Origin: Bacteroidales bacterium
GTDB taxonomy: Bacteria > Bacteroidota > Bacteroidia > Bacteroidales > P3
Assembly: GCA_017616895.1 (NCBI GenBank)
Contig: JAFZXE010000012.1
Span: 62,001 to 126,000, forward strand
Length of the DNA: 64,000 nt
Reading direction: 5' to 3'
Shown here in pieces: positions 1 to 64,000 of this stretch (position 1 is the stretch's first letter; every line of letters starts with the position of its first letter). The translations under genes and the position numbers were made by a program. The notes under the pieces were generated by a model. The model was not told where the DNA came from. It searched no databases and saw only the letters and a program-made list of their open reading frames with translations.

Positions 1-434
1 TGTTGATGGGAGAGAGCTGCGTGGTGTTGAATCCCAAGCTGAACGTCGATGCAAAATATCGCCGCAAGCAGATGGCTCAGCTTTGCAGCAAGATGCGTTT
101 TATGGCCGCACAGTTTGAAGCGTATATCACAAAAGAGGTGTGGCGCCGCAATGCCGAGCATTCTAACCGTATGGCACAGCTGCTTCATACAGAGTTGATG
201 CAGATAGATGAGTTCAAGCAGGCGAAAGAATATGCGATTTTATATCCCGTGCAGGTAAACAGCGTGTTCGCACGGCTGCCACGCGAGGTTTGGACAGCGT
301 TGCAGCAACGTTATTTCTTCTACGACTGGGACGAGGCAAAGAATGAAGTGCGCTGGATGTGCTCGTTCGACACCACCGAGCAGGATATAAAAGATTTCGT
401 TGGAGCTCTGAAAACGGTGATGGGCAATCACTAG
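1..434 (+). CDS. Threonine aldolase, C-terminal part (gene enters from the left edge)
   Basis: The last ~143 residues of a PLP-dependent low-specificity L-threonine aldolase / beta-eliminating lyase, which splits threonine or allo-threonine into glycine and acetaldehyde in the cytoplasm. The frame is open to the window edge and begins in LMGESCVV, the strand following the PLP-lysine region; the RKQMAQLCSKMRF segment and the helix with WRRNAEHSNRMA are typical of the family's small domain. The PLP lysine itself lies outside the window. The family assignment is from recalled sequence character and is good but not certain. It converges with the histidine kinase on the other strand across a 7-bp repeat array. 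Confidence 0.8.
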   Translation, partial: LMGESCVVLNPKLNVDAKYRRKQMAQLCSKMRFMAAQFEAYITKEVWRRNAEHSNRMAQLLHTELMQIDEFKQAKEYAILYPVQVNSVFARLPREVWTALQQRYFFYDWDEAKNEVRWMCSFDTTEQDIKDFVGALKTVMGNH

Positions 435-565
435 CCACCGACTACTGACTACCGACTAATGTAGATATGTTTAATGTTGATAAGTTGATATTTACTTAAA
501 ACTTACAACTTAAAACTTTCAACTTACAGCTTACAACTCATTGATTATCCTGTGCGGGTACGCAC
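435..565. repeat. Heptad repeat arrays in the convergent gap, ending in a palindromic element
   Basis: The space between the two convergent stop codons is built of degenerate 7-bp units: CYGACTA words at 436-458 and ACTTAMA words at about 494-538. It closes with the palindrome GTGCGGGTACGCAC at 552-565, which abuts the stop codon of the histidine kinase. No gene is visible in it. Confidence 0.8.
552..565 (-). repeat. Stop-adjacent palindromic element, copy 1
   Basis: On the minus strand it reads TAG|GTGCGTACCCGCAC AGGATAAT, with 5-bp arms GTGCG/CGCAC around a TACC loop. It begins directly after the TAG of the histidine kinase. The same element occurs at seven more places in the window in the same orientation relative to the gene it follows. 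Confidence 0.8.
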
Positions 566-2086
566 CTAACGACTCTTGCGAAGCACTATGCGGAACACGG
601 TTCCCTGGCCTACCACGGAGTATTTGAGGAATATCTTTCCGCGGTGGTACTCGTTGATTATGCGTCGGGCAAGTGAAAGGCCGAGACCCCAGCCACGCTG
701 TTTGGTGGTGTAGCCCGATTCGAAGATGTGTTTCTGCACCGAGGTGGGAATCCCCTTTCCTGTGTCGCTGATGTCAAGATAGATGTGTTTGCTGTCGTCG
801 GATACGATGACCGAGAATATTCCGCTGCCTTCCATTGCGTCGATGGCGTTCTTGCAGAGGTTCTCGATGACCCATTCGAAAAGGTAACGGTTCATAGGCA
901 CAATCAACTCGTTGTCGGGATAGCCCGTCTGAAACTCCACTGTTTTGGGGCTGCGGGTTTTGAGGTAGGAAATGGCGTTTTCGACCACCTCGCATAGGTT
1001 CTCGTCTTTCAATTCGGGCACCGAGCCTATTTTGGAGAAGCGGTGGGTGATGGTCTCGAGTCGCGCAAGATCTTTGCGGATTTCTGCCGAGTATTTTTCA
1101 TCGAAGGTCTTACCTTCGAGATAGTCGGTCCACGCTATCAGGGATGATATGGGAGTGCCGAGCTGGTGGGCTGTTTCCTTTGCCATGCCGACCCAGATGC
1201 GGTTTTGCTCCATGCTCCTAGCGGTGCGGAACAGGTTGTAGGAGATGAGCACCAGCACCATGAGAATGAATACATACAGCACAGGCACCCAGTTGAGCGC
1301 TTTCAGCAGGGGAGTGCTTTCGTAAAAGACGTATGCCCGCTGAGAGTCGGGCAGGGTTATCTGGATGGGAGTGTTTTCGTGCTGCATGCGCTCGAGGGTG
1401 GCGGCCAGTTTCTCTGGAGTGTTTATGCTGTTTTCGTCGAGGTTGCCGTAGCTGAGCAGGCAGTGCATTGAGCCGTCGGTAATGACGACGGGGACAAACA
1501 CCGAGTTGTTGGTGATTTCGGACAGGAAGGATTGGAGGAACCCGTTGAGCACGTGCCGCAACTCGCGGTATGTGTGCGACTCTTTGTAGTAGAGGGTCAT
1601 GGGCATGCCCCATATAGTGTAGTGGAACGGCGGATTTTGTGAGAATTCCTCGAGCAGGCGTCCTTGAAGCCGTTGCCCGCTCATCTCTTGCGGTACGGTG
1701 ATTACTCCGTCGGCATCGGTGATAATGAGGTCTGTCTGGCAGCTGTCAACGATGTAGTTCACATAAGCCAGGCTGAAACGCATGTCGGTGGCTTGGTCAG
1801 AGTTGAACGACTGCAGTATGTCGGTGTACATACGCATCTTGCGATACTCGTCGATGCCCACTTGCTTGAAGAATTCGTCCGAGTAGCTCATCAACTGCGC
1901 TTTCTGGCTTATGGCTTGCGCCCACAAGCTTACCTTCTGTTTCTCGGAGTGGCGAATCTGAGTGGCGATGTTGTTGATTTCCCAGAGGGCAAAAATAGAC
2001 AACGCCACCGTCACGGCCAAAACTATCCACTTTACACGAGGACTATGGTATATTTTCTGTCGGCTTTTTAGGTTGATTCGCTTCAT
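566..2086 (-). CDS. Sensor histidine kinase (orphan)
   Basis: A 506-residue membrane sensor kinase. A first membrane helix lies at about 20-38, followed by an extracytoplasmic sensor region of ~230 residues and a second helix at about 268-288. The kinase core has the H-box AKETAHQLGTPISSL (about 305), N-box NLCKNAIDAM, G1 box DTGKGIP and G2 box GWGLGLSLARR. The H-box with HQLGTP is the variant frequent in Bacteroidota kinases. The sensor region is not recognised, so the signal is unknown. No response regulator lies next to it; upstream on the same strand is the ABC permease, 122 bp away. The gene ends in the palindromic element. Confidence 0.9.
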   Translation of the reverse strand: MKRINLKSRQKIYHSPRVKWIVLAVTVALSIFALWEINNIATQIRHSEKQKVSLWAQAISQKAQLMSYSDEFFKQVGIDEYRKMRMYTDILQSFNSDQATDMRFSLAYVNYIVDSCQTDLIITDADGVITVPQEMSGQRLQGRLLEEFSQNPPFHYTIWGMPMTLYYKESHTYRELRHVLNGFLQSFLSEITNNSVFVPVVITDGSMHCLLSYGNLDENSINTPEKLAATLERMQHENTPIQITLPDSQRAYVFYESTPLLKALNWVPVLYVFILMVLVLISYNLFRTARSMEQNRIWVGMAKETAHQLGTPISSLIAWTDYLEGKTFDEKYSAEIRKDLARLETITHRFSKIGSVPELKDENLCEVVENAISYLKTRSPKTVEFQTGYPDNELIVPMNRYLFEWVIENLCKNAIDAMEGSGIFSVIVSDDSKHIYLDISDTGKGIPTSVQKHIFESGYTTKQRGWGLGLSLARRIINEYHRGKIFLKYSVVGQGTVFRIVLRKSR

Positions 2087-2171
2087 TTGTTTTTATTTAG
2101 AGGTGCTCGCAGCCTTCGGCACAAGTTGATATGTTTTCTGACTGCTAACTACAGACCGCAATAATCGCCCT

Positions 2172-2203
2172 GTCCGGGCACGGACCCCCGTGCGGGCACG
2201 CAC
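2172..2203 (-). repeat. Stop-adjacent palindromic element, tandem copies 2 and 3
   Basis: Two units follow the permease stop codon on the minus strand: GTGCGTGCCCGCAC (2203-2190) and then GTCCGTGCCCGGAC (2185-2172), followed by AGGGCGATTAT. The second unit differs from the first at both sides of the stem (G to C matched by C to G), so base pairing is preserved. Confidence 0.85.
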
Positions 2204-2208
2204 CCAAC

Positions 2209-3426
2209 TTATTCAAACCTTATCGTCTTGGCCGGTTCAACTCTTGAAATATATGCTGCTGGCAGCAGCAAGGCCACAGTGCAGGCTACGATGGTACCTG
2301 CGGCTATGGCTATGAATATCCAGGGGCTTAGATCGACTGGCATATAACCCACCGAGTAGCTTTCGCTATCGAGCTTCACTATGCGGAAGAAATGCTGCAA
2401 CAGACAGAGTCCCACGGCAAGCGCAGTTCCTGTTAAGATGCCGACACCCGTGATGCGGACCGACTTGATGAGAAATATCCTCCTCACCGCTGCGTTGCTG
2501 GCTCCCAGTGTCTTCAGTACTCCTATCATCGAGGTTTTCTCGAAAATCATGATAAGCAGCGCCGACACCACCGACACTATGCATACCATCGCCATAACGC
2601 AGATGATGAGCACGATGTTGGAGTTCAGTAGTTCCAGCCAAGAGAAAAGTGTCTGGTTTTCCTCAACTACGGTGGTGACGGTCTTGTCGTAGTTCACCGT
2701 TTCGCCGACCGCCTGAGCTATTGCGTCAAGGCGTCCGAAGTCATCAACAAGTATTTCGTAACCGCCGACTTCCGACTCGCTCCATCCGTTCAGTTTCTGC
2801 AGGTGGCGCAGGTCTCCAATCACGTAGTGCTCGTCAAATTCGGTGAGGTCGGTGCTGTATATGCCCACCACGGTGAAGGCTCTGGCGCGGTAGCCTTCGC
2901 CTTGCCAGAAATAGGTGCGCATCTTCGACGCTGTGTCCAATCCCAGTTTGCGTGCAATCGTCTGCGAGATGATAACCTCGTTCTTCGCCACGCTGTCGCT
3001 CATATCGAACAGCCGTCCCCTAACCAGGTTCTCTTCAAAGAAACTCAGGTCGTAGTCGCGGCTAGTGCCTTTCATCACGATACCGTGTATCTGGTTGTCG
3101 GTCTTCACCATGCCGCCTTTGGTGGCGTAGTACTGCACCTGCTTCACACCTGGCAGACTCTCCAGGTCTGCTATCTCGTTGAGGTCGGTCACAATCGGCG
3201 TCTCCTCATACAGGTTTCCTACATCGTAGCTTTTCACCACTATGTGCGAGCCGAACCCCACCACCTTGTCGCTGATGGCTTTTTGGAAGCCCTGCAGTAT
3301 GCTGACCGACATGGTCATCACCAGCACACCCAACGCTATGCTGTAGGTGGCAATTCTCACCAGCGGGGCAGAAAAACTGCCCCTCCGGTGTGATAGAAAC
3401 CGCCGTGCTATAAACCGCTCAAACAA
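2209..3426 (-). CDS. ABC transporter permease of the LolE/FtsX family
   Basis: A 405-residue inner-membrane permease. It starts with the typical cytoplasmic lead MFERFIARRFLSHRR, followed by a first membrane helix (about 27-49), a large periplasmic MacB-type domain (about 50-265) and three C-terminal helices of the FtsX domain (about 270-300, 325-345, 372-395). Relatives of this architecture (LolC/LolE) release lipoproteins from the inner membrane together with an ATPase; no ATPase gene is adjacent, so the substrate is not proven here. It starts 13 bp after tpiA and is probably cotranscribed with it. Confidence 0.88.
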   Translation of the reverse strand: MFERFIARRFLSHRRGSFSAPLVRIATYSIALGVLVMTMSVSILQGFQKAISDKVVGFGSHIVVKSYDVGNLYEETPIVTDLNEIADLESLPGVKQVQYYATKGGMVKTDNQIHGIVMKGTSRDYDLSFFEENLVRGRLFDMSDSVAKNEVIISQTIARKLGLDTASKMRTYFWQGEGYRARAFTVVGIYSTDLTEFDEHYVIGDLRHLQKLNGWSESEVGGYEILVDDFGRLDAIAQAVGETVNYDKTVTTVVEENQTLFSWLELLNSNIVLIICVMAMVCIVSVVSALLIMIFEKTSMIGVLKTLGASNAAVRRIFLIKSVRITGVGILTGTALAVGLCLLQHFFRIVKLDSESYSVGYMPVDLSPWIFIAIAAGTIVACTVALLLPAAYISRVEPAKTIRFE

Positions 3427-3439
3427 GCTTTCTGCCTAC

Positions 3440-4201
3440 TCAAAAACTGAACGCGATGGCGATAAAGTCCTCTGCTTTCAGGCATGCGCCGCCAATAAGG
3501 CCGCCATCGACATCGGTTTTCGAGAATATCTCTTTGGCGTTAGACGGTTTGCAGCTTCCGCCGTAGAGTATTGAGATTTCTTCGGCCACCTCTTTGCCGT
3601 ATTTTTCGGCTATCAGGTTGCGTATGAAGGCGTGTATCTCCTGTGCTTGTTCGGGTGTGGCAGTCTTGCCCGTTCCTATTGCCCAAACGGGTTCGTAGGC
3701 AATCACCAGCTCTTTGAACTGCTCTGCCGTCAGGTGGAACAGACCTTCTTCAATCTGCTGCTTCACCACCTCGAACTGCTTGTCTGCTTCGCGTTCTTCC
3801 AACCGTTCGCCACAGCACACTATAGGACGTATCTCGTTCTTCAGCAGTTGATCCACTTTCTTCGCCACCATGGCGTTGCTTTCGTTGTGGTACTGGCGTC
3901 GCTCAGAGTGCCCAACTATGCAGTATTCCAGCTCGATGGATTTCAGCATCGCAGCCGAAACCTCGCCAGTGTAGGCACCTTTATCTTCGGTCGATACATC
4001 CTGTGCTCCAACCAGGAAGTAAGAGTCTTTAGAATAATCAGTTGCCATCTCCAGATAAGGGAACGGGGGGCAGATGATTACCTGTGTGTTACGGTCAAGT
4101 TCTTTCTCTTCGAGGGCATCGACAATGTTGCTTATCAGTTCGTCAGCCTCCTCGAAGGTATTGTTCATTTTCCAGTTGCCTGCTACAATGTGTTTTCTCA
4201 T
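3440..4201 (-). CDS. tpiA: Triosephosphate isomerase
   Basis: Interconverts dihydroxyacetone phosphate and glyceraldehyde 3-phosphate in glycolysis and gluconeogenesis. The 253 residues are full length for the family. Visible active-site elements are Lys11 in GNWKMN, His98 in IVGHSERR, the catalytic Glu170 in AYEPVWAIGTGKTA, the phosphate loop YGGSCKPSNA and the GGLIGGACL turn near the end. It starts at ATG 4201 with an A-rich leader. Same strand as the permease downstream and the thioredoxin-like gene upstream. Confidence 0.98.
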   Translation of the reverse strand: MRKHIVAGNWKMNNTFEEADELISNIVDALEEKELDRNTQVIICPPFPYLEMATDYSKDSYFLVGAQDVSTEDKGAYTGEVSAAMLKSIELEYCIVGHSERRQYHNESNAMVAKKVDQLLKNEIRPIVCCGERLEEREADKQFEVVKQQIEEGLFHLTAEQFKELVIAYEPVWAIGTGKTATPEQAQEIHAFIRNLIAEKYGKEVAEEISILYGGSCKPSNAKEIFSKTDVDGGLIGGACLKAEDFIAIAFSF

Positions 4202-4310
4202 GATTTTATTTTCGTTTTATGTTGATATGTTTAGAATGTTTGAATGGTTTGAATGTTTGAAAGGTAACGGACCACTTAAAACTTGCAGCTTAAAACTTAA
4301 CATTTGCCCT

Positions 4311-4324
4311 GTGCGGGCACGCAC
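4311..4324 (-). repeat. Stop-adjacent palindromic element, copy 4
   Basis: GTGCGTGCCCGCAC follows the TGA of the thioredoxin-like gene with no spacer (minus strand TGA|GTGCG...), then AGGGCAAATG. A 7-bp array of ACTTAAA words lies just beyond it (4274-4302). Confidence 0.85.
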
Positions 4325-5815
4325 TCAATCAACAAATCCCGTCGGCGATGCGTTCTTCTGCCAGAACGACGGTTCGCGGTCTTTCTGTTCGGGATGCAGC
4401 CGCTCATACTGTTCGATGAACGGCATCAGCGAGCTTGCTGGTATCGACTTGTTCATGATAATCTGCCTGTCGGCGTTAAGAATAATCATCGTCGGAGCCC
4501 CGTGTACGTTGTAAGCCTCCTGATAGTCGATGTTCACGTTAGGTCCGCCCACGTTCAGGAACGGCAACTGGTGCTTTTTTACGTAGTTTTTCCACTTGTT
4601 CACATCAGCCTCGTAGCCTACCGCAAACACTTCGAAATTGCGTTTTCCTTCGCTCTCCAGCTTGTTATACACCTCAATCAGTGCCGCCGTCTGCTCCTGG
4701 CAATGATGACAGTCAGGGTCCCAGAACCACAGTATCACGTATTTCTTGGCCTGTCGGTGCGACGAAATCCTGTGCGACTCCAGCTGTGTCGTGTCGCTCA
4801 TGATGAGTTCCTGTCCGTATGCGCCTATCAGCGATTTCTCCAGAAACCGTGCCTGCTTCTTCTTGTTTTCAATGTCGCCCGCCGTCGCCCAGCTGCAGCG
4901 TCCTTTCAGATAGTAGTTCTCCACCAGATAGCACCAAACGTGGTCCCACCCGATGTTCTTGGTCGAACGGTAGTAGCGCGGAGCGATAAAGTCCATAAAG
5001 TAGCGCATCATCGCTGTGTCGCCGTCCATCCTCGACAGCACCATGTCGGCATAGCGGCATATCGTGTCTGCGTCTGCGTGATACAGCACTCCGAAAAAGT
5101 AGTAGTTCATCTTGTTGAACAAGTCTGGAGTGTATCTCAGCGAGTGGTCCTTCAGGTTGACTCCATCCCAGTAGTGAGTGCGGTAATAGACTGGTTTGTT
5201 CTCCACCTCGTCTGGCACATCCGGTCCGCTGAACTCTTTCACCAACTGGAAGAACAGCTGTTTCTTGTTTTTCTCCAGCGTGTTTTTTTCGTAAGCAGTC
5301 ATCCGTTCGCTCAACGCTGCCTGCTCCTTCTTCGCCGCTACCGAGTCAGCTCCTTTCGTCCGCTCGTTTATTGCTTTCGCCTCTGCACGTGCCTCGCTAA
5401 TCGTGGCCATGTAGGCGTACATCTCTTTGCACGCATCGCTCCCCGTAACCTTCATGTTCTTGGGTCTGAATGCGCTGTCGGCCGTTATGGTGAATTTCTG
5501 GCTTCCGTCGATTACAAAATCAGTCAGCCCCACCCATTTCGTCTCTTTTTTCTTCTTGTTAACATCCTTGCGCACAAATGCATACACGCCCCGTTCCCAA
5601 CTGCGTTTCCCTTTGAATACGAACGAGCCGTCACTCCGTCTTGTTGTGCTGTCCTTCAGTATGAACTCGTCGCGATAGTGCTGTCCAATATATAAGACGC
5701 TGTCTTGCCGCTTCTCTGTTTTCAGCGTTATTTCGTAGTTCTGCGCCATTGCGTTGCACCCCGCCCACAGCGAGCAACATAAAGTGGCGAGTCCTAGCAC
5801 GATTTTTTTAGGCAT
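4325..5815 (-). CDS. Thioredoxin-like redox protein, exported
   Basis: The start is taken at ATG 5815 (MPKKIVLGLATLCC), giving 496 residues with an N-terminal export signal ending near CNAMAQ; an ATG at 5833 in the same frame is possible. The first ~340 residues resemble the DUF4369/DUF5106-type N-terminal region often joined to Bacteroidota thiol-disulfide proteins, with a charged coiled segment in the middle. The last ~135 residues are a thioredoxin fold with the redox motif WDPDCHHC and the cis-Pro loop HGAPT. It is probably a periplasmic or outer-membrane-facing oxidoreductase. The partner protein is unknown. The gene ends in the palindromic element. Confidence 0.85.
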   Translation of the reverse strand: MPKKIVLGLATLCCSLWAGCNAMAQNYEITLKTEKRQDSVLYIGQHYRDEFILKDSTTRRSDGSFVFKGKRSWERGVYAFVRKDVNKKKKETKWVGLTDFVIDGSQKFTITADSAFRPKNMKVTGSDACKEMYAYMATISEARAEAKAINERTKGADSVAAKKEQAALSERMTAYEKNTLEKNKKQLFFQLVKEFSGPDVPDEVENKPVYYRTHYWDGVNLKDHSLRYTPDLFNKMNYYFFGVLYHADADTICRYADMVLSRMDGDTAMMRYFMDFIAPRYYRSTKNIGWDHVWCYLVENYYLKGRCSWATAGDIENKKKQARFLEKSLIGAYGQELIMSDTTQLESHRISSHRQAKKYVILWFWDPDCHHCQEQTAALIEVYNKLESEGKRNFEVFAVGYEADVNKWKNYVKKHQLPFLNVGGPNVNIDYQEAYNVHGAPTMIILNADRQIIMNKSIPASSLMPFIEQYERLHPEQKDREPSFWQKNASPTGFVD

Positions 5816-5974
5816 AGTATTTTTATTATACATCAATGTAATAACGTTGCGCCGATGCTTTTATTGCATAACCCATCAGCGGTTAAACCTTACAACTAAT
5901 AGCTTGAAAAAGAGTTGGACAGGCAAAATGGCGACTGCCGTCAGGCGCTTAATTGCCACTACCGTAAAACGGTC

Positions 5975-6775
5975 TCACAGTAGTAGCAACAGCATCAGCA
6001 ATCCGGCAACCAGTGCGCTGCCTGCTATTGATGTGGCAACTTTGCCAAAACTCTCCCAGTAACTTTTCTTCGGGGCTTTCTTAAGGTCGTTCAGTGGGTA
6101 GATATATGTGTCGGCCGCTGCGTTTACATGGTCAAGCGTGTAGTTGAACATCGCTACATCTTTCCCGTCGTGGCTTTCCATCTCGAAGATGGTATATCTC
6201 CCCAACGTGTCGAACTCGACAAGATATGCCAGATGGTTGCATATCGGCATCTGGCTGCAGTACGTTATATATGCTGCGGGTGCGTCGTTCGACACCATCA
6301 CGATGATGTCGAGCGTCTCAGTCAATATATATTCAAAGACTTTGTCAAACGTGTGTGGGTGTGTCTCGTTCCACCTGTAGTTGTCGTACAGTTTGAACAG
6401 CACTTTCTGTTTGTCGCCCGTTATCTCGGTTATCTGTCCGTATATCTCATCGTCAACGCGAACCATTTGATATACGCTATCCGACAACTGTTCCAGGACC
6501 ACATCTGGCAACAATGGGTCCAAGATTCTGAACAACAGTTGGGCTTCGTCGGTGCTGTCCAGCTCTATGGCGATGGCCGAGGTGTCTATCCCGACGGTGT
6601 CGATTCCCATTGATACCGAGTCGGGCGCAATGCCGCTATCCATCTCGACAGCTATGGCCGACATGTCAATCGTTACGGTGTCCTGAGACGGATTTGTGAC
6701 AATCGGTTCCTGTCCGTATGCCACGTTTATATCCGTCAGGATGCCAAGTAGTAGTATGTATATAAACCGTTTCAC
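5975..6775 (-). CDS. Unknown exported protein with a C-terminal membrane anchor
   Basis: The start is taken at GTG 6775 (MKRFIYILLLGILTDINVAYG), which gives a signal peptide of normal length; the open frame extends further upstream but would run into the methylase gene. 266 residues. After the signal there is an imperfect internal duplication, DMSAIAVEMDS and DTSAIAIELDS, then an unrecognised globular region with many acidic and aromatic residues, then a final hydrophobic tail ending in a run of leucines. The start lies 5 bp after the methylase stop, so the two are cotranscribed. I do not recognise a family. Confidence 0.7.
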   Translation of the reverse strand: MKRFIYILLLGILTDINVAYGQEPIVTNPSQDTVTIDMSAIAVEMDSGIAPDSVSMGIDTVGIDTSAIAIELDSTDEAQLLFRILDPLLPDVVLEQLSDSVYQMVRVDDEIYGQITEITGDKQKVLFKLYDNYRWNETHPHTFDKVFEYILTETLDIIVMVSNDAPAAYITYCSQMPICNHLAYLVEFDTLGRYTIFEMESHDGKDVAMFNYTLDHVNAAADTYIYPLNDLKKAPKKSYWESFGKVATSIAGSALVAGLLMLLLLL

Positions 6776-6780
6776 CACTT

Positions 6781-7488
6781 CTATTGACCATTTATCGCAA
6801 ACACGGTGTTCCGTTTGTGCAGTTCTGGCATCTTTTTCCTCCACTGGGCTGCGGTTAGTGTCCGTATGGATTGTGTTGGAAGCATTATGTCGCATCCAAC
6901 GCAGATAAGCGTCTCGTCGCGGCAAACGCTCACAAGGCTCTGCATCAACTGGTTGTTGCGATAAGGTGCCTCGATGAATATCTGCGTCTGCCGCTCTTTG
7001 AGCGACCTTGCCTCCAGCATCTTTATTGCCTTTTCCCTCTTTGTGCGGTCAACTGGCAGGTATCCCGCAAATGCGAAGTTCTGTCCGTTCAGCCCCGATG
7101 CCATCAGTGTCATCATCAACGACGACGGCCCCACGAGCGGTATCACCTCTATGCCTTTCCGTTGTGCCATTTGTGTCACCAATGCTCCGGGGTCTGCAAT
7201 GCAGGGCAGTCCTGCTTCGCTCAGCAATCCCACGTTTTCTCCCTTCTCCAAAGGGTCCAGATATCCTCCTATCGTCCGAGGATCTGTGTGTTCGTTAAGC
7301 TCCAGGAACACGGTGTCGTCGATAGGGTAGGGGTATCCGGCACTTTTCAGGAAACGTCTGGCTGTGCGCACCTCTTCCACGATGAAAGTGTGGCAACTGT
7401 CCATCAGCTCATGGTTGCCGGCTGGCAGCGACATGTCTATGCTGCCTCCGATGGTGACGGGAATTAATATGAGTTTGCCGTTGGACAT
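6781..7488 (-). CDS. SAM-dependent methylase of the RsmI (tetrapyrrole methylase) family
   Basis: 235 residues with the tetrapyrrole-methylase fold: the GENVGLLSEAGLPCIADPGA segment and the VIPLVGPSSLMMTLMASGLNGQNFAFAGYLP segment match RsmI, which 2'-O-methylates C1402 of 16S rRNA. It lacks the usual N-terminal GTPIGN motif, reading LIPVTIGG instead, as do the short Bacteroidota paralogues annotated simply as SAM-dependent methyltransferase. Whether it acts on rRNA is therefore uncertain. It starts 10 bp after the hairpin that ends the hbd transcript. Confidence 0.85.
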   Translation of the reverse strand: MSNGKLILIPVTIGGSIDMSLPAGNHELMDSCHTFIVEEVRTARRFLKSAGYPYPIDDTVFLELNEHTDPRTIGGYLDPLEKGENVGLLSEAGLPCIADPGALVTQMAQRKGIEVIPLVGPSSLMMTLMASGLNGQNFAFAGYLPVDRTKREKAIKMLEARSLKERQTQIFIEAPYRNNQLMQSLVSVCRDETLICVGCDIMLPTQSIRTLTAAQWRKKMPELHKRNTVFAINGQ

Positions 7489-7530
7489 AAAAAAGAAAGA
7501 ACAGCCACCATACGCAATAGTGGCTGTTCT
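7486..7530 (-). terminator. Intrinsic terminator after hbd, placed just before the methylase start
   Basis: On the minus strand AGAACAGCCAC (7530-7520) pairs with GTGGCTGTTCT (7508-7498) around an 11-nt loop, followed by TTCTTTTTT. It lies 13 bp after the hbd stop codon. The T-tract runs into the ATG of the next gene, so that gene depends on read-through or on a promoter within hbd. Confidence 0.85.
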
Positions 7531-7542
7531 CTGGTTGCGGTA

Positions 7543-8379
7543 TTAATATTTGTAGAATCCTTCGCCGCTCTTGCGTCCCAACAGACCGGCACGCACCATT
7601 TTGCGCAGCAGCGGGTGAGGACGGTATTTAGGATCGCCGAACTCTTTGTAGAGAACTTCCATGATGGCCAGGTTGACATCGTTGCCGATAAGGTCGGCCA
7701 AGGCCAACGGACCCATAGGATGGTTGGCTCCGAGCATCATACATTTGTCGATATCTTCGGCACTGGCAATGCCGTCGGCGAGGATACCCACAGCTTCGTT
7801 GATCATCGGGATGAGAATGCGGTTCACCACGAATCCGGGAGCTTCTTTCACTTCGACGGGCTGTTTTCCGATTGAGGTGGCGAGATCGACGATAGTCTTG
7901 GTTACCTCGGCGCTGGTCAGCTGTCCTTTGATGACCTCAACCAATGCCATACGGTCGGCGGGGTTGAAGAAGTGCATTCCGATAAACTGAGCGGGACGGC
8001 TGGTGCAAGCTGCTATCTCGGTGATGCTCAAAGACGAGCTGTTGGTGGCGAAGATAGTTTCGGGTTTGCAGATTTTGTCAAGTTCGCCAAACACATCTTT
8101 CTTCAGCTGCATCTCTTCAACGGCTGCCTCAATCACGAGGTCGGCGTCTGCGAAGGTGGCATAGTCGGTGGTGGTGGTGATGTTGGCCAAAAGTGCGTCA
8201 ACAGCCTCCTGGGTCATCTTTCCTTTCTCGACCAACTTGGCATACGATTTTGAAATAGAACCCATAGCTTTGTCCAAGCTTGCCTGGGTGCGGCTCTTCA
8301 TTACGATGGGCATTTTCGCGGCAAAGGCTTTAACGATGCCTTTTGCCATTGTACCTGTTCCAATTACACAGATTTTCAT
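7543..8379 (-). CDS. hbd: 3-hydroxybutyryl-CoA dehydrogenase
   Basis: Reduces acetoacetyl-CoA to 3-hydroxybutyryl-CoA with NAD(P)H in the cytoplasm. The 278-residue length is typical. The N-terminal Rossmann fold has IGTGTMAKG, the catalytic region has [11 protein letters not shown] and the His of [11 protein letters not shown], and the C-terminal domain has [18 protein letters not shown] and ends [11 protein letters not shown]. It follows crt by 48 bp, so the pair would convert acetoacetyl-CoA to crotonyl-CoA. No thiolase or butyryl-CoA dehydrogenase lies in the window. Confidence 0.96.
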
Positions 8380-8427
8380 GTCTTTGATTGTTTTAGGTTG
8401 TTATATATTTGTTATTGGTTCAATAAA

Positions 8428-9204
8428 TTATTTGCCTTGAAATTTGACTTCTTCCTTGTTAAGGAAAGCGTGCATGCCGTTCTTTTGGTCTTCGGTGGCG
8501 AAGCATTTGCCGAACATGCGGTTCTCGTATGCGATGGCTTCGTCGGCTGGCAGGTCGTATTCGGCTTCGATACACTCTTTGGCGTATTTCAACGCTATCG
8601 GAGCGTTGGCGCTGATGGTCTTTGCCAGTTTCATGGCTTGTGCCATTAGCTCGTCCTGCTCATATACGGCGTTCACAAGACCTATGCGCAGTGCTTCATC
8701 GGATTTAATGGGTTTGCCGCTGTAGATTAGCTGCTTTGCCATACCCATTCCAACCAGTTTGGCCAAACGGTAGGTGCCGGAAAATCCCGGTATGATACCC
8801 AACCCAACTTCGGGCTGTCCGAATCTTGCGTTCGAAGAACAAATTCGGATGTCGCAAGCCATCGCAATCTCGCAGCCTCCCCCCAGAGCATAGCCGTTCA
8901 CTGCAGCAATCACGGGTATGGGGAGCTTTTCTATCTTGCGGAATACGTCGGCTCCGCGTTTGCCGAACTCGAAGCCCTCTTGCTCGTTGAGGATTGACAT
9001 CTCGGAGATGTCGGCGCCCGCTACAAACGACTTATCGCCGTCACCGGTGATGATGAGCACACGAATCGAGCTGTCGAAGTTGTCGATGAAGTGTCCCAGT
9101 TCGTTCAGCAGCGCGCTGTTGAGCGCGTTGAGCGACTTCGGCGCGGAGAGGGTTAAGACGCATATTCCGTCATTACATTCTGTTTTAAGGTATGTGTATT
9201 GCAT
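8428..9204 (-). CDS. crt: Enoyl-CoA hydratase / crotonase
   Basis: Start taken at ATG 9204 (MQYTYLKTE), 258 residues, since the upstream residues of the open frame overlap the promoter. A crotonase-fold hydratase with the oxyanion-hole segments FVAGADISEM and NGYALGGGCEIAMACDIRI, and the catalytic glutamates in FGQPEVGLGIIPGFSGT. Paired with hbd, it most likely dehydrates 3-hydroxybutyryl-CoA to crotonyl-CoA; substrate chain length cannot be read from sequence. Confidence 0.93.
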   Translation of the reverse strand: MQYTYLKTECNDGICVLTLSAPKSLNALNSALLNELGHFIDNFDSSIRVLIITGDGDKSFVAGADISEMSILNEQEGFEFGKRGADVFRKIEKLPIPVIAAVNGYALGGGCEIAMACDIRICSSNARFGQPEVGLGIIPGFSGTYRLAKLVGMGMAKQLIYSGKPIKSDEALRIGLVNAVYEQDELMAQAMKLAKTISANAPIALKYAKECIEAEYDLPADEAIAYENRMFGKCFATEDQKNGMHAFLNKEEVKFQGK

Positions 9205-9234
9205 AGTCTTTTTAGAGTTTCTTGAAACGAATTG

Positions 9235-9262
9235 CAAAGATAATTATTTTTAGTAAAACAAA
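9235..9262 (-). promoter_or_regulatory. Probable promoter of crt-hbd
   Basis: On the minus strand TATCTTTG (9242-9235) matches the Bacteroidota -7 consensus TAnnTTTG. A TTTG lies 16 bp upstream (9262-9259), slightly closer than the usual 19-21. The crt ATG is about 30 bp downstream. Confidence 0.6.
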
Positions 9263-9295
9263 CGCATTTCGTAATAACTTTATTTGCGAATAAGC

Positions 9296-9333
9296 AAAAA
9301 AGACGAGCCGCAGAATATCGGCTCGTCTTTTTT
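9296..9333 (-). terminator. Intrinsic terminator of the exbB-exbD operon
   Basis: AAAAAAGACGAGCCG and CGGCTCGTCTTTTTT pair around an 8-nt loop. The site is 40 bp beyond the last exbD stop codon on the minus strand, with T-runs on both strands. Confidence 0.9.
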
Positions 9334-9372
9334 CAATTAAGTTAGGACTTGTGTCCTACAGAAGGTTCATCG

Positions 9373-9843
9373 TTATTTGCGTTCGCCTTTGCGGGCGTTG
9401 TAGAAGATACGGAAGGCACCGGCCTGACGCAGCTCCTGCTTGATGTCGCTCACCAGACCCATCTTGACGGCCATGTCGGCTTTGATGGCGGTGGTGATGT
9501 ACTGACGGTCGGCAGGTGAGCGGTCGGCGCGCTCGAGCTCAACCCACTGAGAGATGTCCGACACGTCGGCTATCATGTCGTTGAGCTGGATACGCGGCTC
9601 TTTACCGTATTTCGACTGGTACTGGTCCATCGGTACTCCGATGTTGATGTAACTCACAAGGCTTTTCTTCTCCAACTTGCTGGTTTCTGTACCTTGAGGC
9701 ACCTGTATTTTCACATACAGCGAGCTCTCACGCATAGTTGTGATAACCATGAAGAAGAACAACAGCATGAAGATGATGTCTGACATTGAGCCCATGTTGA
9801 GAGCCGGAGTCTCTTTTGCTTTCTTACCTGTAAATCTTGCCAT
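9373..9843 (-). CDS. exbD: ExbD/TolR-family biopolymer transport protein (second copy)
   Basis: 156 residues with the ExbD layout: a short cytoplasmic start, one membrane helix at about 20-38 (MGSMSDIIFMLLFFFMVITTM, containing the proton-path Asp in MSDI) and a periplasmic domain. It works with an ExbB channel to pass proton-motive force to outer-membrane transporters through TonB, or to related machines. It starts 2 bp after the first exbD. Two ExbD paralogues in one operon is common in this phylum and suggests heteromeric rods. Confidence 0.93.
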   Translation of the reverse strand: MARFTGKKAKETPALNMGSMSDIIFMLLFFFMVITTMRESSLYVKIQVPQGTETSKLEKKSLVSYINIGVPMDQYQSKYGKEPRIQLNDMIADVSDISQWVELERADRSPADRQYITTAIKADMAVKMGLVSDIKQELRQAGAFRIFYNARKGERK

Positions 9844-9845
9844 GG

Positions 9846-10424
9846 TTAGTTCCCTCCTACGTTTTTAGGCTCGGCCTCGGATATTGCGATAGGAATGGCT
9901 TTGTCGATAGCATCACGCTGTTGATTGTTGATGTCGGCATATCCTTTTCCGAATTTATCCTTTGAGAGGTCGTTGCGCATCTCGTTAATAGCTGCTGTGA
10001 GTTCGTTCTGCACCTGGATATACATGTCGTACGAGGTACCGCGGTCGTTCTGCAGGGAGATAATACCCTTCGACACGGGATAGGTTCCACCAAAACCTTC
10101 GATATATACATCCTCTTTTTCGGGCAGATTGTCTTTGTCTTGCGGATTGCCCAAAAACTCCTTGGCTCTATCCTTCAGGTCGCGTACATCTCCGATTTCA
10201 CCGTTGAACAACAGTCTGTCTTTGCTGTTGATTTTCACGATGAAGATGTTACGCTCACGCACCTCAGGCGGTTTGTCCTGGTTGGGCGGCAGTGGCGGAG
10301 GCAGTCGTCTTGCTATACCTTGGTCCGTGTTGATGCTTGAGGTCAACAGGAAGAAGGTCAACAGCAGGAACGAGATGTCGGCCATCGAGCTGGTGTTCAA
10401 TCCTGGTGTTTTTCTTTTACCCAT
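9846..10424 (-). CDS. exbD: ExbD/TolR-family biopolymer transport protein (first copy)
   Basis: 192 residues. A single membrane helix with the Asp in SSMADISFLLLTFFLLTSS is followed by a proline-rich stretch (RRLPPPLPPNQDKPP) and a periplasmic domain longer than in the second copy. Same family role as its neighbour: it converts proton flow into periplasmic work with ExbB. The proline-rich neck after the membrane helix is typical of the longer Bacteroidota ExbD type. 120 bp separate it from the small membrane protein upstream; that spacer carries TTTCAACC-type repeats. Confidence 0.92.
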   Translation of the reverse strand: MGKRKTPGLNTSSMADISFLLLTFFLLTSSINTDQGIARRLPPPLPPNQDKPPEVRERNIFIVKINSKDRLLFNGEIGDVRDLKDRAKEFLGNPQDKDNLPEKEDVYIEGFGGTYPVSKGIISLQNDRGTSYDMYIQVQNELTAAINEMRNDLSKDKFGKGYADINNQQRDAIDKAIPIAISEAEPKNVGGN

Positions 10425-10544
10425 ATTGAGAAAAGTTTTAAGGGTTAAAAAGGTTTTAGGGGTTTCAAAGGTTTCGGGTGTTAATTCCTTTTCAACCTTT
10501 CAAGCGAAGCGAACTTTTTCAACCTTTTCAACATTAAAATTGTC
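10425..10544. repeat. Degenerate repeat array within the exb operon
   Basis: Short words of the type GGTTTYAAAGG at 10431-10482 and TTTTCAACCTTT at 10488-10533 fill the whole space between the small membrane gene and exbD. The word AAGCGAAGCG is embedded here (10503-10512) and recurs in the gap at 16.7-17.6 kb. Confidence 0.65.
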
Positions 10545-10967
10545 TTATTTCTTAAAAAATTTGGCGACTTCGACATAGATGATGGCGAGCACCGACAATG
10601 CAAACAGCACGTATGTGGTGATGCATGCGGTTCCAACCAGTTTCGAAGTACCCTCTGTTGCTCCGTTCTTTTCAAGGAAAACGGGGCTGACGTCGTTACC
10701 TTTCGAAATCAGGAATGCTACGAGCACGAGTGCTGCCAATATTCCGATTCCGATGAGGAACTTCCAGCCTTTACCCTTGATGATGCGCATGACAAGGAAT
10801 CCCAGAATGGCACATCCGCTGACGGCGATGAAAGCGATGAGCATCCAGAATGCTGTGTCGAAGAACGCTGCGCTGCCTTTCATTGCGAACAGTATGGCGA
10901 AGATTGAGCCGATGATCGCTAAGCAGAGGCAGACTATCGTTATAAGTTTATCTGTTTTCTCTTTCAT
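10545..10967 (-). CDS. Small four-helix membrane protein of the exb operon
   Basis: 140 residues with four hydrophobic helices (about 8-29, 38-60, 69-88, 112-134) and a short loop of mixed charge before the last. It sits between the ExbB-like and ExbD-like genes on the same strand, a position where Bacteroidota operons often carry a small conserved membrane protein of unknown function. A role in assembling or gating the proton channel is a guess from position only. Confidence 0.75.
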   Translation of the reverse strand: MKEKTDKLITIVCLCLAIIGSIFAILFAMKGSAAFFDTAFWMLIAFIAVSGCAILGFLVMRIIKGKGWKFLIGIGILAALVLVAFLISKGNDVSPVFLEKNGATEGTSKLVGTACITTYVLFALSVLAIIYVEVAKFFKK

Positions 10968-11018
10968 AATAGTTCAAGGATTTTTTGTTCTACAATTAGT
11001 TTCTACTCCTCGACACTA

Positions 11019-11843
11019 TTATTTCTGATGTTTCACGAGGATGTCCATGAATGCTATGGAACCATCTTCCATCTGGGCAACAAGGCTCTCGATTTTGGTG
11101 ATGAGGTAGTTGTAGAAAATCTGAAGGATGATAGCAACGATAAGACCGAACACGGTGGTCAACAGAGCGACCTTCATACCGCCAGCCACAACCGTCGGGC
11201 TGATATCACCGGCTGCTTCGATAGCGTCGAATGCGGCGACCATACCGATAACCGTACCGAGGAATCCGAATGAAGGAGCCAGAGCGATGAACAGGGCAAT
11301 CCAGGTCATGTTGCTCTCCAGGCGTGCCATCTGGACACCACCGTAAGAGGTAACAGCTTTCTCTACATTGTCAAGACCTGAGTTGATACGGTCGAGACCC
11401 TGATAGAAGATGCTGGCCACGGGGCCGCGGGTGTTGCGGCAGAGTTCCTTTGCACCGTCATAGTTGCCGTTCTTAACATTGTCCTCGATGCCGTCGAGAA
11501 GTTTCTTGACATTGGTGGTGGACATGTTCAGATAGAGTATGCGCTCGATAACGAGGGCCATACCGAGAATGAGGCAGAGGAGCACGGGGGTCATCCAGCC
11601 TGCACCGCCTTCGATGTATTTTTCTTTCAGAACCTGGTGGAAGGACTTGGTGGTCTCTTCGGCTGCCACTTCTTCGGTAGCTTCTTCTGCGACTGCCTCG
11701 TCAACGGCGGGTGCTGCAGTTTCGTCAACTTGTTCGGTTGCGTTGGGGTCAGGTGCAGCGGCTGCATCCTGCGCTTTCAGTCCATTGAAATTGGAGAATG
11801 TCAACAATCCTACGATTGACATCAAAGCGATTACTTTTTTCAT
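11019..11843 (-). CDS. exbB: MotA/TolQ/ExbB proton channel family protein
   Basis: 274 residues. An N-terminal hydrophobic segment is followed by an Ala/Glu-rich spacer (about 25-65: repeated acidic and alanine residues), then three membrane helices (about 80-100, 180-205, 222-250), with GFLGTVIGMVAAF and VAGGMKVALLTTVFGLIVAI typical of the ExbB/TolQ pore. It forms the proton channel with the two ExbD proteins downstream. It is the first gene of the operon. A -7 box lies at 11906-11913. Confidence 0.94.
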   Translation of the reverse strand: MKKVIALMSIVGLLTFSNFNGLKAQDAAAAPDPNATEQVDETAAPAVDEAVAEEATEEVAAEETTKSFHQVLKEKYIEGGAGWMTPVLLCLILGMALVIERILYLNMSTTNVKKLLDGIEDNVKNGNYDGAKELCRNTRGPVASIFYQGLDRINSGLDNVEKAVTSYGGVQMARLESNMTWIALFIALAPSFGFLGTVIGMVAAFDAIEAAGDISPTVVAGGMKVALLTTVFGLIVAIILQIFYNYLITKIESLVAQMEDGSIAFMDILVKHQK

Positions 11844-11905
11844 AACTGTTTAGTGTGTTAATTATTAATTAGTTGTTAATTTTGCTTTTTTTAGCGTTAT
11901 GAGTG

Positions 11906-11913
11906 CAAATATA
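11906..11913 (-). promoter_or_regulatory. Promoter -7 box upstream of exbB
   Basis: TATATTTG on the minus strand matches TAnnTTTG about 65 bp before the exbB start. No exact TTTG lies at the expected -33 position, so only the -7 element is supported. Confidence 0.5.
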
Positions 11914-11976
11914 CTTTATTTTTTGATAAAAGTGTAATTTTTTCTCTTTTTTGTTTTCCAGCCTACTCCGAAGATG

Positions 11977-12948
11977 CTATTTTTTTCTCCCCGACAGCGT
12001 TTCCAGCAGCTCTCTCAATGGCTTTTTTCTGTCGTCAGGTACATCCACTCCATCCAGCTCTTCGTATGCCTGCGTTAGTAGCTGTACTGTCTTTTCTTCC
12101 GCTGCTTTTCTCACGCCGAGTGTGTCATACAGCTTTAATATCTCTCCGACTGTGCGTGCGTCGTGCTCTGGGGTGTCATAACGTTGCTGCAAATATTCTC
12201 TCTCTCCCTCGGGACACAACTCCAGCGCTTTCAGTATCATGTAGGTCTTTTTATGGTCGCGTATGTCCTGCCCGACGGGTTTCCCCAGCGTTCCTTCGTC
12301 TGAGTAGGCATCCAGTATGTCGTCCTGTATCTGGAACGCAAGCCCCATATTTATGCCGCAGTCGTATATCTTTTGCAGCGACACTCGGTCGGCGCCTGCA
12401 TACATCGCGCCGATCTTCATGGCTCCGGCCAGCAGCACGGCGGTCTTTTTTCTTATCATCATCATGTATTCGTCCAGCGTGACGTCGTTCCGCCTTTCGA
12501 AGTTCATGTCGTACTGCTGCCCTTCGCACACCTCTATCGCCGTCTCGTTGAAACAGTCCAGTATCTCGCGCAGCCCGTCGTGCGGCTCTCTCAGAAAGTA
12601 TCTCCAGGCGAGTGCATACATCGTGTCGCCCGACAGTATTGCCGTGTTCTCGTCCCACTTCGTCCACACCGTCGGCTTTCCTCGTCTCAGGGGCGACTTG
12701 TCCATCACGTCGTCGTGAAGCAGGGTGAAGTTGTGGAATGTCTCGATGCCGAGTGCCGCTCCTCTGGTTTTGGTCGTGTCGCCGCCCATCATCTGGTTTG
12801 TAGCCATCAGCAATGCCGGTCTCAACCTCTTTCCGCCTAGACGCAGCGTATAGTCTATTGGCTCGTACAGCTCTGTGGGCTCATACAGGAATTGTTCCTC
12901 GTCAAACAGCTTCCGCACATCTTCCATTATCTCTTTCAGATTCTGCAT
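11977..12948 (-). CDS. Polyprenyl (isoprenoid) diphosphate synthase
   Basis: Start taken at ATG 12948 (MQNLKEIMEDV), 323 residues. Trans-prenyl transferase with the first Asp-rich motif LLHDDVMD and the second FQIQDDILD, and the GGKRLRP substrate-binding segment near the N-terminus. It condenses isopentenyl diphosphate onto an allylic primer; chain length (farnesyl, geranylgeranyl or longer) depends on residues before the first Asp-rich motif and is not assigned here. It follows tamL by 24 bp. Confidence 0.92.
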   Translation of the reverse strand: MQNLKEIMEDVRKLFDEEQFLYEPTELYEPIDYTLRLGGKRLRPALLMATNQMMGGDTTKTRGAALGIETFHNFTLLHDDVMDKSPLRRGKPTVWTKWDENTAILSGDTMYALAWRYFLREPHDGLREILDCFNETAIEVCEGQQYDMNFERRNDVTLDEYMMMIRKKTAVLLAGAMKIGAMYAGADRVSLQKIYDCGINMGLAFQIQDDILDAYSDEGTLGKPVGQDIRDHKKTYMILKALELCPEGEREYLQQRYDTPEHDARTVGEILKLYDTLGVRKAAEEKTVQLLTQAYEELDGVDVPDDRKKPLRELLETLSGRKK

Positions 12949-12972
12949 ATCGTGTAATTTGGGAATAAACAA

Positions 12973-15369
12973 TCAAAACGGATAGTCGAAACCGAAGTTC
13001 GTTACAATACTGCTGAATTTCCAATGTTCGGGTCTCCAGCGGTATTCTTTGTTGTAGCCTGGGTCGTAAATGGGCAGGCCGAAGTCCAGTCGCAGCGTAA
13101 GTATCGAGATGTTGGCTCTGATGCCTATGCCGGCACCGATGGCCATGCTTCTGAACATGTTATTGAATCGGAACTCTCCATCGGGAAACTCCTCGCTCTT
13201 GTGTATGAGCCACACGTTTCCGATGTCGGCAAATATTGCTCCCTCAAGCACCCACGCTATCGGGAACCGCTGTTCCAGGTTTATCACCATCGTCATGTCG
13301 CCCATCTTCTCGAGCATACCGCCGTCGTTGCCGTTATAGCATCCGGGGCCGAGTCGTCTCAGCTGCCACGCTCTCATCGTGGTCGGACCGCCGCCGAAGA
13401 AGGCCTTCTCGTATGGCATCAGACTCGAGTTGGCGTAGGGGAGGCCCACGCCGAGCATAAACCGGCTTACAAATGTCGATTTCTTGCCCCAGTAGAAGTA
13501 GTTCTTGTATTCAATCGATGCGCGGGCATACTGCGAATAGGGCACTCCCCATACCTTCCTGATTCCGTTCTCGTCAACGGGTCCGTTCACCGCAAGGCTC
13601 AGCCCGTGTATCAGGTTGCCTGCCGTCTCGGCGGTCAGGTGTACGTAGTGGAAGTTCTGGCGGCTTCCGATGTTTTGTGTGCTATAGACGTAGTCGTACC
13701 TCGCGTCCATGATAAAGTGGTCGCTGTATTGGTATTTCAGCCTCAGGTCTGAAAGGGCGTTCAGTCGCGATACCAGCGCGGGGTCGAGGTTGAAGAACTT
13801 CACAAAGGTCAGCTCTATCGGTATCAACTGGTTTCTCGCCCTGCGGCTGTGTGTCCAGGTGTATGCCAGCGACGTGTTGGCCGGGAATCTCTCGTAGTAG
13901 GGTCTGTATTGGTAGCTGCCGCCAATAGTGAACACCGTGTGAGGCCTCATACGCTGCCACACTATGTTTCCCGTGAACGGCAGCAGGAAGTTGGGTATGT
14001 CGAGCGATATGTTGAGTCCTCCCTCGAATGCCGAGAATGCGTCCCTGAATTTCAGCGCTTTGTTCGTGAACACCAACTTCGGAAGCTCCAGCAGCAGCGA
14101 CCCCTCAACCTTCAGTATCTCGGCTCCGCCAAAAAGGTTCTTGTTCTGGTAGGCTAGCGTCGTTTCCAATCCGAAGTTGCCGCTTGTGAAGAAGTTACGG
14201 TTCTCCTTCGTGCCCAGCGACGACGCGTTGTTCACCTCGAGCGAGACGCTGAACCGCCTTTGGTCTGACCGCATGAGCCTCACCGTTGCGTCGAGCAGCT
14301 TCACCTCGTCGGTGCTGTTTGGCGACTCGTTGTATTTTATGTCTATGTATTTGAAGTTCCTCAGGCTCAGGAGCGAGTTGTAGCTGTTTGTCGAGTTCTG
14401 CGGGCGGTAGCGCTGGTTGTGGAACAGCGTCAGCGCTCGGCTTATCGTGCTGGGCCTTATCTCCATCTTCTTTGCGGAGTGCAGGAAGGTGTAGTTTGTC
14501 GTGAAGTGCTTCGTCTTGTAGGTGTATATCGTCGTGTCCGTCGCCTCCTCGTTTGCCGACACCTCGGGGTAGATGTATATGTTGTCCATCCGGTGCACCT
14601 TCAGGCTCTTCTTCTCGCCGTCAGCGCCTTTCGGCATGTGGAGTATGGTGGTCACCGTAAGCCCGTGGTTGCCGTAGTCGGTCGTATCGACCACAAACGT
14701 CACCAGCTCTTTCGATGCCGTGTAGTATCCTTCGTTCAGCAGGTTCTCATACAGTCTTGTACGCTCTTTCGTCAGGTTCTCTCGGTCATACAGGTCTCCC
14801 TCTTTCACATACGAGTATTCCTTCCATTTCTCCATCAGCTCGGTCAGCGCCGTGTCTTCGCTGTATGTGAACGTCTTCTCTATGTGGAATCGCGGCGTCG
14901 CCTTGATTTTGTACTCTATCGTGATGTTCCGCTTTTTTATCTTCACCGTGTCGAAGGTGACGTCCGACTTGAAGCATCCTTTCGAGTCCATCAGTCCTTC
15001 CAGCTGTGAAACCGTCATCCGTGCGTCGTTCTCGCTATAAACCACCGGCGCCTGTCCTTTTTTCCTCAGCCAGCGGTTTATGCCTTTGCTCTTCTTCGGG
15101 CTCGACAGCGTATATACCCACAGCTTGAACCTTATCGGGTCTATCCCCAGCACCTTCGAGTTGGGCTTCTGCCTTGCGTATTTCTTCTTCGCACCCGTCG
15201 CCTCCTTCACCTCTTTGGTCACCTTGCTGCTGTCAGCCATCTCCACACGGTACTTGTTCTTGTACAGCACCAGCTCGTCGTCCTTCAGAAACCGCTCCAC
15301 CTTGCACGAACTCATGCACATCACCACCGCTGTCAGCAGCAGAACCGTAATATATCTCTTTGCGCTCAG
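12973..15369 (-). CDS. tamL: TamL-type outer-membrane lipoprotein of the BamA/TamA superfamily
   Basis: The conventional starts (GTG 15327) would cut the signal peptide. Reading the same frame back to a CTG at 15369 gives MSAKRYITVLLLTAVVMCMSSC, a complete lipoprotein signal with lipobox SSC, and 798 residues. That CTG overlaps the waaA stop as CTGA. POTRA-like regions fill about 110-330; a 16-strand Omp85 barrel fills the C-terminal half, with GGPTTMRAWQLRRLGPG as the conserved loop motif (GG..RG/W..R) and a terminal aromatic DYPF. Bacteroidota TamL works with TamB in outer-membrane biogenesis. The CTG start is inferred. Confidence 0.85.
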   Translation of the reverse strand: MSAKRYITVLLLTAVVMCMSSCKVERFLKDDELVLYKNKYRVEMADSSKVTKEVKEATGAKKKYARQKPNSKVLGIDPIRFKLWVYTLSSPKKSKGINRWLRKKGQAPVVYSENDARMTVSQLEGLMDSKGCFKSDVTFDTVKIKKRNITIEYKIKATPRFHIEKTFTYSEDTALTELMEKWKEYSYVKEGDLYDRENLTKERTRLYENLLNEGYYTASKELVTFVVDTTDYGNHGLTVTTILHMPKGADGEKKSLKVHRMDNIYIYPEVSANEEATDTTIYTYKTKHFTTNYTFLHSAKKMEIRPSTISRALTLFHNQRYRPQNSTNSYNSLLSLRNFKYIDIKYNESPNSTDEVKLLDATVRLMRSDQRRFSVSLEVNNASSLGTKENRNFFTSGNFGLETTLAYQNKNLFGGAEILKVEGSLLLELPKLVFTNKALKFRDAFSAFEGGLNISLDIPNFLLPFTGNIVWQRMRPHTVFTIGGSYQYRPYYERFPANTSLAYTWTHSRRARNQLIPIELTFVKFFNLDPALVSRLNALSDLRLKYQYSDHFIMDARYDYVYSTQNIGSRQNFHYVHLTAETAGNLIHGLSLAVNGPVDENGIRKVWGVPYSQYARASIEYKNYFYWGKKSTFVSRFMLGVGLPYANSSLMPYEKAFFGGGPTTMRAWQLRRLGPGCYNGNDGGMLEKMGDMTMVINLEQRFPIAWVLEGAIFADIGNVWLIHKSEEFPDGEFRFNNMFRSMAIGAGIGIRANISILTLRLDFGLPIYDPGYNKEYRWRPEHWKFSSIVTNFGFDYPF

Positions 15370-16622
15370 ACTTCCAGTAGTTTGTTAACGGTATCCATGA
15401 TTCTTTCCGTGCTGCCTATGTTCTCTGCCACATAGCGTCTGCACACCTCCGACGCCTTTTGTCTCTCCTTCTCGTCGCCCAGCAGCCTTTCCATCGCCTC
15501 CTTCAACTCCTCGTACCTGCTGTAACCCACTCCGCCGCCTAGCCTTATGATGTCCAGCGCCTCCTGAAACTTCCTGTGGTTAGGCCCGAACACCACCGGC
15601 ACGTCGTAGGTTATCGCCTCCAGTATGTTGTGTATCCCTCGTCCGAATCCGCCTCCAATGTACGCCACCTCTGCATAGCGGTATATCCGCGACAGCAGCC
15701 CTATGTTGTCTATTATCAGCACGTTCTTCCCCGTGATGTCAGTTTCTTCGTCCATCTGCGAGTATCTCACACACACCTCTTTGCCCATCAGCCGCTCTAT
15801 CCTCTCTATGTGGCTCTCCGATATCACATGCGGCGCCAGCACCAGCCGCAGTTCCCTTCCGCTCTCGTCCATATACCGTTTCAGCATCTCCTCGTCTGGC
15901 TCCCAGCTGCTTCCGGCCACAACGCGTCTTCCCGAGCCTCCTTCCACAAACCGCTCCACCTTTCTGTCCCCGTCGCTTCGCTGCGCAATCTCCCTCACTC
16001 GGTCAAACCGTGTGTCGCCGGCTCTTGAGCACCACTCCACTCCGCTCTCTTTCAGCAGCTTCAGCGACTCCTCGTTCTGCACGAATATATGGCTGAAACA
16101 CCTCAGCTGGCGTCTGAACCAACCTCCGTAGGGCTTGAAGAAATACTGGCTCTCTCTGAATATCGCCGAGAAGAGGAACGTCGGCACTCCGCGTTTCTGC
16201 AACTCTCTCAGCATGTTGAACCAAAAGTCGTACTTCACGAAAAACGCCACCGTCGGCCTAATCTTCTCCACCAGCCGCCGTGCGTTCCTCGGCGTGTCCA
16301 TCGGCAGGTAGGTCACCCTCTCCGCCTCGTCGTAGTCCTTCCTCACCTCGTAGCCCGACGGCGAGAAGAACGTTACCCACACCTTGTATTCCCCGTGCTC
16401 CTCCCTGAACCGCCTTATCACAGGCCTCGCCTGTTCAAACTCGCCCAGCGACGACACATGAAACCACGCCACCTTCCCATCCCTCACCGTCTCCGTCTCC
16501 CAAGCCTTGCGCCACCCGCTCGTCATCAGGCGTGCCTTCTCGTTGAAAGCCGACGCCACACCTATCCCCGCACCGTAAAGCGCGATGCCGATATTGTAGA
16601 AAGTGTGTGCCGGATGTCTCAA
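15366..16622 (-). CDS. waaA: 3-deoxy-D-manno-octulosonic acid (Kdo) transferase
   Basis: 418 residues. A GT30 glycosyltransferase that adds Kdo from CMP-Kdo to lipid IVA at the inner membrane. The N-terminal anchor (HPAHTFYNIGIALYGAGIG) is followed by WFHVSSLGEFEQARPVI with the catalytic Glu, FFVKYDFWFN, the GSSWEPDEE nucleotide-binding region and the FGPNHRKFQEA motif of the C-terminal domain. It ends by overlapping the probable CTG start of tamL by 4 bp. Confidence 0.95.
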   Translation of the reverse strand: MRHPAHTFYNIGIALYGAGIGVASAFNEKARLMTSGWRKAWETETVRDGKVAWFHVSSLGEFEQARPVIRRFREEHGEYKVWVTFFSPSGYEVRKDYDEAERVTYLPMDTPRNARRLVEKIRPTVAFFVKYDFWFNMLRELQKRGVPTFLFSAIFRESQYFFKPYGGWFRRQLRCFSHIFVQNEESLKLLKESGVEWCSRAGDTRFDRVREIAQRSDGDRKVERFVEGGSGRRVVAGSSWEPDEEMLKRYMDESGRELRLVLAPHVISESHIERIERLMGKEVCVRYSQMDEETDITGKNVLIIDNIGLLSRIYRYAEVAYIGGGFGRGIHNILEAITYDVPVVFGPNHRKFQEALDIIRLGGGVGYSRYEELKEAMERLLGDEKERQKASEVCRRYVAENIGSTERIMDTVNKLLEV

Positions 16623-16714
16623 GTCAATCGTTCCAAAACTAAGAAACTGATTTAATTTGATTGATGAATTTTATTATGGACATGGACGAGCAGATTTTTT
16701 ACCTTATCGAAGGC

Positions 16715-16829
16715 ATGAAGAAATGCCAGTGGCATTTCGATAGCGAAGCGGAGAACCCCAGGGTGTCCATTGTAACTGAGAGAAGGTATGAAGAAATGCC
16801 AGTGGCATTTCGATAGCGAAGCGGAGAAC
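16715..16829. repeat. 42-bp direct repeat, each unit containing a palindrome
   Basis: Two identical 42-bp copies (16715-16756 and 16788-16829) with a 73-bp period. Each contains the hairpin AAATGCCA-G-TGGCATTT followed by CGATAGCGAAGCGGAGAAC. Only two copies are present and the intervening 31 bp is unique. Confidence 0.9.
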
Positions 16830-16966
16830 AAGCCGTTCAGGTGCTTTAATAAAAACATTGAATTAAATTAAAACAGTTTCTAACTATATAACGCCAATCA
16901 CCCCTACAAATTGTGTCACCCATCCAGCGTTTTTAAAATAATGAATTAGCACCTTCCCATCCCTTC

Positions 16967-17083
16967 ACAACTTCACAACTTCACAACTTCACAACTTAAC
17001 AACTTAACAACTTCACCCCTTCACCCCTTCACAACTTCACATCTTCACCCCTTAACACCTTAACACCTTAACACCTTCCCCCC
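16967..17083. repeat. Array of degenerate 8-bp units (CTTMACMM)
   Basis: About fourteen consecutive 8-bp units such as CTTCACAA, CTTAACAA, CTTCACCC and CTTAACAC. The period is strictly 8 while the third to eighth positions vary between C and A. Confidence 0.85.
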
Positions 17084-17098
17084 GTTAACCATAGAGCC

Positions 17099-17217
17099 AC
17101 CTAGGCGTTACTTAGGAGAAACCTAGGAGGGGTATAGGAGGGGTAACGAAGGGGTATAGGAGGGGTAACGGCCTATATACGGAGTTGATACGGCTTTGAT
17201 ACGGCGTTGATACGGAT
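17099..17217. repeat. Array of 11-bp units in three sub-families, including four evenly spaced G tracts
   Basis: ACCTAGGCGTT, ACTTAGGAGAA and ACCTAGGAGGG (17099-17131) run into GGGGTATAGGA/GGGGTAACGAA alternating units whose GGGG tracts start at 17129, 17140, 17151 and 17162. After a 12-bp break come three TTGATACGGNN units (17185-17217). All have an 11-bp period. Confidence 0.85.
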
Positions 17218-17496
17218 GGGAAGATACTTTATTGCTGAACATCAATATGTTGCAGCGGCAAGTTTTGCAAAGTCGAATACACGTATCTGTGCAATATACT
17301 GACAGACACTTTCTTGCGTATGCTTATATCAATCGGCTTCACACTACAAATATACGAATATTTTTACAATCCAACGAACACTTTCCTATAAATATTTTCT
17401 AAGATAGTTCATCGGTCGGAGTGAAGAAAACGAGAAGAAAATCTATTGTGCCGTATTCGGCAATCACGAGCGGTCGAAAGCTCTCAGAGGCGGTTT

Positions 17497-17590
17497 CGTG
17501 CCGGAGGCACGTTATTCTATTAACCCCACACCAAGCGAAGCGCGGTGTGGGGAAAACGAGCAGAAAAGCGACAGCGTGTCGGCGACACGC
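17497..17590. other. Cluster of three perfect hairpins
   Basis: CGTGCC-GGA-GGCACG (17497-17511), CCCCACACC-11 nt-GGTGTGGGG (17524-17552) and GCGTGTCG-G-CGACACGC (17574-17590) lie within 95 bp. The second loop carries AAGCGAAGCG. GAAAACGAGNAGAAAA occurs at 17426 and 17552. Either a structured RNA or nested repeat insertions. Confidence 0.6.
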
Positions 17591-17644
17591 AACAATCGGA
17601 CATACCCGTACAGCCAGCCCCTGCCCCCCAGCCCCTAATCGCCC

Positions 17645-17657
17645 GTGCGGCCAGCAC
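17645..17657 (-). repeat. Palindromic element, isolated degenerate copy
   Basis: On the minus strand GGTGCTGGCCGCACGGGCGATTA keeps the GTGC/GCAC stem and the GGGCGATTA tail of the stop-adjacent element, but no recognisable gene ends here. It may mark a decayed gene. Confidence 0.6.
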
Positions 17658-17813
17658 CCGAGTTCGGTTGGCAGCCCTCTAGCCCCTCTAGTAATTCTAG
17701 TAAATCTAGTCCCTCTAGTAATTCTAGCCCCCTCTAACAAAATACCCCGATTCCCCCGACGGCAATCGCCGTACGGAAAAATCGGGTCAAGGTATGATTA
17801 ACAATTAATCCGG

Positions 17814-20150
17814 TCAATCCTTAACCAAACGCACCGACCGACCGCCGCTGCGACCGCCTATGTTCATGTCCAGTTCAGATTCGTAGAAGTTCATGCAGTA
17901 AGCGTAGTTCTCATTGTTGTGCGTACTCGTCCAATAGTCGCCGACTGTACCTGCGCGGCTCACCCCCGTACCGTTGCGGTAGCCCGCAGCAGGGAGGAAT
18001 ATCGCGCCGGCCGTCTCCAGTGCCGTCCACTGTTCTGTAGTATATGTATTGTCTGTAAAATCGGCATCCGCCGTGTTTATACTCACTAATTCATTTACTC
18101 CCGTAGGCATAGTAAAGCTGTCGGGAAGAATTATCACGCCGGCAATGTCGCCTACAGTCGCAACAGCATACCTCGCATTCGCCGTTCCACCCACAGTCGA
18201 TGCACTCCTCGTATTCAACAGATACTCCCACTCGTCACTTGTCAACGTGCGCCACATCCCAGCCTGGTTGCCGCCATTGCTGATGGCGTTATACACACCC
18301 CAGTCAGCGTTGGCATACGCTCCAGTCAGGCTGTTCGTATAACTGCCGCCAGGATAATAATCGCTGCTCGTTTCACTCGTCGCCCACGGCTGATACGCAT
18401 TCGCCCCGCTGTTCCATCCGCTCGTGCCCCAGCCAAACAGGTCTATCCACCCGTTGTAACTCGAAGAGATATTGCTGTTGTCCTCGCCGACATAATCATA
18501 TTGGTTCTCCGCAAACCGCCAAGTGTCCTGCGCCGCGTTGTACTGAAGGTTCCCCTTCGAGAAATGCACTGCCGTTCCCTCTCCAACCGAGAACCCCTTC
18601 AACGAAGCCCCATTCGTATCGAACGCCTCCACCGTCGCCTCAGTTGTATGTGTGCCACTCCTCACCGCGCGCACCGACAGTCCGTTGAAACGGTCTGTTT
18701 TACCCCCATTCCAATACGCAGTGTCATTAAAGTTAGTCATCTCGATTAACCCTATTTGACACATTATAGGAGTAAGAAATGATGACCAGTAAGCACCTCC
18801 CTCACCGGCACCCGAGAGCCCTTGATGCCAGTCATTCGTTACATATCCTCCGGCTGCAGGGAAGAAAAGCGTTTTGCCATTTGTGTTGCTGGTGAATTGG
18901 AATCCATTTACCCCATTCAGCGTAGTCCATTCCATGGTGCTGTATTCCATCATTTCCATCCATTCATCATACGTTGGGGTTCGAGCGTTTCTGCCCAACG
19001 CTGCGGTGGAGGCATCGTCGCCAGGCTCAAGAACGGTCAAAGTGTCGCTGTAGCCGTTGAGTCCAAGCGACTCGCTATTGCAATATTTGGTTAGCGAGTC
19101 ACTCGCTCTTCCGTATTTATAGTTACTCCAGCTGTAATCAGGTTTCGGCTTTGTCTCACCCCAGGCGAAATAATCGCCATATTCCTCCGGTCGCGTGGCC
19201 CCCACGTTGCAGGAGTACCACAGCGTCCCGCTCGGCAGCCCCAGGTTCACCCACGTACCTCTTGTCTTGTTCCTCCCCGGCGCCACCCTCCTCACCAGTC
19301 GTACCGAAGCCATCGCTCTATTGTTTACGTCCATAAGCATAAAATCGTCGAAACTATACAACAGAACATTAATGTTAGGCGATGCGGCGGTACTTGTCCA
19401 ATAGAAGCCACCTTGGTTGCTCGCACCGTATTCAGTACCATTGGTACTTCCGGCGGCCGGCAGAAATACCGCTCCGGCGGTCTCCATCTTCTCCCACTCG
19501 GCAAAGGTGTATGAATTAAAGGAAAATTGGCTTCCACCCCCAGCTGTATAACGGCACCCTGTCGGAAGCACCCACTCGTCGGGCAACAGCAGCATTCCAT
19601 TATATACACCGCCTATGCACGCCACGCTCCACTTGCCTTGTCTTTTCATGTTGTCACCCAACAGATACTCCCATTCGTCCTTCGTCAGCGTCCGCCACAT
19701 GCCCGCATATTTCCCTCCGTTCTCAATCTTGTTGTATATCCCCCAGTCGGCGTTGGCGTAAGCACCCGTGAGACTGCTTGTGGTAGAACCGTCCAAAAAA
19801 TCACCCGTATTTGATGTGCTCCACGGCTGATAGGCCGTCGCTCCGCTGTTCCATCCACTCGTCCCCCATCCGAAAATGTCAATCCAGCCGTCATAGTCTT
19901 GCGCTATATTGGTATTGTCGCCGCAGGCGAAGTTATACTGCCTCAACGCAAAACGCCACTTGTCTAGCGAGGGGTTATATTGCAGGTTGCCGCGCGAGAA
20001 CTGGACGGCCACGTTGTCCGACACCGAGAAGGTCTTTATCGACGCCCCGTTGTTGTCGAATCCTCCAGGTTGGTAGAAATCCGTCACCTGCGCCGACACC
20101 GTCGGCATAACAAATATCGCAACAAATGCAAGTAATAGAATACGTTTCAT
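17814..20150 (-). CDS. Exported protein of three major-paralogous (FISUMP/DUF1566-like) modules
   Basis: The start is at ATG 20150 (MKRILLLAFVAIFVMPTVSA), not at the longer open frame, giving 778 residues with a signal peptide. Three modules of ~230-260 residues follow. Modules 1 and 3 are near copies (GASIKTFSVSDNVAVQFSRGNLQYN and GASLKGFSVGEGTAVHFSKGNLQYN; FGWGTSGWNSGA twice; MWRTLTKDEWEYLL and MWRTLTSDEWEYLL). The middle one is the other sub-type (VNLGLPSGTLWYSCNVGA). Such modules resemble the lectin-like/FGE-type fold and are expanded in many gut Bacteroidota and Fibrobacter; function unknown. No T9SS tail is seen. Confidence 0.85.
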   Translation of the reverse strand: MKRILLLAFVAIFVMPTVSAQVTDFYQPGGFDNNGASIKTFSVSDNVAVQFSRGNLQYNPSLDKWRFALRQYNFACGDNTNIAQDYDGWIDIFGWGTSGWNSGATAYQPWSTSNTGDFLDGSTTSSLTGAYANADWGIYNKIENGGKYAGMWRTLTKDEWEYLLGDNMKRQGKWSVACIGGVYNGMLLLPDEWVLPTGCRYTAGGGSQFSFNSYTFAEWEKMETAGAVFLPAAGSTNGTEYGASNQGGFYWTSTAASPNINVLLYSFDDFMLMDVNNRAMASVRLVRRVAPGRNKTRGTWVNLGLPSGTLWYSCNVGATRPEEYGDYFAWGETKPKPDYSWSNYKYGRASDSLTKYCNSESLGLNGYSDTLTVLEPGDDASTAALGRNARTPTYDEWMEMMEYSTMEWTTLNGVNGFQFTSNTNGKTLFFPAAGGYVTNDWHQGLSGAGEGGAYWSSFLTPIMCQIGLIEMTNFNDTAYWNGGKTDRFNGLSVRAVRSGTHTTEATVEAFDTNGASLKGFSVGEGTAVHFSKGNLQYNAAQDTWRFAENQYDYVGEDNSNISSSYNGWIDLFGWGTSGWNSGANAYQPWATSETSSDYYPGGSYTNSLTGAYANADWGVYNAISNGGNQAGMWRTLTSDEWEYLLNTRSASTVGGTANARYAVATVGDIAGVIILPDSFTMPTGVNELVSINTADADFTDNTYTTEQWTALETAGAIFLPAAGYRNGTGVSRAGTVGDYWTSTHNNENYAYCMNFYESELDMNIGGRSGGRSVRLVKD

Positions 20151-20171
20151 ATACAAGTCGATTTGAATTTG

Positions 20172-20200
20172 CAAAGATACAAAAAAAAATCCCAAGCAAG
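20172..20200 (-). promoter_or_regulatory. Probable promoter of the three-module protein
   Basis: TATCTTTG (20179-20172) matches the -7 box and a CTTG lies 17 bp upstream. It is 22 bp before the ATG at 20150, supporting that start rather than the longer frame. Confidence 0.6.
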
Positions 20201-20228
20201 ACATTCTTGCCCGGGTAAGTGTCTTTTT

Positions 20229-20411
20229 CACCTTCACATCTTAACATCTTAACACCTTAACATCTTAACACCTTAACATCTTAACACCTCAACATCTTAA
20301 CACCTCAACATCTTCACACCTCAACATCTTAACACCTTCACATCTTAACACCTCAACATCTTAACACCTTAACATCTTAACACCTCAACATCTTAACACC
20401 TCAACACCTTA
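20229..20411. repeat. 180-bp array of 8-bp units (TYAACAYC)
   Basis: About 22 consecutive units alternating mainly between TTAACATC, TTAACACC, TCAACATC and TTCACACC fill the entire space between the barrel gene and the promoter of the three-module gene. The array reaches the stop codon of the barrel gene. Confidence 0.9.
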
Positions 20412-21257
20412 ATAATAGTAGTAGTCGTATGACGTCTTACCCTTCAGCGGGAACATCCAGCAGAACTTCAGCGTATAGGTCAGGTCGAAGTATCGGTTGC
20501 TGTCCTTACCCCTCAGCCCCGCCAGTTGGTCTATTGTGTATTCCCTCGTTGACTTCATCCAGCTCTGCGACAGTTCGAAGGTGAAGTAGAAGTTCACCAG
20601 ATTCAGGTTGTTGCTCATAAACCAGTATCCAATCCCTTCGGTCAGCACGCCGCCCATCCGTTGGTGGTCGTACAGTTTGGCGTAGGCGTCGTCAATCTGA
20701 GGCGCCTGCACCTCGTTCAGGTTGAATATCGTCTGCTGCTGTATCCAGCCGCCGCTCAGTTTCACCAGTATGCCCGAGTTCGGGTTCTTCTTCGACACCC
20801 TGAATATCTTGCCGGCTCCGGCCCTCACGCTGAACCCTCGGTTGTAGCACGTCACTACCGCATCAGTTCCGTTGGTTCCTATGATGATGCTGTCGCGCGT
20901 AAACAGGTCGGCCATCCTCAGGTTGCGGCTTCTCAGGTTGTCGCTTCCGAAGAAAAAGTCCCCATCCAGAAACACCAGCCAGTTAGACTTGTACTTGTAT
21001 ATCCCGTTCAATCCGAAATTCAGGAACGGAAACTTATACAAGTCGTACATCGTTGTGTATTGCGCCTTCGTGCCGTCGGGTGCCTTGCCGAACGACCCGC
21101 CCGGCGACGGGAACACCGTCCCGAAGTTGAATCCCACGATATGACACTCCATCGTGTCCTGTGTGAGTTTCTCTTGAGCATTGCCGTTAAAAGAAATCGC
21201 CATCATAACAATGATGGCTAATCCTAAAGAGTTACCAATATGTCTATTAACCTTCAC
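20409..21257 (-). CDS. Outer-membrane beta-barrel protein of unknown function
   Basis: 282 residues with a signal peptide (about 1-27, ending FNGNA). The rest alternates polar and aromatic residues as in a beta-barrel: repeated two-residue periodic strands such as NWLVFLDGDFFFG, FSVRAGAGKIF, ILVKLSGGWIQQQ and LNLVNFYFTFELSQSW. The tail is KGKTSYDYYYY. It probably sits in the outer membrane with 8-12 strands. Not assigned to a named family. The open frame starts within a run of repeats, with ATG 21257 as a good start. Confidence 0.7.
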   Translation of the reverse strand: MKVNRHIGNSLGLAIIVMMAISFNGNAQEKLTQDTMECHIVGFNFGTVFPSPGGSFGKAPDGTKAQYTTMYDLYKFPFLNFGLNGIYKYKSNWLVFLDGDFFFGSDNLRSRNLRMADLFTRDSIIIGTNGTDAVVTCYNRGFSVRAGAGKIFRVSKKNPNSGILVKLSGGWIQQQTIFNLNEVQAPQIDDAYAKLYDHQRMGGVLTEGIGYWFMSNNLNLVNFYFTFELSQSWMKSTREYTIDQLAGLRGKDSNRYFDLTYTLKFCWMFPLKGKTSYDYYYY

Positions 21258-21325
21258 AATTCACGAATTTAAAATATCACTCCTCACAAATCACAGCTCA
21301 CAAATCACAGTTCACAGTTCACAGT
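21258..21325. repeat. Heptad array of TCACAGT words
   Basis: CTCACAAATCACAG followed by AGTTCACAG-type 7-bp units at 21281-21328 lie between the alkaline phosphatase stop and the barrel gene start. Confidence 0.75.
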
Positions 21326-22429
21326 TCACTTAAACATCGCCCGCCAGATAAGGTCGGGAATGTCAATGTTTTGGTGAATTCCAGTGAAGTTCTGTGCGTA
21401 GGGACCGTATGCGAATACTGGCACCATGACGCCGGTGTGTCCGCCGGTTGAAAAGTTGTATTCGTTCTTGCCGCGATCCAGGTCGCCGTCGGGTAGCGAA
21501 AGTCCGCCTGTCTCGTGGTCGGCGGTAACGACTACAAGGGTGTTGCCGTCTTTCTCGGCCCAGTCAAGAACAATCTTCAGCATCTTTTCAAAGTCTTCCA
21601 TCTCTGCGCGGAGATGTTTGAAATCGTTGTTGTGACAAGCCCAGTCAATCTGCGAACCCTCAATCATAAGCATGAATCCGTCCTTCGATTTTTTCAGTAA
21701 ATCCAGAGCTTTCTTCACGCTGCGGCTCAGCATATCGTCGCGAGCGTCGGCGGCTGCGGGGTCTCCGTCGGTCAGCAGTGCACACAATGGGCCTTTTTTA
21801 GTCATCTCCATAGCCTCCATTGTGAATGCTAAGGTGTAGCCTCTATTGGCTAGAGTGTCGAGTGGTGACTTGCCGTCCTCTCGGTTGTCTGGTAGGAAAT
21901 GGTCGCGGTCGCCGCCAATCATCACATCAAACGGGGCTTTGGCCAGCTGCATGCTTATCGTGTCGAAACTCTTGCGGTCTCTCACATGGGCGTAGGTGCT
22001 TGCGGGTGTGGCGTCAAGAACGCTGCTCGTCACAACGAATCCGACCTTTTTGTTTTTCTTGGTGGCTCGCTCGAGCATTGAGCAGTATGCCTTGCCGTCG
22101 CTCGACATGCCTACATGGTGGTTATCTACCTTGTGCATCGTCATAAGTGCTGTTCCGCCGGCTCCCGAGTCGGTGGTGTACTTGTTGGCTGAATAAGTAC
22201 GCGAGAATCCCGTGTAGGGGAATCTCAGAAACTGCGACTTGCCTTTCTGCACTACAATCGAGCTATAGACATGGCTCACCCCCATACCGTCACCCACAAT
22301 ATATATTACGTTCTTAGGACGTTTGTTCTTGTTTTTGCAGGCGTTGGCTTCGGGCATCACCATCGCCATCAGTACTATCACCATCACCGCCCTCAGGGCA
22401 TACTTCACATAGCGGTTTCCGTGTTTCAT
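21326..22429 (-). CDS. phoA: Alkaline phosphatase, exported
   Basis: 367 residues of the alkaline phosphatase superfamily, hydrolysing phosphate monoesters outside the inner membrane with two zinc and one magnesium ion. Visible are an N-terminal export signal ending near PEANAC, the first metal Asp in IVGDGMG, the nucleophile Ser88 in TTDSGAGGTA, the metal-binding region EGSQIDWACHNND and the ADHETGG segment, and a final metal His in STGGHTG. A Cys at the cleavage point could be lipidated, but the lipobox is weak. It is shorter than E. coli PhoA, like many Bacteroidota members. Confidence 0.93.
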   Translation of the reverse strand: MKHGNRYVKYALRAVMVIVLMAMVMPEANACKNKNKRPKNVIYIVGDGMGVSHVYSSIVVQKGKSQFLRFPYTGFSRTYSANKYTTDSGAGGTALMTMHKVDNHHVGMSSDGKAYCSMLERATKKNKKVGFVVTSSVLDATPASTYAHVRDRKSFDTISMQLAKAPFDVMIGGDRDHFLPDNREDGKSPLDTLANRGYTLAFTMEAMEMTKKGPLCALLTDGDPAAADARDDMLSRSVKKALDLLKKSKDGFMLMIEGSQIDWACHNNDFKHLRAEMEDFEKMLKIVLDWAEKDGNTLVVVTADHETGGLSLPDGDLDRGKNEYNFSTGGHTGVMVPVFAYGPYAQNFTGIHQNIDIPDLIWRAMFK

Positions 22430-22467
22430 CTTTTTTTTAGTATTTTTGCAGCGTTTATTGGAAAGTG

Positions 22468-22475
22468 CAAAGTTA
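22468..22475 (-). promoter_or_regulatory. Promoter -7 box of phoA
   Basis: TAACTTTG on the minus strand, 38 bp before the phoA ATG, matches TAnnTTTG. No clear -33 TTTG was found. Confidence 0.5.
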
Positions 22476-22671
22476 CGTATTTTATTTGATAATTAACATT
22501 ATATACGAAAAAAAACAATTTCTGTTTCATTTCCCCCAATTTCAAATAAATCCGAATATATCTTAGTGGTGTTGATAAATGGTTAAATATCAAGTGGTTG
22601 TGTGGGTGTGTAAAAAACAAGAAACTAAAAACTAATAACTTAAAACTGAAAGTTTAAAACTTAAAAATAAT

Positions 22672-24144
22672 ATGGCTAAGGATTTTGTAAAACGCTCTGA
22701 AAACTATTCTGAATGGTACAACGAATTAGTCGTTCGTGCCGACCTCGCTGAAAATTCAGCCGTTCGTGGTTGCATGGTTATCAAACCATACGGTTATGCT
22801 ATCTGGGAAAAGATGCAGCGCGCCCTCGACGATATGTTCAAGGCTACGGGTCACTCCAACGCCTATTTCCCGCTCTTCATCCCCAAGTCGTTCCTCAGCC
22901 GTGAGGCCGACCATGTTGAAGGCTTTGCCAAAGAGTGCGCTGTTGTCACTCACTACCGTCTCAAGACCAATCCCGACGGTTCGGGTGTGGTCGTTGACCC
23001 TGAGGCCGAGCTCGAAGAACCGCTCATCGTGCGCCCCACTTCCGAGACAATCATCTGGAGCACTTATAAGAACTGGGTCAAGTCATATCGTGACCTGCCT
23101 ATCCTCTGCAACCAGTGGGCCAACGTCGTCCGTTGGGAGATGCGTACCCGCATGTTCCTCCGCACCGCCGAGTTCCTCTGGCAGGAAGGTCATACCGCTC
23201 ACGCCACCAAAGAGGAGGCTGAGGCTGAAGCTCAGCGTATGTTGGATGTTTATGCCGACTTCGCAGAAAACTGGATGGCCGTTCCTGTGGTAAAGGGTAC
23301 CAAGTCACCCAACGAGCGTTTCGCAGGAGCTCTCGACACCTATTGCATCGAAGCTCTTATGCAGGACGGAAAGGCTCTGCAGGCCGGCACCTCGCACTTC
23401 CTCGGCCAGAACTTCGCCAAGGCTTTCGACGTTCAATTTCTCAATAACGAGAACAAACTGGAATATGTCTGGGCAACTTCATGGGGTGTCTCCACTCGAC
23501 TTATGGGTGCTCTCATCATGACTCACTCCGACGACAACGGTCTTGTGCTGCCTCCCAAGTTGGCTCCAATCCAGGTGGCTATCGTACCTATCAGCAAGAG
23601 CGACGAGCAGATGGCTATGGTCGATGCCAAAGTCGCTCCAATTGTCGAGGCTCTCAAGTCTAAAGGCATCAGCGTGAAATATGATAACCGTCCTGAATAT
23701 AAGCCAGGTTGGAAGTTCACCGAATACGAGTTCAAGGGCGTGCCCGTCCGCCTCGCCATTGGTCAGCGTGACCTTGAGAACGGCACCTGTGAAGTCTGCC
23801 GTCGCGACACCCTAGAGAAAGTCACCATGCCTATCGACGGCATCGTGGAGCACATAGAACAGCTGTTGACTGACATTCAGGCTAACCTATTCAAGAAAGC
23901 CGCCGACTTCCGTACAGCTCAAACCCGCAAGGTCGATTCTTGGGATGACTTCAAACGCGAAATCGAGAAGGGTGGCTACCTGCTCTGCCATTGGGATGGC
24001 ACCACCGAGACGGAGGAGGCGGTCAAGGCCGAAACCAAGGCTACCATACGCTGCATCCCGTTTGATGCTCCTGCCGAGGAAGGCAAATGCGTCTATAGCG
24101 GCAAGCCCAGCCATCGCCGTGTGATTTTCGCAAGGGCATATTAA
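22672..24144 (+). CDS. proS: Prolyl-tRNA synthetase, archaeal/eukaryote-like type
   Basis: 490 residues; charges tRNA-Pro with proline. Class II motifs are visible: motif 2 in [27 protein letters not shown], and motif 3 within the [18 protein letters not shown] segment (usually G.S.R). The anticodon-binding domain runs from about 300 to 395, and a C-terminal zinc-type domain ends in the near-invariant RAY. It lacks the editing insertion of the E. coli type. ATG 22672 follows an ACTTAAAA-type heptad array. A terminator follows the gene. Confidence 0.96.
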
Positions 24145-24161
24145 TACGACACTTATTCATC

Positions 24162-24198
24162 AAAACCACTCTTCTAAACAGGGTAGGGGAGTGGTTTT
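24162..24198 (+). terminator. Intrinsic terminator after proS
   Basis: AAAACCACTC (24162-24171) pairs with GAGTGGTTTT (24189-24198) around a 17-nt loop, followed by CTTTATT, 17 bp after the proS stop codon. Confidence 0.85.
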
Positions 24199-24216
24199 CT
24201 TTATTCAAACCAATTT

Positions 24217-25350
24217 ATGAAACACCTACTTTTTCTCTTATCGTTTTTGTCGCTAGCCCTCTCTGCCAGTTCACAGAGTTTTCTGTCGCGCCTTTTAACC
24301 CCCAAGTCTTCACTCCACGCCGATACCATCGGCGACCTTCCTCCTCAAGTCGAGGGTACTTCGTCTCTCTTCTTCTTAGAAGGGCAGTATTGGACTTGTA
24401 ACGACCACGGACAGCTCACTCTCTACGCTCTCGACACCACCACCGCCGCCATTGTTGACTCTATCACGTTGGCACCATATATATATGATATGGAGGAAGT
24501 CTCTCAGGATGACGACTACCTCTATTTTGGCGACATGGGCGACAACAATGGTGTTCGCGGCGATTTGCACATACTCCGTCTTTCCAAGTCCGCTATTCCC
24601 AGCGGCCCATTCCTTTTCGACACCATATTCTTCAGCTATCCCGAGCGTAATGAGGAAAATGCAAGGGATTTCGACTGCGAGGCATTCGTTGTCACCGACT
24701 CGACAATTATTCTCTTTACAAAGCAATGGAACAGCCATAAAACTGTATGCTACGCCATTCCTAATAGTCCTGGTATATGGCTTGCCGATAGTCTTTTCTC
24801 CCTTCCTGTCGAAGGTATGGTTACGGGTGCGTCCTATAAGCCTCGGCATCAACGACTCGTACTCTGTGGCTACAACTCTTTCTGCTCGCCATTTGTGTTT
24901 CTTGCCTATGGGTTCGAATGCAATTCGTTCAACCTAGGACAGTATCAACGCATACCGCTCTCCAACGGCATCGGATGCCAGACAGAAGCTATAGCAACCC
25001 TCGATGGCCTGCACTATTTTCTTACATGTGAGAAATTTGACCGTATGGGAGTCGTCAATCCATCTCAGTTACTCTCCCTAGACCTCACATCACAGTTCAA
25101 TATGTCCGTTACCGACATCTCGCTCGATGCCGACCGAGTCGTTGTCTATCCAAATCCTACATCCACGCGTCTCCATCTCCCGTCTGCCCAAATCAAGCGT
25201 TTCGCTTTGGTTGATATGCAGGGTCGCAAACTGTTGGAGGGCACTGATGATGAATGGATAAATCTCTACGATGTTCCATCCGCCACATACCTGTTGCATC
25301 TGACACTAAAATCAGACGCCACAAAAACAATAACAATAATCAAGCGCTAG
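24217..25350 (+). CDS. T9SS-exported protein, propeller-like, function unknown
   Basis: 377 residues with a signal peptide (about 1-20, LSASSQ) and a C-terminal type A sorting domain from about 300: VVVYPNPTSTRLHLPS, FALVDMQGRKLLEG, DVPSATYLLHLTLKS, ending in IIKR. The body contains repeated segments with short beta strands and aspartates (DDDYLYFGDMGDNNG, QDDDYLYFG type), like a beta-propeller that tracks amounts or positions; enzymatic activity is not recognised. It should be exported across the outer membrane by the PorU/PorV machinery encoded in the same window. Confidence 0.8.
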   Translation: MKHLLFLLSFLSLALSASSQSFLSRLLTPKSSLHADTIGDLPPQVEGTSSLFFLEGQYWTCNDHGQLTLYALDTTTAAIVDSITLAPYIYDMEEVSQDDDYLYFGDMGDNNGVRGDLHILRLSKSAIPSGPFLFDTIFFSYPERNEENARDFDCEAFVVTDSTIILFTKQWNSHKTVCYAIPNSPGIWLADSLFSLPVEGMVTGASYKPRHQRLVLCGYNSFCSPFVFLAYGFECNSFNLGQYQRIPLSNGIGCQTEAIATLDGLHYFLTCEKFDRMGVVNPSQLLSLDLTSQFNMSVTDISLDADRVVVYPNPTSTRLHLPSAQIKRFALVDMQGRKLLEGTDDEWINLYDVPSATYLLHLTLKSDATKTITIIKR

Positions 25351-25430
25351 CTTTATCACCCCAATAAAGCCCATCCCGATAATCCATATCGGAATCACTC
25401 TCTCTAAAAGTCTTTATAAAAAAAACGCTG

Positions 25431-25451
25431 AGTGTAGAATCATTCTACACT
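25431..25451 (-). terminator. Terminator between two convergent genes
   Basis: AGTGTAGAAT-C-ATTCTACACT is a perfect 10-bp hairpin. On the minus strand it is followed by CAGCGTTTTTTTT, making it the terminator of the TPR lipoprotein operon. A second stem CCGATA/TATCGG (25377-25392) may serve the plus-strand gene. Confidence 0.8.
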
Positions 25452-25458
25452 AAAACGG

Positions 25459-26001
25459 TCAATTATTTTCTTTCTCGGCAAGGATGGCGGCAAGTTGCTC
25501 CTCGGGTGTTACTGCACCCATGTCGAGGAGTTGTATTGTGCGTTTGAGGTCTTCGGTGAGCGGGTGGTTGGGGTAGGTGTCGATGAAGTATTGGTAGGCA
25601 GCTTTGGCATCGTCAGGTCTTTCGGCAAATTCGTAGGATTTTGCAAGTGTTAGCAAACAGTCCTCCATCCCTTCGTAGCCGCTGTATTCATCTACGACTT
25701 TTTGTGCGTTCCAGATGGCCTCGTCGAACGAGCCGACCAGGCATGCTACGTTTGCCGCCTTGTGCAGGCACACGGGGGCTAGGGAGTCATCTGGATATGT
25801 GTTAGCAAAGCTTGTGTAAAGCAGTATAATCGAATCGGCGGTGGCTGGGTCGCGGGCATAATCCAAGCCCATGGGGTCGTGGCGACTCTCGAAGTTGTCA
25901 ATCATGGCGGCAGCTTTGTCGCGCGGGCTTTGTGAGTTCTTACAGCCGACGAAAATCAGCAATACGGCTGAGGCAAGTGCCAAAATGTGTCTTGTTTTCA
26001 T
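25459..26001 (-). CDS. Lipoprotein with tetratricopeptide repeats
   Basis: 180 residues. Lipoprotein signal with lipobox FVGC at about 17-20, then two to three helical TPR-like repeats (NAQKVVDEYSGYEGMEDCLLTLAKSYEFAERPDDAKAAYQYFIDTYPNHP). The pattern resembles BamD/CpoB tetratricopeptide lipoproteins but is shorter; the partner is unknown. Probably cotranscribed with def and ruvX (56 and 62 bp spacers). Confidence 0.8.
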   Translation of the reverse strand: MKTRHILALASAVLLIFVGCKNSQSPRDKAAAMIDNFESRHDPMGLDYARDPATADSIILLYTSFANTYPDDSLAPVCLHKAANVACLVGSFDEAIWNAQKVVDEYSGYEGMEDCLLTLAKSYEFAERPDDAKAAYQYFIDTYPNHPLTEDLKRTIQLLDMGAVTPEEQLAAILAEKENN

Positions 26002-26057
26002 TGTGTTTGAAAAAAATACCGTTATTGGATTTGCAATGATTATTAGGTTGAAAGAAA

Positions 26058-26615
26058 TTAATTTCTTTTCATGCGGTACAGTGTTCGTACTTTCCCGGCC
26101 GCCACATCGTTCAGTTTGCGTTTTAGCATTGTGCGGCGCAACGAACTCAGGCGGTCGGTGAACACTTTGCCTTCAAGATGGTCGATCTCGTGTTGCGCAA
26201 TACGGGCGAACATGCCGTGTATCTCTTCTGTGTGTTCTTTGAAGTCGGCGTCGAAGTAGTGTATCACAACGCCCTCCGGACGCAATACATCCTCGTGTAT
26301 GTCGGGTATACTGAGACAACCTTCGTTGAAGAAAGTCTTCTCTCCCACGCTCTCCAGTATTTCCGGATTGATGAGGGTGTGCTCTATGGCTGTGTCTGCG
26401 TAGGTCTTGGTCTCTTCGTCGTATGGATAGTATCCAATTACCACCAGTCGAATGGAAAGACCTATCTGGGGTGCGGCCAATCCCACTCCGTCGGCTGCAT
26501 ACATGGTTTCATACATGTCTTCTATCAACTGCTTCAAATTAGGATAGTCGGCCGTTATCGGTTCTGCTTTCTTTCGTAAAACGGGGCTGCCATAGCCTAC
26601 TATTGGGTAAATCAT
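26058..26615 (-). CDS. def: Peptide deformylase
   Basis: 185 residues; removes the formyl group from the N-terminal methionine of new proteins. All three motifs are present: GVGLAAPQ (43-50), EGCLS with the metal-binding Cys100, and QHEIDH with His142 and His146 and the catalytic Glu143. Length normal. It lies downstream of ruvX on the minus strand. Confidence 0.98.
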   Translation of the reverse strand: MIYPIVGYGSPVLRKKAEPITADYPNLKQLIEDMYETMYAADGVGLAAPQIGLSIRLVVIGYYPYDEETKTYADTAIEHTLINPEILESVGEKTFFNEGCLSIPDIHEDVLRPEGVVIHYFDADFKEHTEEIHGMFARIAQHEIDHLEGKVFTDRLSSLRRTMLKRKLNDVAAGKVRTLYRMKRN

Positions 26616-26677
26616 TGTTTTTATATTGATATGGGTGATATGTGAAGATGTGAAGTGACTGATGAAATCTATAACCT

Positions 26678-27097
26678 TTAACCCTTAACCATTAAATCCA
26701 TATAGTTCTGCAGTATCAGGGTGGCGCTGATGGTGTCGATCAGGGCTTTGTTCTGTCGTTGTTTCTTCTTCAATCCGCCGTCTATCATCGCCTGGAAAGC
26801 AATCTTCGAGGTGAACCGTTCGTCCATGCGGCAGATCTCTTTTTCGGGGAATTTCTTTGCGAGCTCACCAAGAAACGGTTCGATATACTGTGCTGACTCC
26901 GAGGGCGTGTTGTCCATCTGTTTTGGCTCGCCCACCACAAATAAATCTACTTGCTCGCGGGCGCAGTAGTCGGCGAGATACTGCATCAGCTTTGGCGTCT
27001 CTACTGTGGTGAGCCCGGTGGCTATTATACGTTCGGGGTCGGTGACGGCCAACCCTGTGCGTTTTTTCCCGTAGTCAATAGCCATTATGCGTCCCAT
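26678..27097 (-). CDS. ruvX: RuvX / YqgF-type Holliday junction resolvase-like nuclease
   Basis: 139 residues with an RNase H fold: MAIDYGKKRTGLAVTD (first catalytic Asp), FVVGEPKQMDNTPSE, MDERFTS and the final Asp in NKALIDTISATLILQNYM. Relatives process pre-16S rRNA and may resolve recombination intermediates. First gene of the ruvX-def-lipoprotein run, just after the tRNA terminator. Confidence 0.95.
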   Translation of the reverse strand: MGRIMAIDYGKKRTGLAVTDPERIIATGLTTVETPKLMQYLADYCAREQVDLFVVGEPKQMDNTPSESAQYIEPFLGELAKKFPEKEICRMDERFTSKIAFQAMIDGGLKKKQRQNKALIDTISATLILQNYMDLMVKG

Positions 27098-27114
27098 GAC
27101 GGATTATTCTTTGT

Positions 27115-27145
27115 AAAAAAAGCGGAACTTTTGTTGTTCCGCTTT
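27115..27145 (-). terminator. Intrinsic terminator of the tRNA gene
   Basis: On the minus strand AAAGCGGAAC pairs with GTTCCGCTTT around a 7-nt loop and runs into a T7 tract. It starts 6 bp after the tRNA 3' end. Confidence 0.92.
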
Positions 27146-27150
27146 GTCTG

Positions 27151-27224
27151 TGGTCCCTCTTGGGCTCGAACCAAGGACCCACTGATTATGAGTCAGTTGC
27201 TCTAACCGACTGAGCTAAGGGACC
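27151..27224 (-). tRNA. tRNA with CAT anticodon (elongator Met or lysidine Ile2)
   Basis: A full cloverleaf on the minus strand: acceptor GGTCCCT/AGGGACC with discriminator A, D arm GCTC..GAGC, anticodon stem ACTGA/TCAGT with loop CTCATAA, and T arm CTTGG-TTCGAGC-CCAAG. CCA is not encoded. CAT may be read as AUG by elongator tRNA-Met, or as AUA after lysidine modification; identity cannot be fixed from sequence alone, but the initiator type is excluded because the acceptor's first pair is matched and the anticodon stem lacks three G-C pairs. Confidence 0.95.
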
Positions 27225-27250
27225 GCTTCGTATCTTGCCGAAAGCGGGTG

Positions 27251-27258
27251 CAAAGATA
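27251..27258 (-). promoter_or_regulatory. Promoter -7 box of the tRNA gene
   Basis: TATCTTTG on the minus strand, 26 bp before the mature tRNA 5' end. Confidence 0.6.
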
Positions 27259-27269
27259 CAATCTTTTTT

Positions 27270-27677
27270 TTATTCTGCCGAATTTTTTTTCTCCTCCTCG
27301 TTTTTCTTGTTCGCGTTGCGCATCAGGACCACCAAGGCGACGGTCTCGAAGACCAGATGGGCGGCATAGCATATACAGAACGCCACAGCAAACCACTTGG
27401 CCTGCTGCACATGGGTGAACATCCACAGCGACAGTACTGCCAAGTGGACGAAAAGCACTCCTACCGTCACACCAAGAAAATTCTTCACAAACGTGCGAGG
27501 CGACTTGCGCATGCTTTCCACTATCGTCCAATGCTCAACACCGGTCACGACGGCAAAATAAAGCGGGATGAAGGGCATCACGACCTGATAATTTTCCCAG
27601 CCGGAATACATCAGCGCTAGCGCCGTCAATACCAGCAGCAGCGTTACGATAAGCAGTTTTACTAAGTATTTTCTCAT
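27270..27677 (-). CDS. Small four-helix membrane protein
   Basis: 135 residues with four hydrophobic helices (about 5-25, 30-49, 66-88, 93-118) and a Lys/Glu/Asn-rich cytoplasmic tail. The layout resembles the AtpI-like/ATP synthase subunit I class of small membrane proteins, but similarity is weak. It begins 9 bp after pyrI and is likely in the pyrB-pyrI transcript. Confidence 0.65.
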   Translation of the reverse strand: MRKYLVKLLIVTLLLVLTALALMYSGWENYQVVMPFIPLYFAVVTGVEHWTIVESMRKSPRTFVKNFLGVTVGVLFVHLAVLSLWMFTHVQQAKWFAVAFCICYAAHLVFETVALVVLMRNANKKNEEEKKNSAE

Positions 27678-27686
27678 AACGTCGGT

Positions 27687-28148
27687 CTATTCGCAGAAAC
27701 GGATGGTCTCTTTGGTGGTGAATTTCTCGCAGTAGTGGCAGCGGAGTTTCAGGTTCTCTTTGTCCACCACGTCGAACTTCGTGGCGATTTTCTCGTGGTT
27801 GGTGATGCACATCGGGTTCATGCACTTGATGAAGTTCTCGATATGGTCGGGTATTTCGGCTGCAACCTTCTCCACCACCTCGTAGTTCTTGATGTTGATG
27901 ATGCTGGCCATCGGCGCCACGAGCGATATCTTGCTCAGTTCCTCTTTGGTGAAGTATTTGTTCTTGATTTTGATGATACCTTTGCGGATGAACTTCTGGC
28001 TGCTCAGGTAGTTGCCGATAAGCACCTCGTCTTCGTATTTCTCAAGTCCGAGTATGTGAGCCACTTGATATACTACTTCGGTCGGGATGTGGTCGATCAC
28101 CGTGCCGTTTTCTATTCTGGGAACAACAAGTTCTTTCTTTGTATCCAT
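27687..28148 (-). CDS. pyrI: Aspartate carbamoyltransferase regulatory subunit
   Basis: 153 residues, matching the enterobacterial PyrI length. The N-terminal allosteric domain includes GTVIDHIP and the C-terminal zinc domain has Cys109, Cys114, Cys137 and Cys140 (CMNPMC and CHYC). It binds nucleotides and couples them to the PyrB trimer. It follows pyrB by 47 bp. Confidence 0.97.
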   Translation of the reverse strand: MDTKKELVVPRIENGTVIDHIPTEVVYQVAHILGLEKYEDEVLIGNYLSSQKFIRKGIIKIKNKYFTKEELSKISLVAPMASIINIKNYEVVEKVAAEIPDHIENFIKCMNPMCITNHEKIATKFDVVDKENLKLRCHYCEKFTTKETIRFCE

Positions 28149-28195
28149 GATGATTATTGTTTTAGACTTTTAACCTTTATAACCCGTAACCTTTT

Positions 28196-29113
28196 TTATC
28201 TCACACCGAGTATTGCGGCCATGAGCGCCTGGCGCACATAGACTCCGTTCTGTGCCTGACGGAAATAGTAGGCATACGGGGTCTTGTCAACATCGACGGT
28301 GATTTCGTTCACTCTCGGCAGCGGGTGAAGCACTCGCATGTTTTCTTTGCAGCCTTTCAGCATCGAAGCGGTGAGGATGCAGCTGTCTTTCACGCGCTCA
28401 TACTCCAGCGGATCGGGGAATCTCTCTCTCTGCACGCGGGTCATGTAGATGATGTCCGCCACAGGGATAACGTCTTTGATGTCGGTATATTGGTAGTATT
28501 TCAATCCGGCGTTCTTCACGCTCATCTTCACCGAGCTGGGCAGCTTCAGTTCCTGCGGCGATACCAGGTGGAAGGTGGCGTTGAAGTTGCACATTGCCTG
28601 TACCAGCGAGTGTACGGTGCGGCCGTATTTCAGGTCACCCACGCATGCGATATTCAGGTTGTCCAGACGGCCTTGCGTCTTGCGGATAGAGTAGAGGTCG
28701 AGCATGCACTGCGTCGGGTGCTGGTTGGCACCGTCGCCAGCGTTGATGACGGGCACGGTTGACACCTCGCTCGCATATCTTGAGCTTCCTTCTTTCGGGT
28801 TGCGCATAACAATCAAGTCCGCATAGCTGCTCACCATCACGATAGTGTCGTGGAGCGATTCGCCTTTCTGTACGCTCGTCCCGCCGGGGTCGCTGAAGCC
28901 TATGATGCGGGCTCCCAGCTGGTTGGCAGCGCTCTCAAAACTCAAGCGAGTACGGGTCGAAGGCTCGAAGAAAAGTGTGGCCACCACTTTGTCGCTCAAG
29001 ATTTTCTGTTTCGGATTCTTTTCAAATTCCTCGGCGATGTCCAGCACTTCGATATACTCATCTTTCGAGAAATCGGTGATGGAAATCAGGTTGCGTCCTT
29101 TTAATGTGCTCAT
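28196..29113 (-). CDS. pyrB: Aspartate carbamoyltransferase catalytic subunit
   Basis: 305 residues; joins carbamoyl phosphate and aspartate in the second step of pyrimidine synthesis. Carbamoyl-phosphate motif STRTR (52-56), then HPTQ and the aspartate-binding RVQ(R)ERF and HPLPRVNEI segments. First gene of the pyrB-pyrI operon, with a -7 box TATATTTG at 29164-29171. Confidence 0.98.
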   Translation of the reverse strand: MSTLKGRNLISITDFSKDEYIEVLDIAEEFEKNPKQKILSDKVVATLFFEPSTRTRLSFESAANQLGARIIGFSDPGGTSVQKGESLHDTIVMVSSYADLIVMRNPKEGSSRYASEVSTVPVINAGDGANQHPTQCMLDLYSIRKTQGRLDNLNIACVGDLKYGRTVHSLVQAMCNFNATFHLVSPQELKLPSSVKMSVKNAGLKYYQYTDIKDVIPVADIIYMTRVQRERFPDPLEYERVKDSCILTASMLKGCKENMRVLHPLPRVNEITVDVDKTPYAYYFRQAQNGVYVRQALMAAILGVR

Positions 29114-29163
29114 ATATCTATGTATTAGTTGTTTGTCGAAGAGTATGGTTTATTTCAACTTTG

Positions 29164-29171
29164 CAAATATA
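29164..29171 (-). promoter_or_regulatory. Promoter -7 box of pyrB
   Basis: TATATTTG on the minus strand matches TAnnTTTG, 50 bp before the ATG. No good -33 TTTG at the expected distance. Confidence 0.5.
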
Positions 29172-29330
29172 GTTAATTTCTCCAAGCTGTAACGGATATT
29201 TTATAAACAATAGTTGATATGTTTTATCTCGAAGGTGAAAATACCAACCGTATTCCTTCCGGATGACCTTTCGACAAAACTTCATTCTTCGCAAAATCAA
29301 CGCTTTTACAAAGATAGGTTCAGTCAAAAT

Positions 29331-29458
29331 CGTCATTAGTCATTTGTCATTTTCAATTTTGGAACTGTCATTTTGCTCACTATAATATAAAATTTATTTT
29401 ATATTATAGTGGCCATTTTGACACATTTGAAAACGATTTTGACAAATGACTAATGACG
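29331..29458. repeat. 128-bp palindrome, MITE-like
   Basis: Symmetric about 29394.5 with no indels: the outermost 18 bp (29331-29348, CGTCATTAGTCATTTGTC) pair exactly with 29441-29458, the central 16 bp (29378-29393) pair exactly with 29396-29411 around a TT loop, and the sequence in between is diverged but still about half matched. It lies upstream of pyrB in the gap. No coding frame spans it. Confidence 0.9.
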
Positions 29459-29487
29459 AAAATGACGAAAAGCCCCGCCCTCAAAAA

Positions 29488-29551
29488 AAACTCCCAAGAA
29501 ACTCCGAATAAACTCCGAATAAACTCCGAATAAACTCCCAATAAACTCCCA
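29488..29551. repeat. Array of six 11-bp units (AAACTCCSAAT)
   Basis: AAACTCCCAAG, AAACTCCGAAT three times, AAACTCCCAAT, then AAACTCCCA. The period is exactly 11 bp. Confidence 0.92.
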
Positions 29552-29656
29552 GCCCCAACCAAACTTCACATCTTAACAATTTCACAACTTAACACCCACC
29601 TCCAACCCACTATAAATCACCATAAAACAAAAAAGTTGAAAAATTTTTACCCATTC

Positions 29657-29700
29657 ATTCGTAGACCGCAATCCCGCCACCGTACCTTTGCATCATAATT
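29657..29700 (+). promoter_or_regulatory. 43-bp promoter-like motif, copy 1
   Basis: ATTCGTAGACCGCAATCCC, 6 bp, then CGTACCTTTGCATCATAAT. The TACCTTTG part matches the -7 box TAnnTTTG. A second copy lies at 36253-36296. No plus-strand gene follows this copy. Confidence 0.55.
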
Positions 29701-29790
29701 CAAGCGCAAGAATCCGCCCGGCCAGGCAAAACCCATCCCAAAATCAACCCATTAACACCACAAAAACCATCACCCCATCACCCCATCAAC

Positions 29791-29854
29791 CTATCAACGT
29801 ATCAACATATCAACGTATCAACATATCAACGTATCAACCTATCAACCTATCAAC
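29791..29854. repeat. Array of eight 8-bp units (NTATCAAC)
   Basis: The invariant TATCAAC is preceded by C, G, A, G, A, G, C, C in the eight units. The same word recurs at 38313-38341, 43425-43436 and 43486-43508. Confidence 0.9.
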
Positions 29855-29911
29855 ATGTCACCCTATGCGCATTATAAAAGCGAGAGAGTCGCTATCGGAA
29901 CCCCGATGGGT

Positions 29912-30913
29912 TTATCTGACTTCGGCGAGGCCGTCAATCGCCGGCTTGTAGTTGGGGTCTATCCCCAGGGCGCTCTGGTAGTTTATGCGTGCGTTGGCTT
30001 TGTCGCCTTTGAGGGCGTAGGTCCAGCCGCGGTTGACGAGGGCTTCGACAAATGTGGTGTCGCATTCGATGGCGCGGTTGAAATACTCGATGGCTTTGTC
30101 GAAGTCGCCATAGTGGAAGCACTCGATATATCCGAGGTTATGCCAGGCATCCTTGTGTACGGGGTTGATCTCGGTGATGCGTGAGTAGAGCTCTTCGGCC
30201 TCGTCTATACGCTGCTTCCCTTGGAGATACATCGCCAATCCATACATCGCTTGCGTGTTGTTGGGTTCAAGCTTTATCGCGGTGGTGAGGTATTCTATCG
30301 CAAGGTCGCTTCCGTGGTTGGCATACATAAATCCCAGCTCTTCGTATGCCGGCTCGTATTCGGGGTAGAGGTCTATTACCTTGCGGAAGTAGAAGGCGGC
30401 GTTGGCTGTGTCCTCGGTCTCTTTGTAGATGAACCCTTTCATAAACAAGGCGTTCTGGTTGTTCGGGTCGTCGGCTGTCACCTTGCTCAGGTGGTCCATT
30501 GCGCGGTCGTAGTCTTTGCTGTAGAAGGCTATCTCGCCGAGCTTCAGGTATCCTTCTTTGTCGTTGGGGTCGAGGGTGATGACTGATTCGAATGCCTTGT
30601 AGCTGTGCTCCATATCGCCCAGACGGAAGTAGGTGTCTCCCAGAAGGGCGTGGTATTCCTTCTTCTCGGGTTTTATCTCGATGGCTTTGTTGAGGTCTAT
30701 GATGGCGTCGTTGTAGCGCTCGAGGTTGACATACACGCTGGCGCGGTCGTAAAGCAGCTCGGCGTCTTTAGGGTCTTTCTTGAGCCTTATGTTTATGATT
30801 TCAAGCTTCTCTTCGTCGCTCATGTCTGAATAGTCTTTCTTCGAGTTGTTACACGAAGTGAGACCGAATATGACGACGATAGCCAAAAGTGTGTAAAGAA
30901 CTTTATTTTTCAT
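29912..30913 (-). CDS. TPR-repeat lipoprotein
   Basis: Start at ATG 30913 (MKNKVLYTLLAIVVIFGLTSC), 333 residues. Lipoprotein signal with lipobox LTSC, then eight tandem 34-residue tetratricopeptide repeats (for example AELLYDRASVYVNLERYNDAIIDLNKAIEIKPE, ENALFMKGFIYKETEDTANAAFYFRKVIDLYPE). Probably a protein-interaction scaffold on the periplasmic or outer side. It is last in the FKBP-cvpA-dus-TPR run, 35 bp after dus. Confidence 0.88.
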   Translation of the reverse strand: MKNKVLYTLLAIVVIFGLTSCNNSKKDYSDMSDEEKLEIINIRLKKDPKDAELLYDRASVYVNLERYNDAIIDLNKAIEIKPEKKEYHALLGDTYFRLGDMEHSYKAFESVITLDPNDKEGYLKLGEIAFYSKDYDRAMDHLSKVTADDPNNQNALFMKGFIYKETEDTANAAFYFRKVIDLYPEYEPAYEELGFMYANHGSDLAIEYLTTAIKLEPNNTQAMYGLAMYLQGKQRIDEAEELYSRITEINPVHKDAWHNLGYIECFHYGDFDKAIEYFNRAIECDTTFVEALVNRGWTYALKGDKANARINYQSALGIDPNYKPAIDGLAEVR

Positions 30914-30948
30914 TTTAGTTTTAAGTTTCAATTTTCAATTTTCATTTT
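30914..30948. repeat. Heptad array TTTCAAT in the dus-TPR spacer
   Basis: Units TTTCAAT, TTTCAAT, TTTCATT, TTTCAAT and TTCCAAT fill the whole spacer. Confidence 0.75.
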
Positions 30949-31893
30949 TCAATTTCCAATTATTGCCTTATCGACTGCTTTGCGGAAGTCTTTGATTTCT
31001 TGCAGCCGTAGCATCGCTCTCGCCGCACTTTCGCTCACGGGCAGACTTTTATATACCAGACACCAGTACTCCTTCATCTTGCGCAGTCGGGGTATGTCGT
31101 GTGGGTAGTCGCGCTCGATAGCGTCATACAATGTGGTGACAAACTGTCGCGTCATTTCGGTGTAGTCGCCCTCGATGCCTTTGATTTTAAGTGGCAGCGT
31201 CGGGTCGTATAAAACGCCTCGCCCTATCATCACTCCTGCGAGCGTCTTGCCGCTAGTCGCCGACCAACGACCACTGACCACCGACCACTGACCTGCGGTG
31301 CAGATGTCGCCGTTATAGATGAATGGCGCTTTCAGCATCGAGGCTGCTTTGAATACACGTTCTTTATCGACGCTCCCGCCATATTGCTGTTTGCCTGAGC
31401 GGCCGTGTATGGTGACGCTCGCCAATGGGTAGTCGTTGAGTATGGGAATTATGTCGAATATCTCGTCTGCCGAGCGGTGTCCGAGGCGCATCTTCACGCT
31501 GAGGCGTGGTTTGATGCGCGGGACTACGTAATCGAGCACCTCGCGTATCTCGTCGGGGTGGGGGAGTATGCCGCTTCCGCGGTGTTTGGCTGCTATGCGC
31601 CGCATCGGGCAGCCGATGTTCCAGTTGACTTCAGTATAACCCAAATCGCCCATGCAGTCGGCCATACGCACAAACTCTTCGAGCTCGTGTCCGAGTATCT
31701 GTGGGATGACTGGTATGCTGCCCTCGTTGCGTTCGGGTAGTATGTCCTCCAGCTGCTCGCGCCCGCCGCAGTTGCCGTGGGTGAGCGACACAAACGGCGC
31801 CACGCTGCTGTCGAGCGCTCCGGGAAAACACTGGTTGTATGCCCTACGGAACATCAGTTCTGTCAAACCCTGCATCGGGGCGAGTATCAGCAT
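30949..31893 (-). CDS. dus: tRNA-dihydrouridine synthase
   Basis: 314 residues of the Dus family: FMN-dependent reduction of uridines in the tRNA D loop. Visible are LAPMQGLTE at the start, the catalytic Cys in NIGCPM, SVKMRLG, HGRSGKQQYGG and GVMIGRGVLYDP near the flavin. Between GDICTA and KTLAGVMIG lies GQWSVVSGRWSATSG, encoded by a 7-bp array (GGTCAGT units, 31250-31296) that does not belong to the family: a repeat insertion in the reading frame. Its start overlaps the cvpA stop by 7 bp. Confidence 0.92.
   Translation of the reverse strand: MLILAPMQGLTELMFRRAYNQCFPGALDSSVAPFVSLTHGNCGGREQLEDILPERNEGSIPVIPQILGHELEEFVRMADCMGDLGYTEVNWNIGCPMRRIAAKHRGSGILPHPDEIREVLDYVVPRIKPRLSVKMRLGHRSADEIFDIIPILNDYPLASVTIHGRSGKQQYGGSVDKERVFKAASMLKAPFIYNGDICTAGQWSVVSGRWSATSGKTLAGVMIGRGVLYDPTLPLKIKGIEGDYTEMTRQFVTTLYDAIERDYPHDIPRLRKMKEYWCLVYKSLPVSESAARAMLRLQEIKDFRKAVDKAIIGN
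31250..31296 (-). repeat. Heptad array inside the dus reading frame
   Basis: On the minus strand GGTCAGT, GGTCGGT, GGTCAGT, GGTCGTT and GGTCGGC, with a period of 7 bp, read in frame as GQWSVVSGRWSATSG. Same word family as the intergenic arrays. Confidence 0.85.
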
Positions 31894-32393
31894 GACTCGC
31901 TCCTCTCTGCCCGCTTCTGTATTACGTAGGTCTTCAGCTGTGAGGTGAGTGTGGTGCCGACTTTATTGATTGGGTTGAAAAGCACCGAGCCTTCGCGGGT
32001 GTTCTGCGTTATCACATGCCCATGAGGGTCGGCCATAAGTATGAAACTCGTCAGCACACTCAGTATGCAGACGCATTTCAGCATGCCCAGTACGGCTCCA
32101 AGCAACTTGTTGAGCAGTCCCACTTTCACGAGCTTCACAAGGTTTTCGGCGCATTTGCCCAAGAAGAAAGCTCCGACCACCACCGCCACGAAGATGATAA
32201 GGAATGCCGCCAGCACCGAGACTTCTCCTTTGATACCGATCATGCCGGAAACACTCTTGGCGAGGTGTATGGCGAGATAGCAGCCGGCCACAATGCCGAT
32301 GAGCATGGCGAGCTCGAAGATGATGCCACGCTTGAATCCCTTGTAGATGCACCAGCAGAGGGGTATGGCCAGCAGTATGTCGAGAAAGTTCAC
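31887..32393 (-). CDS. cvpA: CvpA-family inner-membrane protein
   Basis: 168 residues with four membrane helices (about 4-20, 27-47, 62-82, 103-125) and the family's LGAVLGMLKCVCILSVL last helix. Relatives are needed for colicin V secretion in E. coli and for envelope stress survival; the exact role is not settled. It begins at GTG 32393, overlapping the FKBP stop (GTGA), and ends overlapping dus. Confidence 0.85.
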   Translation of the reverse strand: MNFLDILLAIPLCWCIYKGFKRGIIFELAMLIGIVAGCYLAIHLAKSVSGMIGIKGEVSVLAAFLIIFVAVVVGAFFLGKCAENLVKLVKVGLLNKLLGAVLGMLKCVCILSVLTSFILMADPHGHVITQNTREGSVLFNPINKVGTTLTSQLKTYVIQKRAERSESC

Positions 32394-33295
32394 TTGACCT
32401 CGATGAGCATTATGTCAATCACTATCGGTGTGTAAGGTGGCAGTATGCCGGCTCCTTCCTGGGAGCCGTAAGCCATGTTGGATGGTATTACGAGTGTCAG
32501 CTCACTACCGGCTTTCTGACCTTCCACGCCTTTGCCCCAGCCTTCTATCAAAGCCAGTTCGCCGACCTTGTATGACAGGGGTTCGAACACTCGGCCCTCA
32601 GTTGACAATCCACCGTCAGAAGCCATAGTGTCGATGCTGGTGTCGAAAAGTGTGCCGTCGAGGGTTCGGCAAACGAAGTCGGCCTTCACCTTGCGCCCTT
32701 TCTTCACGGCTTTGCCGTTGCCGGCTTTGCGCACCACGATATAGATGCCGTCGTCGGTGCGACGCCATTTGGCGGGATGTTCGTTGATGTAACGCTCAAT
32801 CAGAGCCGGTTCTTCGGCTTTGCGTTGGTTCATCTCGGCGATATAGAGCTCTTGTTGGGAAGCTAGGTCTGAGGGGGTCATCACGTCGTCAATCTTCACG
32901 GTATAGAAGAACCTCATGCCTGCACCTTTCTTGTATTTTTCGGGCATCTGTTTTTCGTCGAGGAATTTTGCCAGTTCGTCGGCCATGATACCGAACGTTG
33001 CCACGTCGCCTTTGTGCATCATCACCAATGCATCGGAGAGGTCGCCGAGAAAAGCTCGTTCGCCGACTTGGATCAACCTCTGCGGGTCGCCGGCATTGCT
33101 CATGATGGTGTCGCCCTCGAAGGTGAGAGTCATCTCGCCCACCAGCACGTCGCCGCGATGCACGCTCTGTGCGGCGGGATTCGACTTGTCAAAACGGTAC
33201 ATCAAGCCGCCGTCGGTTATGCTGAACGGCCGATCCTGTGCATATAGGCTCCCACCAATGGCAAATGCAAAAATAGCTGCGATTATCTTCTTCAT
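32390..33295 (-). CDS. FKBP-type peptidyl-prolyl isomerase, exported
   Basis: Start at ATG 33295 (MKKIIAAIFAFAIGGSLYAQ), 301 residues. A signal peptide is followed by two FKBP-like regions. The C-terminal one is the clearer domain (VKADFVCRTLDGTLFDTSI, VIEGW-type GWGKGVEGQKAGSELTLVIPSNMAYGSQEG), which holds the active-site residues; the N-terminal one is degenerate. It probably assists folding of exported proteins in the periplasm. The downstream CvpA start overlaps its stop. Confidence 0.88.
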   Translation of the reverse strand: MKKIIAAIFAFAIGGSLYAQDRPFSITDGGLMYRFDKSNPAAQSVHRGDVLVGEMTLTFEGDTIMSNAGDPQRLIQVGERAFLGDLSDALVMMHKGDVATFGIMADELAKFLDEKQMPEKYKKGAGMRFFYTVKIDDVMTPSDLASQQELYIAEMNQRKAEEPALIERYINEHPAKWRRTDDGIYIVVRKAGNGKAVKKGRKVKADFVCRTLDGTLFDTSIDTMASDGGLSTEGRVFEPLSYKVGELALIEGWGKGVEGQKAGSELTLVIPSNMAYGSQEGAGILPPYTPIVIDIMLIEVK

Positions 33296-33334
33296 TTGTT
33301 TCAAAATTCAAAATTCAACTTTCAAAATTCAAAG

Positions 33335-35959
33335 TTATTTTCCCAGCGCTGCCAGCTGTGCTTTCAGCGCCTCTATCTTCTGCTCGGCGTCGGCTTTCTT
33401 CTGACGTTCTACGTTCACCACTTTCTCGGGAGCACCGTTGACGAATTTCTCGTTCGAGAGCTTCTTCATCACGCTGTTGAGGAATCCTTCCATATATTTC
33501 AGATCGGCCTCCAGCTTCTCGCGTTCTGCGGCTACGTCGATGTTCTGGCTCATCGGGATATAGTATTCCGTAGTGCCTACCATGAACGAAGTGGCGCCTT
33601 CCAACTTATCCTGGGTTTTCTCGATTCTGCCAACGTTGGCCAGTTTCTTGATCAAGCCGTTAAACTGGTCGGCGTGTTCGCCGCGCACGTAGAGGTCGAG
33701 TTCCTCTTTTGGCGACAATCCTTTCGAGTTGCGGGTTCCGCGCACTCCGGCTATCACTTCCTGGGTGTTGGCGAAGTCGTCGAGCATCCGCTGGTCGTAG
33801 AACACGCTTTGCGGCATGTGCTGCAGCATGATGGTAGCGCTCTCGCAACGCTCTTTCAGTGTGTGCCATATCTCTTCTGTCACAAATGGCATGAATGGGT
33901 GCAGTATGCACATCAGGCGCTCGAAGATGCCGAGTGTCGCCATATAGGTCTCGCGGTCGATGGGGCTGCCGTATGCGGGCTTCACCATCTCCAGATACCA
34001 CGAGCAGAAGTCGTCCCACACCAGCTTGTAGCTCTTCATCAGAGCCTCGCTCAGGCGGTAGTGCTCAAAGTCGTATTCTATTCCCTCGAGCACACAAGCC
34101 ATACGCTGCTCCATCCACTGCACGCTGGTCTCGTTGTCGGCACTTTGTTTCAGCTCGTCGCTCACCTCCCATCCTTTCACCAGGCGCAGCGCGTTCCATA
34201 TCTTGTTGGAGAAGTTGCGTCCCTGCTCGCAGATGCTTTCGTCGAAAGGTAGGTCGTTGCCGGCGGGAGCGGTGAGCAGCATGCCCATCCTCACGCCGTC
34301 GGCGCCGTATTTCTCTATCAGCTCTATCGGGTCGGGCGAGTTTCCGAGACTCTTGCTCATCTTCCTGCCAAGCTTGTCTCTCACGATACCGGTGAAATAG
34401 ACGTGCTTGAACGGCACCTCTTTGCGGTATTCCTCACCGGCCATAATCATCCTCGCCACCCAGAAGAAGATGATGTCGGGAGCGGTGATGAGGTCGTCGG
34501 TGGGGTAGTAGTACTTGATTTCGTCGTTGTCGGGGTTCCTTATGCCGTCGAAGAGCGAGATGGGCCACAGCCAGCTGCTGAACCAGGTGTCGAGTACATC
34601 CTCGTCCTGACGCAGTTTCGACTTGTCGCTGATGCCGTATTTCTCCTGTGCTTTCTTCAACGCCTCTTCCTCGTTCACCGCCACTATCGTCTCCGTCTTT
34701 CCGTTCACCTCCACATAGTAGGCCGGTATCCGCTGGCCCCACCACAGCTGGCGGCTGATGCACCAGTCCTTGATGTTCTCCAGCCAGTGGCGGTAGATGT
34801 TCTTGAACTTCTCGGGGTGGAACTGTATCGTGTCGTCTTCCACCACTTCGAGGGCTTTCTTCGCGATGTCGCTCATCTTCATGAACCACTGCGCCGACAG
34901 CTTGGGTTCTATCACGGCGTCGGTTCTCTCCGAGTGGCCCACCTTGTTGGTGTAGTCCTCGATCTTTTCAATCAATCCGGCTTCCTCGAGGTCTTTCACA
35001 ATCTGCTTGCGGCAGGCGAAACGGTCCATTCCCGCATATTTTCCGCCGTGCTCGTTCAGCGTACCGTTGTCGTTGAAGATATCTATCGACTCGAGGCTGT
35101 ATTTCATGCCCAGGTTGTAGTCGTTGATATCGTGGGCGGGGGTGATTTTCAAGGCTCCCGTACCGAATTCCCTATCGACATATTCGTCCATGATTATCGG
35201 CACCACTCTGCCCACGCCGGGCACGATGACCTTCTTGCCTTTCAGCCACTGGTAGCGCTCGTCGTCGGGGTGTACACACACAGCCGTATCGCCCATGATG
35301 GTCTCTGGACGGGTGGTCGCCACCACGATGTAGCGATCTTCGCCCTCAACAAAATATTTCAAGTAGAAGAGCTTGCCGTGACTCTCCTTGTATATCACCT
35401 CTTCGTCACTCACAGCCGTGAGGGCTTTGGGGTCCCAGTTCACCATGCGCACTCCGCGGTAGATAAGCCCTTTGTCATACAGGTCGCAGAACACCCTTAT
35501 CACGCTCTCGTAGCGAATGGGGTCCATCGTGAACGCCGTGCGGTCCCAGTCGCAGCTGGCACCCAGCTTTCTCAGCTGTTTCAGTATCGTGCCGCCGTGT
35601 TCCTCTTTCCACTCCCATGCATATTTCATGAATTCGTCGCGGCCAATGTCGCGCTTGTCGATACCCCGTTCTTTCAGCATATTCACCACCTTGGCCTCGG
35701 TCGCAATCGAAGCGTGGTCGGTGCCCGGCACCCAGCAGGCGTTCCTGCCCATCATACGTGCGCGGCGCACCAGCACGTCCTGAATCGTGTTGTTCAGCAT
35801 GTGGCCCATGTGCAGCACGCCGGTCACGTTGGGTGGCGGAATCACCACCACGTATGGGCGGCGGTTGTCAGGTTCCGAATGAAAGATTTTCTTCTCCAGC
35901 CAGAAAGAATACCATTTCTCCTCAACGGCAGCTGGATTGTATCTCGAAGCTATCTCCAT
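33335..35959 (-). CDS. valS: Valyl-tRNA synthetase
   Basis: 874 residues, normal length. Class I signatures [16 protein letters not shown] and [12 protein letters not shown] (KMSKS), an editing domain between them, the anticodon-binding helices, and a C-terminal coiled coil ([23 protein letters not shown]...[11 protein letters not shown]). Charges tRNA-Val and hydrolyses mischarged Thr-tRNA-Val. Confidence 0.98.
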
Positions 35960-36002
35960 GAATTACAATGATTAAAAATTAATAATACATAAAAAGCGAC
36001 TG

Positions 36003-36030
36003 CAAAGTTACGAAAAAAAATCGTTACCAA
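36003..36030 (-). promoter_or_regulatory. Probable promoter of valS
   Basis: TAACTTTG (36010-36003) matches TAnnTTTG; a TTG lies 17 bp upstream. It is 44 bp before the valS ATG. Confidence 0.5.
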
Positions 36031-36252
36031 CGAAAGAATGCAATCACGCGATGACACAATTGCAATAATATATGTCTTTTCCATATTTTGGTTGTCTGTT
36101 TATCCATCCTTAGTGATAAATGACACTTAATGACACAATGAAAACCGAATTTGGCTATATTCCCATATACCCAAGTTGAACTGTGACGGAGCAACGCCAA
36201 CCGACAGCAAACCAGGAAAAGAGGTCGAGAAAACGTTAATATTTTTGCCTTG

Positions 36253-36296
36253 ATTCGTAAACCGCAATCCCAATAACGTACTTTTGCATCAGAAAT
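36253..36296 (+). promoter_or_regulatory. 43-bp promoter-like motif, copy 2
   Basis: ATTCGTAAACCGCAATCCC, 6 bp, then CGTACTTTTGCATCAGAAAT, nearly the same as 29657-29700. TACTTTTG fits the -7 box. recN starts 275 bp downstream, so it might drive recN, but its occurrence at another site without a gene suggests a mobile or shared regulatory unit. Confidence 0.55.
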
Positions 36297-36394
36297 AATC
36301 AGACTTGGATTGTATAATTGTTTGAAAGTCAATGTTGAAATATTGATTGGTGATTCTAACTTGTTAATCCTGAATTATTAACAAACACGCCGCT

Positions 36395-36427
36395 CACCTA
36401 ACGCCCTACCAACGCCCACCTGACACC
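36395..36427. repeat. Array of three 11-bp units (CACCTAACGCC type)
   Basis: CACCTAACGCC, CTACCAACGCC and CACCTGACACC follow each other with an 11-bp period. Confidence 0.85.
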
Positions 36428-36571
36428 CTGTGTTATTTTCAACTTTTTTTCTTTGCTGAAGGCTGTAATATTTCTGTGTTCTTGGCGTTAATTATTAATG
36501 TTTTGATAGGGAAATCGGTAAAAACTTATATCAGTAATCCAATAAATTGACAATAATAAAACTGACTTCAA

Positions 36572-38275
36572 TTGATAGAATCTTTACATATTGAAAACTA
36601 CGCCCTTATCCGTGAGTCGGATATTGCTTTCGGCGACGGCTTTACGGCAATAACCGGCGAGACGGGTGCGGGAAAGTCGATATTGCTGGGCGCTCTCGGA
36701 TTGGTGCTTGGCCAGCGCGCCGACACCGCTGCGCTCTATGACAGCACGAAGAAGTGCATCGTCGAAGCTCGCTTCAACATCGAAGGGCTGGGAATGGAGG
36801 CTCTCTTCGCCGAGCACGACCTCGACTACGACTCCACACTCATACTGCGCCGCGAGATACTCCCCAGCGCCAAGTCGCGCGCTTTCGTCAACGACACGCC
36901 TGTGACACTTCCGGTGATGAAAGAGGTGGCTACTCGATTGATAGACATACATTCGCAGCACGAGACGCTGACTCTCAGCGAGTCGGGTTTCCAGACGGAA
37001 CTGCTCGACAGCTTCAACGGCGGTGCGGCCGCTCGTAAACAATACTCCGAGGCATACGGTGAATACACGACTTTGAAGCGTGAGCTCGAGGTACTTATGG
37101 CCGCAGACGCTCAAGGCAAGCGTGACCTCGACTACAACCGTTTCCTTTTCGACGAGTTGCAGAAGGCCGCCTTAAGCGATGGCGAACAGGAAGATTTAGA
37201 AAAAGAGTCGGAACTGCTCGAACACACGGAGGTGATAAAGCAGACGCTCTCGTCGATAACACAGAGTTGCGCTTCGGACGACAACTCGGCGGTAACAGCC
37301 CTTCTGACCGCTAAGTCGCAGCTCTCCAAGGTGGTGTCGTTCCATCCCGACCTGGAGGAGCTTTTCAACCGCCTTGACTCGAGTATCATAGAGCTGCGCG
37401 ACATAATGGGCAGCATCGAGACGATCGACAACGACTTGATTTATTCGACCGAACGTCAGGATTATGTCAACGAACGGCTCGACACTATATATCGTTTGCA
37501 GAAGAAACATAACGTGAACTCGATAGCGGAACTGCTGCAGATAGAACAGCGCCTCGACGAAGCCATACAAGCCGCCGACAACATGGACGAGCGCATTAAA
37601 ACCGCGATGGAGGATGTCGATAAGGCCTACTCGAAGTTGCAGCAGGTAGCGGAGAAACTGACCGCCATACGCCGCAAGTCGGCCACGTTTGTAGAAAAGC
37701 AGATACTGCCCACACTTGCCTCGCTCGGCATGAAGGACGCACGTCTGGAGGTGCGCATAACGCCCGCAAAGGAGTTCGGCCCTACGGGTGGCGACGAGGT
37801 GACATTCTTTTTCAGCGCCAACAAAGGGTCGGAACCTCGCGAAATAGGAAAGGTGGCATCGGGAGGCGAACTGTCGCGTCTGATGCTTGCCATCAAGTCT
37901 CTCATCTCGCAGGCGACGCTGCTGCCAACCATCATCTTCGACGAGATAGACACGGGTGTGTCGGGCGATATCGCCGTACAGGTGGGTTCTATTCTGCGCT
38001 CGATGGCGTCGCACATGCAGGTGATAGCCATAACCCATCTGCCACAGATAGCCGCCACAGCCTCAGCTCAGCTGAAAGTATATAAGCAGGTCGAGTCGCT
38101 CGCCGGTCAAACGTCAGACACCACTCAGCGTACCGCATCGCACATAAGGCCGCTCTCCACCGACGAACGCGTCCACGAGGTGGCTGTGATGCTTTCGTCG
38201 GAACCTCCGACAGAAGCTGCCCTCCAAACCGCCCGAGAGCTGATGAGTGCGTGCCCGCACAGATCAGTTAAGTAG
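36572..38275 (+). CDS. recN: DNA repair protein RecN
   Basis: 567 residues, SMC-like ATPase of double-strand-break repair. Walker A GETGAGKS, a long coiled-coil middle (about 150-370), ABC signature ASGGELSRLMLAIKSL, Walker B TIIFDEIDTGVSG and the HLPQIAA motif. The start is TTG 36572: an in-frame TGA lies 6 bp upstream and no ATG precedes the conserved SLHIENYALI. Its last residues SACPHRSVK are encoded by the palindromic element GTGCGTGCCCGCAC, so the element has replaced the original C-terminus. Confidence 0.95.
   Translation: MIESLHIENYALIRESDIAFGDGFTAITGETGAGKSILLGALGLVLGQRADTAALYDSTKKCIVEARFNIEGLGMEALFAEHDLDYDSTLILRREILPSAKSRAFVNDTPVTLPVMKEVATRLIDIHSQHETLTLSESGFQTELLDSFNGGAAARKQYSEAYGEYTTLKRELEVLMAADAQGKRDLDYNRFLFDELQKAALSDGEQEDLEKESELLEHTEVIKQTLSSITQSCASDDNSAVTALLTAKSQLSKVVSFHPDLEELFNRLDSSIIELRDIMGSIETIDNDLIYSTERQDYVNERLDTIYRLQKKHNVNSIAELLQIEQRLDEAIQAADNMDERIKTAMEDVDKAYSKLQQVAEKLTAIRRKSATFVEKQILPTLASLGMKDARLEVRITPAKEFGPTGGDEVTFFFSANKGSEPREIGKVASGGELSRLMLAIKSLISQATLLPTIIFDEIDTGVSGDIAVQVGSILRSMASHMQVIAITHLPQIAATASAQLKVYKQVESLAGQTSDTTQRTASHIRPLSTDERVHEVAVMLSSEPPTEAALQTARELMSACPHRSVK
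38247..38260 (+). repeat. Palindromic element, copy overlapping the recN 3' end
   Basis: GTGCGTGCCCGCACAGATCAGTTAAG lies in frame at the end of recN, preceded by an out-of-frame TGATGA. The gene now stops 12 bp further on. Confidence 0.85.
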
Positions 38276-38352
38276 TTGGCGTTCACGTAATCGTTATTCA
38301 CAATTTCATAACTACACCTATCAACGTATCAACATATCAACATAACCTCCCC

Positions 38353-40188
38353 TTGAATCTCAAAATACTCATAATTCTTTCCTTCATTCCTTTTTCTGGC
38401 TGTCATTCGGTTGATGCCGAAACGCCGGTTGCAGACACTGTGCGTAAAGTGGAGATGCCAGCGCAGGAGCCGCTGGTACAGCAGCATCCAGTCGATGCTG
38501 CCTCGTTGCCAAAGGACTATTTCATCGCTCCGATGAAGATTCCTATGTCGCTTTCGGCCACTTTCGGTGAGATACGCACCAACCACTTCCATGGTGGACT
38601 CGACCTGCGTGTGGGCGGAGATGTGGGCGAGCCGATATATGCCGCCGCCGAAGGCTATGTGTCGCGTATCAAGGTGTCGCCCTGGGGCGGTGGAAAACAT
38701 ATCTACATCACCCATCCCAACGGCTTTCGCACCGTCTATATGCATCTCGACGGTTACGCTGGCGAGCTGGCTAAGTTCGTCCACGACTATCAGTATTCCC
38801 ATCGGTTGTTTGCCTTCGATGTGGATTTGCCGCAGGATTCTATTATGGTCGAAAAAGGACAGCTGATCGGCTATGCTGGCAATTCGGGTTCGTCGGGTGG
38901 ACCGCATCTGCACTACGAGATACGTTTTGCCGACAACGATCAACCCATCAACCCTCTGTATTTCGGTATCGAATATTCCGACCCTCTGCCGCCTACCATC
39001 GCCAACGTGAAGCTCTATCCAGCTGACAAATCGACGATCATCGACGGTGTCTCAAAAGAGTGGATTCTTACTTCAGCCCGCAAGGTTGGCAAGCGCTATA
39101 TGTCAGTAACCGCCGATTCGGTCACCGTTTCGGGGCGTTTCTATGCGGGCATCTATGCCTACGACAAGTCGGATAAAGACTCTCGCAGAAACGGTGTGGA
39201 ACGTATAGAAATATACGTTGACGGCGCTCTTTTTGCCATCTACAGCGTCCCGTCGTACATCTACGAGGAGACTCGCGCCATCAACGCCCAGATCGACTAT
39301 CAGCAATACCAGAAAAACAAGGAGTATTACGTCATAACGCGTCAGCTGCCGGGCATCCGATACCCCAAGGTGACTGTCGCACGTGACAGCGGCTATATCT
39401 GCTTCCACGACAACGCCTTGCATAAGATGGAGTTCCGCGTCTATGACTATAAGGGTAACGTCGCCAAGCAGTCGCTGAAGGTACGCTCTGTATTTGATGA
39501 ATCGGTCGGCAGTCAGCAACCTGTTTCTGGTCACAGTTCACAGGTCACAGATCATGGTTCTCAGTTCAGAATCCGCTATTCAAAATCAAAGGTTATCGAC
39601 ACCGCAGGCTTCCGTCTTACCATTAAGCCTTACACTCTTTTTTCAGATGACGAGCTGGTGTTCCGCATCTTGCAGCGCAAGGCTGGCTTCTACGGCAACG
39701 TCTATACCATATATCCGCGCAACTACAACTACCCGCCAAACAACGCCTACACCATCGAGCTGCCGATGCCGCATGGCGTTAAAGTTAACCGATCTAAGTT
39801 GCTTATCTGCAGCGTGGCGGGAAAGAAATTCTCTGCCGTCGAGACGCGTATCGAGGACGGTGTGCTTAAAGCCGATGTCAAATATTTCGGCTCGTTCACA
39901 GTGGCTGCAGACACCGTGCCGCCTGTGGTAATCCCCTCGAACTTCAAAGACGGCGCCACAATCACAAAGAAGGAGTTGCGGCTGAAGATTACCGACGACT
40001 TCTCTGGTATCGCCACCTACAACTGTTTTATCAGCGGACGTTGGGTTCTTGCCGAATACGACCCCAAGGTTGCCGCGCTCATCATCGACTCCAAGTTACT
40101 CAGAAAAGGACAGAACACCTTGGCTGTCAAAGTCGCCGATGCTGTCGGCAACCTCACCGAAACCAAATACACTCTATTTAAGCAGTGA
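38353..40188 (+). CDS. M23-family peptidoglycan endopeptidase lipoprotein
   Basis: 611 residues, starting at TTG (MNLKILIILSFIPFSGC), a lipoprotein signal with lipobox FSGC. The LytM/M23 domain (about 60-200) keeps the zinc ligands HFHGGLDLR and HLHYEIR and is expected to cut peptide crosslinks of the cell wall. The C-terminal ~400 residues are beta-rich and unassigned. The stretch SVGSQQPVSGHSSQVTDHGS (about 385-405) is encoded by a 7-bp array of GTTCACA words and looks like a repeat insertion. It overlaps the next frame at GTGA. Confidence 0.88.
   Translation: MNLKILIILSFIPFSGCHSVDAETPVADTVRKVEMPAQEPLVQQHPVDAASLPKDYFIAPMKIPMSLSATFGEIRTNHFHGGLDLRVGGDVGEPIYAAAEGYVSRIKVSPWGGGKHIYITHPNGFRTVYMHLDGYAGELAKFVHDYQYSHRLFAFDVDLPQDSIMVEKGQLIGYAGNSGSSGGPHLHYEIRFADNDQPINPLYFGIEYSDPLPPTIANVKLYPADKSTIIDGVSKEWILTSARKVGKRYMSVTADSVTVSGRFYAGIYAYDKSDKDSRRNGVERIEIYVDGALFAIYSVPSYIYEETRAINAQIDYQQYQKNKEYYVITRQLPGIRYPKVTVARDSGYICFHDNALHKMEFRVYDYKGNVAKQSLKVRSVFDESVGSQQPVSGHSSQVTDHGSQFRIRYSKSKVIDTAGFRLTIKPYTLFSDDELVFRILQRKAGFYGNVYTIYPRNYNYPPNNAYTIELPMPHGVKVNRSKLLICSVAGKKFSAVETRIEDGVLKADVKYFGSFTVAADTVPPVVIPSNFKDGATITKKELRLKITDDFSGIATYNCFISGRWVLAEYDPKVAALIIDSKLLRKGQNTLAVKVADAVGNLTETKYTLFKQ
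39527..39568 (+). repeat. Heptad array inside the M23 reading frame
   Basis: GGTCACA, GTTCACA, GGTCACA, GATCATG, GTTCTCA and GTTCAGA, six 7-bp units read as GHSSQVTDHGSQF. The length of 42 bp preserves the frame. Confidence 0.85.
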
Positions 40189-40814
40189 AAAACAACGATT
40201 CACAGGTCTCAAGTCTCATGGTGTTCCTTGTCGGTTACATGTACAGCGGCAAATCGACCACAGCTCGCTTGCTTGCTGACTATCTGAAGGAGCACTACGA
40301 TGGTCCTGTTGAATGGATTGATACCGACGAGGCCGTCGAGGAACGCTACCACCTTACCATTGCCGATTGTTTCCGTCGCTACGGAGAACCTCTGTTCCGC
40401 TCCCTCGAATCCACCGTGCTCCATTCACTGACTGTTAGCGGTCAGCAATCACCAGTCACTAACACATTAACACAATCACACAATAACGCAATCACAATCA
40501 TTTCCACCGGTGGCGGTACACCCTGTTTCAACGACAATATGCAGTGGATGCTCGACCACGGTTTGACCATATATCTGCGTCTCGACGAAGCGGGAATCCT
40601 GAAACGTATGGCCGTCTCACGAAAACCACGTCCCATCCTTGCTGAGATGTCGCCTGATCAGCGTGCCGAGCACATCCACGCCCAGCTGCAACAGCGTCAG
40701 CCTTTCTACAGTAAGGCTCACCTGACTTTCGATGCCGCCAACCCCGACCTCGCCGTCATCTCACAGAAAATTATGGAATGGTTATCATCGAGGCAAATGG
40801 ATTCTATGGAATAA
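40185..40814 (+). CDS. aroK: Shikimate kinase
   Basis: Adds phosphate to shikimate in aromatic amino acid synthesis. Walker A GYMYSGKST, the shikimate-binding DTDE, the GGG of ISTGGGTP and the Arg-rich lid SRKPRPILAEM are visible. The frame opens at GTG 40185, overlapping the M23 stop, but the first 11 residues look like repeat sequence, so ATG 40218 (MVFLVGYM) may be the true start. An insertion TVSGQQSPVTNTLTQSHNN between the LESTVL helix and ISTGGG is encoded by a 7-bp array at 40434-40497. Confidence 0.93.
   Translation: MKNNDSQVSSLMVFLVGYMYSGKSTTARLLADYLKEHYDGPVEWIDTDEAVEERYHLTIADCFRRYGEPLFRSLESTVLHSLTVSGQQSPVTNTLTQSHNNAITIISTGGGTPCFNDNMQWMLDHGLTIYLRLDEAGILKRMAVSRKPRPILAEMSPDQRAEHIHAQLQQRQPFYSKAHLTFDAANPDLAVISQKIMEWLSSRQMDSME
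40434..40497 (+). repeat. Heptad array inside the aroK reading frame
   Basis: Words such as GTCAGCA, ATCACCA, GTCACTA, ACACATT and AACACAA with an approximate 7-bp period interrupt the kinase domain in frame. Confidence 0.75.
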
Positions 40815-40857
40815 TAAAACGTGACTGCGGGCGTTATTCCAATAAATTTCTCGTGTT

Positions 40858-41982
40858 ATGAAAAAACTGCTTCTTATAGCGCTTGTTGTCGCTGGATGCG
40901 GCGCGGGCGCACACGACAACACTCAGCCGCAAGCGGTTGAATCTGTGACTGAAACCAAGGCTGCGCCTGTCGAGTATGTCGATTTCTCCGATGTGGCTGC
41001 CTCCACTATCGACGCGGTGGTGCACATCCGCACCGAGATGACCAAGGTGACGCCTCTCTACCAGACTTTCTTCGGCATGATTATCGATCGAGGTGTGCAG
41101 CGTCAGAAGTACGAGGCCTACGGATCGGGAGTGATTGTCAGCGCCGACGGATATATCGTCACCAACAACCACGTGGTGCAGGATGCCGAGCGTATCACCG
41201 TCAACCTCAACAACAAGCGTGTGGTTGAAGCTCGCCTTGTCGGTACCGACCCCGCCACCGACCTGGCTGTCATAAAGATAGAAGAGAAGAACTTGACTTA
41301 TATCCCATACGGCAACAGCGACCTGGCTCGCATCGGTGAGCCGGTTCTGGCTATTGGCAACCCGTTCAACCTCACTTCTACCGTAACCGCTGGCATCATC
41401 AGTGCCAAAGCTCGCAATATGAATATTATTGCCAACCCGGGAGGTCAGGAAAGTCCCATTGAGTCGTTCATACAGACCGACGCTGCGGTCAATCCGGGCA
41501 ACTCGGGCGGCGCACTCGTCAACGCCTCAGGCCAGCTTATAGGCATCGTGACGGCCATCGCTTCTGGCGACGGATACTATACGGGCTACAGCTTCGCCAT
41601 CCCATCCAATTTGGTTCAGAAGGTGGCGAAAGACCTGATGGAGTATGGCTATGTGCAGCGTGCCTATCTCGGTGTCAACGTGGTGGAGGTCACCAACGAG
41701 GTCGCTCGTCAGACGGGCGTCAACGAGTTGAAAGGTCTCTATGTAGCTAATGTCATCCCTGGCTGCGCTGCCGCCAACGCTGGCATCAAACCGGGCGACG
41801 TGATTCGCACAATCAAAGGGGTTGAAGTCAACACCTTCGCCGAGATGACCGAAGAACTGGGACGTTGCGCCCCTGGCGACAAAGTGGAGATAGATTTCAC
41901 CCGCGAAGATCGCTCGCTCAAAACAACCGCTACACTCCTCAACTCACAGGGAACCACCGCGATAATTAAGAAAAGGAAGTGA
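40858..41982 (+). CDS. DegP/HtrA-type serine protease, lipoprotein
   Basis: 374 residues. Lipoprotein signal with VVAGC (Cys14), a trypsin-like domain with catalytic triad His105 (TNNHVV), Asp135 (TDLAVIK) and Ser216 (PGNSGGAL), and one PDZ domain (about 270-365). It degrades or refolds misfolded envelope proteins. E. coli DegP has two PDZ domains and no lipid anchor; this one has one PDZ, more like DegS, but tethered by a lipid. The MATE gene overlaps its stop (GTGA). Confidence 0.93.
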   Translation: MKKLLLIALVVAGCGAGAHDNTQPQAVESVTETKAAPVEYVDFSDVAASTIDAVVHIRTEMTKVTPLYQTFFGMIIDRGVQRQKYEAYGSGVIVSADGYIVTNNHVVQDAERITVNLNNKRVVEARLVGTDPATDLAVIKIEEKNLTYIPYGNSDLARIGEPVLAIGNPFNLTSTVTAGIISAKARNMNIIANPGGQESPIESFIQTDAAVNPGNSGGALVNASGQLIGIVTAIASGDGYYTGYSFAIPSNLVQKVAKDLMEYGYVQRAYLGVNVVEVTNEVARQTGVNELKGLYVANVIPGCAAANAGIKPGDVIRTIKGVEVNTFAEMTEELGRCAPGDKVEIDFTREDRSLKTTATLLNSQGTTAIIKKRK

Positions 41983-43361
41983 GTCTCGACGACAAATACC
42001 TCTACATGACCGAAACGCCGGTTCGCCGGCTGGTGCTCCGTTTGGCCGTTCCCACCATCGTGAGCATGATGGTGACGGCGCTCTATAATGTCGTCGATGC
42101 GGCATTTGTAGGACACCTCTCCACCGAAGCAACCGCTGGCATCGGCATCTCGTTTGCCTATATGACTTTCATCCAGGCGATGGGCTTTTTCTTCGGTCAT
42201 GGGTCGGGTAATTTCATCTCTCGCGCACTCGGCGCCAAACAGTACGACACAGCTGGGCAGATGGCTGCTGTGGGCTTCGGCACGTCGTTTCTCATAGGGT
42301 TGGTGGCTGCAATTCCCTGCCTGATATTTCTTGAGCCGATAGCAGTGTTGCTCGGCTCGCCCGACGCTGTGGTGGGTGAAACCTGCAACTACCTGCGTTT
42401 CATCGTCATCGCCACGCCGTTCATGATGTCGGCGTTGACGCTCAACAACCAACTGCGACTGCAGGGCAATGCCCGCTTCGCTATGATTGGCATCGCCAGC
42501 GGTGCAGTGCTTAACATGTTGCTCGACCCGCTCTTCATCTTCGGCTTCCGATGGGGAGTGAGCGGTGCGTCGGCTGCGACGGCGGTGAGCCAGTTTGTGA
42601 GTTGGTGCATCCTGCTTTGGGGCACCACCCGAGCCGACAGCGTACACATCCTTCCGCGCAACTTCCGTCCCACCTTGCGTTGCTACAACGAAATCCTTCA
42701 CGGAGGACTCCCGTCGCTCGGACGTCAGTTCTTCAACTTCATTGCCGCCCTGAGCCTCAACTATGCAGCCGCCATCTATGCCGACCCGGGTTGTGAGGCA
42801 TCGAGCGTAGGCGCCTTCGCCATCGTGACACGCACCATGATGTTCGCCTTCTCCATAGTGCTCGGCTTCGACCAGGGGTTCCAGCCTGTGGCGGGGTTCA
42901 ACTATGGAGCTGGCCTCTACACCCGTGTTCGTGACGCTTACATTTTCGCCATACAGGTCACCACTGTGCTGCTCTGCGTCGTGTCGGCGATTGGACTTCT
43001 CTTTGCTCCCGACATTATACGCCTTTTCCGCGATGAAGACCCCGTCTTGGTTGAGATAGGAGCTCGCGCACTCCGTTGGCAGTGTGTCGCCTTCCCGTTG
43101 ATGGCGCTCGCCACCGCCACCAACATGCTCTTCCAGAACATCCGTATGACTTTCAAATCCACGCTACTCAGCATCGGTCGGCAGGGCATCTTCTTCCTCC
43201 CAGCCATCTTCATCCTGCCACGCTTTTGGGGCATCCACGGAGTCGAGATGGCACAAGCCGTCGCCGACATCTGCACATTCCTCCTCTCGCTCCCCTACGC
43301 CATCTGGATATACCGCAAACTAAGCGTTAGCAGTCATGTGCAAGCCCACACAGGGCAATAA
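41979..43361 (+). CDS. MATE-family efflux transporter
   Basis: 460 residues, 12 membrane helices in two six-helix halves (RLVLRLAVPTIVSMMVTALYNVVDAAFVG at the start, ALSLNYAAAIYADPG.. and QGFQPVAGFNYGAGLY in the second half). MATE proteins export drugs or metabolites using Na+ or H+ gradients; substrate unknown. Starts at GTG inside the protease stop. The last residues SSHVQAHTGQ and the TAA stop itself come from a palindromic element (43338-43351 plus tail). Confidence 0.93.
   Translation: MSLDDKYLYMTETPVRRLVLRLAVPTIVSMMVTALYNVVDAAFVGHLSTEATAGIGISFAYMTFIQAMGFFFGHGSGNFISRALGAKQYDTAGQMAAVGFGTSFLIGLVAAIPCLIFLEPIAVLLGSPDAVVGETCNYLRFIVIATPFMMSALTLNNQLRLQGNARFAMIGIASGAVLNMLLDPLFIFGFRWGVSGASAATAVSQFVSWCILLWGTTRADSVHILPRNFRPTLRCYNEILHGGLPSLGRQFFNFIAALSLNYAAAIYADPGCEASSVGAFAIVTRTMMFAFSIVLGFDQGFQPVAGFNYGAGLYTRVRDAYIFAIQVTTVLLCVVSAIGLLFAPDIIRLFRDEDPVLVEIGARALRWQCVAFPLMALATATNMLFQNIRMTFKSTLLSIGRQGIFFLPAIFILPRFWGIHGVEMAQAVADICTFLLSLPYAIWIYRKLSVSSHVQAHTGQ
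43338..43361 (+). repeat. Palindromic element supplying the MATE stop codon
   Basis: GTGCAAGCCCACAC followed by AGGGCAATAA: the element's tail GGGCAATAA provides the in-frame TAA. The stem is reduced to TGTG/CACA. Confidence 0.75.
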
Positions 43362-43527
43362 AAGTATTCAGTTACCTTTAAACCTTTTAAACCTTATAAC
43401 CTTTTCAACCTTTTAAACCTATCAACATATCAACAGCAGCCAGCAACTTCATTTGTCAATTCACTATTAACAATTCACTGGTCACATATCAACCTATCAA
43501 CCTATCAACACAAAAACAGCAATCCCC
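43362..43527. repeat. Repeat-filled gap of AACCTTTTAA and TATCAAC words
   Basis: AACCTTTTAA-type words at 43379-43422 and TATCAAC words at 43425-43436 and 43486-43508. No gene. Confidence 0.7.
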
Positions 43528-43839
43528 ATGACACTCTATTCCATCGAAACCATCCCTGGCGTTAACTATGAAGCTTTGGGAGTTGTGTGCGGAAGCACCA
43601 TCCAGTCGAAAAACTTTGTGGCCGACTTCGGTCAGTCGTTGAAAACCATCGTAGGTGGCGAACTCAGAAGCTACACCGCCATGATGGAGAAAGCCCGCAA
43701 GCAGGCAACGCAGCGCATGATAGATCAAGCTCAGCAGATGGGTGCCGACGCCGTGGTAGGGGTCCGTTTTGCCACCTCTGCAATCATGGCTCAGGCAGCC
43801 GAAGTGCTGGTTTACGGTACCGCTGTGAAAATTCGATAG
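43528..43839 (+). CDS. YbjQ/DUF74-family protein
   Basis: 103 residues with the family motif TIPGVNYEALGVVCGSTIQSKN, the long helix AMMEKARKQATQRMIDQAQQMGADAVVGVRFATSAIM and the closing VYGTAVKIR. Members form pentamers of uncertain, possibly metal-related, role. A cytoplasmic protein; complete and normal in length. Confidence 0.93.
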   Translation: MTLYSIETIPGVNYEALGVVCGSTIQSKNFVADFGQSLKTIVGGELRSYTAMMEKARKQATQRMIDQAQQMGADAVVGVRFATSAIMAQAAEVLVYGTAVKIR

Positions 43840-43841
43840 TA

Positions 43842-44258
43842 ATGAGACGAACGGTATTTCTTCTTTGCCTACTCACGCTGATGTCTTGTGCAGGCAGGGA
43901 TGGCAAGAATATCAAGGACTCCGAAATCGTATTCTACAGGTGTGAACTGGGAAAATTCTGGTTTCAGGATCATGTCGGCACCGATCTGGAGTCGGCTTTG
44001 GATTCGCTGATGAAGTTGAAGACCAATCTGCCCGACACACCGTATGTGGTTGCCACTGAGCAAGTGAACGTTGGTACGGTGCTTGCGACCGGACATTGCG
44101 ACATCGACAAGCCAGGGAAAGCCTGTGTCCACCGTTACGGCAACACCGACAAACAGTTCTATGCCGTCACTTTCAAACGTGGCAACCTATATCTCCAACC
44201 ACCAGAAGATATTATTGACAACCAGGGCAATTGGTATAAACTTGATGTCAATAAGTAA
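43842..44258 (+). CDS. Small lipoprotein of unknown function
   Basis: 138 residues beginning at ATG 43842, 2 bp after the YbjQ stop (MRRTVFLLCLLTLMSC, lipobox LMSC). The rest is a small domain with two cysteines (about 29 and 94) and no recognised family. It is translationally coupled to the YbjQ-like gene and ends in a good terminator. Confidence 0.75.
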   Translation: MRRTVFLLCLLTLMSCAGRDGKNIKDSEIVFYRCELGKFWFQDHVGTDLESALDSLMKLKTNLPDTPYVVATEQVNVGTVLATGHCDIDKPGKACVHRYGNTDKQFYAVTFKRGNLYLQPPEDIIDNQGNWYKLDVNK

Positions 44259-44277
44259 TAGTATTCAGTTGATGTAA

Positions 44278-44310
44278 AAATTCCCGCAAGATGCCATCCT
44301 GCGGGAATTT
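44278..44310 (+). terminator. Intrinsic terminator after the small lipoprotein
   Basis: AAATTCCCGCA pairs with TGCGGGAATTT around an 11-nt loop, followed by GTTTTGTTT. Confidence 0.9.
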
Positions 44311-44389
44311 GTTTTGTTTCAGCTTTCGTTTTTTTTTGTGAGGTAGTTGCTCTGCACCTAAATATGGCGGACAGGGCCGTGAAAGTTGC

Positions 44390-47300
44390 TTACCGCACCA
44401 TCAGTTTCTTGACGCAGTTGACTCTGTCGCCATTCACCCTGACGAAATAGGCTCCTTGAGCTAATCCTTGCAGGTTGACCTGATGATTGCATTCTCCATA
44501 ACATACTTTGTCAATTGTGCGGATTGTTCTGCCGCTCATGTCCATAATGGTGATACGCACTTTACCGTCAACGCCTTCCAGGCTTATTGTGGTGCTTCCG
44601 TTGGCGGGATTGGGGTACATCTTGAACTTCCATGTGGATTCAGCTTCCTCTATGCTTAATGGCTCGGGTTCGTCGTCCACTCGTGTGTCGTGTCCTGCGG
44701 TGTAAATCCTCACATCGTCAAGAGCCACTCCGTTACCACCTTTGAAGTAGCCCAAAAACGACACCTGGAATGTGCTGCTGGTTGTGGGCAGTTGTACCGA
44801 GTCTTTTACCCAGCCAGTAGTTGCGGCAGTATAGCTCTTCAGCTGTGTCCACTGTCCAGATGCACTTGTCCTGTAGAAAACACTCAATTCGTCGAAGTAC
44901 TGTTGATTGTTTTCTCGGTCGGTGTATTTGGTAAGACCGTATGCGTATCTCAGCATTGGTTCTGCCAGACTTTCTGTGTTTAACATGGGACTGATGATTC
45001 TCGTCTTGGGACCTGCCGTATAGACCAGTAGATTGTAAAGAAGTGCGTTGAAGTCGTCGAGGTATGCTTGTTCAATACCATGTGCACCAATATTCGACTC
45101 TCCGTCTCCAGCTTTGGTAACCCATTCCAACTCGTCCGCCACAAATTCCTGTTGCCAACAATAGAGACCGTATTCAAATCCTTCTATGAATGGATAACCT
45201 TCTGTGACACGGGTGCTGCCATCGGCGCAGTTGGTGCGGAATATGAAGGATTCGCTGTTGTCACTCATATCTCCGCTGCAGTTTGATTTGATTACCACTT
45301 CATAAGGCATATTGGGAATAAGCCCCGTAAGTGTGACGCTGTTCCCTTCGGTGGTGACAGATTGCCAACGTCCGCCACTGCGACGATATTTCACAGTAGC
45401 CCCGGTGGCATTCTGACCAGCATCCCACGACAGCGTGGCTGAGGTTGCATCGGCATTGTCTAGACGGATATTGTTGGGACGACGGCAGTTGGGTGCTATC
45501 GATACCACCACATCGTCAACTAGGGTATATCCTGACTCGAATTTTATTGCAATGTTTGTACCGTTTCCAGTATAGTTGTCAAAATAAACTTCACCGTTTG
45601 TGATTTCGTCCGTATATGAGATTGTGGAGATTTCCTCGAATGAATTAATGTCCTGACCTGTGGTGACTCCAACTTTCACTGTGCCTGATTCAGAACTGCT
45701 GTTTACATCAAAATTTATCATCAGGTTGCTCACTTCTTCAACAAATTCAGGCAGTATGACCCACGAGCCAGCTGAAGGTCCGGTGTAAAGTTTTCCGGAG
45801 AATATGGTTGGGTAGTTTGGGGTGGCTGTCGATACTGCCCAGCATGGGTTGATTCGTCCCGAAGCAAAGTTTTCAGTGTATGTTACGTCGAATAAATCGC
45901 ATTTCGTGAATATCGAGACAGTCGCACTGTTGTTTTCTCCTGTGCAGTTGGCGGTCACTCTAAACTGATATGTTACGCCCGCTACTAGGTTGTTGAGTGT
46001 GTACTCATGTTCTGTTGTACTTGCGACAGCAAGGTTCCAGTCGCTTACAGTGCTCTGCTTGTATTCTACTTTCCACGATGTGGCTGAGCCCATAGGTTCC
46101 CAATGAAGTGTCACGGAGTGTGATTCAATATCACTTGGCGCCAGCAGCGGGGCTTGGCAAGACTCTTGGGCACATGTTATAGTAAATCTGATGTTTGGTA
46201 CGGTAGAGATAGTACTTGATGAACCAGCTGGACTTGATGGTGTAATATCGGTATTGTCTCTATACCAGTAACAGCTGCTACTGCCAGTGGAGGAGTGATG
46301 GAGAAATGTGTTGCCGCTTGAGTAATCACCAGTATTGTTGTCCACTGCAATTAAAATATTGCTTGATCCATCATATACAAACGGTGTGTCAAATGGGATT
46401 ACAGTCCATCCTTGGTTGAATGTTATCTGTCTGTTCTGTACAACTCTAGTTAACTGAGATGATGGCATATACGAGCTGGTGGATACTGATGTGCGGGTTG
46501 TGTTTGCAATATAAATATCCCATGTATAGACCGTTGTATTTGCAGCACTGAGGTTTAGTTCTATGCCGAAAATAGTATCCATACGCTCTAAGTCTGCTGC
46601 AGGGTACAGCATTTGAGAGTAGCTGTAGTCATAAATGTAGTTCATGGGAACATAATTGCTGGTTGTGGTGCCGCCACCAACCTCAACGTTGCAAGCTGGC
46701 GTTGTGAACGAGGTGTGGACGTCACGTGAAGTGTCTGATCCGCAAATCGACCTCACACGGACATCGTACTGTGTTCCCATTGATAGTCCAGTCAAAAATT
46801 TATATGTGTCTCGAACATCTTCACTAATCCAAGTGTTGGAGCCGGATGTTTTATACTCAAATAGATATGAAGAGGGACTCCCGGATGCGGGGGCTTCCCA
46901 AGCTATAGCAGCTCCAGTGCGGGCTACTGAATATACATTCATATTCTCTGGCTTGCGGCAGTCTGACATTACTCCAATATATATGTCGTCAATGTAGTAA
47001 TAATATGAATACGATGATGTTGTGTTCTGTTTAAAAACAACATATCCTGTCGCGCTGGTGCCCGTATTGGGGAAAGAGACTTCGTATGTGTTATGGCTTG
47101 TTGAACCTTGGAATTCTTCAGACCATTGGACATTGTTCAGGTTTGTTGCGCTGGTGGTGAAACCTACCTGTATGGTGCCGGAATAACTGGTGTTGCTCGC
47201 CATGGCACTAAAGATAACTTCTATTGGGCGTCCGTTTGTGGCTAAAACAGGTGATATGATGATGCCTGGGGTTCCAATACGCATAGATTTGGACCCTGAT

Positions 47301-48262
47301 GCGGGATAGCTGCTTGATACATTGTTATATGATCCAGAATAGTTCGTCCAACAATCGGGGAAACTGCTGGTACCAGCAGTAAAACCTTCAAATCCCTCGC
47401 TATATGGAAGTGATTCTGTCATACAAGGTGTTGTGAAGCTTCTGCTGGCGGCGAAACTGGTGTCTCCGACAGCGCAGATGGCTTTAACTTTTACGGTATA
47501 GTCTGTTATCGGGTTAAGGTTGTTGAACGTGTATGTTGTCACGTTGTTAACCACCTCAACAAGACTGTTGTTCAAGTATATTGCATACGAACTCGCTGTT
47601 CCGTTCTCCGTCCAGTTGATTGTTGCGGACGTTCCATCAACGATAGGTTCGGCCAAAGTCGGCTTGGGACAGGTCTGAGGCCCTACCTCTGCCGTGAACT
47701 CCGTTTTCGGGATAAAGTCTCGTATTGTTCCGCTGACCGAACTCCACGAACTGCTCGTATTTCCTTGGCTGCTTCCGCCTGTTTGGCTTATACCGTAAAA
47801 CGAGCATGACGAATAGTTGCTCGGGGTTATATCGTTCACCTCGATTAGGAGGTTGCCGCCACTGTACGAATAGGGCTCGTTGAATGTTATTGTCAATGTT
47901 GACTGTGTGGTGTTGAAAGTGCCTGTATAGACTGTTTGGAAGTTGGTGGTGTTCTGGAATGTGGAACTTGAGAATGACGATGGGGTCACTTCTCCTATCT
48001 TTACCTGAAAAATGGAGTTAATCGCGCTGCTGGATGTTGAACTCAAGAAATACTTGATGCTCAGTATCTGGCCGCCGTTCATCTCTTCCAGCATACTCGA
48101 TGGGTATATGGTTTGGCATCGTTGGTATTGCTCCGTGTAGAATCCGTATATCGGCACATACGAGTTCGTCGTCGTTCCGTTCGCAACCAGATAGGTCTCC
48201 TGTGCGTTCAGCGTCGCCGAAAGTACCAGGATTGACAGTAAGGATAATAATGTCCGCTTCAT
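44390..48262 (-). CDS. Large T9SS-secreted surface protein with fibronectin type III and MAM-like domains
   Basis: 1290 residues. A signal peptide (1-20) is followed by an N-terminal beta domain (about 22-190) that recurs at about 525-695; fibronectin type III domains at roughly 197-275, 437-520, 702-785 and 935-1015 (ATINWTENGTASSYAIYLNN, ATLSWDAGQNATGATVKYRR); concanavalin/MAM-like domains (SLPYSEGFEGF, PFIEGFEYGL); and a type A sorting domain from about 1215 (FKMYPNPANGSTTISLEG ... KKLMVR). Likely a cell-surface adhesin or glycan-binding protein exported by the type IX system. No catalytic residues seen. Confidence 0.9.
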   Translation of the reverse strand: MKRTLLSLLSILVLSATLNAQETYLVANGTTTNSYVPIYGFYTEQYQRCQTIYPSSMLEEMNGGQILSIKYFLSSTSSSAINSIFQVKIGEVTPSSFSSSTFQNTTNFQTVYTGTFNTTQSTLTITFNEPYSYSGGNLLIEVNDITPSNYSSCSFYGISQTGGSSQGNTSSSWSSVSGTIRDFIPKTEFTAEVGPQTCPKPTLAEPIVDGTSATINWTENGTASSYAIYLNNSLVEVVNNVTTYTFNNLNPITDYTVKVKAICAVGDTSFAASRSFTTPCMTESLPYSEGFEGFTAGTSSFPDCWTNYSGSYNNVSSSYPASGSKSMRIGTPGIIISPVLATNGRPIEVIFSAMASNTSYSGTIQVGFTTSATNLNNVQWSEEFQGSTSHNTYEVSFPNTGTSATGYVVFKQNTTSSYSYYYYIDDIYIGVMSDCRKPENMNVYSVARTGAAIAWEAPASGSPSSYLFEYKTSGSNTWISEDVRDTYKFLTGLSMGTQYDVRVRSICGSDTSRDVHTSFTTPACNVEVGGGTTTSNYVPMNYIYDYSYSQMLYPAADLERMDTIFGIELNLSAANTTVYTWDIYIANTTRTSVSTSSYMPSSQLTRVVQNRQITFNQGWTVIPFDTPFVYDGSSNILIAVDNNTGDYSSGNTFLHHSSTGSSSCYWYRDNTDITPSSPAGSSSTISTVPNIRFTITCAQESCQAPLLAPSDIESHSVTLHWEPMGSATSWKVEYKQSTVSDWNLAVASTTEHEYTLNNLVAGVTYQFRVTANCTGENNSATVSIFTKCDLFDVTYTENFASGRINPCWAVSTATPNYPTIFSGKLYTGPSAGSWVILPEFVEEVSNLMINFDVNSSSESGTVKVGVTTGQDINSFEEISTISYTDEITNGEVYFDNYTGNGTNIAIKFESGYTLVDDVVVSIAPNCRRPNNIRLDNADATSATLSWDAGQNATGATVKYRRSGGRWQSVTTEGNSVTLTGLIPNMPYEVVIKSNCSGDMSDNSESFIFRTNCADGSTRVTEGYPFIEGFEYGLYCWQQEFVADELEWVTKAGDGESNIGAHGIEQAYLDDFNALLYNLLVYTAGPKTRIISPMLNTESLAEPMLRYAYGLTKYTDRENNQQYFDELSVFYRTSASGQWTQLKSYTAATTGWVKDSVQLPTTSSTFQVSFLGYFKGGNGVALDDVRIYTAGHDTRVDDEPEPLSIEEAESTWKFKMYPNPANGSTTISLEGVDGKVRITIMDMSGRTIRTIDKVCYGECNHQVNLQGLAQGAYFVRVNGDRVNCVKKLMVR

Positions 48263-48327
48263 AATATATTGATTATAAATCGTTTTACAAATTATTTCGG
48301 CTCAATTGCCTACTATTTATCAAATAG

Positions 48328-48358
48328 CAAATATAGCGATAATTATTTAATTTACAAA
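48328..48358 (-). promoter_or_regulatory. Promoter of the large surface protein
   Basis: TTTG (48358-48355), 19 bp spacer, TATATTTG (48335-48328): an exact match to the Bacteroidota -33/-7 consensus. Predicted start near 48321, giving a leader of about 58 nt. Confidence 0.85.
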
Positions 48359-48418
48359 CATCACACTTATTTTTACAACATTTTAACACCTCTACCATTT
48401 AGTCCTTGGATTTTTTTG

Positions 48419-48426
48419 TACTTTTG
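48419..48426 (+). promoter_or_regulatory. Promoter -7 box of the beta-helix protein
   Basis: TACTTTTG, 38 bp before the ATG at 48464, in a T-rich stretch; no clear -33. Confidence 0.5.
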
Positions 48427-48463
48427 CAATTATCTCCTCCATAGTGTCATTAAATCTATTCCC

Positions 48464-49933
48464 ATGAATGATAGCATACACAAACTTCTGGTCAACCTCT
48501 TTTTCCTTTTCCCTTTACTCATCTCTGCCTATGCACAGGTCTCACCCCTCGACTACGGTCTCCGAGAAGCAACCAACGGCATCGACCGCTACCACGCTCT
48601 TTACCGTGCCCATACCGAAGCTGTCGCCCGCGGACTTAACGTCTCATACGAGGGTATAGACACTCTTCACCTAGAGCTACCGCCCGATTTCAAGTCCGTC
48701 CCGCTTGGCACCTACACCGACTTCGGCGGTCTCGTCCTCTATGTCACCAACCACTCCGCCCATGGAGCCCTCTTTTCTCGTATCGCCACATCCCATCCCG
48801 TCTCTTTCGACAAATCTCTCATCGACTCACTCGACTTCCGTTCCCTCCCTGAACTCGCCACCGGACACCATCTCCTCGTCCTCGAAGACCTCACCCCATG
48901 GACCGAACGTCGTGGCTACGGCTATCAGCAATACCGTCGGGACATCCTCGTACTAAACAACGGCATCGCCGAAAATGCCCCAGTGACCTCATGGAACACC
49001 GACTCCACCCAACTCAAAGCCACATACTATGACTTCAGCCCCGACCTCAACATTGAAGTCAAAAACCTCACTCTTCACCGCGTCAAAGGTTCCACCTTCC
49101 GCACCTATTGTCTCGCATTGGTTGGTCAGCAGGGCGTCACCGTATCCAACATTCGCGTCACCACTCCTCGCAGCCGTATGATTGCCGATGGAGTGTTCTC
49201 TATTAGCAACTGTGCCAATCTGCTTTTTGACCGCGACACCGTCGAAGGGACCTACTCTGGCTACGGCACTTCCCGCAACTACGGCTATGCTTTCTCCATG
49301 AACAACGTCTATAAATCATCTTTCACACACATCAAAGCCTACGGCAACTGGGGCGTATTTGGCACCAATAACCTAAGCAACACCTATCTTGGCGACTGCG
49401 ATGTTGACCGCTTCGACATCCACTGCTACGGTCGGGATGTCCAGCTTAAGAACTGTACGCTTCGTGGTCGTCAGACACTCTTTTCCTCTATGTACGGCAC
49501 CGTTGTCTTCGATTCTTGCCATTTTATCGACTACACGCCCGTCCGTGTCCGCTCCAGCTATAACGCCTACACGCCATTTGACATAATAATAAAAGACTGC
49601 ACTTTTGAATTAACTCGCCGATACCATTCCATTGTCCAAATCGACATGCTTGACACAGCCGACAACCCTCGTCCCGAGCTCAATCCCAAATGCTGGCCAA
49701 ACCTCAAAGTCGATAACCTCACCGTCGTTGTTCCAGCCACTATAAGAACCATGAATATCTTCAACCCCAAGGGCAACGTCAAAGAACTCCGTCGCGAGTT
49801 CGACTATATCAACAAGGTCGAGATCAACGGCCTAAACTCAGTCCGCCCCAACGGCAAGCCATACAAACTATCACTCCGCCTCTCAACCAAAGATTTCAAA
49901 ACCAAGACACCATTAAACTACTCCGTTAAATAA
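48464..49933 (+). CDS. Exported right-handed beta-helix protein
   Basis: Start at ATG 48464 (MNDSIHKLLVNLFFLFPLLISAYAQ), 489 residues with a signal peptide; the longer upstream frame is AT-rich promoter sequence. From about 190 there are repeating short strands with Asn-rich turns (NIEVKNLTLHRVKG, GVTVSNIRVTTPR, DVQLKNCTLRGRQ, VFDSCHFIDY), typical of a parallel beta-helix such as polysaccharide lyases and glycosidases. No catalytic set could be picked out, so it may bind or cleave glycans. Confidence 0.75.
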   Translation: MNDSIHKLLVNLFFLFPLLISAYAQVSPLDYGLREATNGIDRYHALYRAHTEAVARGLNVSYEGIDTLHLELPPDFKSVPLGTYTDFGGLVLYVTNHSAHGALFSRIATSHPVSFDKSLIDSLDFRSLPELATGHHLLVLEDLTPWTERRGYGYQQYRRDILVLNNGIAENAPVTSWNTDSTQLKATYYDFSPDLNIEVKNLTLHRVKGSTFRTYCLALVGQQGVTVSNIRVTTPRSRMIADGVFSISNCANLLFDRDTVEGTYSGYGTSRNYGYAFSMNNVYKSSFTHIKAYGNWGVFGTNNLSNTYLGDCDVDRFDIHCYGRDVQLKNCTLRGRQTLFSSMYGTVVFDSCHFIDYTPVRVRSSYNAYTPFDIIIKDCTFELTRRYHSIVQIDMLDTADNPRPELNPKCWPNLKVDNLTVVVPATIRTMNIFNPKGNVKELRREFDYINKVEINGLNSVRPNGKPYKLSLRLSTKDFKTKTPLNYSVK

Positions 49934-49952
49934 CCCTCTTTCCCACGCCCTC

Positions 49953-49990
49953 AAGGATTCTTCATAAAGGATGTTGGTTGAATCCTTTTT
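49953..49990 (+). terminator. Intrinsic terminator after the beta-helix gene
   Basis: AAGGATTC pairs with GAATCCTT around a 19-nt loop and is followed by TTTATT. Confidence 0.75.
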
Positions 49991-50093
49991 ATTGTGTTCC
50001 CCCACTCCTCAGAAGTGATTGTATTAGGTGTTAGTGTATGTATCCCATCGAGTCTGATGATCCGAACCGATGAATTATTGATTGCCTGGTAGG

Positions 50094-52115
50094 TTATGCG
50101 GAAATGTTTCTTTCGCGTTTTCCTTTTTTTCTGGTTGAAAGTTCTCGTATTTTTCTGTGGAATTCTTGACGAGATAATTCGTTATAGGGATTGTATATGA
50201 TATTTTCATCAAAGGATTCTATGGTTGATTTATTGGCGGATTCTCCGATAACAATTGAGTAAAAAGAGGTGCCTTTGGTTTGTTCTTCTTTTATTGCATC
50301 CGATAGGTGCTGAGGAATATTTGCCATTACAAAATCCGAAATCATCAAGACATCTGCATTTTTATAGTTTTCCGTTTTAAGCTGGTTTAATGATTCTGAG
50401 AGAGCAGGCGCAGCATCTGTTCCCCCATTGAAGGATTTGTTTAGGAATTTCACAAGGGTGTCTAGTGTATTACTTTTGTTCAGTTTTGATAAGTCCAATG
50501 TTTCGATATCCGTTGAAAATGAAATCAAATAGCATTTCCTATGACTTTTTAATGCGCTTTTGGCTATGGCTAAAGTTGCTACTTTTGCGGTTTGCTCAGG
50601 AGTTCCGTGCATGCTTCCGCTTGTATCTACGCATATTATTATTGGCCCTGTGATATCCTTTTCTTTTGATTCTTCAATTTCTTTTCGTCGAGTTTCACTA
50701 TAAGTGTAATGCTCGTTGTCGGAATAGCTATATGACAATAATCTTTTCTCGGCAAATTTCAAATAGAACAGGTCTTCCAGTTCTGGATCATTCATAAGAC
50801 CTGTTTCAGATGGCACTACACGGTTAATGTCATTTGAATATTCAAAACCGACAATATTTCCGTGCTGTGCGTTTTTTGGATGATAGGTGCTGGATATGAC
50901 GGTTTCTTCTATTAGTTTTTTTTCGACTTCTTTGGATGTTACAGATTGTCTTCCCAGTAATTCGGCGAATTCCTGCAAGGCATGATCCTTGTTTAAAAGC
51001 ATTGAATACTTCGCGAGCACGTCAAAGCCTAAGTTCCGGAATGGAGAAGACGATAAATCCCAAAGGTAACCGTGCCCCAAATCGCAAACAAATGGACGTA
51101 AGAGTTGTTCAAGTTTTTGGAAGTTTTCAATTTTTTTGTACAACTCCTCAAGAAATTTTTTCCGAAGATTATCTATCGATTTCTGCTCAAATTCAGATCT
51201 CCTTGTGTGATACGATTCCTTAAGTGATTTAATTAGTGCATAAAAGTATGAGTTCTGATATGTTTTTTTCTTTTTTTCCTTTTCTTCGGCAGATTCAATT
51301 TTATCTAAGTCGCCATTAAGCGACTTTAGATATTTTGTCATGGAGAAGAATCTTTCAACAGTATTTAAATCGTTATATTCTTTTTCAAATAGACTGACAT
51401 TTTTAAAGAACTCTGAGGGAGATAGGGATTCTAATTTGTCAAGAAATATTTTTTCGGAAGCAAATTGTTTAGAACACTCAAATTCAACTCCTTCTTTAGT
51501 CTCTTCTGACCATTTCAGTATTTCGGATTGGACATCTTCAGATAGTTCTTCGTGAGAAAACAGGTATTGGTTGTAGCGCTTGTCAAATTGTTCTGCTGTG
51601 TCTTTAACTATATCGCTTCCGGTGGGGTATTTCGATTTATTTGCATCTGGGATATTGTCATCGAATGAATCTTCTAATGCATCAACTATTCTTTTTTTTG
51701 TTTCTTCACTTCCAAAAGTTTGCGTTAAACTTTTTTCAAAACGTCTTTTGCTCGTGTTTTTTGAATAGGTGCTGGTCAGCTGATTTAGTCTTTTTTCAAG
51801 TGTGGGTAGTACTTTTGTGAACTTTTGTTTCCAAATGGAATAGTCCGTCGTTATGTCGAAATTTTCAGTGCCTTTACGATGTGCGAATCTGTTGCGGAGT
51901 TCATGTATGGTATCGTATGCTTTGTGTGGGATCCCGCGTGAATCATTTTTGTTGATTTCTTTTAGGGAGTTACCAAGTTCAATTGTTTTATTCTTAATAC
52001 TGTCGAAAGTGGTTTCCGATTTTTCCCCACCATCAAAATTTTCAATAAGTTTTTTCAGCCTATCGACAATCTCTAACGACTGTGTTGCCAATTTTCGACT
52101 AGATGTGTGTTTCAT
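50094..52115 (-). CDS. viaA: ViaA-like VWA-domain protein (partner of RavA)
   Basis: Start at ATG 52115 (MKHTSSRKLATQ), 673 residues, overlapping the ravA-like stop by 17 bp. Helical N-terminal region, charged coiled stretch with E/K runs (about 270-310), then a C-terminal von Willebrand A domain with a complete MIDAS: CVDTSGSM (about 497), the Thr in GGTDAAP (about 566) and the Asp in ISDFVMA (about 594). In E. coli ViaA is the VWA partner that stimulates RavA; it has 483 residues, so this one is longer, mainly before the VWA domain. AT-rich composition like ravA, unlike the flanking genes. Confidence 0.85.
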   Translation of the reverse strand: MKHTSSRKLATQSLEIVDRLKKLIENFDGGEKSETTFDSIKNKTIELGNSLKEINKNDSRGIPHKAYDTIHELRNRFAHRKGTENFDITTDYSIWKQKFTKVLPTLEKRLNQLTSTYSKNTSKRRFEKSLTQTFGSEETKKRIVDALEDSFDDNIPDANKSKYPTGSDIVKDTAEQFDKRYNQYLFSHEELSEDVQSEILKWSEETKEGVEFECSKQFASEKIFLDKLESLSPSEFFKNVSLFEKEYNDLNTVERFFSMTKYLKSLNGDLDKIESAEEKEKKKKTYQNSYFYALIKSLKESYHTRRSEFEQKSIDNLRKKFLEELYKKIENFQKLEQLLRPFVCDLGHGYLWDLSSSPFRNLGFDVLAKYSMLLNKDHALQEFAELLGRQSVTSKEVEKKLIEETVISSTYHPKNAQHGNIVGFEYSNDINRVVPSETGLMNDPELEDLFYLKFAEKRLLSYSYSDNEHYTYSETRRKEIEESKEKDITGPIIICVDTSGSMHGTPEQTAKVATLAIAKSALKSHRKCYLISFSTDIETLDLSKLNKSNTLDTLVKFLNKSFNGGTDAAPALSESLNQLKTENYKNADVLMISDFVMANIPQHLSDAIKEEQTKGTSFYSIVIGESANKSTIESFDENIIYNPYNELSRQEFHRKIRELSTRKKGKRERNISA

Positions 52116-54084
52116 AGCGAGCTTTTTCTTTGTCAAGTTTTTCAATGAGGTCCTCTATGTTGGCTTTGGCAGTTCTTAGTTCGTTCTCTATTATGGGTAG
52201 ATATTGTTCTGTGTTTGCAAAGATATTGTTCCCAAACTTCCGCTCGGAGTCTTTTAGGTGTTTTGATATTGTGTCTTTTCCGTTGTTCAGTTTTTTCTGT
52301 AAAGGCGTGTATTTCTTTTTGTTGAAATGGTCAATAAACACTTGTAACTGTTCGGGAGTAAAGCCATCTTTGAATTCATATTCTATTGATGCTGATTTTT
52401 TCTTCGTTTTATATGTGGTGTGTTTTTCATTAAAATTATTTTCATCGTCCCATTGTCCATACAAATTGCTTCTCAATATTCTGCCATCATCCGATTGGTA
52501 ATACTCGCGTGAATTCCAAGTTGTCGGATCTTTTGAGATGTATAATTTTTCGTTGTTGTCAGTCTCGATTTGATAAAATATTTTATTTTCTATCGTCTTT
52601 GTAATTGGAGTTCCTCCTTTGGATATTTTATTGAAGAAATTCTGATCAACATCTTTTTTGAATGTGTCCACCCCACTTTCATAAGTTGAATAATCATCAC
52701 TGTATTTTAGTCCGTGTTTTTCGATAGCTTCGCAGACAATTTGTTTCGCATCCTTTTCTTGCTGTTCGGTTCTCCATATACAATCTGCAATTAAAGTCGC
52801 ATCCATTATGTTAGTTTCGATGCGATTGTTGCAATATGCTGAAACTCGCATCAAGTTGACTATTTTTTTCCATCTACGGTCTGAGACCAAGAACTTCTCA
52901 TTATCGTCTTGTATCTCGGAATTTCTTAATGTGATTTGCTTCCTAACGAAGTCTATTATATCGTAGCACTCGTCGCTTATCTCCACCGATTCGGAGTCTT
53001 TCTGAATCTCGTCTATGAGCTCTTTGGTTAGTTTTTGTGTAATATTTGTCGTGACCTTTTTTTCGGCAGCAATCATTTTTCTGAAATTCTCTTGATCGGA
53101 GATAGGCTTTTCTAAAAGCCGTATCAAGAATCTGTCATAGATTGCATCAAGACCTAATCCTTTTTCAGGCAATTCGTTAGATGCAGACATGAATCCAATG
53201 AGCGGTACGGATTCTATTTTGGTGCCGTTCCTGTATATTCTCTCGTTCAGGATGGTGAGTAATGCGTTTTGTATGGCGGGATTGGCCTTCCATATCTCGT
53301 CTAAAAAGGCAAATTGAGCTTTGGGAAGAAATCCGTCTGTTTTTCTCACATATTTGTCGTTTTTTAGTTCGTTTATTGATATCGGACCAAAAATCTCGTC
53401 TGGTTGGGAAAATTGATTCATCAGATAATCAAAGAACTTGACAACACCGCTCTCTTCGGTAGGCTCCTCAAATGCTTCTGATACTCTGCGGGCAACAAGG
53501 CTTTTTGCGGTTCCAGGCTCCCCAAGCATGAAAGTACTTTCGCCAGCAAGTGTCGCAAGTAGAGTGAGTCTTATTGCTCGTTCCTTTTCATATAATCCAT
53601 TGTTCAGTTCTTCAAGAAGATTCTTTAAGAGTATGTTGAGTTTTGATTGGGTAGATTGTGTGACTGTTTGTGTTGAAACCGTGGTGTCGGACTCTTGGAA
53701 GGTTGAGTTCTCATTTGTATTTAGTTCGTCTGATACTGAAAGGCCGTTGTTGCTGTGGCCAGTTTCCGTTTGTGTGGGCCCGTTTTCTGTTTCGTTGGTT
53801 GGATTATCTACAGATGATTGGATTTCTGAAATGACATCTCCATATTCATCGTCTTTTTTTACGGAAAGTGTTTGTATCTTTTCGTTGATGAGGTTTAGCC
53901 AGTTGTAGTTGCCTTTTTCGTCTTTGTATTCTGGATATGTTTCTTTTATAGAGTTCTTGAGTTTGGGTTTTAGGTTGTGTAGTATTATACCCAATCTGTT
54001 CTCCCCTTTATCTCTCAACGATTTAATGAGGATGACCTGAAATTCGTTTAATGCATCGGCATTTTCGGATTGATCGTTTTTCAT
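52099..54084 (-). CDS. ravA: RavA-like MoxR-family AAA+ ATPase with an extra N-terminal domain
   Basis: Start at ATG 54084, 661 residues. The AAA+ core from about 150 follows E. coli RavA closely: LYEKERAIRLTLLATLAGEST, Walker A GEPGTAKS (188-195), the FGPISINEL loop, Walker B AFLDEIWKA (about 259), sensor 1 ASNELPEKG, FLIRLLEKP and VSDRRWKKIV. The C-terminal part corresponds to the LARA region plus a coiled coil. The first ~150 residues are absent from E. coli RavA: a small helical domain (NEFQVILIKSLRDKGENRLG ... YNWLNLINEK) and a Thr/Ser/Asn-rich linker. RavA-ViaA acts as a chaperone-like pair on respiratory complexes in E. coli; the target here is unknown. Confidence 0.88.
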   Translation of the reverse strand: MKNDQSENADALNEFQVILIKSLRDKGENRLGIILHNLKPKLKNSIKETYPEYKDEKGNYNWLNLINEKIQTLSVKKDDEYGDVISEIQSSVDNPTNETENGPTQTETGHSNNGLSVSDELNTNENSTFQESDTTVSTQTVTQSTQSKLNILLKNLLEELNNGLYEKERAIRLTLLATLAGESTFMLGEPGTAKSLVARRVSEAFEEPTEESGVVKFFDYLMNQFSQPDEIFGPISINELKNDKYVRKTDGFLPKAQFAFLDEIWKANPAIQNALLTILNERIYRNGTKIESVPLIGFMSASNELPEKGLGLDAIYDRFLIRLLEKPISDQENFRKMIAAEKKVTTNITQKLTKELIDEIQKDSESVEISDECYDIIDFVRKQITLRNSEIQDDNEKFLVSDRRWKKIVNLMRVSAYCNNRIETNIMDATLIADCIWRTEQQEKDAKQIVCEAIEKHGLKYSDDYSTYESGVDTFKKDVDQNFFNKISKGGTPITKTIENKIFYQIETDNNEKLYISKDPTTWNSREYYQSDDGRILRSNLYGQWDDENNFNEKHTTYKTKKKSASIEYEFKDGFTPEQLQVFIDHFNKKKYTPLQKKLNNGKDTISKHLKDSERKFGNNIFANTEQYLPIIENELRTAKANIEDLIEKLDKEKARYETHI

Positions 54085-54130
54085 TTTTTTTGTTTTTTTA
54101 TGGTTGTTTTTTATTTCTATTGGGTACAAT

Positions 54131-54167
54131 AATGGGGGTACACTCTGATATGGAATATACCCCCATT
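54131..54167. terminator. Inverted repeat between ravA and dnaK
   Basis: AATGGGGGTA (54131-54140) pairs with TACCCCCATT (54158-54167) around a 17-nt loop. The T-run lies on the plus side (54173-54180); for dnaK transcription the run lies before the stem, so it may block read-through without being a classical terminator. Confidence 0.5.
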
Positions 54168-54202
54168 TGCTGTTTTTTTTGTGTTAGGCTTTTAGAAAAT
54201 CG

Positions 54203-56161
54203 CTATTTCACCTCTTCGTAGTCAACGTCGGTCACGTTGTCACCTCCGTTGCCGTTTTGGTGGTTGTTGCAGTCGCCTCCGCAGTTGCCGTTGTTGCAGC
54301 CTGCTCCGCCCATGTTGTTGGGGTCGAAGCCTGCTCCGGGATTGGCTCCGCCGGCTTGCTGCTGTGCCTGGTACATCTCCTGGCTTGCAGCTTGCCATGC
54401 GGCGTTGATTTTCTCCATTGCGGCGTCAATCTGCTGTACGTTGCGTGCGCTGTGGGCGGCCTTCAACTCGTTGAGTGCGTTCTCAATGGCATTCTTCTTG
54501 TCGCTCGGCAGCTTGTCGCCGTAGTCTTTCAGATTCTTCTCGCTCTGGAATATCATGCTGTCGGCAGCGTTGATTTTCTCCACCTCTTCCTTAGCACGCT
54601 TGTCGTCTGCGGCGTGGGCTTCGGCTTCTGCTTTCATTCTCTTTATCTCGTCATCCGAAAGTCCCGAAGAAGCTTCGATGCGGATGTTCTGGCTCTTGCC
54701 GGTCGCTTTGTCGAGAGCGCTGACGTTCAGTATGCCGTTGGCATCGATGTCGAAGGTGACTTCAATCTGAGGCACTCCGCGTGGTGCTGGCGGTATGCCT
54801 GCCAAGTGGAAGCGGCCTATCGTCTTGTTGTCGTTGGCCATGGGGCGCTCGCCCTGCAGCACATGTATTTCTACTTCGGGCTGGTTGTCAGCTGCGGTTG
54901 AGAATACCTGCGATTTCTTGGTCGGGATGGTGGTGTTGGCGTCGATGAGTTTGGTCATCACACCGCCGAGAGTCTCGATACCCAGCGACAATGGCGTCAC
55001 ATCAAGCAGCAGCACGTCCTTCACCTCGCCGGTAAGCACACCGCCCTGAATTGCGGCTCCGATAGCGACCACCTCGTCGGGGTTCACGCCCTTGCTCGGG
55101 GTCTTGCCGAAGAATTTCTCCACAATCTGCTGTATGGCGGGGATACGTGTTGAGCCGCCCACGAGGATGACCTCGCTGATGTCGTTGTTCGAAAGACCTG
55201 CGTCCTTCATGGCCTGACGGCAGGGTTCAAGCGTCGCCTGGATAAGATCGTCGCACAGCTGTTCAAATTTAGAGCGGGTCAGTTTCTTCACTAGGTGCTG
55301 TGGCACGCCGTCGGCAACGGTGATGTAAGGCAGGTTAATTTCAGTTTCCTGGCTCGATGACAGCTCGCATTTGGCCTTCTCGGCAGCCTCTTTCAGGCGT
55401 TGCATTGCCATCGGGTCTTTGCGCAGGTCGATGCCCTTCTCGCTCTTGAATTCGTCGGCAAGCCAGTTGATGACCTTCAGGTCGAAGTCGTCACCGCCGA
55501 GGTGAGTGTTACCGTTGGTGCTCTTCACCTCAAACACTCCGTCGCCCAAGCTGAGGATGGAGATATCGAATGTGCCGCCACCGAGGTCGAACACGGCGAC
55601 GTTCATGTCGTTATTCTTCTTGTCCAAGCCGTAGGCGAGGGCGGCAGCGGTAGGCTCGTTCACAATACGGCGCACCTTCAAGCCTGCGATTTCGCCGGCC
55701 TCCTTGGTGGCCTGACGTTGGCTGTCGTTGAAGTAGGCTGGCACCGTGATGACCGCCTCGGTCACCTCTGTTCCCAAAAAGTCTTCTGCCGTCTTCTTCA
55801 TCTTCTGAAGCACTATGGCCGAGATTTCCTGCGGGGTGTAAAGCCTGCCGTTAATATCTACACGCGGAGTGTTATTGTCGCCGCGTACCACTTTGTAAGG
55901 CACCGACTCAACCTCTTTCTGCACCCTGTCAAACGTCTCGCCCATGAAACGCTTGATTGAATAGACGGTGTTGTGAGGGTTGGTGATAGCCTGACGTTTT
56001 GCGGGGTCGCCCACTTTACGGTCGCCCCCTTCTACAAAACCAACCACCGAGGGTGTCGTGCGGTTGCCTTCGCTGTTGGCGATGACCACGGGCTCGTTGC
56101 CCTCCATGACTGCTACGCATGAGTTGGTTGTTCCTAAGTCGATTCCAATGATTTTACCCAT
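54203..56161 (-). CDS. dnaK: Chaperone DnaK (Hsp70)
   Basis: Start at ATG 56161 ([18 protein letters not shown]), 652 residues. ATPase domain with [28 protein letters not shown]; then the linker [15 protein letters not shown], substrate-binding beta domain and C-terminal lid; ends in TDVDYEEVK, the usual EEVD-like tail. The tail before it holds [12 protein letters not shown]: three cysteines in a glycine/asparagine-rich stretch, unusual for DnaK. Central chaperone for folding with DnaJ and GrpE, which are not in this window. Confidence 0.97.
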
Positions 56162-56433
56162 AACTTTTATTTTTTTTGATTTATAATTCTTGTTTGTGGT
56201 GCATACTAAGCACATCCCTTTGGAAGCAATTTCAGTGCCAAATAGATGACTACTGTCAGATTGGTGACATTTTGTCATATATGGTGGTGCCTATAAACTT
56301 TACACAGACTTAATTCAGAGTTTATACAGACTTTACTCAGAGGTTGAACAAATAAGTGGTATCGCCATGTTGAAGCCATACTAAAGTAGAGTGACATGAA
56401 ATATTTCACCGTCGGCTACGTTATTAATAAATT
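56162..56433. other. Leader between dnaK and the small plus-strand gene
   Basis: A TGACA-TTT-TGTCA palindrome (56267-56279) and an imperfect 22-bp tandem repeat (ACAGACTTNATTCAGAG-type, about 56303-56345). No TAnnTTTG was found at a good distance from dnaK. Neither an HrcA-like CIRCE box nor a coding frame is visible. Confidence 0.5.
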
Positions 56434-56637
56434 ATGAGTGACATGGACAAAAACGAAGAACTTCGTCGGCTTAAACAACTGCTGGCTAACTATGAGGAAC
56501 TGCTGACTGACTGTATGGACGACAGCAGCTATGTGGCTCGTGGTAACGGCTTCTGCGACAATAAATACAGCGACGACTTCATCGAAGGGCGTATTGCTGA
56601 TATAAAACAGCGCATCGCTGAACTTGAGAAAAAATAG
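56434..56637 (+). CDS. Small charged helical protein
   Basis: 67 residues starting at ATG 56434 (or ATG 56443). Highly charged and helical (DKNEELRRLKQLLANYEELLTDC, EGRIADIKQRIAELEKK): two probable coiled-coil helices separated by a loop with YVARGNGF. It sits 43 bp before recR on the same strand. No recognised family; likely a real gene given position and composition. Confidence 0.65.
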   Translation: MSDMDKNEELRRLKQLLANYEELLTDCMDDSSYVARGNGFCDNKYSDDFIEGRIADIKQRIAELEKK

Positions 56638-56679
56638 TGGTCGGAAAACAGGCATAACACATCAAATATCTCGCACCTA

Positions 56680-57297
56680 TTGGACCTTCCTTCAAATAAA
56701 CTGCAACAGGCTGTCGATCAGCTGGCCTCGCTTCCAGGCGTTGGCAAGCGCAGTGCGCTGCGGTATGCTCTGCATCTAATGCGTCAGGACGAGGCTAGGT
56801 TTGCCGACTTCGTGTCTGCAGTATCGGCTTTGAAGACCGACGTGCACCTCTGCCGCCGTTGCCACTGTGTGAGCGACGAGGAATTGTGTCCCATTTGCAG
56901 GAGCCCCAAGCGTCAGCATGGTGTCATCTGTGTTGTGGAGAATATTCAGGATGTGCTCGCCATAGAGAACACTCAACAGTATCGCGGTGTCTATCATGTG
57001 CTTGGCGGAGTTATATCGCCTATTGATGGCATCGGAATTCGCGACATCAACATCGCATCTTTGCTGAGTCGCATTCAGCAGGCCGACCCCGAGCCTGTGC
57101 AGGAGGTCATTCTTGCGCTGCCTACCACTATGGAGGGTGACACTACGGCGTTCTACATCAACAAACAGCTCGAGCCTTTAGGTGTGAAGGTGAGTGCCAT
57201 AGCTCGTGGCATCTCGGTAGGCGACAGTCTTGAATATGCCGACGAGATAACCCTCGCCCGCTCCATTATGCATCGTGTACCCTTCAGCAGCCAGTAA
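56680..57297 (+). CDS. recR: Recombination protein RecR
   Basis: 205 residues beginning at TTG 56680 (MDLPSNKLQQAVDQLASLPGVGKRSA); no ATG precedes the conserved HhH motif. Zinc finger Cys58/Cys61/Cys70/Cys73, Toprim domain with GVICVVENIQDVLAIENT and YHVLGGVISPIDGIG. It acts with RecF/RecO to load RecA at gaps. Confidence 0.96.
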   Translation: MDLPSNKLQQAVDQLASLPGVGKRSALRYALHLMRQDEARFADFVSAVSALKTDVHLCRRCHCVSDEELCPICRSPKRQHGVICVVENIQDVLAIENTQQYRGVYHVLGGVISPIDGIGIRDINIASLLSRIQQADPEPVQEVILALPTTMEGDTTAFYINKQLEPLGVKVSAIARGISVGDSLEYADEITLARSIMHRVPFSSQ

Positions 57298-57382
57298 ATC
57301 TACGCCTTGAACAATTATTCGTTATCCATCCATTACAATTCAATCTTCCTCCACCACTCTTAACTATTCACAATTAAAAAAT

Positions 57383-58540
57383 ATGCGTCGGTATTTTCTT
57401 TTTATTCTATGTTTCTGCCTTATGACGGTGGCTTGTGCGCAGAGGGCTGATGAGAACAAAAAAATTGAAGGCAAGAAAAAAAATGTTGAACAGAAATCGG
57501 ACTTGCGTCGCGACATCGGAGAGATGCTGATTGTCGGTTTCCGTGGCTATAGTGTTGCGGATACCAGCCATATACGCCGTGACATCGTTGACTATCACAT
57601 TGGTGGTGTTATACTTTTTGAATACGATGCACCCAGCAGAAAACATGTCCGCAATATCTCGACCCCTAGACAGTTGGAATCGCTTTGCTATCAGTTGCAG
57701 TCGCTTATGGATGAAACTCTGCTCATTGGCATCGATCAGGAGGGTGGACGGGTGAACCGCCTGCGGGAGGATAGAGGATTCCCGAAGTTTATGTCAGCCA
57801 AGAAGTCTGCGGAATACGGCAACGACACTATACGGCACTATGCAGCCCTTACCGCCGCACAGTTGAAGAGGGTAGGGGTGAACCTGAACTTTGCACCCTG
57901 CGTGGATGTCGATATCAACCCTGCCTGCCCGGTGATAGGCAAGTTGGATCGCAGTTTTTCCAAGTCGCCCAAGACAGTTGCCAATGCTGCCCGTATCTGG
58001 ATCGACGAGCAGCGCAAGAAAGGGGTGGTCTCATGCCTGAAACACTTCCCGGGACACGGCAGCGCTAAAGGCGACACTCACCTCGGTCTCGTAGATGTCA
58101 CCGACACATGGAAGGCCTCCGAGCTGGAACCATACAAGACTCTGATTTCAGAAGGCGTGGTGGATATGGTGATGACGGCGCACGTTATAAATCGCAAACT
58201 CGACAAGGAGTATCCTTCGTCGCTCTCATATAGCATCACCACAAAACTGCTGCGTGATTCGCTGGGTTACAATGGTGTGATTATTACCGACGATATGGCT
58301 ATGGGCGCTATAGTGAACGAATATGGCTTTGAAGAAGCCTTACGCCTCGCTATCGCCGCTGGTGCCGATTTGCTCTGCCTCTCTAACAACGGTAACGAGT
58401 ACAACCCTGAGGTGGTGCCGCAAACTATCGCCATCGTCGAGAAGCTGGTGGCTGAAGGCAAGCTATCTGCCAAAGATATCCACACTTCCGCCGAACGAAT
58501 CAGGAAGCTAAAAGCGTCCGTCCTCGGACATGGAAATTAA
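57383..58540 (+). CDS. Glycoside hydrolase family 3 protein, NagZ-like
   Basis: 385 residues with an export signal (1-19, TVACA; a Cys at 18 could be lipidated). Only the GH3 N-terminal barrel is present, as in NagZ beta-N-acetylhexosaminidases: GIDQEGGRVNRL, KHFPGHGSAKGDTH with the Asp-His dyad (Asp231, His233) and ITDDMAMGAI holding the nucleophile (303-304). Probably cuts N-acetylglucosamine from peptidoglycan or glycan fragments. The small lipoprotein and SprT-like genes follow. Confidence 0.88.
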   Translation: MRRYFLFILCFCLMTVACAQRADENKKIEGKKKNVEQKSDLRRDIGEMLIVGFRGYSVADTSHIRRDIVDYHIGGVILFEYDAPSRKHVRNISTPRQLESLCYQLQSLMDETLLIGIDQEGGRVNRLREDRGFPKFMSAKKSAEYGNDTIRHYAALTAAQLKRVGVNLNFAPCVDVDINPACPVIGKLDRSFSKSPKTVANAARIWIDEQRKKGVVSCLKHFPGHGSAKGDTHLGLVDVTDTWKASELEPYKTLISEGVVDMVMTAHVINRKLDKEYPSSLSYSITTKLLRDSLGYNGVIITDDMAMGAIVNEYGFEEALRLAIAAGADLLCLSNNGNEYNPEVVPQTIAIVEKLVAEGKLSAKDIHTSAERIRKLKASVLGHGN

Positions 58541-58599
58541 TAGTCATCAACCAGTATCCTTTTTAACTTTAAAACCTTTTAATCGTTTCAACCGTTGCT

Positions 58600-58773
58600 A
58601 TGAAAAAACGCTGTGCCATATATGTAATGCTAGCCCTTGTATGCTTGTTGGCATCGGGTTGCAGCAAGAAAGGCAACGCCATGCCAAAGCACCGTAAGCG
58701 TAAACACTGCGACTGCCCCTATTTCAGTCAAAATACCGACTACGAGGTTCAAGATGCCGTGATATGGCAGTAA
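58600..58773 (+). CDS. 57-residue lipoprotein
   Basis: A short gene from ATG 58600 to TAA 58773: MKKRCAIYVMLALVCLLASGC, a full lipoprotein signal with lipobox ASGC, then SKKGNAMPKHRKRKHCDCPYFSQ, a strongly basic stretch with a CDC pair. Its end overlaps the start of the SprT-like gene by 10 bp, which suggests translational coupling. No family recognised. Confidence 0.75.
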   Translation: MKKRCAIYVMLALVCLLASGCSKKGNAMPKHRKRKHCDCPYFSQNTDYEVQDAVIWQ

Positions 58774-59411
58774 TCGACGAAAAACGCCCGGATCGCTTCC
58801 ATGACATTATGTCGCATTACGTGCCGTCGCCAGCCGTCGATGACATCGTACGCTTTATTTCCAATTATTCCATACATCTTAAAATTACACGAGAGCGGCA
58901 TAGCAAGTTTGGCGACTACCGCTTGCCGTCACCCAGGCATCCTGACCATTGTATCAGCGTGAATGGATGTCTGGAGCCCTGCGCGTTCTTGCTTGTCATG
59001 ATTCATGAACTGGCTCACATGCTCACCTTTATCGACCACGGACGCAGTGTAAAACCCCACGGAGTGGAATGGCAGGAACATTACAGGCGGCTGATAATGT
59101 GTTTTGTAGAGAAAGATTGTTTCCCATCCGATGTGTCTTCGATGCTGCGCACTTACGCCTCCACGCTTCCGCTCAGTAAAAAACTAGAGCGCGAAATTGA
59201 CAGCAAACTTAAGATACAGCCGTCGATAATAGTTGATAGCGATAATTACCTCACCCTCGACACCCTTCCATCTGGCACCCGTTTCCGATTAAAAGGGCAG
59301 GATAGGGTCTTTGAGAGTATAGAAAAACTGCGTACCCGATGGAAGTGCATCGATATCTCAACAGGTCGCTTATATACCGTGTCGGCGGTGGCTCCAGTCG
59401 AACCATGTTGA
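58764..59411 (+). CDS. SprT-like zinc metallopeptidase
   Basis: 215 residues with the SprT-like active site: MIHELAHM (His81, Glu82, His85) and a third ligand in KPHGVEW (His99). A C-terminal region of about 75 residues follows. SprT/Spartan relatives cleave proteins crosslinked to DNA in eukaryotes; bacterial members are little characterised. Overlaps the small lipoprotein and ends in a terminator. Confidence 0.88.
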   Translation: MAVIDEKRPDRFHDIMSHYVPSPAVDDIVRFISNYSIHLKITRERHSKFGDYRLPSPRHPDHCISVNGCLEPCAFLLVMIHELAHMLTFIDHGRSVKPHGVEWQEHYRRLIMCFVEKDCFPSDVSSMLRTYASTLPLSKKLEREIDSKLKIQPSIIVDSDNYLTLDTLPSGTRFRLKGQDRVFESIEKLRTRWKCIDISTGRLYTVSAVAPVEPC

Positions 59412-59424
59412 TGCAAACAAAAGA

Positions 59425-59464
59425 AAAAGAGGCGTCTGCATAAGCGGGCACCTCCTTTTTTTTG
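59425..59464 (+). terminator. Terminator after the SprT-like gene
   Basis: GAGGCG and CCTC pair imperfectly (59430-59455) followed by CTTTTTTTT. Confidence 0.6.
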
Positions 59465-59483
59465 AGTGTTGTATTCAAATGGC

Positions 59484-60464
59484 TTATTTCTCGCCGGGTT
59501 TCTTGACCTGCTGCTGAGCGGGTTTCGAGATGCTTTCGCGCATGTCGGTGTCGGCCTGGATGTTTTTCATACGATAATAGTCCATGATGCCGAGGTTGCC
59601 GCTTCGGAAAGCTTCGGCCATTGCCTTTGGCACTTCGGCTTCGGCTTCGATAACGTGGGCGCGGGCTTCCTGAGCGCGAGCTTTCATCTCCTGCTCCTGA
59701 GCCACAGCCATAGCTCTGCGTTCCTCAGCCTTCGCCTGTGCGATGTTCTTGTCGGCGTTGGCCTGATCCATCTGCAGCTGAGCACCGATGTTCTTTCCGA
59801 CGTCGATGTCGGCGATGTCGATGGAGAGTATTTCGAAAGCGGTGCCGCTGTCAAGACCTTTGGTGAGCACCAGTTTGGATATAGAGTCGGGGTTTTCAAG
59901 CACCTGCTTGTGGCTTACTGCTGAACCGATGGAGGTCACGATGCCCTCGCCGACGCGAGCCAGGATGGTCTCCTCACCGGCGCCTCCGACAAGCTGTTTG
60001 ATGTTGGTGCGCACGGTCACACGTGCTTTGGCAATCAACTGGATACCGTCCTTGGCAACTGCAGCCACAGGAGGAGTGTCGATCACTTTGGGGTTGACCG
60101 AAGTCTGCACGGCTTTCAGCACATCGCGGCCTGCGAGGTCGATGGCGGTAGCGGTTTTGAAGTCGAGGTTCATGTTGGCTTTGTCGGCCGAGATAAGGGC
60201 GTTGACCACCGAGTTGACGCGTCCGCCAGCCAGGTAGTGGGCTTCCAGCTCGTTCTGGTTGAGTTTCAATCCAGCTTTCGAAGCCGAGATGAGGTTGTTC
60301 ACGATAACCGACGGCGGGACCTTACGGAAACGCATGAACACCAACTGGACGAGCGAGGTGTGCACTCCCGAAATCAATGCCTGGAACCATATCCCGATGG
60401 GGAAGAAAATCAGGAAGATGATGAGGGCGACAATGCAAATGCCGATAATGATAAATGTCTCCAT
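59484..60464 (-). CDS. floA: Flotillin-like protein FloA
   Basis: 326 residues. A membrane hairpin at the N-terminus ([26 protein letters not shown]), an SPFH domain (about 40-200), then an Ala/Glu-rich coiled coil ([37 protein letters not shown]). It forms membrane scaffolds that organise lipid domains. Downstream partner of nfeD on the same strand. Confidence 0.95.
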
Positions 60465-60479
60465 AATATTGATGTTTTT

Positions 60480-60605
60480 TTGTTAGTAATCTGTTATGTG
60501 ACCTGTGATCTGTGATCTGTGACCTGTGATCTGTGATCTGTGACCTGTGAACTGTGAACTGTGACCTGTGAACTGTGACTTGTGAGCTGTGATCTGAGTG
60601 GGGTT
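60480..60605. repeat. Array of 7-bp units (AYCTGTG)
   Basis: About eleven consecutive units of the type ATCTGTG, ACCTGTG and AACTGTG lie between nfeD and floA. Confidence 0.9.
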
Positions 60606-60631
60606 GATTGGTTGGGTGACTGTTCTCTCGA

Positions 60632-61108
60632 TTAGAATCTTTCGTCGTCACACTCTTTCACGTCGATGCGATAGCCGTCAACGGCAACCACCTCGATGGG
60701 TTTGTCCTGGTCGATGAACTTGTTGATGGCGTGTACTTCGACCATCTCGCCGTCGATGATGGCTTTCCCGGTGGGGGCTAGACGTGCTACGGTCTTGCCG
60801 TGTGCGCCCACCTGTATTGCTTTGGCGTCAATCTGGTTTACCTTGCTGTCCGACTCTTCGTTCAAGCTGAACCGTTTCCAGGTCTTGGATTTCAGCAGGA
60901 AGGCGAGGAATACGATGGTCAGCACGACACAACCCACCAGCACGCAGGTGCCTGCGGTGTTGCCGTATTTGCTGTAGGTCCACCAGATGCCGAAAGCGAG
61001 CATAAGGATTCCGATGCCGCCGGCGATTCCGCCAGGAAGGGCGACTATCTCAAGAGTCAGCAGCGCAAGTCCGACTGCCAGTACGATGATTATAAGTGCG
61101 ATATCCAT
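60632..61108 (-). CDS. NfeD-like membrane protein
   Basis: 158 residues with three membrane helices (about 3-24, 27-45, 54-72) and a C-terminal OB-fold (APTGKAIIDGEMVEVHAINKFIDQDKPIEVVAVDGYRIDVKE). NfeD proteins form pairs with flotillin/stomatin proteins; the floA gene follows directly. Confidence 0.93.
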   Translation of the reverse strand: MDIALIIIVLAVGLALLTLEIVALPGGIAGGIGILMLAFGIWWTYSKYGNTAGTCVLVGCVVLTIVFLAFLLKSKTWKRFSLNEESDSKVNQIDAKAIQVGAHGKTVARLAPTGKAIIDGEMVEVHAINKFIDQDKPIEVVAVDGYRIDVKECDDERF

Positions 61109-61207
61109 GATGGGTTAGTTGTTGATATGTTGATATGTTTGAAGGGTTCGAAAGGTTTAAGAGTTTAAAAGGTAACTAACTGCTGACTGCTGACTGCTAA
61201 CCGCCAA
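61109..61207. repeat. Repeat words in the clpS-nfeD spacer
   Basis: GTTGATATGTT words (61117-61130) and CTGCTGA units (61174-61195, 7-bp period) fill the spacer. Confidence 0.65.
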
Positions 61208-61489
61208 CTACTGAACTATCTCTGTCGTGAGTTGTTTGTTGAGCAGCGAGGTGTGCATCGGGAGGAGCGTCTCGTAGCTGCCGTTTTTCACGACACATTT
61301 GCCCTTGCAGTGAACTATGATTGCACATTGTTCTGCTTGCTCTGCGGTGTGGCGGCAGATATCGACGAGCGCCTTTATCACATAGTCGAACGTGTGTACA
61401 TCGTCGTTGTAGAGCAGTAGCTTGCATCCTTCGTCGTTCAGGGTCGCGAGGTCTTCTTCTGACTGTGTATGTGTCTTGGATTTTTCCAT
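61208..61489 (-). CDS. clpS: ATP-dependent Clp protease adaptor ClpS
   Basis: 93 residues with the substrate pocket motif LLYNDDVHTFDYVI and the closing YETLLPMHTSLLNKQL. It delivers N-degron proteins to ClpAP. Begins 5 bp after ispF on the same strand. Confidence 0.93.
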   Translation of the reverse strand: MEKSKTHTQSEEDLATLNDEGCKLLLYNDDVHTFDYVIKALVDICRHTAEQAEQCAIIVHCKGKCVVKNGSYETLLPMHTSLLNKQLTTEIVQ

Positions 61490-61494
61490 AGTGT

Positions 61495-61974
61495 TTAATG
61501 GTCGGTGGTCAGTATCGTTATGGCCTGTGCAGAGATGCCTTCTTCTCGGCCTTCGAATCCGAGATGTTCGGTGGTGGTGGCTTTCACCGATACACGGTCG
61601 ATGTCTATCCCCATCGTCTCGGCCAAGTTCTGTCGCATCTGCTCTATGTAGGGCGCAACCTTGGGTTTCTGCATACAGAGTATGCTGTCCACATTGCCCA
61701 CGGAATAGCCTTTTTCGGATATCAGTCGTACCGTTTCTTTCAGCAGCAGGAGACTGTCGATGCCTTTGTATTTAGGGTCGGTGTCAGGGAAGTGTTTTCC
61801 GATGTCGCCCAACGCAGCAGCGCCGAGCAGGGCGTCGCAGATGGCGTGTATCAGCACGTCGGCGTCGGAGTGTCCCACCAGACCTTTCGAGTGTTCAATC
61901 CTCACACCGCCCAAAGTCAGCGGAAGCCCCTCGCGGAGCTGATGTACATCATAACCTATGCCGACTCGGAACAT
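61495..61974 (-). CDS. ispF: 2-C-methyl-D-erythritol 2,4-cyclodiphosphate synthase
   Basis: 159 residues, normal length. Zinc motif GIGYDVHQL (Asp9, His11), GLVGHSDADV, DIGKHFPDTDPKYKG and the ATTTEHLGFEGR loop. It catalyses a cyclisation step in the non-mevalonate isoprenoid route, which feeds the polyprenyl synthase in this window. Confidence 0.98.
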   Translation of the reverse strand: MFRVGIGYDVHQLREGLPLTLGGVRIEHSKGLVGHSDADVLIHAICDALLGAAALGDIGKHFPDTDPKYKGIDSLLLLKETVRLISEKGYSVGNVDSILCMQKPKVAPYIEQMRQNLAETMGIDIDRVSVKATTTEHLGFEGREEGISAQAITILTTDH

Positions 61975-62054
61975 GAGAATTGTTTTTGATTGCGTTAATG
62001 CGTTAGTGTGTTATAGTGTGTTAGTGTGGTTGCTTGAAACTAAATTATCGCCCT

Positions 62055-62068
62055 GTGCGGGCACGCAC
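62055..62068 (-). repeat. Stop-adjacent palindromic element after porV
   Basis: On the minus strand TAG|GTGCGTGCCCGCAC AGGGCGATAAT: the best-conserved copy, with no spacer between stop codon and stem. Confidence 0.9.
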
Positions 62069-63265
62069 CTAGTCTTTCTTGGCTCCGCGTTTCACACCGA
62101 AATCTACCGAGAGGGAGATGCGGACGGTGTGTGTCAGCGGGTTGTTGCTGATGGTGGTGGTGGGGATGAGGTAGGAGAAGTCGAATCCGAACACGTTGTA
62201 TCTTATGCCGGCGCCGACCGAGAGGTACTGGCGGCCGCCTTTGTATTTGTTTTCGTAGAAGTAACCCAGTCGAGCGGCGAACATATCCGAATACCAGTAC
62301 TCGGCACCCAGCGAGAGCTGAATCTCTTGCATTTCCTCCTTGAATCCGCCGGGAGCATCGTAGAACGACTGAATAAAGCCTTTCATCACGTTGGTCTGGT
62401 TGTATTCCGTACGGTTGGCGTAGTATTTGTTCTTCGATGTATCGCTAATCGGAGGTGTCGGCACCAGCAGTTTGTTGATGTCGAACAGCACGTTGAGTTT
62501 GTTGTAGTTATCTACATGGTAGGTGTAGCGAGCACCGAGTCTCAGGTTGGTCGGCAGGAACTCTTTCTGAGTGTCGTCGTCCGAGTAGGAGAGCTTTGCA
62601 CCCAGGTTGCTGATAAATCCGCCGACGGCGAACTCGTTCTGCTGGTCTATCTCGCGGTTGTAGTAGATACCGAGGTCGGCAGCAAAGCTGTTAGCCGCTT
62701 TGGTGGTGGTGTTCCCGATGTCCATGCCGTTCGAGATGTCCGAGCGAATATAGCGGAACGAAGCGCCTATCGAGAGTCCGTCGGTCACAAGCAGCGAGTA
62801 GGTGGCGTCGAGGGCGAACTCGTTGGGTTTGAATGTTCCGCGGTCGTTACCCTCGTCGTCGGTGCTTTGCAGCTCGCCCAGCGAGAAGTAGGTCACAGAG
62901 GCGCCTACGGCGTGACGGTTGTTAATCCTGTAGTAACCGCCCAAATAGAGCAGGTTCATGTCGCTCACTCCCAGGTGTCTCAGCCACGGTGTGTAGGTGG
63001 TGGTGATGCCGCCTTTAGGTTCGGCTTGAACGAACTTAGCGTTATTCCAGTGCGACGAGTTGGCGTCGGGTGTAGAAGCCACGCCTGCGTCGCCCAAGGC
63101 GCTGCTTATGGCGTCGGGGGCAATGAGCAGGATTGGCATGCCGGTCGAGATGTAGTTGTTCTTCACTTTGCTCTGTCCCGTCAACGCTGTTCCTGTGCCG
63201 TTGGTTTGTCCATGCACCATGCCTGCCACCAAGGCGAGCAGTATGAATAAATTCAGTTTTTTCAT
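62069..63265 (-). CDS. porV: T9SS outer-membrane protein PorV
   Basis: 398 residues. Signal peptide (1-19, GMVHG), the conserved start STGMPILLIAPDAISSALGDAGVASTPDANSSHWNNAKF, then a FadL-like barrel with aromatic strands and a final FDFSYLIPTTT.. region. PorV binds cargo at the T9SS translocon and hands it to the sortase PorU, whose gene lies immediately upstream. Confidence 0.95.
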   Translation of the reverse strand: MKKLNLFILLALVAGMVHGQTNGTGTALTGQSKVKNNYISTGMPILLIAPDAISSALGDAGVASTPDANSSHWNNAKFVQAEPKGGITTTYTPWLRHLGVSDMNLLYLGGYYRINNRHAVGASVTYFSLGELQSTDDEGNDRGTFKPNEFALDATYSLLVTDGLSIGASFRYIRSDISNGMDIGNTTTKAANSFAADLGIYYNREIDQQNEFAVGGFISNLGAKLSYSDDDTQKEFLPTNLRLGARYTYHVDNYNKLNVLFDINKLLVPTPPISDTSKNKYYANRTEYNQTNVMKGFIQSFYDAPGGFKEEMQEIQLSLGAEYWYSDMFAARLGYFYENKYKGGRQYLSVGAGIRYNVFGFDFSYLIPTTTISNNPLTHTVRISLSVDFGVKRGAKKD

Positions 63266-63393
63266 TTAAGTTGGAACTTTGTGATTTGTAATTACTGAGT
63301 TAATTAATGGTAGTTCTGTTCCGATAAATGTATTTTTTGTGAATAATTAGTCTTGTAATAAACTATGTTTCTTCAATTTTATTGTGTACCCGT

Positions 63394-64000
63394 TTATTTT
63401 ACTTTTATAATCTTTGCGTGGGTCAGCTCTTTGTGTCCGTCTTTGGTGCGAATAACTATGCGGGCGATGTACATGCCGTTCGCCACTTCCGCGCCGTCGC
63501 TGCTGCGCATGTCCCAGGGGGCGGTTATCACATAGCTTCCTTCGAGGGCTTGGGGCGTCAGGGTTCTGACTACCTGTCCTACCGCCGACATTATGTCAAT
63601 GCTCACCTCGTCTATCTCGCTTATGTTGTTGTGCTCTATGTGCAGCATGGTACTGCTCTGAGTTGGGTTGGGGTAGGCGTAGCAGCGTCCTATGGTGAGA
63701 CTGTCGTCGCTGCGAACAACAAAGGTGATGGTCGCCTCGTTCGAGTAGTTGTATATGTTCCACGCTTTCAGCGTGAGGGTGTGTATTCCTGGAGTGAGGT
63801 TGCTCAAACCATACACTACCTGTCCGCATCGGCTGTCTTTGAGGTCGGTCTCATAGAAGTCGTTGAGGGTTATCTCGCTGTTGGCGTTGCCGTCGAGTAC
63901 GGCTGTAATATTGTGACCTATGCCGCTGCCGACTGCATTGATGCCCACTTTGTCCGACAGACGGGCATAGATTGTCGGGTTCTCGTCGGTGATGCCTCCG
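63394..64000 (-). CDS. porU: T9SS sortase PorU, C-terminal part (gene leaves at the right edge)
   Basis: The last ~202 residues of the C25-family sortase that cuts the sorting domain off cargo and attaches A-LPS. The frame enters the window at DENPTIYARLSDKVGINAVGSGIGHNI, typical of PorU just after the peptidase domain, and ends in a CTD-like region (CYAYPNPTQSS ... HAKIIKVK). The catalytic Cys is outside the window. 128 bp separate it from porV, as in Porphyromonas gingivalis. Confidence 0.9.
   Translation of the reverse strand, partial: GGITDENPTIYARLSDKVGINAVGSGIGHNITAVLDGNANSEITLNDFYETDLKDSRCGQVVYGLSNLTPGIHTLTLKAWNIYNYSNEATITFVVRSDDSLTIGRCYAYPNPTQSSTMLHIEHNNISEIDEVSIDIMSAVGQVVRTLTPQALEGSYVITAPWDMRSSDGAEVANGMYIARIVIRTKDGHKELTHAKIIKVK

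Follow-up and report, generated by a model that had tools for sequence, protein, structure and literature searches.

A short palindromic element often lies directly behind stop codons and reads in the direction of the gene that it follows. This arrangement, originally predicted from eight copies in a 64-kb window (the whole stretch of DNA analysed), is confirmed throughout the genome to which the window belongs (G000). On balance the element appears to be an orphan, mobile, REP-like palindrome, ∼24 nt long, whose placement at gene ends is unusually exact.

Copies and host genes within the window

A 14-mer scan combined with our own gene calls confirmed seven of the eight copies; they mark the 3′ termini of six genes, and all read in the gene direction. 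Three of them follow the stop codon without a spacer, as had been predicted, and all three are on the reverse strand together with their genes. The copy at 547–565 (GTGCGTACCCGCACAGGAT; 14-mer 552–565, loop TACC) begins 0 nt after the TAG of a histidine-kinase-type ATPase gene (HATPase_c, 566–2020), an exact 19-mer at 4306–4324 (14-mer 4311–4324) begins 0 nt after the TGA of a thioredoxin-like gene (Thioredoxin_8/DUF5106, 4325–5749), and a further exact 19-mer at 62050–62068 (14-mer 62055–62068) begins 0 nt after the TAG of a gene of the PorV family (type IX secretion, 62069–63265). The MacB_PCD/FtsX permease gene (2209–3360, reverse strand) is followed on the same strand by a tandem pair: a copy of the GTGCG type at 2185–2203 (14-mer 2190–2203) stands 5 nt after its TAA, and a member of the GTCCG/CGGAC subfamily at 2167–2185 (14-mer 2172–2185) lies 18 nt beyond.

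On the forward strand two genes use the element in frame, also in line with the prediction. The recN-like gene (SMC_N, 36572–38275) reads through the copy at 38247–38265 (14-mer 38247–38260) and terminates just past it at a TAG (38273–38275). The MatE transporter gene (41979–43361) derives its last eight codons, stop included, from a degenerate copy at 43338–43356 (GTGCAAGCCCACACAGGGC; 14-mer 43338–43351), in which two stem pairs are broken, and from the tail of that copy, whose TAA serves as the stop. The eighth predicted copy, at 17645–17657 on the reverse strand, did not hold: it is a weak 13-nt look-alike away from any stop, missed by the 14-mer scan with three mismatches, and the gene calls show no adjoining gene end. 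It is probably a chance match or a decayed copy. With at most three mismatches, and near-palindromes being counted on both strands, the scan of the window yielded 16 matches, whereas 100 shuffles gave 6.0 on average and 13 at most.

Placement at stop codons across the genome

G000 contains 67 exact copies of the 14-mer and none of its reversed control. A search permitting up to three mismatches to two consensus types, a limit because of which older copies are missed, collected 108 related copies. Gene ends were taken from our own codon-score scripts, not from a standard gene caller. Of these copies 33 begin 0 nt after an in-frame stop, four complete a TAG with their own first G (position +1), 16 are read through by the upstream gene, 34 lie 1–122 nt downstream of a gene end and 21 have no gene end within reach.

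An unbiased sample of 452 kb permits comparison with expectation. Here 28 of 39 copies are intergenic, and exact stop adjacency (0 nt) was found for 13 of the 25 that are intergenic and non-tandem. Random placement would give 0.15%, and 2.4% if any TAG, TAA, TGA or CAG served as target. A stop trinucleotide stands before 18 of the sense copies and is the gene's own stop in 13 of them, against 12.5% expected; on these counts a target motif coupled with purging of gene-hitting copies was rejected. The upstream gene is on the same strand for 23 of the 25 copies, and 172 tandem intergenic regions contain 20 exact hairpins in sense and none in antisense orientation. The predicted phasing to stop codons and fixed orientation thus extend to the whole genome, both in the 108 copies and in the sample, and random placement is not what is seen.

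Two further candidates were rejected. That the mobile unit brings along a stop codon of its own is contradicted by the read-through copies, as TAG precedes the hairpin in only one of 13 non-tandem cases; a read-through minigene behind the stop is contradicted by the variable in-frame stop of the tail.

Other arrays, of 7–8 nt units, also start at or within stop codons and differ across species at the same gene end. Such behaviour agrees with passive overwriting, whereby fast tandem-repeat turnover of intergenic DNA in this genus, with selection protecting the coding region, would make any repeat end at a stop. This account is nevertheless improbable for the hairpin. The arrays pile up weakly (7/73 start inside the stop codon, any other 3-nt bin holding no more than five), whereas hairpin distances from the stop peak sharply at 0; some gene ends of a second phylum have the hairpin too; and exact copies are located at stops no less often than diverged ones (24/49 versus 13/46, p 0.06). 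Since exact copies lie there at least as often, it is insertion, rather than later erosion, that would target the 3′ boundary of genes in the preferred reading of a mobile REP-like repeat.

Native stops and comparison of congeners

Orthologues were compared for 50 of 65 matches, and the same terminal residue was present in 43 of the 50, the comparisons covering 18 of 37 stop-adjacent sites. As orthologues share the end residue, the hairpin sits behind the native stop. In the preferred reading, copies would persist at gene ends because the gene product stays intact or changes only at its tip.

The element is multi-copy in three of 31 congeners. Nine sites were followed from G388, which like G383 is identified by identical copy coordinates (presumably RUG12008 and Tb.RUG.96, respectively): the element is present in G383 at three and absent at six, and is present in G000 at none, with the stop position, judged by eye, unchanged at seven of the nine. 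Placement in G388 is looser, with 8/40 copies at 0 and 1/40 at +1, and ATG or GTG directly precedes 14/40; the copies of G388 and G383 were mostly gathered around exact 19-mers and these sets are therefore not unbiased. The congener comparison of the G388 sites revealed no clean empty site with homology on both flanks, because intergenic DNA has been rewritten between species. Sister species with differing copies allow the single-nucleotide placement behind a native stop to be traced from one to the next. If this placement is set at insertion, it would imply a novel way of recognizing gene ends; if selection sets it, an acquired RNA 3′ element is present on dozens of genes.

A second phylum: rumen Oscillospiraceae

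The identical 19-mer is multi-copy in rumen Oscillospiraceae, one metagenome-assembled genome (MAG) containing 14 exact 19-mers. Among 32 copies, four are at 0 nt from a stop and one at 1 nt (only 5/32 in all), and two are read through. Three copies in this group are positioned 1 nt past tRNA 3′ ends. Two of the Oscillospiraceae loci, L034 and L071, look orthologous.

The element looks recent and mobile, and the transposon-like behaviour that had been proposed is supported by three signs: multiple copies in three of 31 congeners, the site differences between G388, G383 and G000, and the 19-mer in Oscillospiraceae. A 19-mer common to two phyla points to very small elements transferred within the rumen. 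A bolder interpretation, which we consider rather unlikely, is that of an element which moves in both phyla and is truly specific for gene ends. New insertion machinery would set down a two-state hairpin of 24 nt precisely at the gene 3′ edge; its substrate might be the transcript, or else the sense strand that is displaced in the wake of a terminating ribosome or a matured tRNA end. If true, this would represent safe-haven targeting defined by gene ends rather than by a DNA motif.

Structure of the hairpin

The consensus of ∼24 nt reads GTGCG-TGCC-CGCAC-AGGGC-RATAA. The stem is nearly symmetric, loop and tail are conserved, and the core holds two overlapping helices, H1 and H2, with a compensated variant for each. 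In a set of 192 copies (191 after correction, as one G383 copy, L072, had been counted on both strands, so that G383 has nine copies, not ten), H1 pair 3–12 is G–C in 163 and C–G in 21, and H2 pair 9–17 is C–G in 174 and T–A in seven. This set omits seven of 62 stretches (L041, L050, L058, L066, L080, L083 and L090), which are single hits in unrelated taxa or belong to one conserved coding gene, and retains L052, L059 and L076, which are perhaps also coding. The earlier claim that the stem is under selection survives in part: the compensated GTCCG/CGGAC variant is real, but it represents one shared subfamily, accompanied by single changes that are uncompensated, and does not amount to selection recurring at many sites.

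These features bear on whether the hairpin is a functional RNA 3′-end element, kept at stops and tRNA ends where it protects 3′ ends or tunes termination, and lost elsewhere. The sense orientation despite the nearly symmetric stem, the conserved loop and tail, the compensated variants of both helices, the use of tRNA 3′ ends and the translational effects reported for stop-proximal E. coli REPs (PMC12306157, excerpt) all speak for such a role. Against it stand the patchy presence among congeners, the absence of the hairpin from most of the orthologous genes compared, the expectation that a spacing of 1–3 nt should be equal in value to 0, and the weakness of the first helix (−5.5 kcal/mol alone, compared with −8.3 for the alternative helix). 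It is a possible but doubtful explanation, about as credible as the new machinery considered above or slightly more so. Under the favoured reading of a mobile repeat, the transcribed hairpin would lie next to the terminating ribosome and, by analogy with stop-proximal E. coli REPs, may have a secondary effect on termination or on mRNA decay.

A role in termination had also been suggested. A GC-rich hairpin at gene ends would befit an intrinsic terminator motif of this lineage, yet the consensus tail, AGGGCRATAA, has no T-run, 10 of the 13 stop-adjacent sample copies precede a same-strand gene 54–274 nt further on, and the inverted copy of contig C1 precedes a separate terminator-like hairpin. 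Intrinsic termination is therefore not supported and is extremely improbable. Searched against Rfam 15 at the gathering threshold, the window and 12 loci matched tRNAs only.

Search for a mover or carrier

The proposed mobile repeat would be copied in trans, by an enzyme that belongs to neither of the families covered by the search, Y1_Tnp and RVT_1. A link to the RAYT-type transposase for which a search had been suggested is not supported: Y1_Tnp (PF01797) has no match in G000 (88% complete) and none in any of the three congeners with multiple copies (two of these are 97% complete), and its one match among 12 copy-bearing genomes other than G000 is in G306, which has a single copy. A reverse transcriptase (RVT_1) as mover was rejected for want of a pattern, with matches in one of three multi-copy congeners, in one of four other congeners and in the single Oscillospiraceae genome tested. 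Phage carriage was likewise rejected, a viral collection containing no exact 19-mers.

Relation to REPs and other known systems

REPs are in general palindromes of ∼20–40 nt, high in copy number and mainly intergenic, a description that fits the element with its core of 19–24 nt and its 67 exact or 108 related copies in G000. Position downstream of coding regions near stops is also shared (PMC3733652, PMC2817692, both in excerpt). Most REPs are found downstream of a coding region, and in many cases a GTAG terminus provides the TAG stop (PMC3733652, excerpt). In E. coli, REPs no more than 15 nt from a stop number 260/496 in one study and 446/4,072 in another, and such REPs are reported to stall ribosomes (both as given in an excerpt of PMC12306157). 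Regulatory REPs at such a distance reduce translation of the gene upstream. The position of the present element is alike, with 51/108 G000 copies 0–15 nt from a stop or completing one. Stop-proximal REPs, even ones that supply the TAG, are thus documented, and the original contrast with REPs as intergenic and less tightly phased was too strong. What sets this element apart is its sense orientation, a distance from native stops that peaks at exactly 0 nt and an identical core in two phyla; the hairpin is also much smaller than E. coli REPs (size from PMC2817692, excerpt).

A classical REP family of the GTAG type, its RAYT gene absent from incomplete assemblies or recently lost, would account for size, copy number and position behind genes. 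TAG precedes 29/95 non-tandem G000 copies, GTAG termini are a frequent source of the stop codon, and CGTC REP families have no dedicated transposase (PMC3733652, excerpt). The tag, however, is not fixed: GTAG stands before 5/95 non-tandem copies in G000 and 2/40 in G388, CGTC before 0/95 in G000, the leading tetramers being TTAG and TCAG in G000, with ATG/GTG in G388. The 3′ side shows neither tag, as judged on the consensus and uncounted. Inverted pairs, the alternation typical of BIMEs, do not occur within 300 nt (20 neighbours on the same strand and none opposite in G000; two and none in G388), and no Y1 transposase, the enzyme that mobilizes RAYT-dependent REPs, was found in the multi-copy congeners. 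Membership of this family is unlikely, more so than a functional RNA 3′-end element and less so than passive overwriting.

The 14-mer string was not found in the literature texts searched, and the titles and abstract beginnings surveyed describe no element aimed at stop codons. TAACTGA heptamer repeats are intergenic and common to distant lineages including Bacteroidetes; they are not palindromic, and in the genome on which that study mainly worked most of them stand immediately before start codons (PMC4679880, excerpt). They parallel the arrays next to this hairpin. The integron attC site is a hairpin that immediately follows an ORF and has a fixed orientation. The present element resembles it in both respects, but differs in that orthologous chromosomal genes here keep their 3′ end with or without the element.

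Position relative to stop codons

The genome to which the window belongs, a Bacteroidales assembly of 2.6 Mb in 31 contigs that is 88% complete (G000), harbours the exact 14-nt core GTGCGTGCCCGCAC 67 times, compared with a genome-wide count of 0 for the reversed control. When sequences with ≤3 mismatches to either stem type (GTGCG/CGCAC or GTCCG/CGGAC), or with the exact 14-mer, are collected, 108 copies are obtained in G000, 40 in its congener G388 and nine in a further congener, G383. Of the eight copies listed for the window in the original prediction, seven are genuine and sit at the 3' ends of six genes; the eighth, at 17645, is a weak look-alike. The scan found no copy beside the tRNA-Met gene at 27150-27224 of the window.

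An unbiased sample of 452 kb, comprising contigs C1 and C8 of G000, two stretches of contig C5 and the window, contains 39 copies. Thirteen of the 25 intergenic, non-tandem copies in this sample begin exactly 0 nt after a stop codon on the same strand, a position expected to hold 0.15% of copies under random intergenic placement and 2.4% if the element were placed after any TAG, TAA, TGA or CAG. Where a sense copy is preceded by a stop trinucleotide, this is the gene's own stop in 13 of 18 cases against an expected 12.5% (p 8e-9). In the full set of 108 copies, 33 start 0 nt from a stop. In four more, at +1, the element contributes its first G as the last base of a TAG. A further 16 are read through, with a gene end 24-50 nt past the element start; 34 are located 1-122 nt downstream of a gene end and 21 have no gene end within reach. 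Non-tandem copies at 0 nt follow TAG 21 times, TAA eight times and TGA four times, which differs from stop usage in the sample (TAG 73, TAA 137, TGA 104; p 4e-6). Exact copies are at stops in 24 of 49 cases and diverged copies in 13 of 46 (p 0.06), which argues against stop adjacency being a product of age. One copy, at 16263 of contig C1, is inverted, yet it too directly adjoins a TAG, in this case of the opposite strand.

Comparison with congeners

Gene ends at 18 of the 37 stop-adjacent sites were compared with orthologues fetched from up to five congeners. The orthologous protein has the same end residue in 43 of 50 comparisons, and in the remaining seven the relative's protein is 1-2 residues shorter: the stop in front of the element is the native stop of the gene. 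Behind this stop the relatives have other sequence at most sites; a few sites in G383 carry a copy, either its own or a decayed one. When nine G388 sites are taken as the starting point instead, G383 possesses the element at three and is without it at six, and G000 is without it at all nine; one of these sites (L088) has a single unit in G383 and a tandem pair in G388.

Orthologous gene ends from G388, G383, G329, G364 and G389 (stretches L174-L223) display arrays of 7-8 nt units that differ between species and start at or beside the stop codon; in the G000 sample the array start falls inside the stop codon in 7 of 73 arrays. Same-strand intergenic spaces of G000 (172 spaces, from L093-L112 and the window) accommodate strand-biased repeat modules with preferred positions, ordered from stop to start as hairpin, (TTTTAAG)n, (GCAGTTA)n, CACAGATCAC and then, nearer the next start, TAACACA or CATATCAAC.

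Distribution and a second phylum

Among 31 genomes sampled from the genus, three are multi-copy (67, 32 and 13 matches), two have one match and 26 none. An order-wide draw of 295 genomes, in which the other two carriers were not represented, yielded a match to the 19-mer (core plus start of the tail) in G000 only. Within the genome collection the 19-mer is present in 62 stretches, of which about 30 come from the Bacteroidales carriers and their kin, 25 derive from Oscillospiraceae, Ruminococcus and Clostridia MAGs and seven were set aside as probable chance matches. One Oscillospiraceae MAG contains 20 exact 14-mers and 14 exact 19-mers. The sequence downstream of the core is mostly different in this second group (AGACGC...), whose 32 copies include four at 0 nt after a stop, one at 1 nt and two that are read through. 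Three copies of the group lie 1 nt behind tRNA 3' ends (tRNA-Pro, tRNA-Pro and tRNA-Trp), and a mechanism dependent on translation alone would not account for these.

In three Oscillospiraceae stretches (L044, L084 and L089) the hairpin is at the head of a longer repeat, with ~100 nt downstream in common and further palindromes therein. Three stretches from Oscillospiraceae/Clostridia MAGs (L052, L059 and L076) show a short gene-start-like stretch followed by the 19-mer, and a similar gene start recurs downstream of it in L052 and L059.

Structure of the core

The core consists of two overlapping helices: H1, in which positions 1-5 pair with 10-14 and which is the stem originally recognized, and H2, in which TGCCC (6-10) pairs with GGGCR (16-20). 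An RNA model folds H2 better (-8.3 kcal/mol for the 28-mer) than H1 alone (-5.5 kcal/mol), and the 28-mer folds no differently from its shuffles to any unusual degree (z -0.7). In 192 copies, pair 3-12 of H1 is G-C in 163 and C-G in 21, and pair 9-17 of H2 is C-G in 174, T-A in seven and non-pairing in nine; the T-A form is shared by the two phyla (six Bacteroidales copies and one from Oscillospiraceae). Uncompensated single changes in the stems are also present. Because the compensated variants represent few subfamilies, they show that pairing has been maintained but do not tell how many times it was selected. H1 and H2 have one base in common and could form a switch or a tight pseudoknot.

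Proposed mechanism

Intrinsic termination, one of the roles first suggested, is not supported, as the consensus tail has no T-run; a same-strand gene lies downstream of 10 of the 13 stop-adjacent copies in the sample. A link to a RAYT-type transposase was not borne out either: Y1_Tnp was not found in G000 or in the other two multi-copy congeners, and the 12 copy-bearing genomes tested besides G000 include one Y1_Tnp, in the single-copy genome G306. The latter is a Reindeer MAG (stretch L113), and its Y1_Tnp gene is the sole one among the 13 copy-bearing genomes tested. A reverse transcriptase was discarded as mover, since its presence does not track the element. Rfam contains no family matching the element. 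Neighbouring copies lie on one strand, unlike BIMEs, and a BIME organisation was dismissed.

The position, orientation, presence/absence differences and distribution of the element are direct observations. We propose that copying may take place in trans, by an enzyme outside the Y1_Tnp and RVT_1 families, and that insertion would be aimed at the 3' edges of genes, where copies may be tolerated because gene products stay intact; secondary effects on RNA are possible. Several results weigh against this reading: the families searched yielded no enzyme, no empty site was clean on both sides, placement in G388 is looser, and 21 of 108 G000 copies lie away from gene ends.

Comparison with REPs

REPs are described as lying mainly downstream of coding regions and, in two species, close to ORF 3' ends, under 20 bp for convergent pairs; the same account has the TAG stop often supplied by the GTAG termini of REPs, and CGTC REPs without a dedicated transposase (PMC3733652). 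Counts for E. coli put 260 of 496 REPs, or 446 of 4,072, at ≤15 nt from a stop, and ribosome stalling has been reported for such stop-proximal REPs (PMC12306157). Stop proximity by itself is thus already known for REPs and alone is not new. Set against published descriptions of REPs, the element differs in its orientation and in how sharply its positions peak at 0 nt after native stops; it is also found at tRNA ends, it has no tag, no Y1 transposase was found in the multi-copy congeners, and its identical core occurs in two phyla. On the basis of these differences we place it outside the GTAG and CGTC families: it is of the REP kind, but a member of neither.
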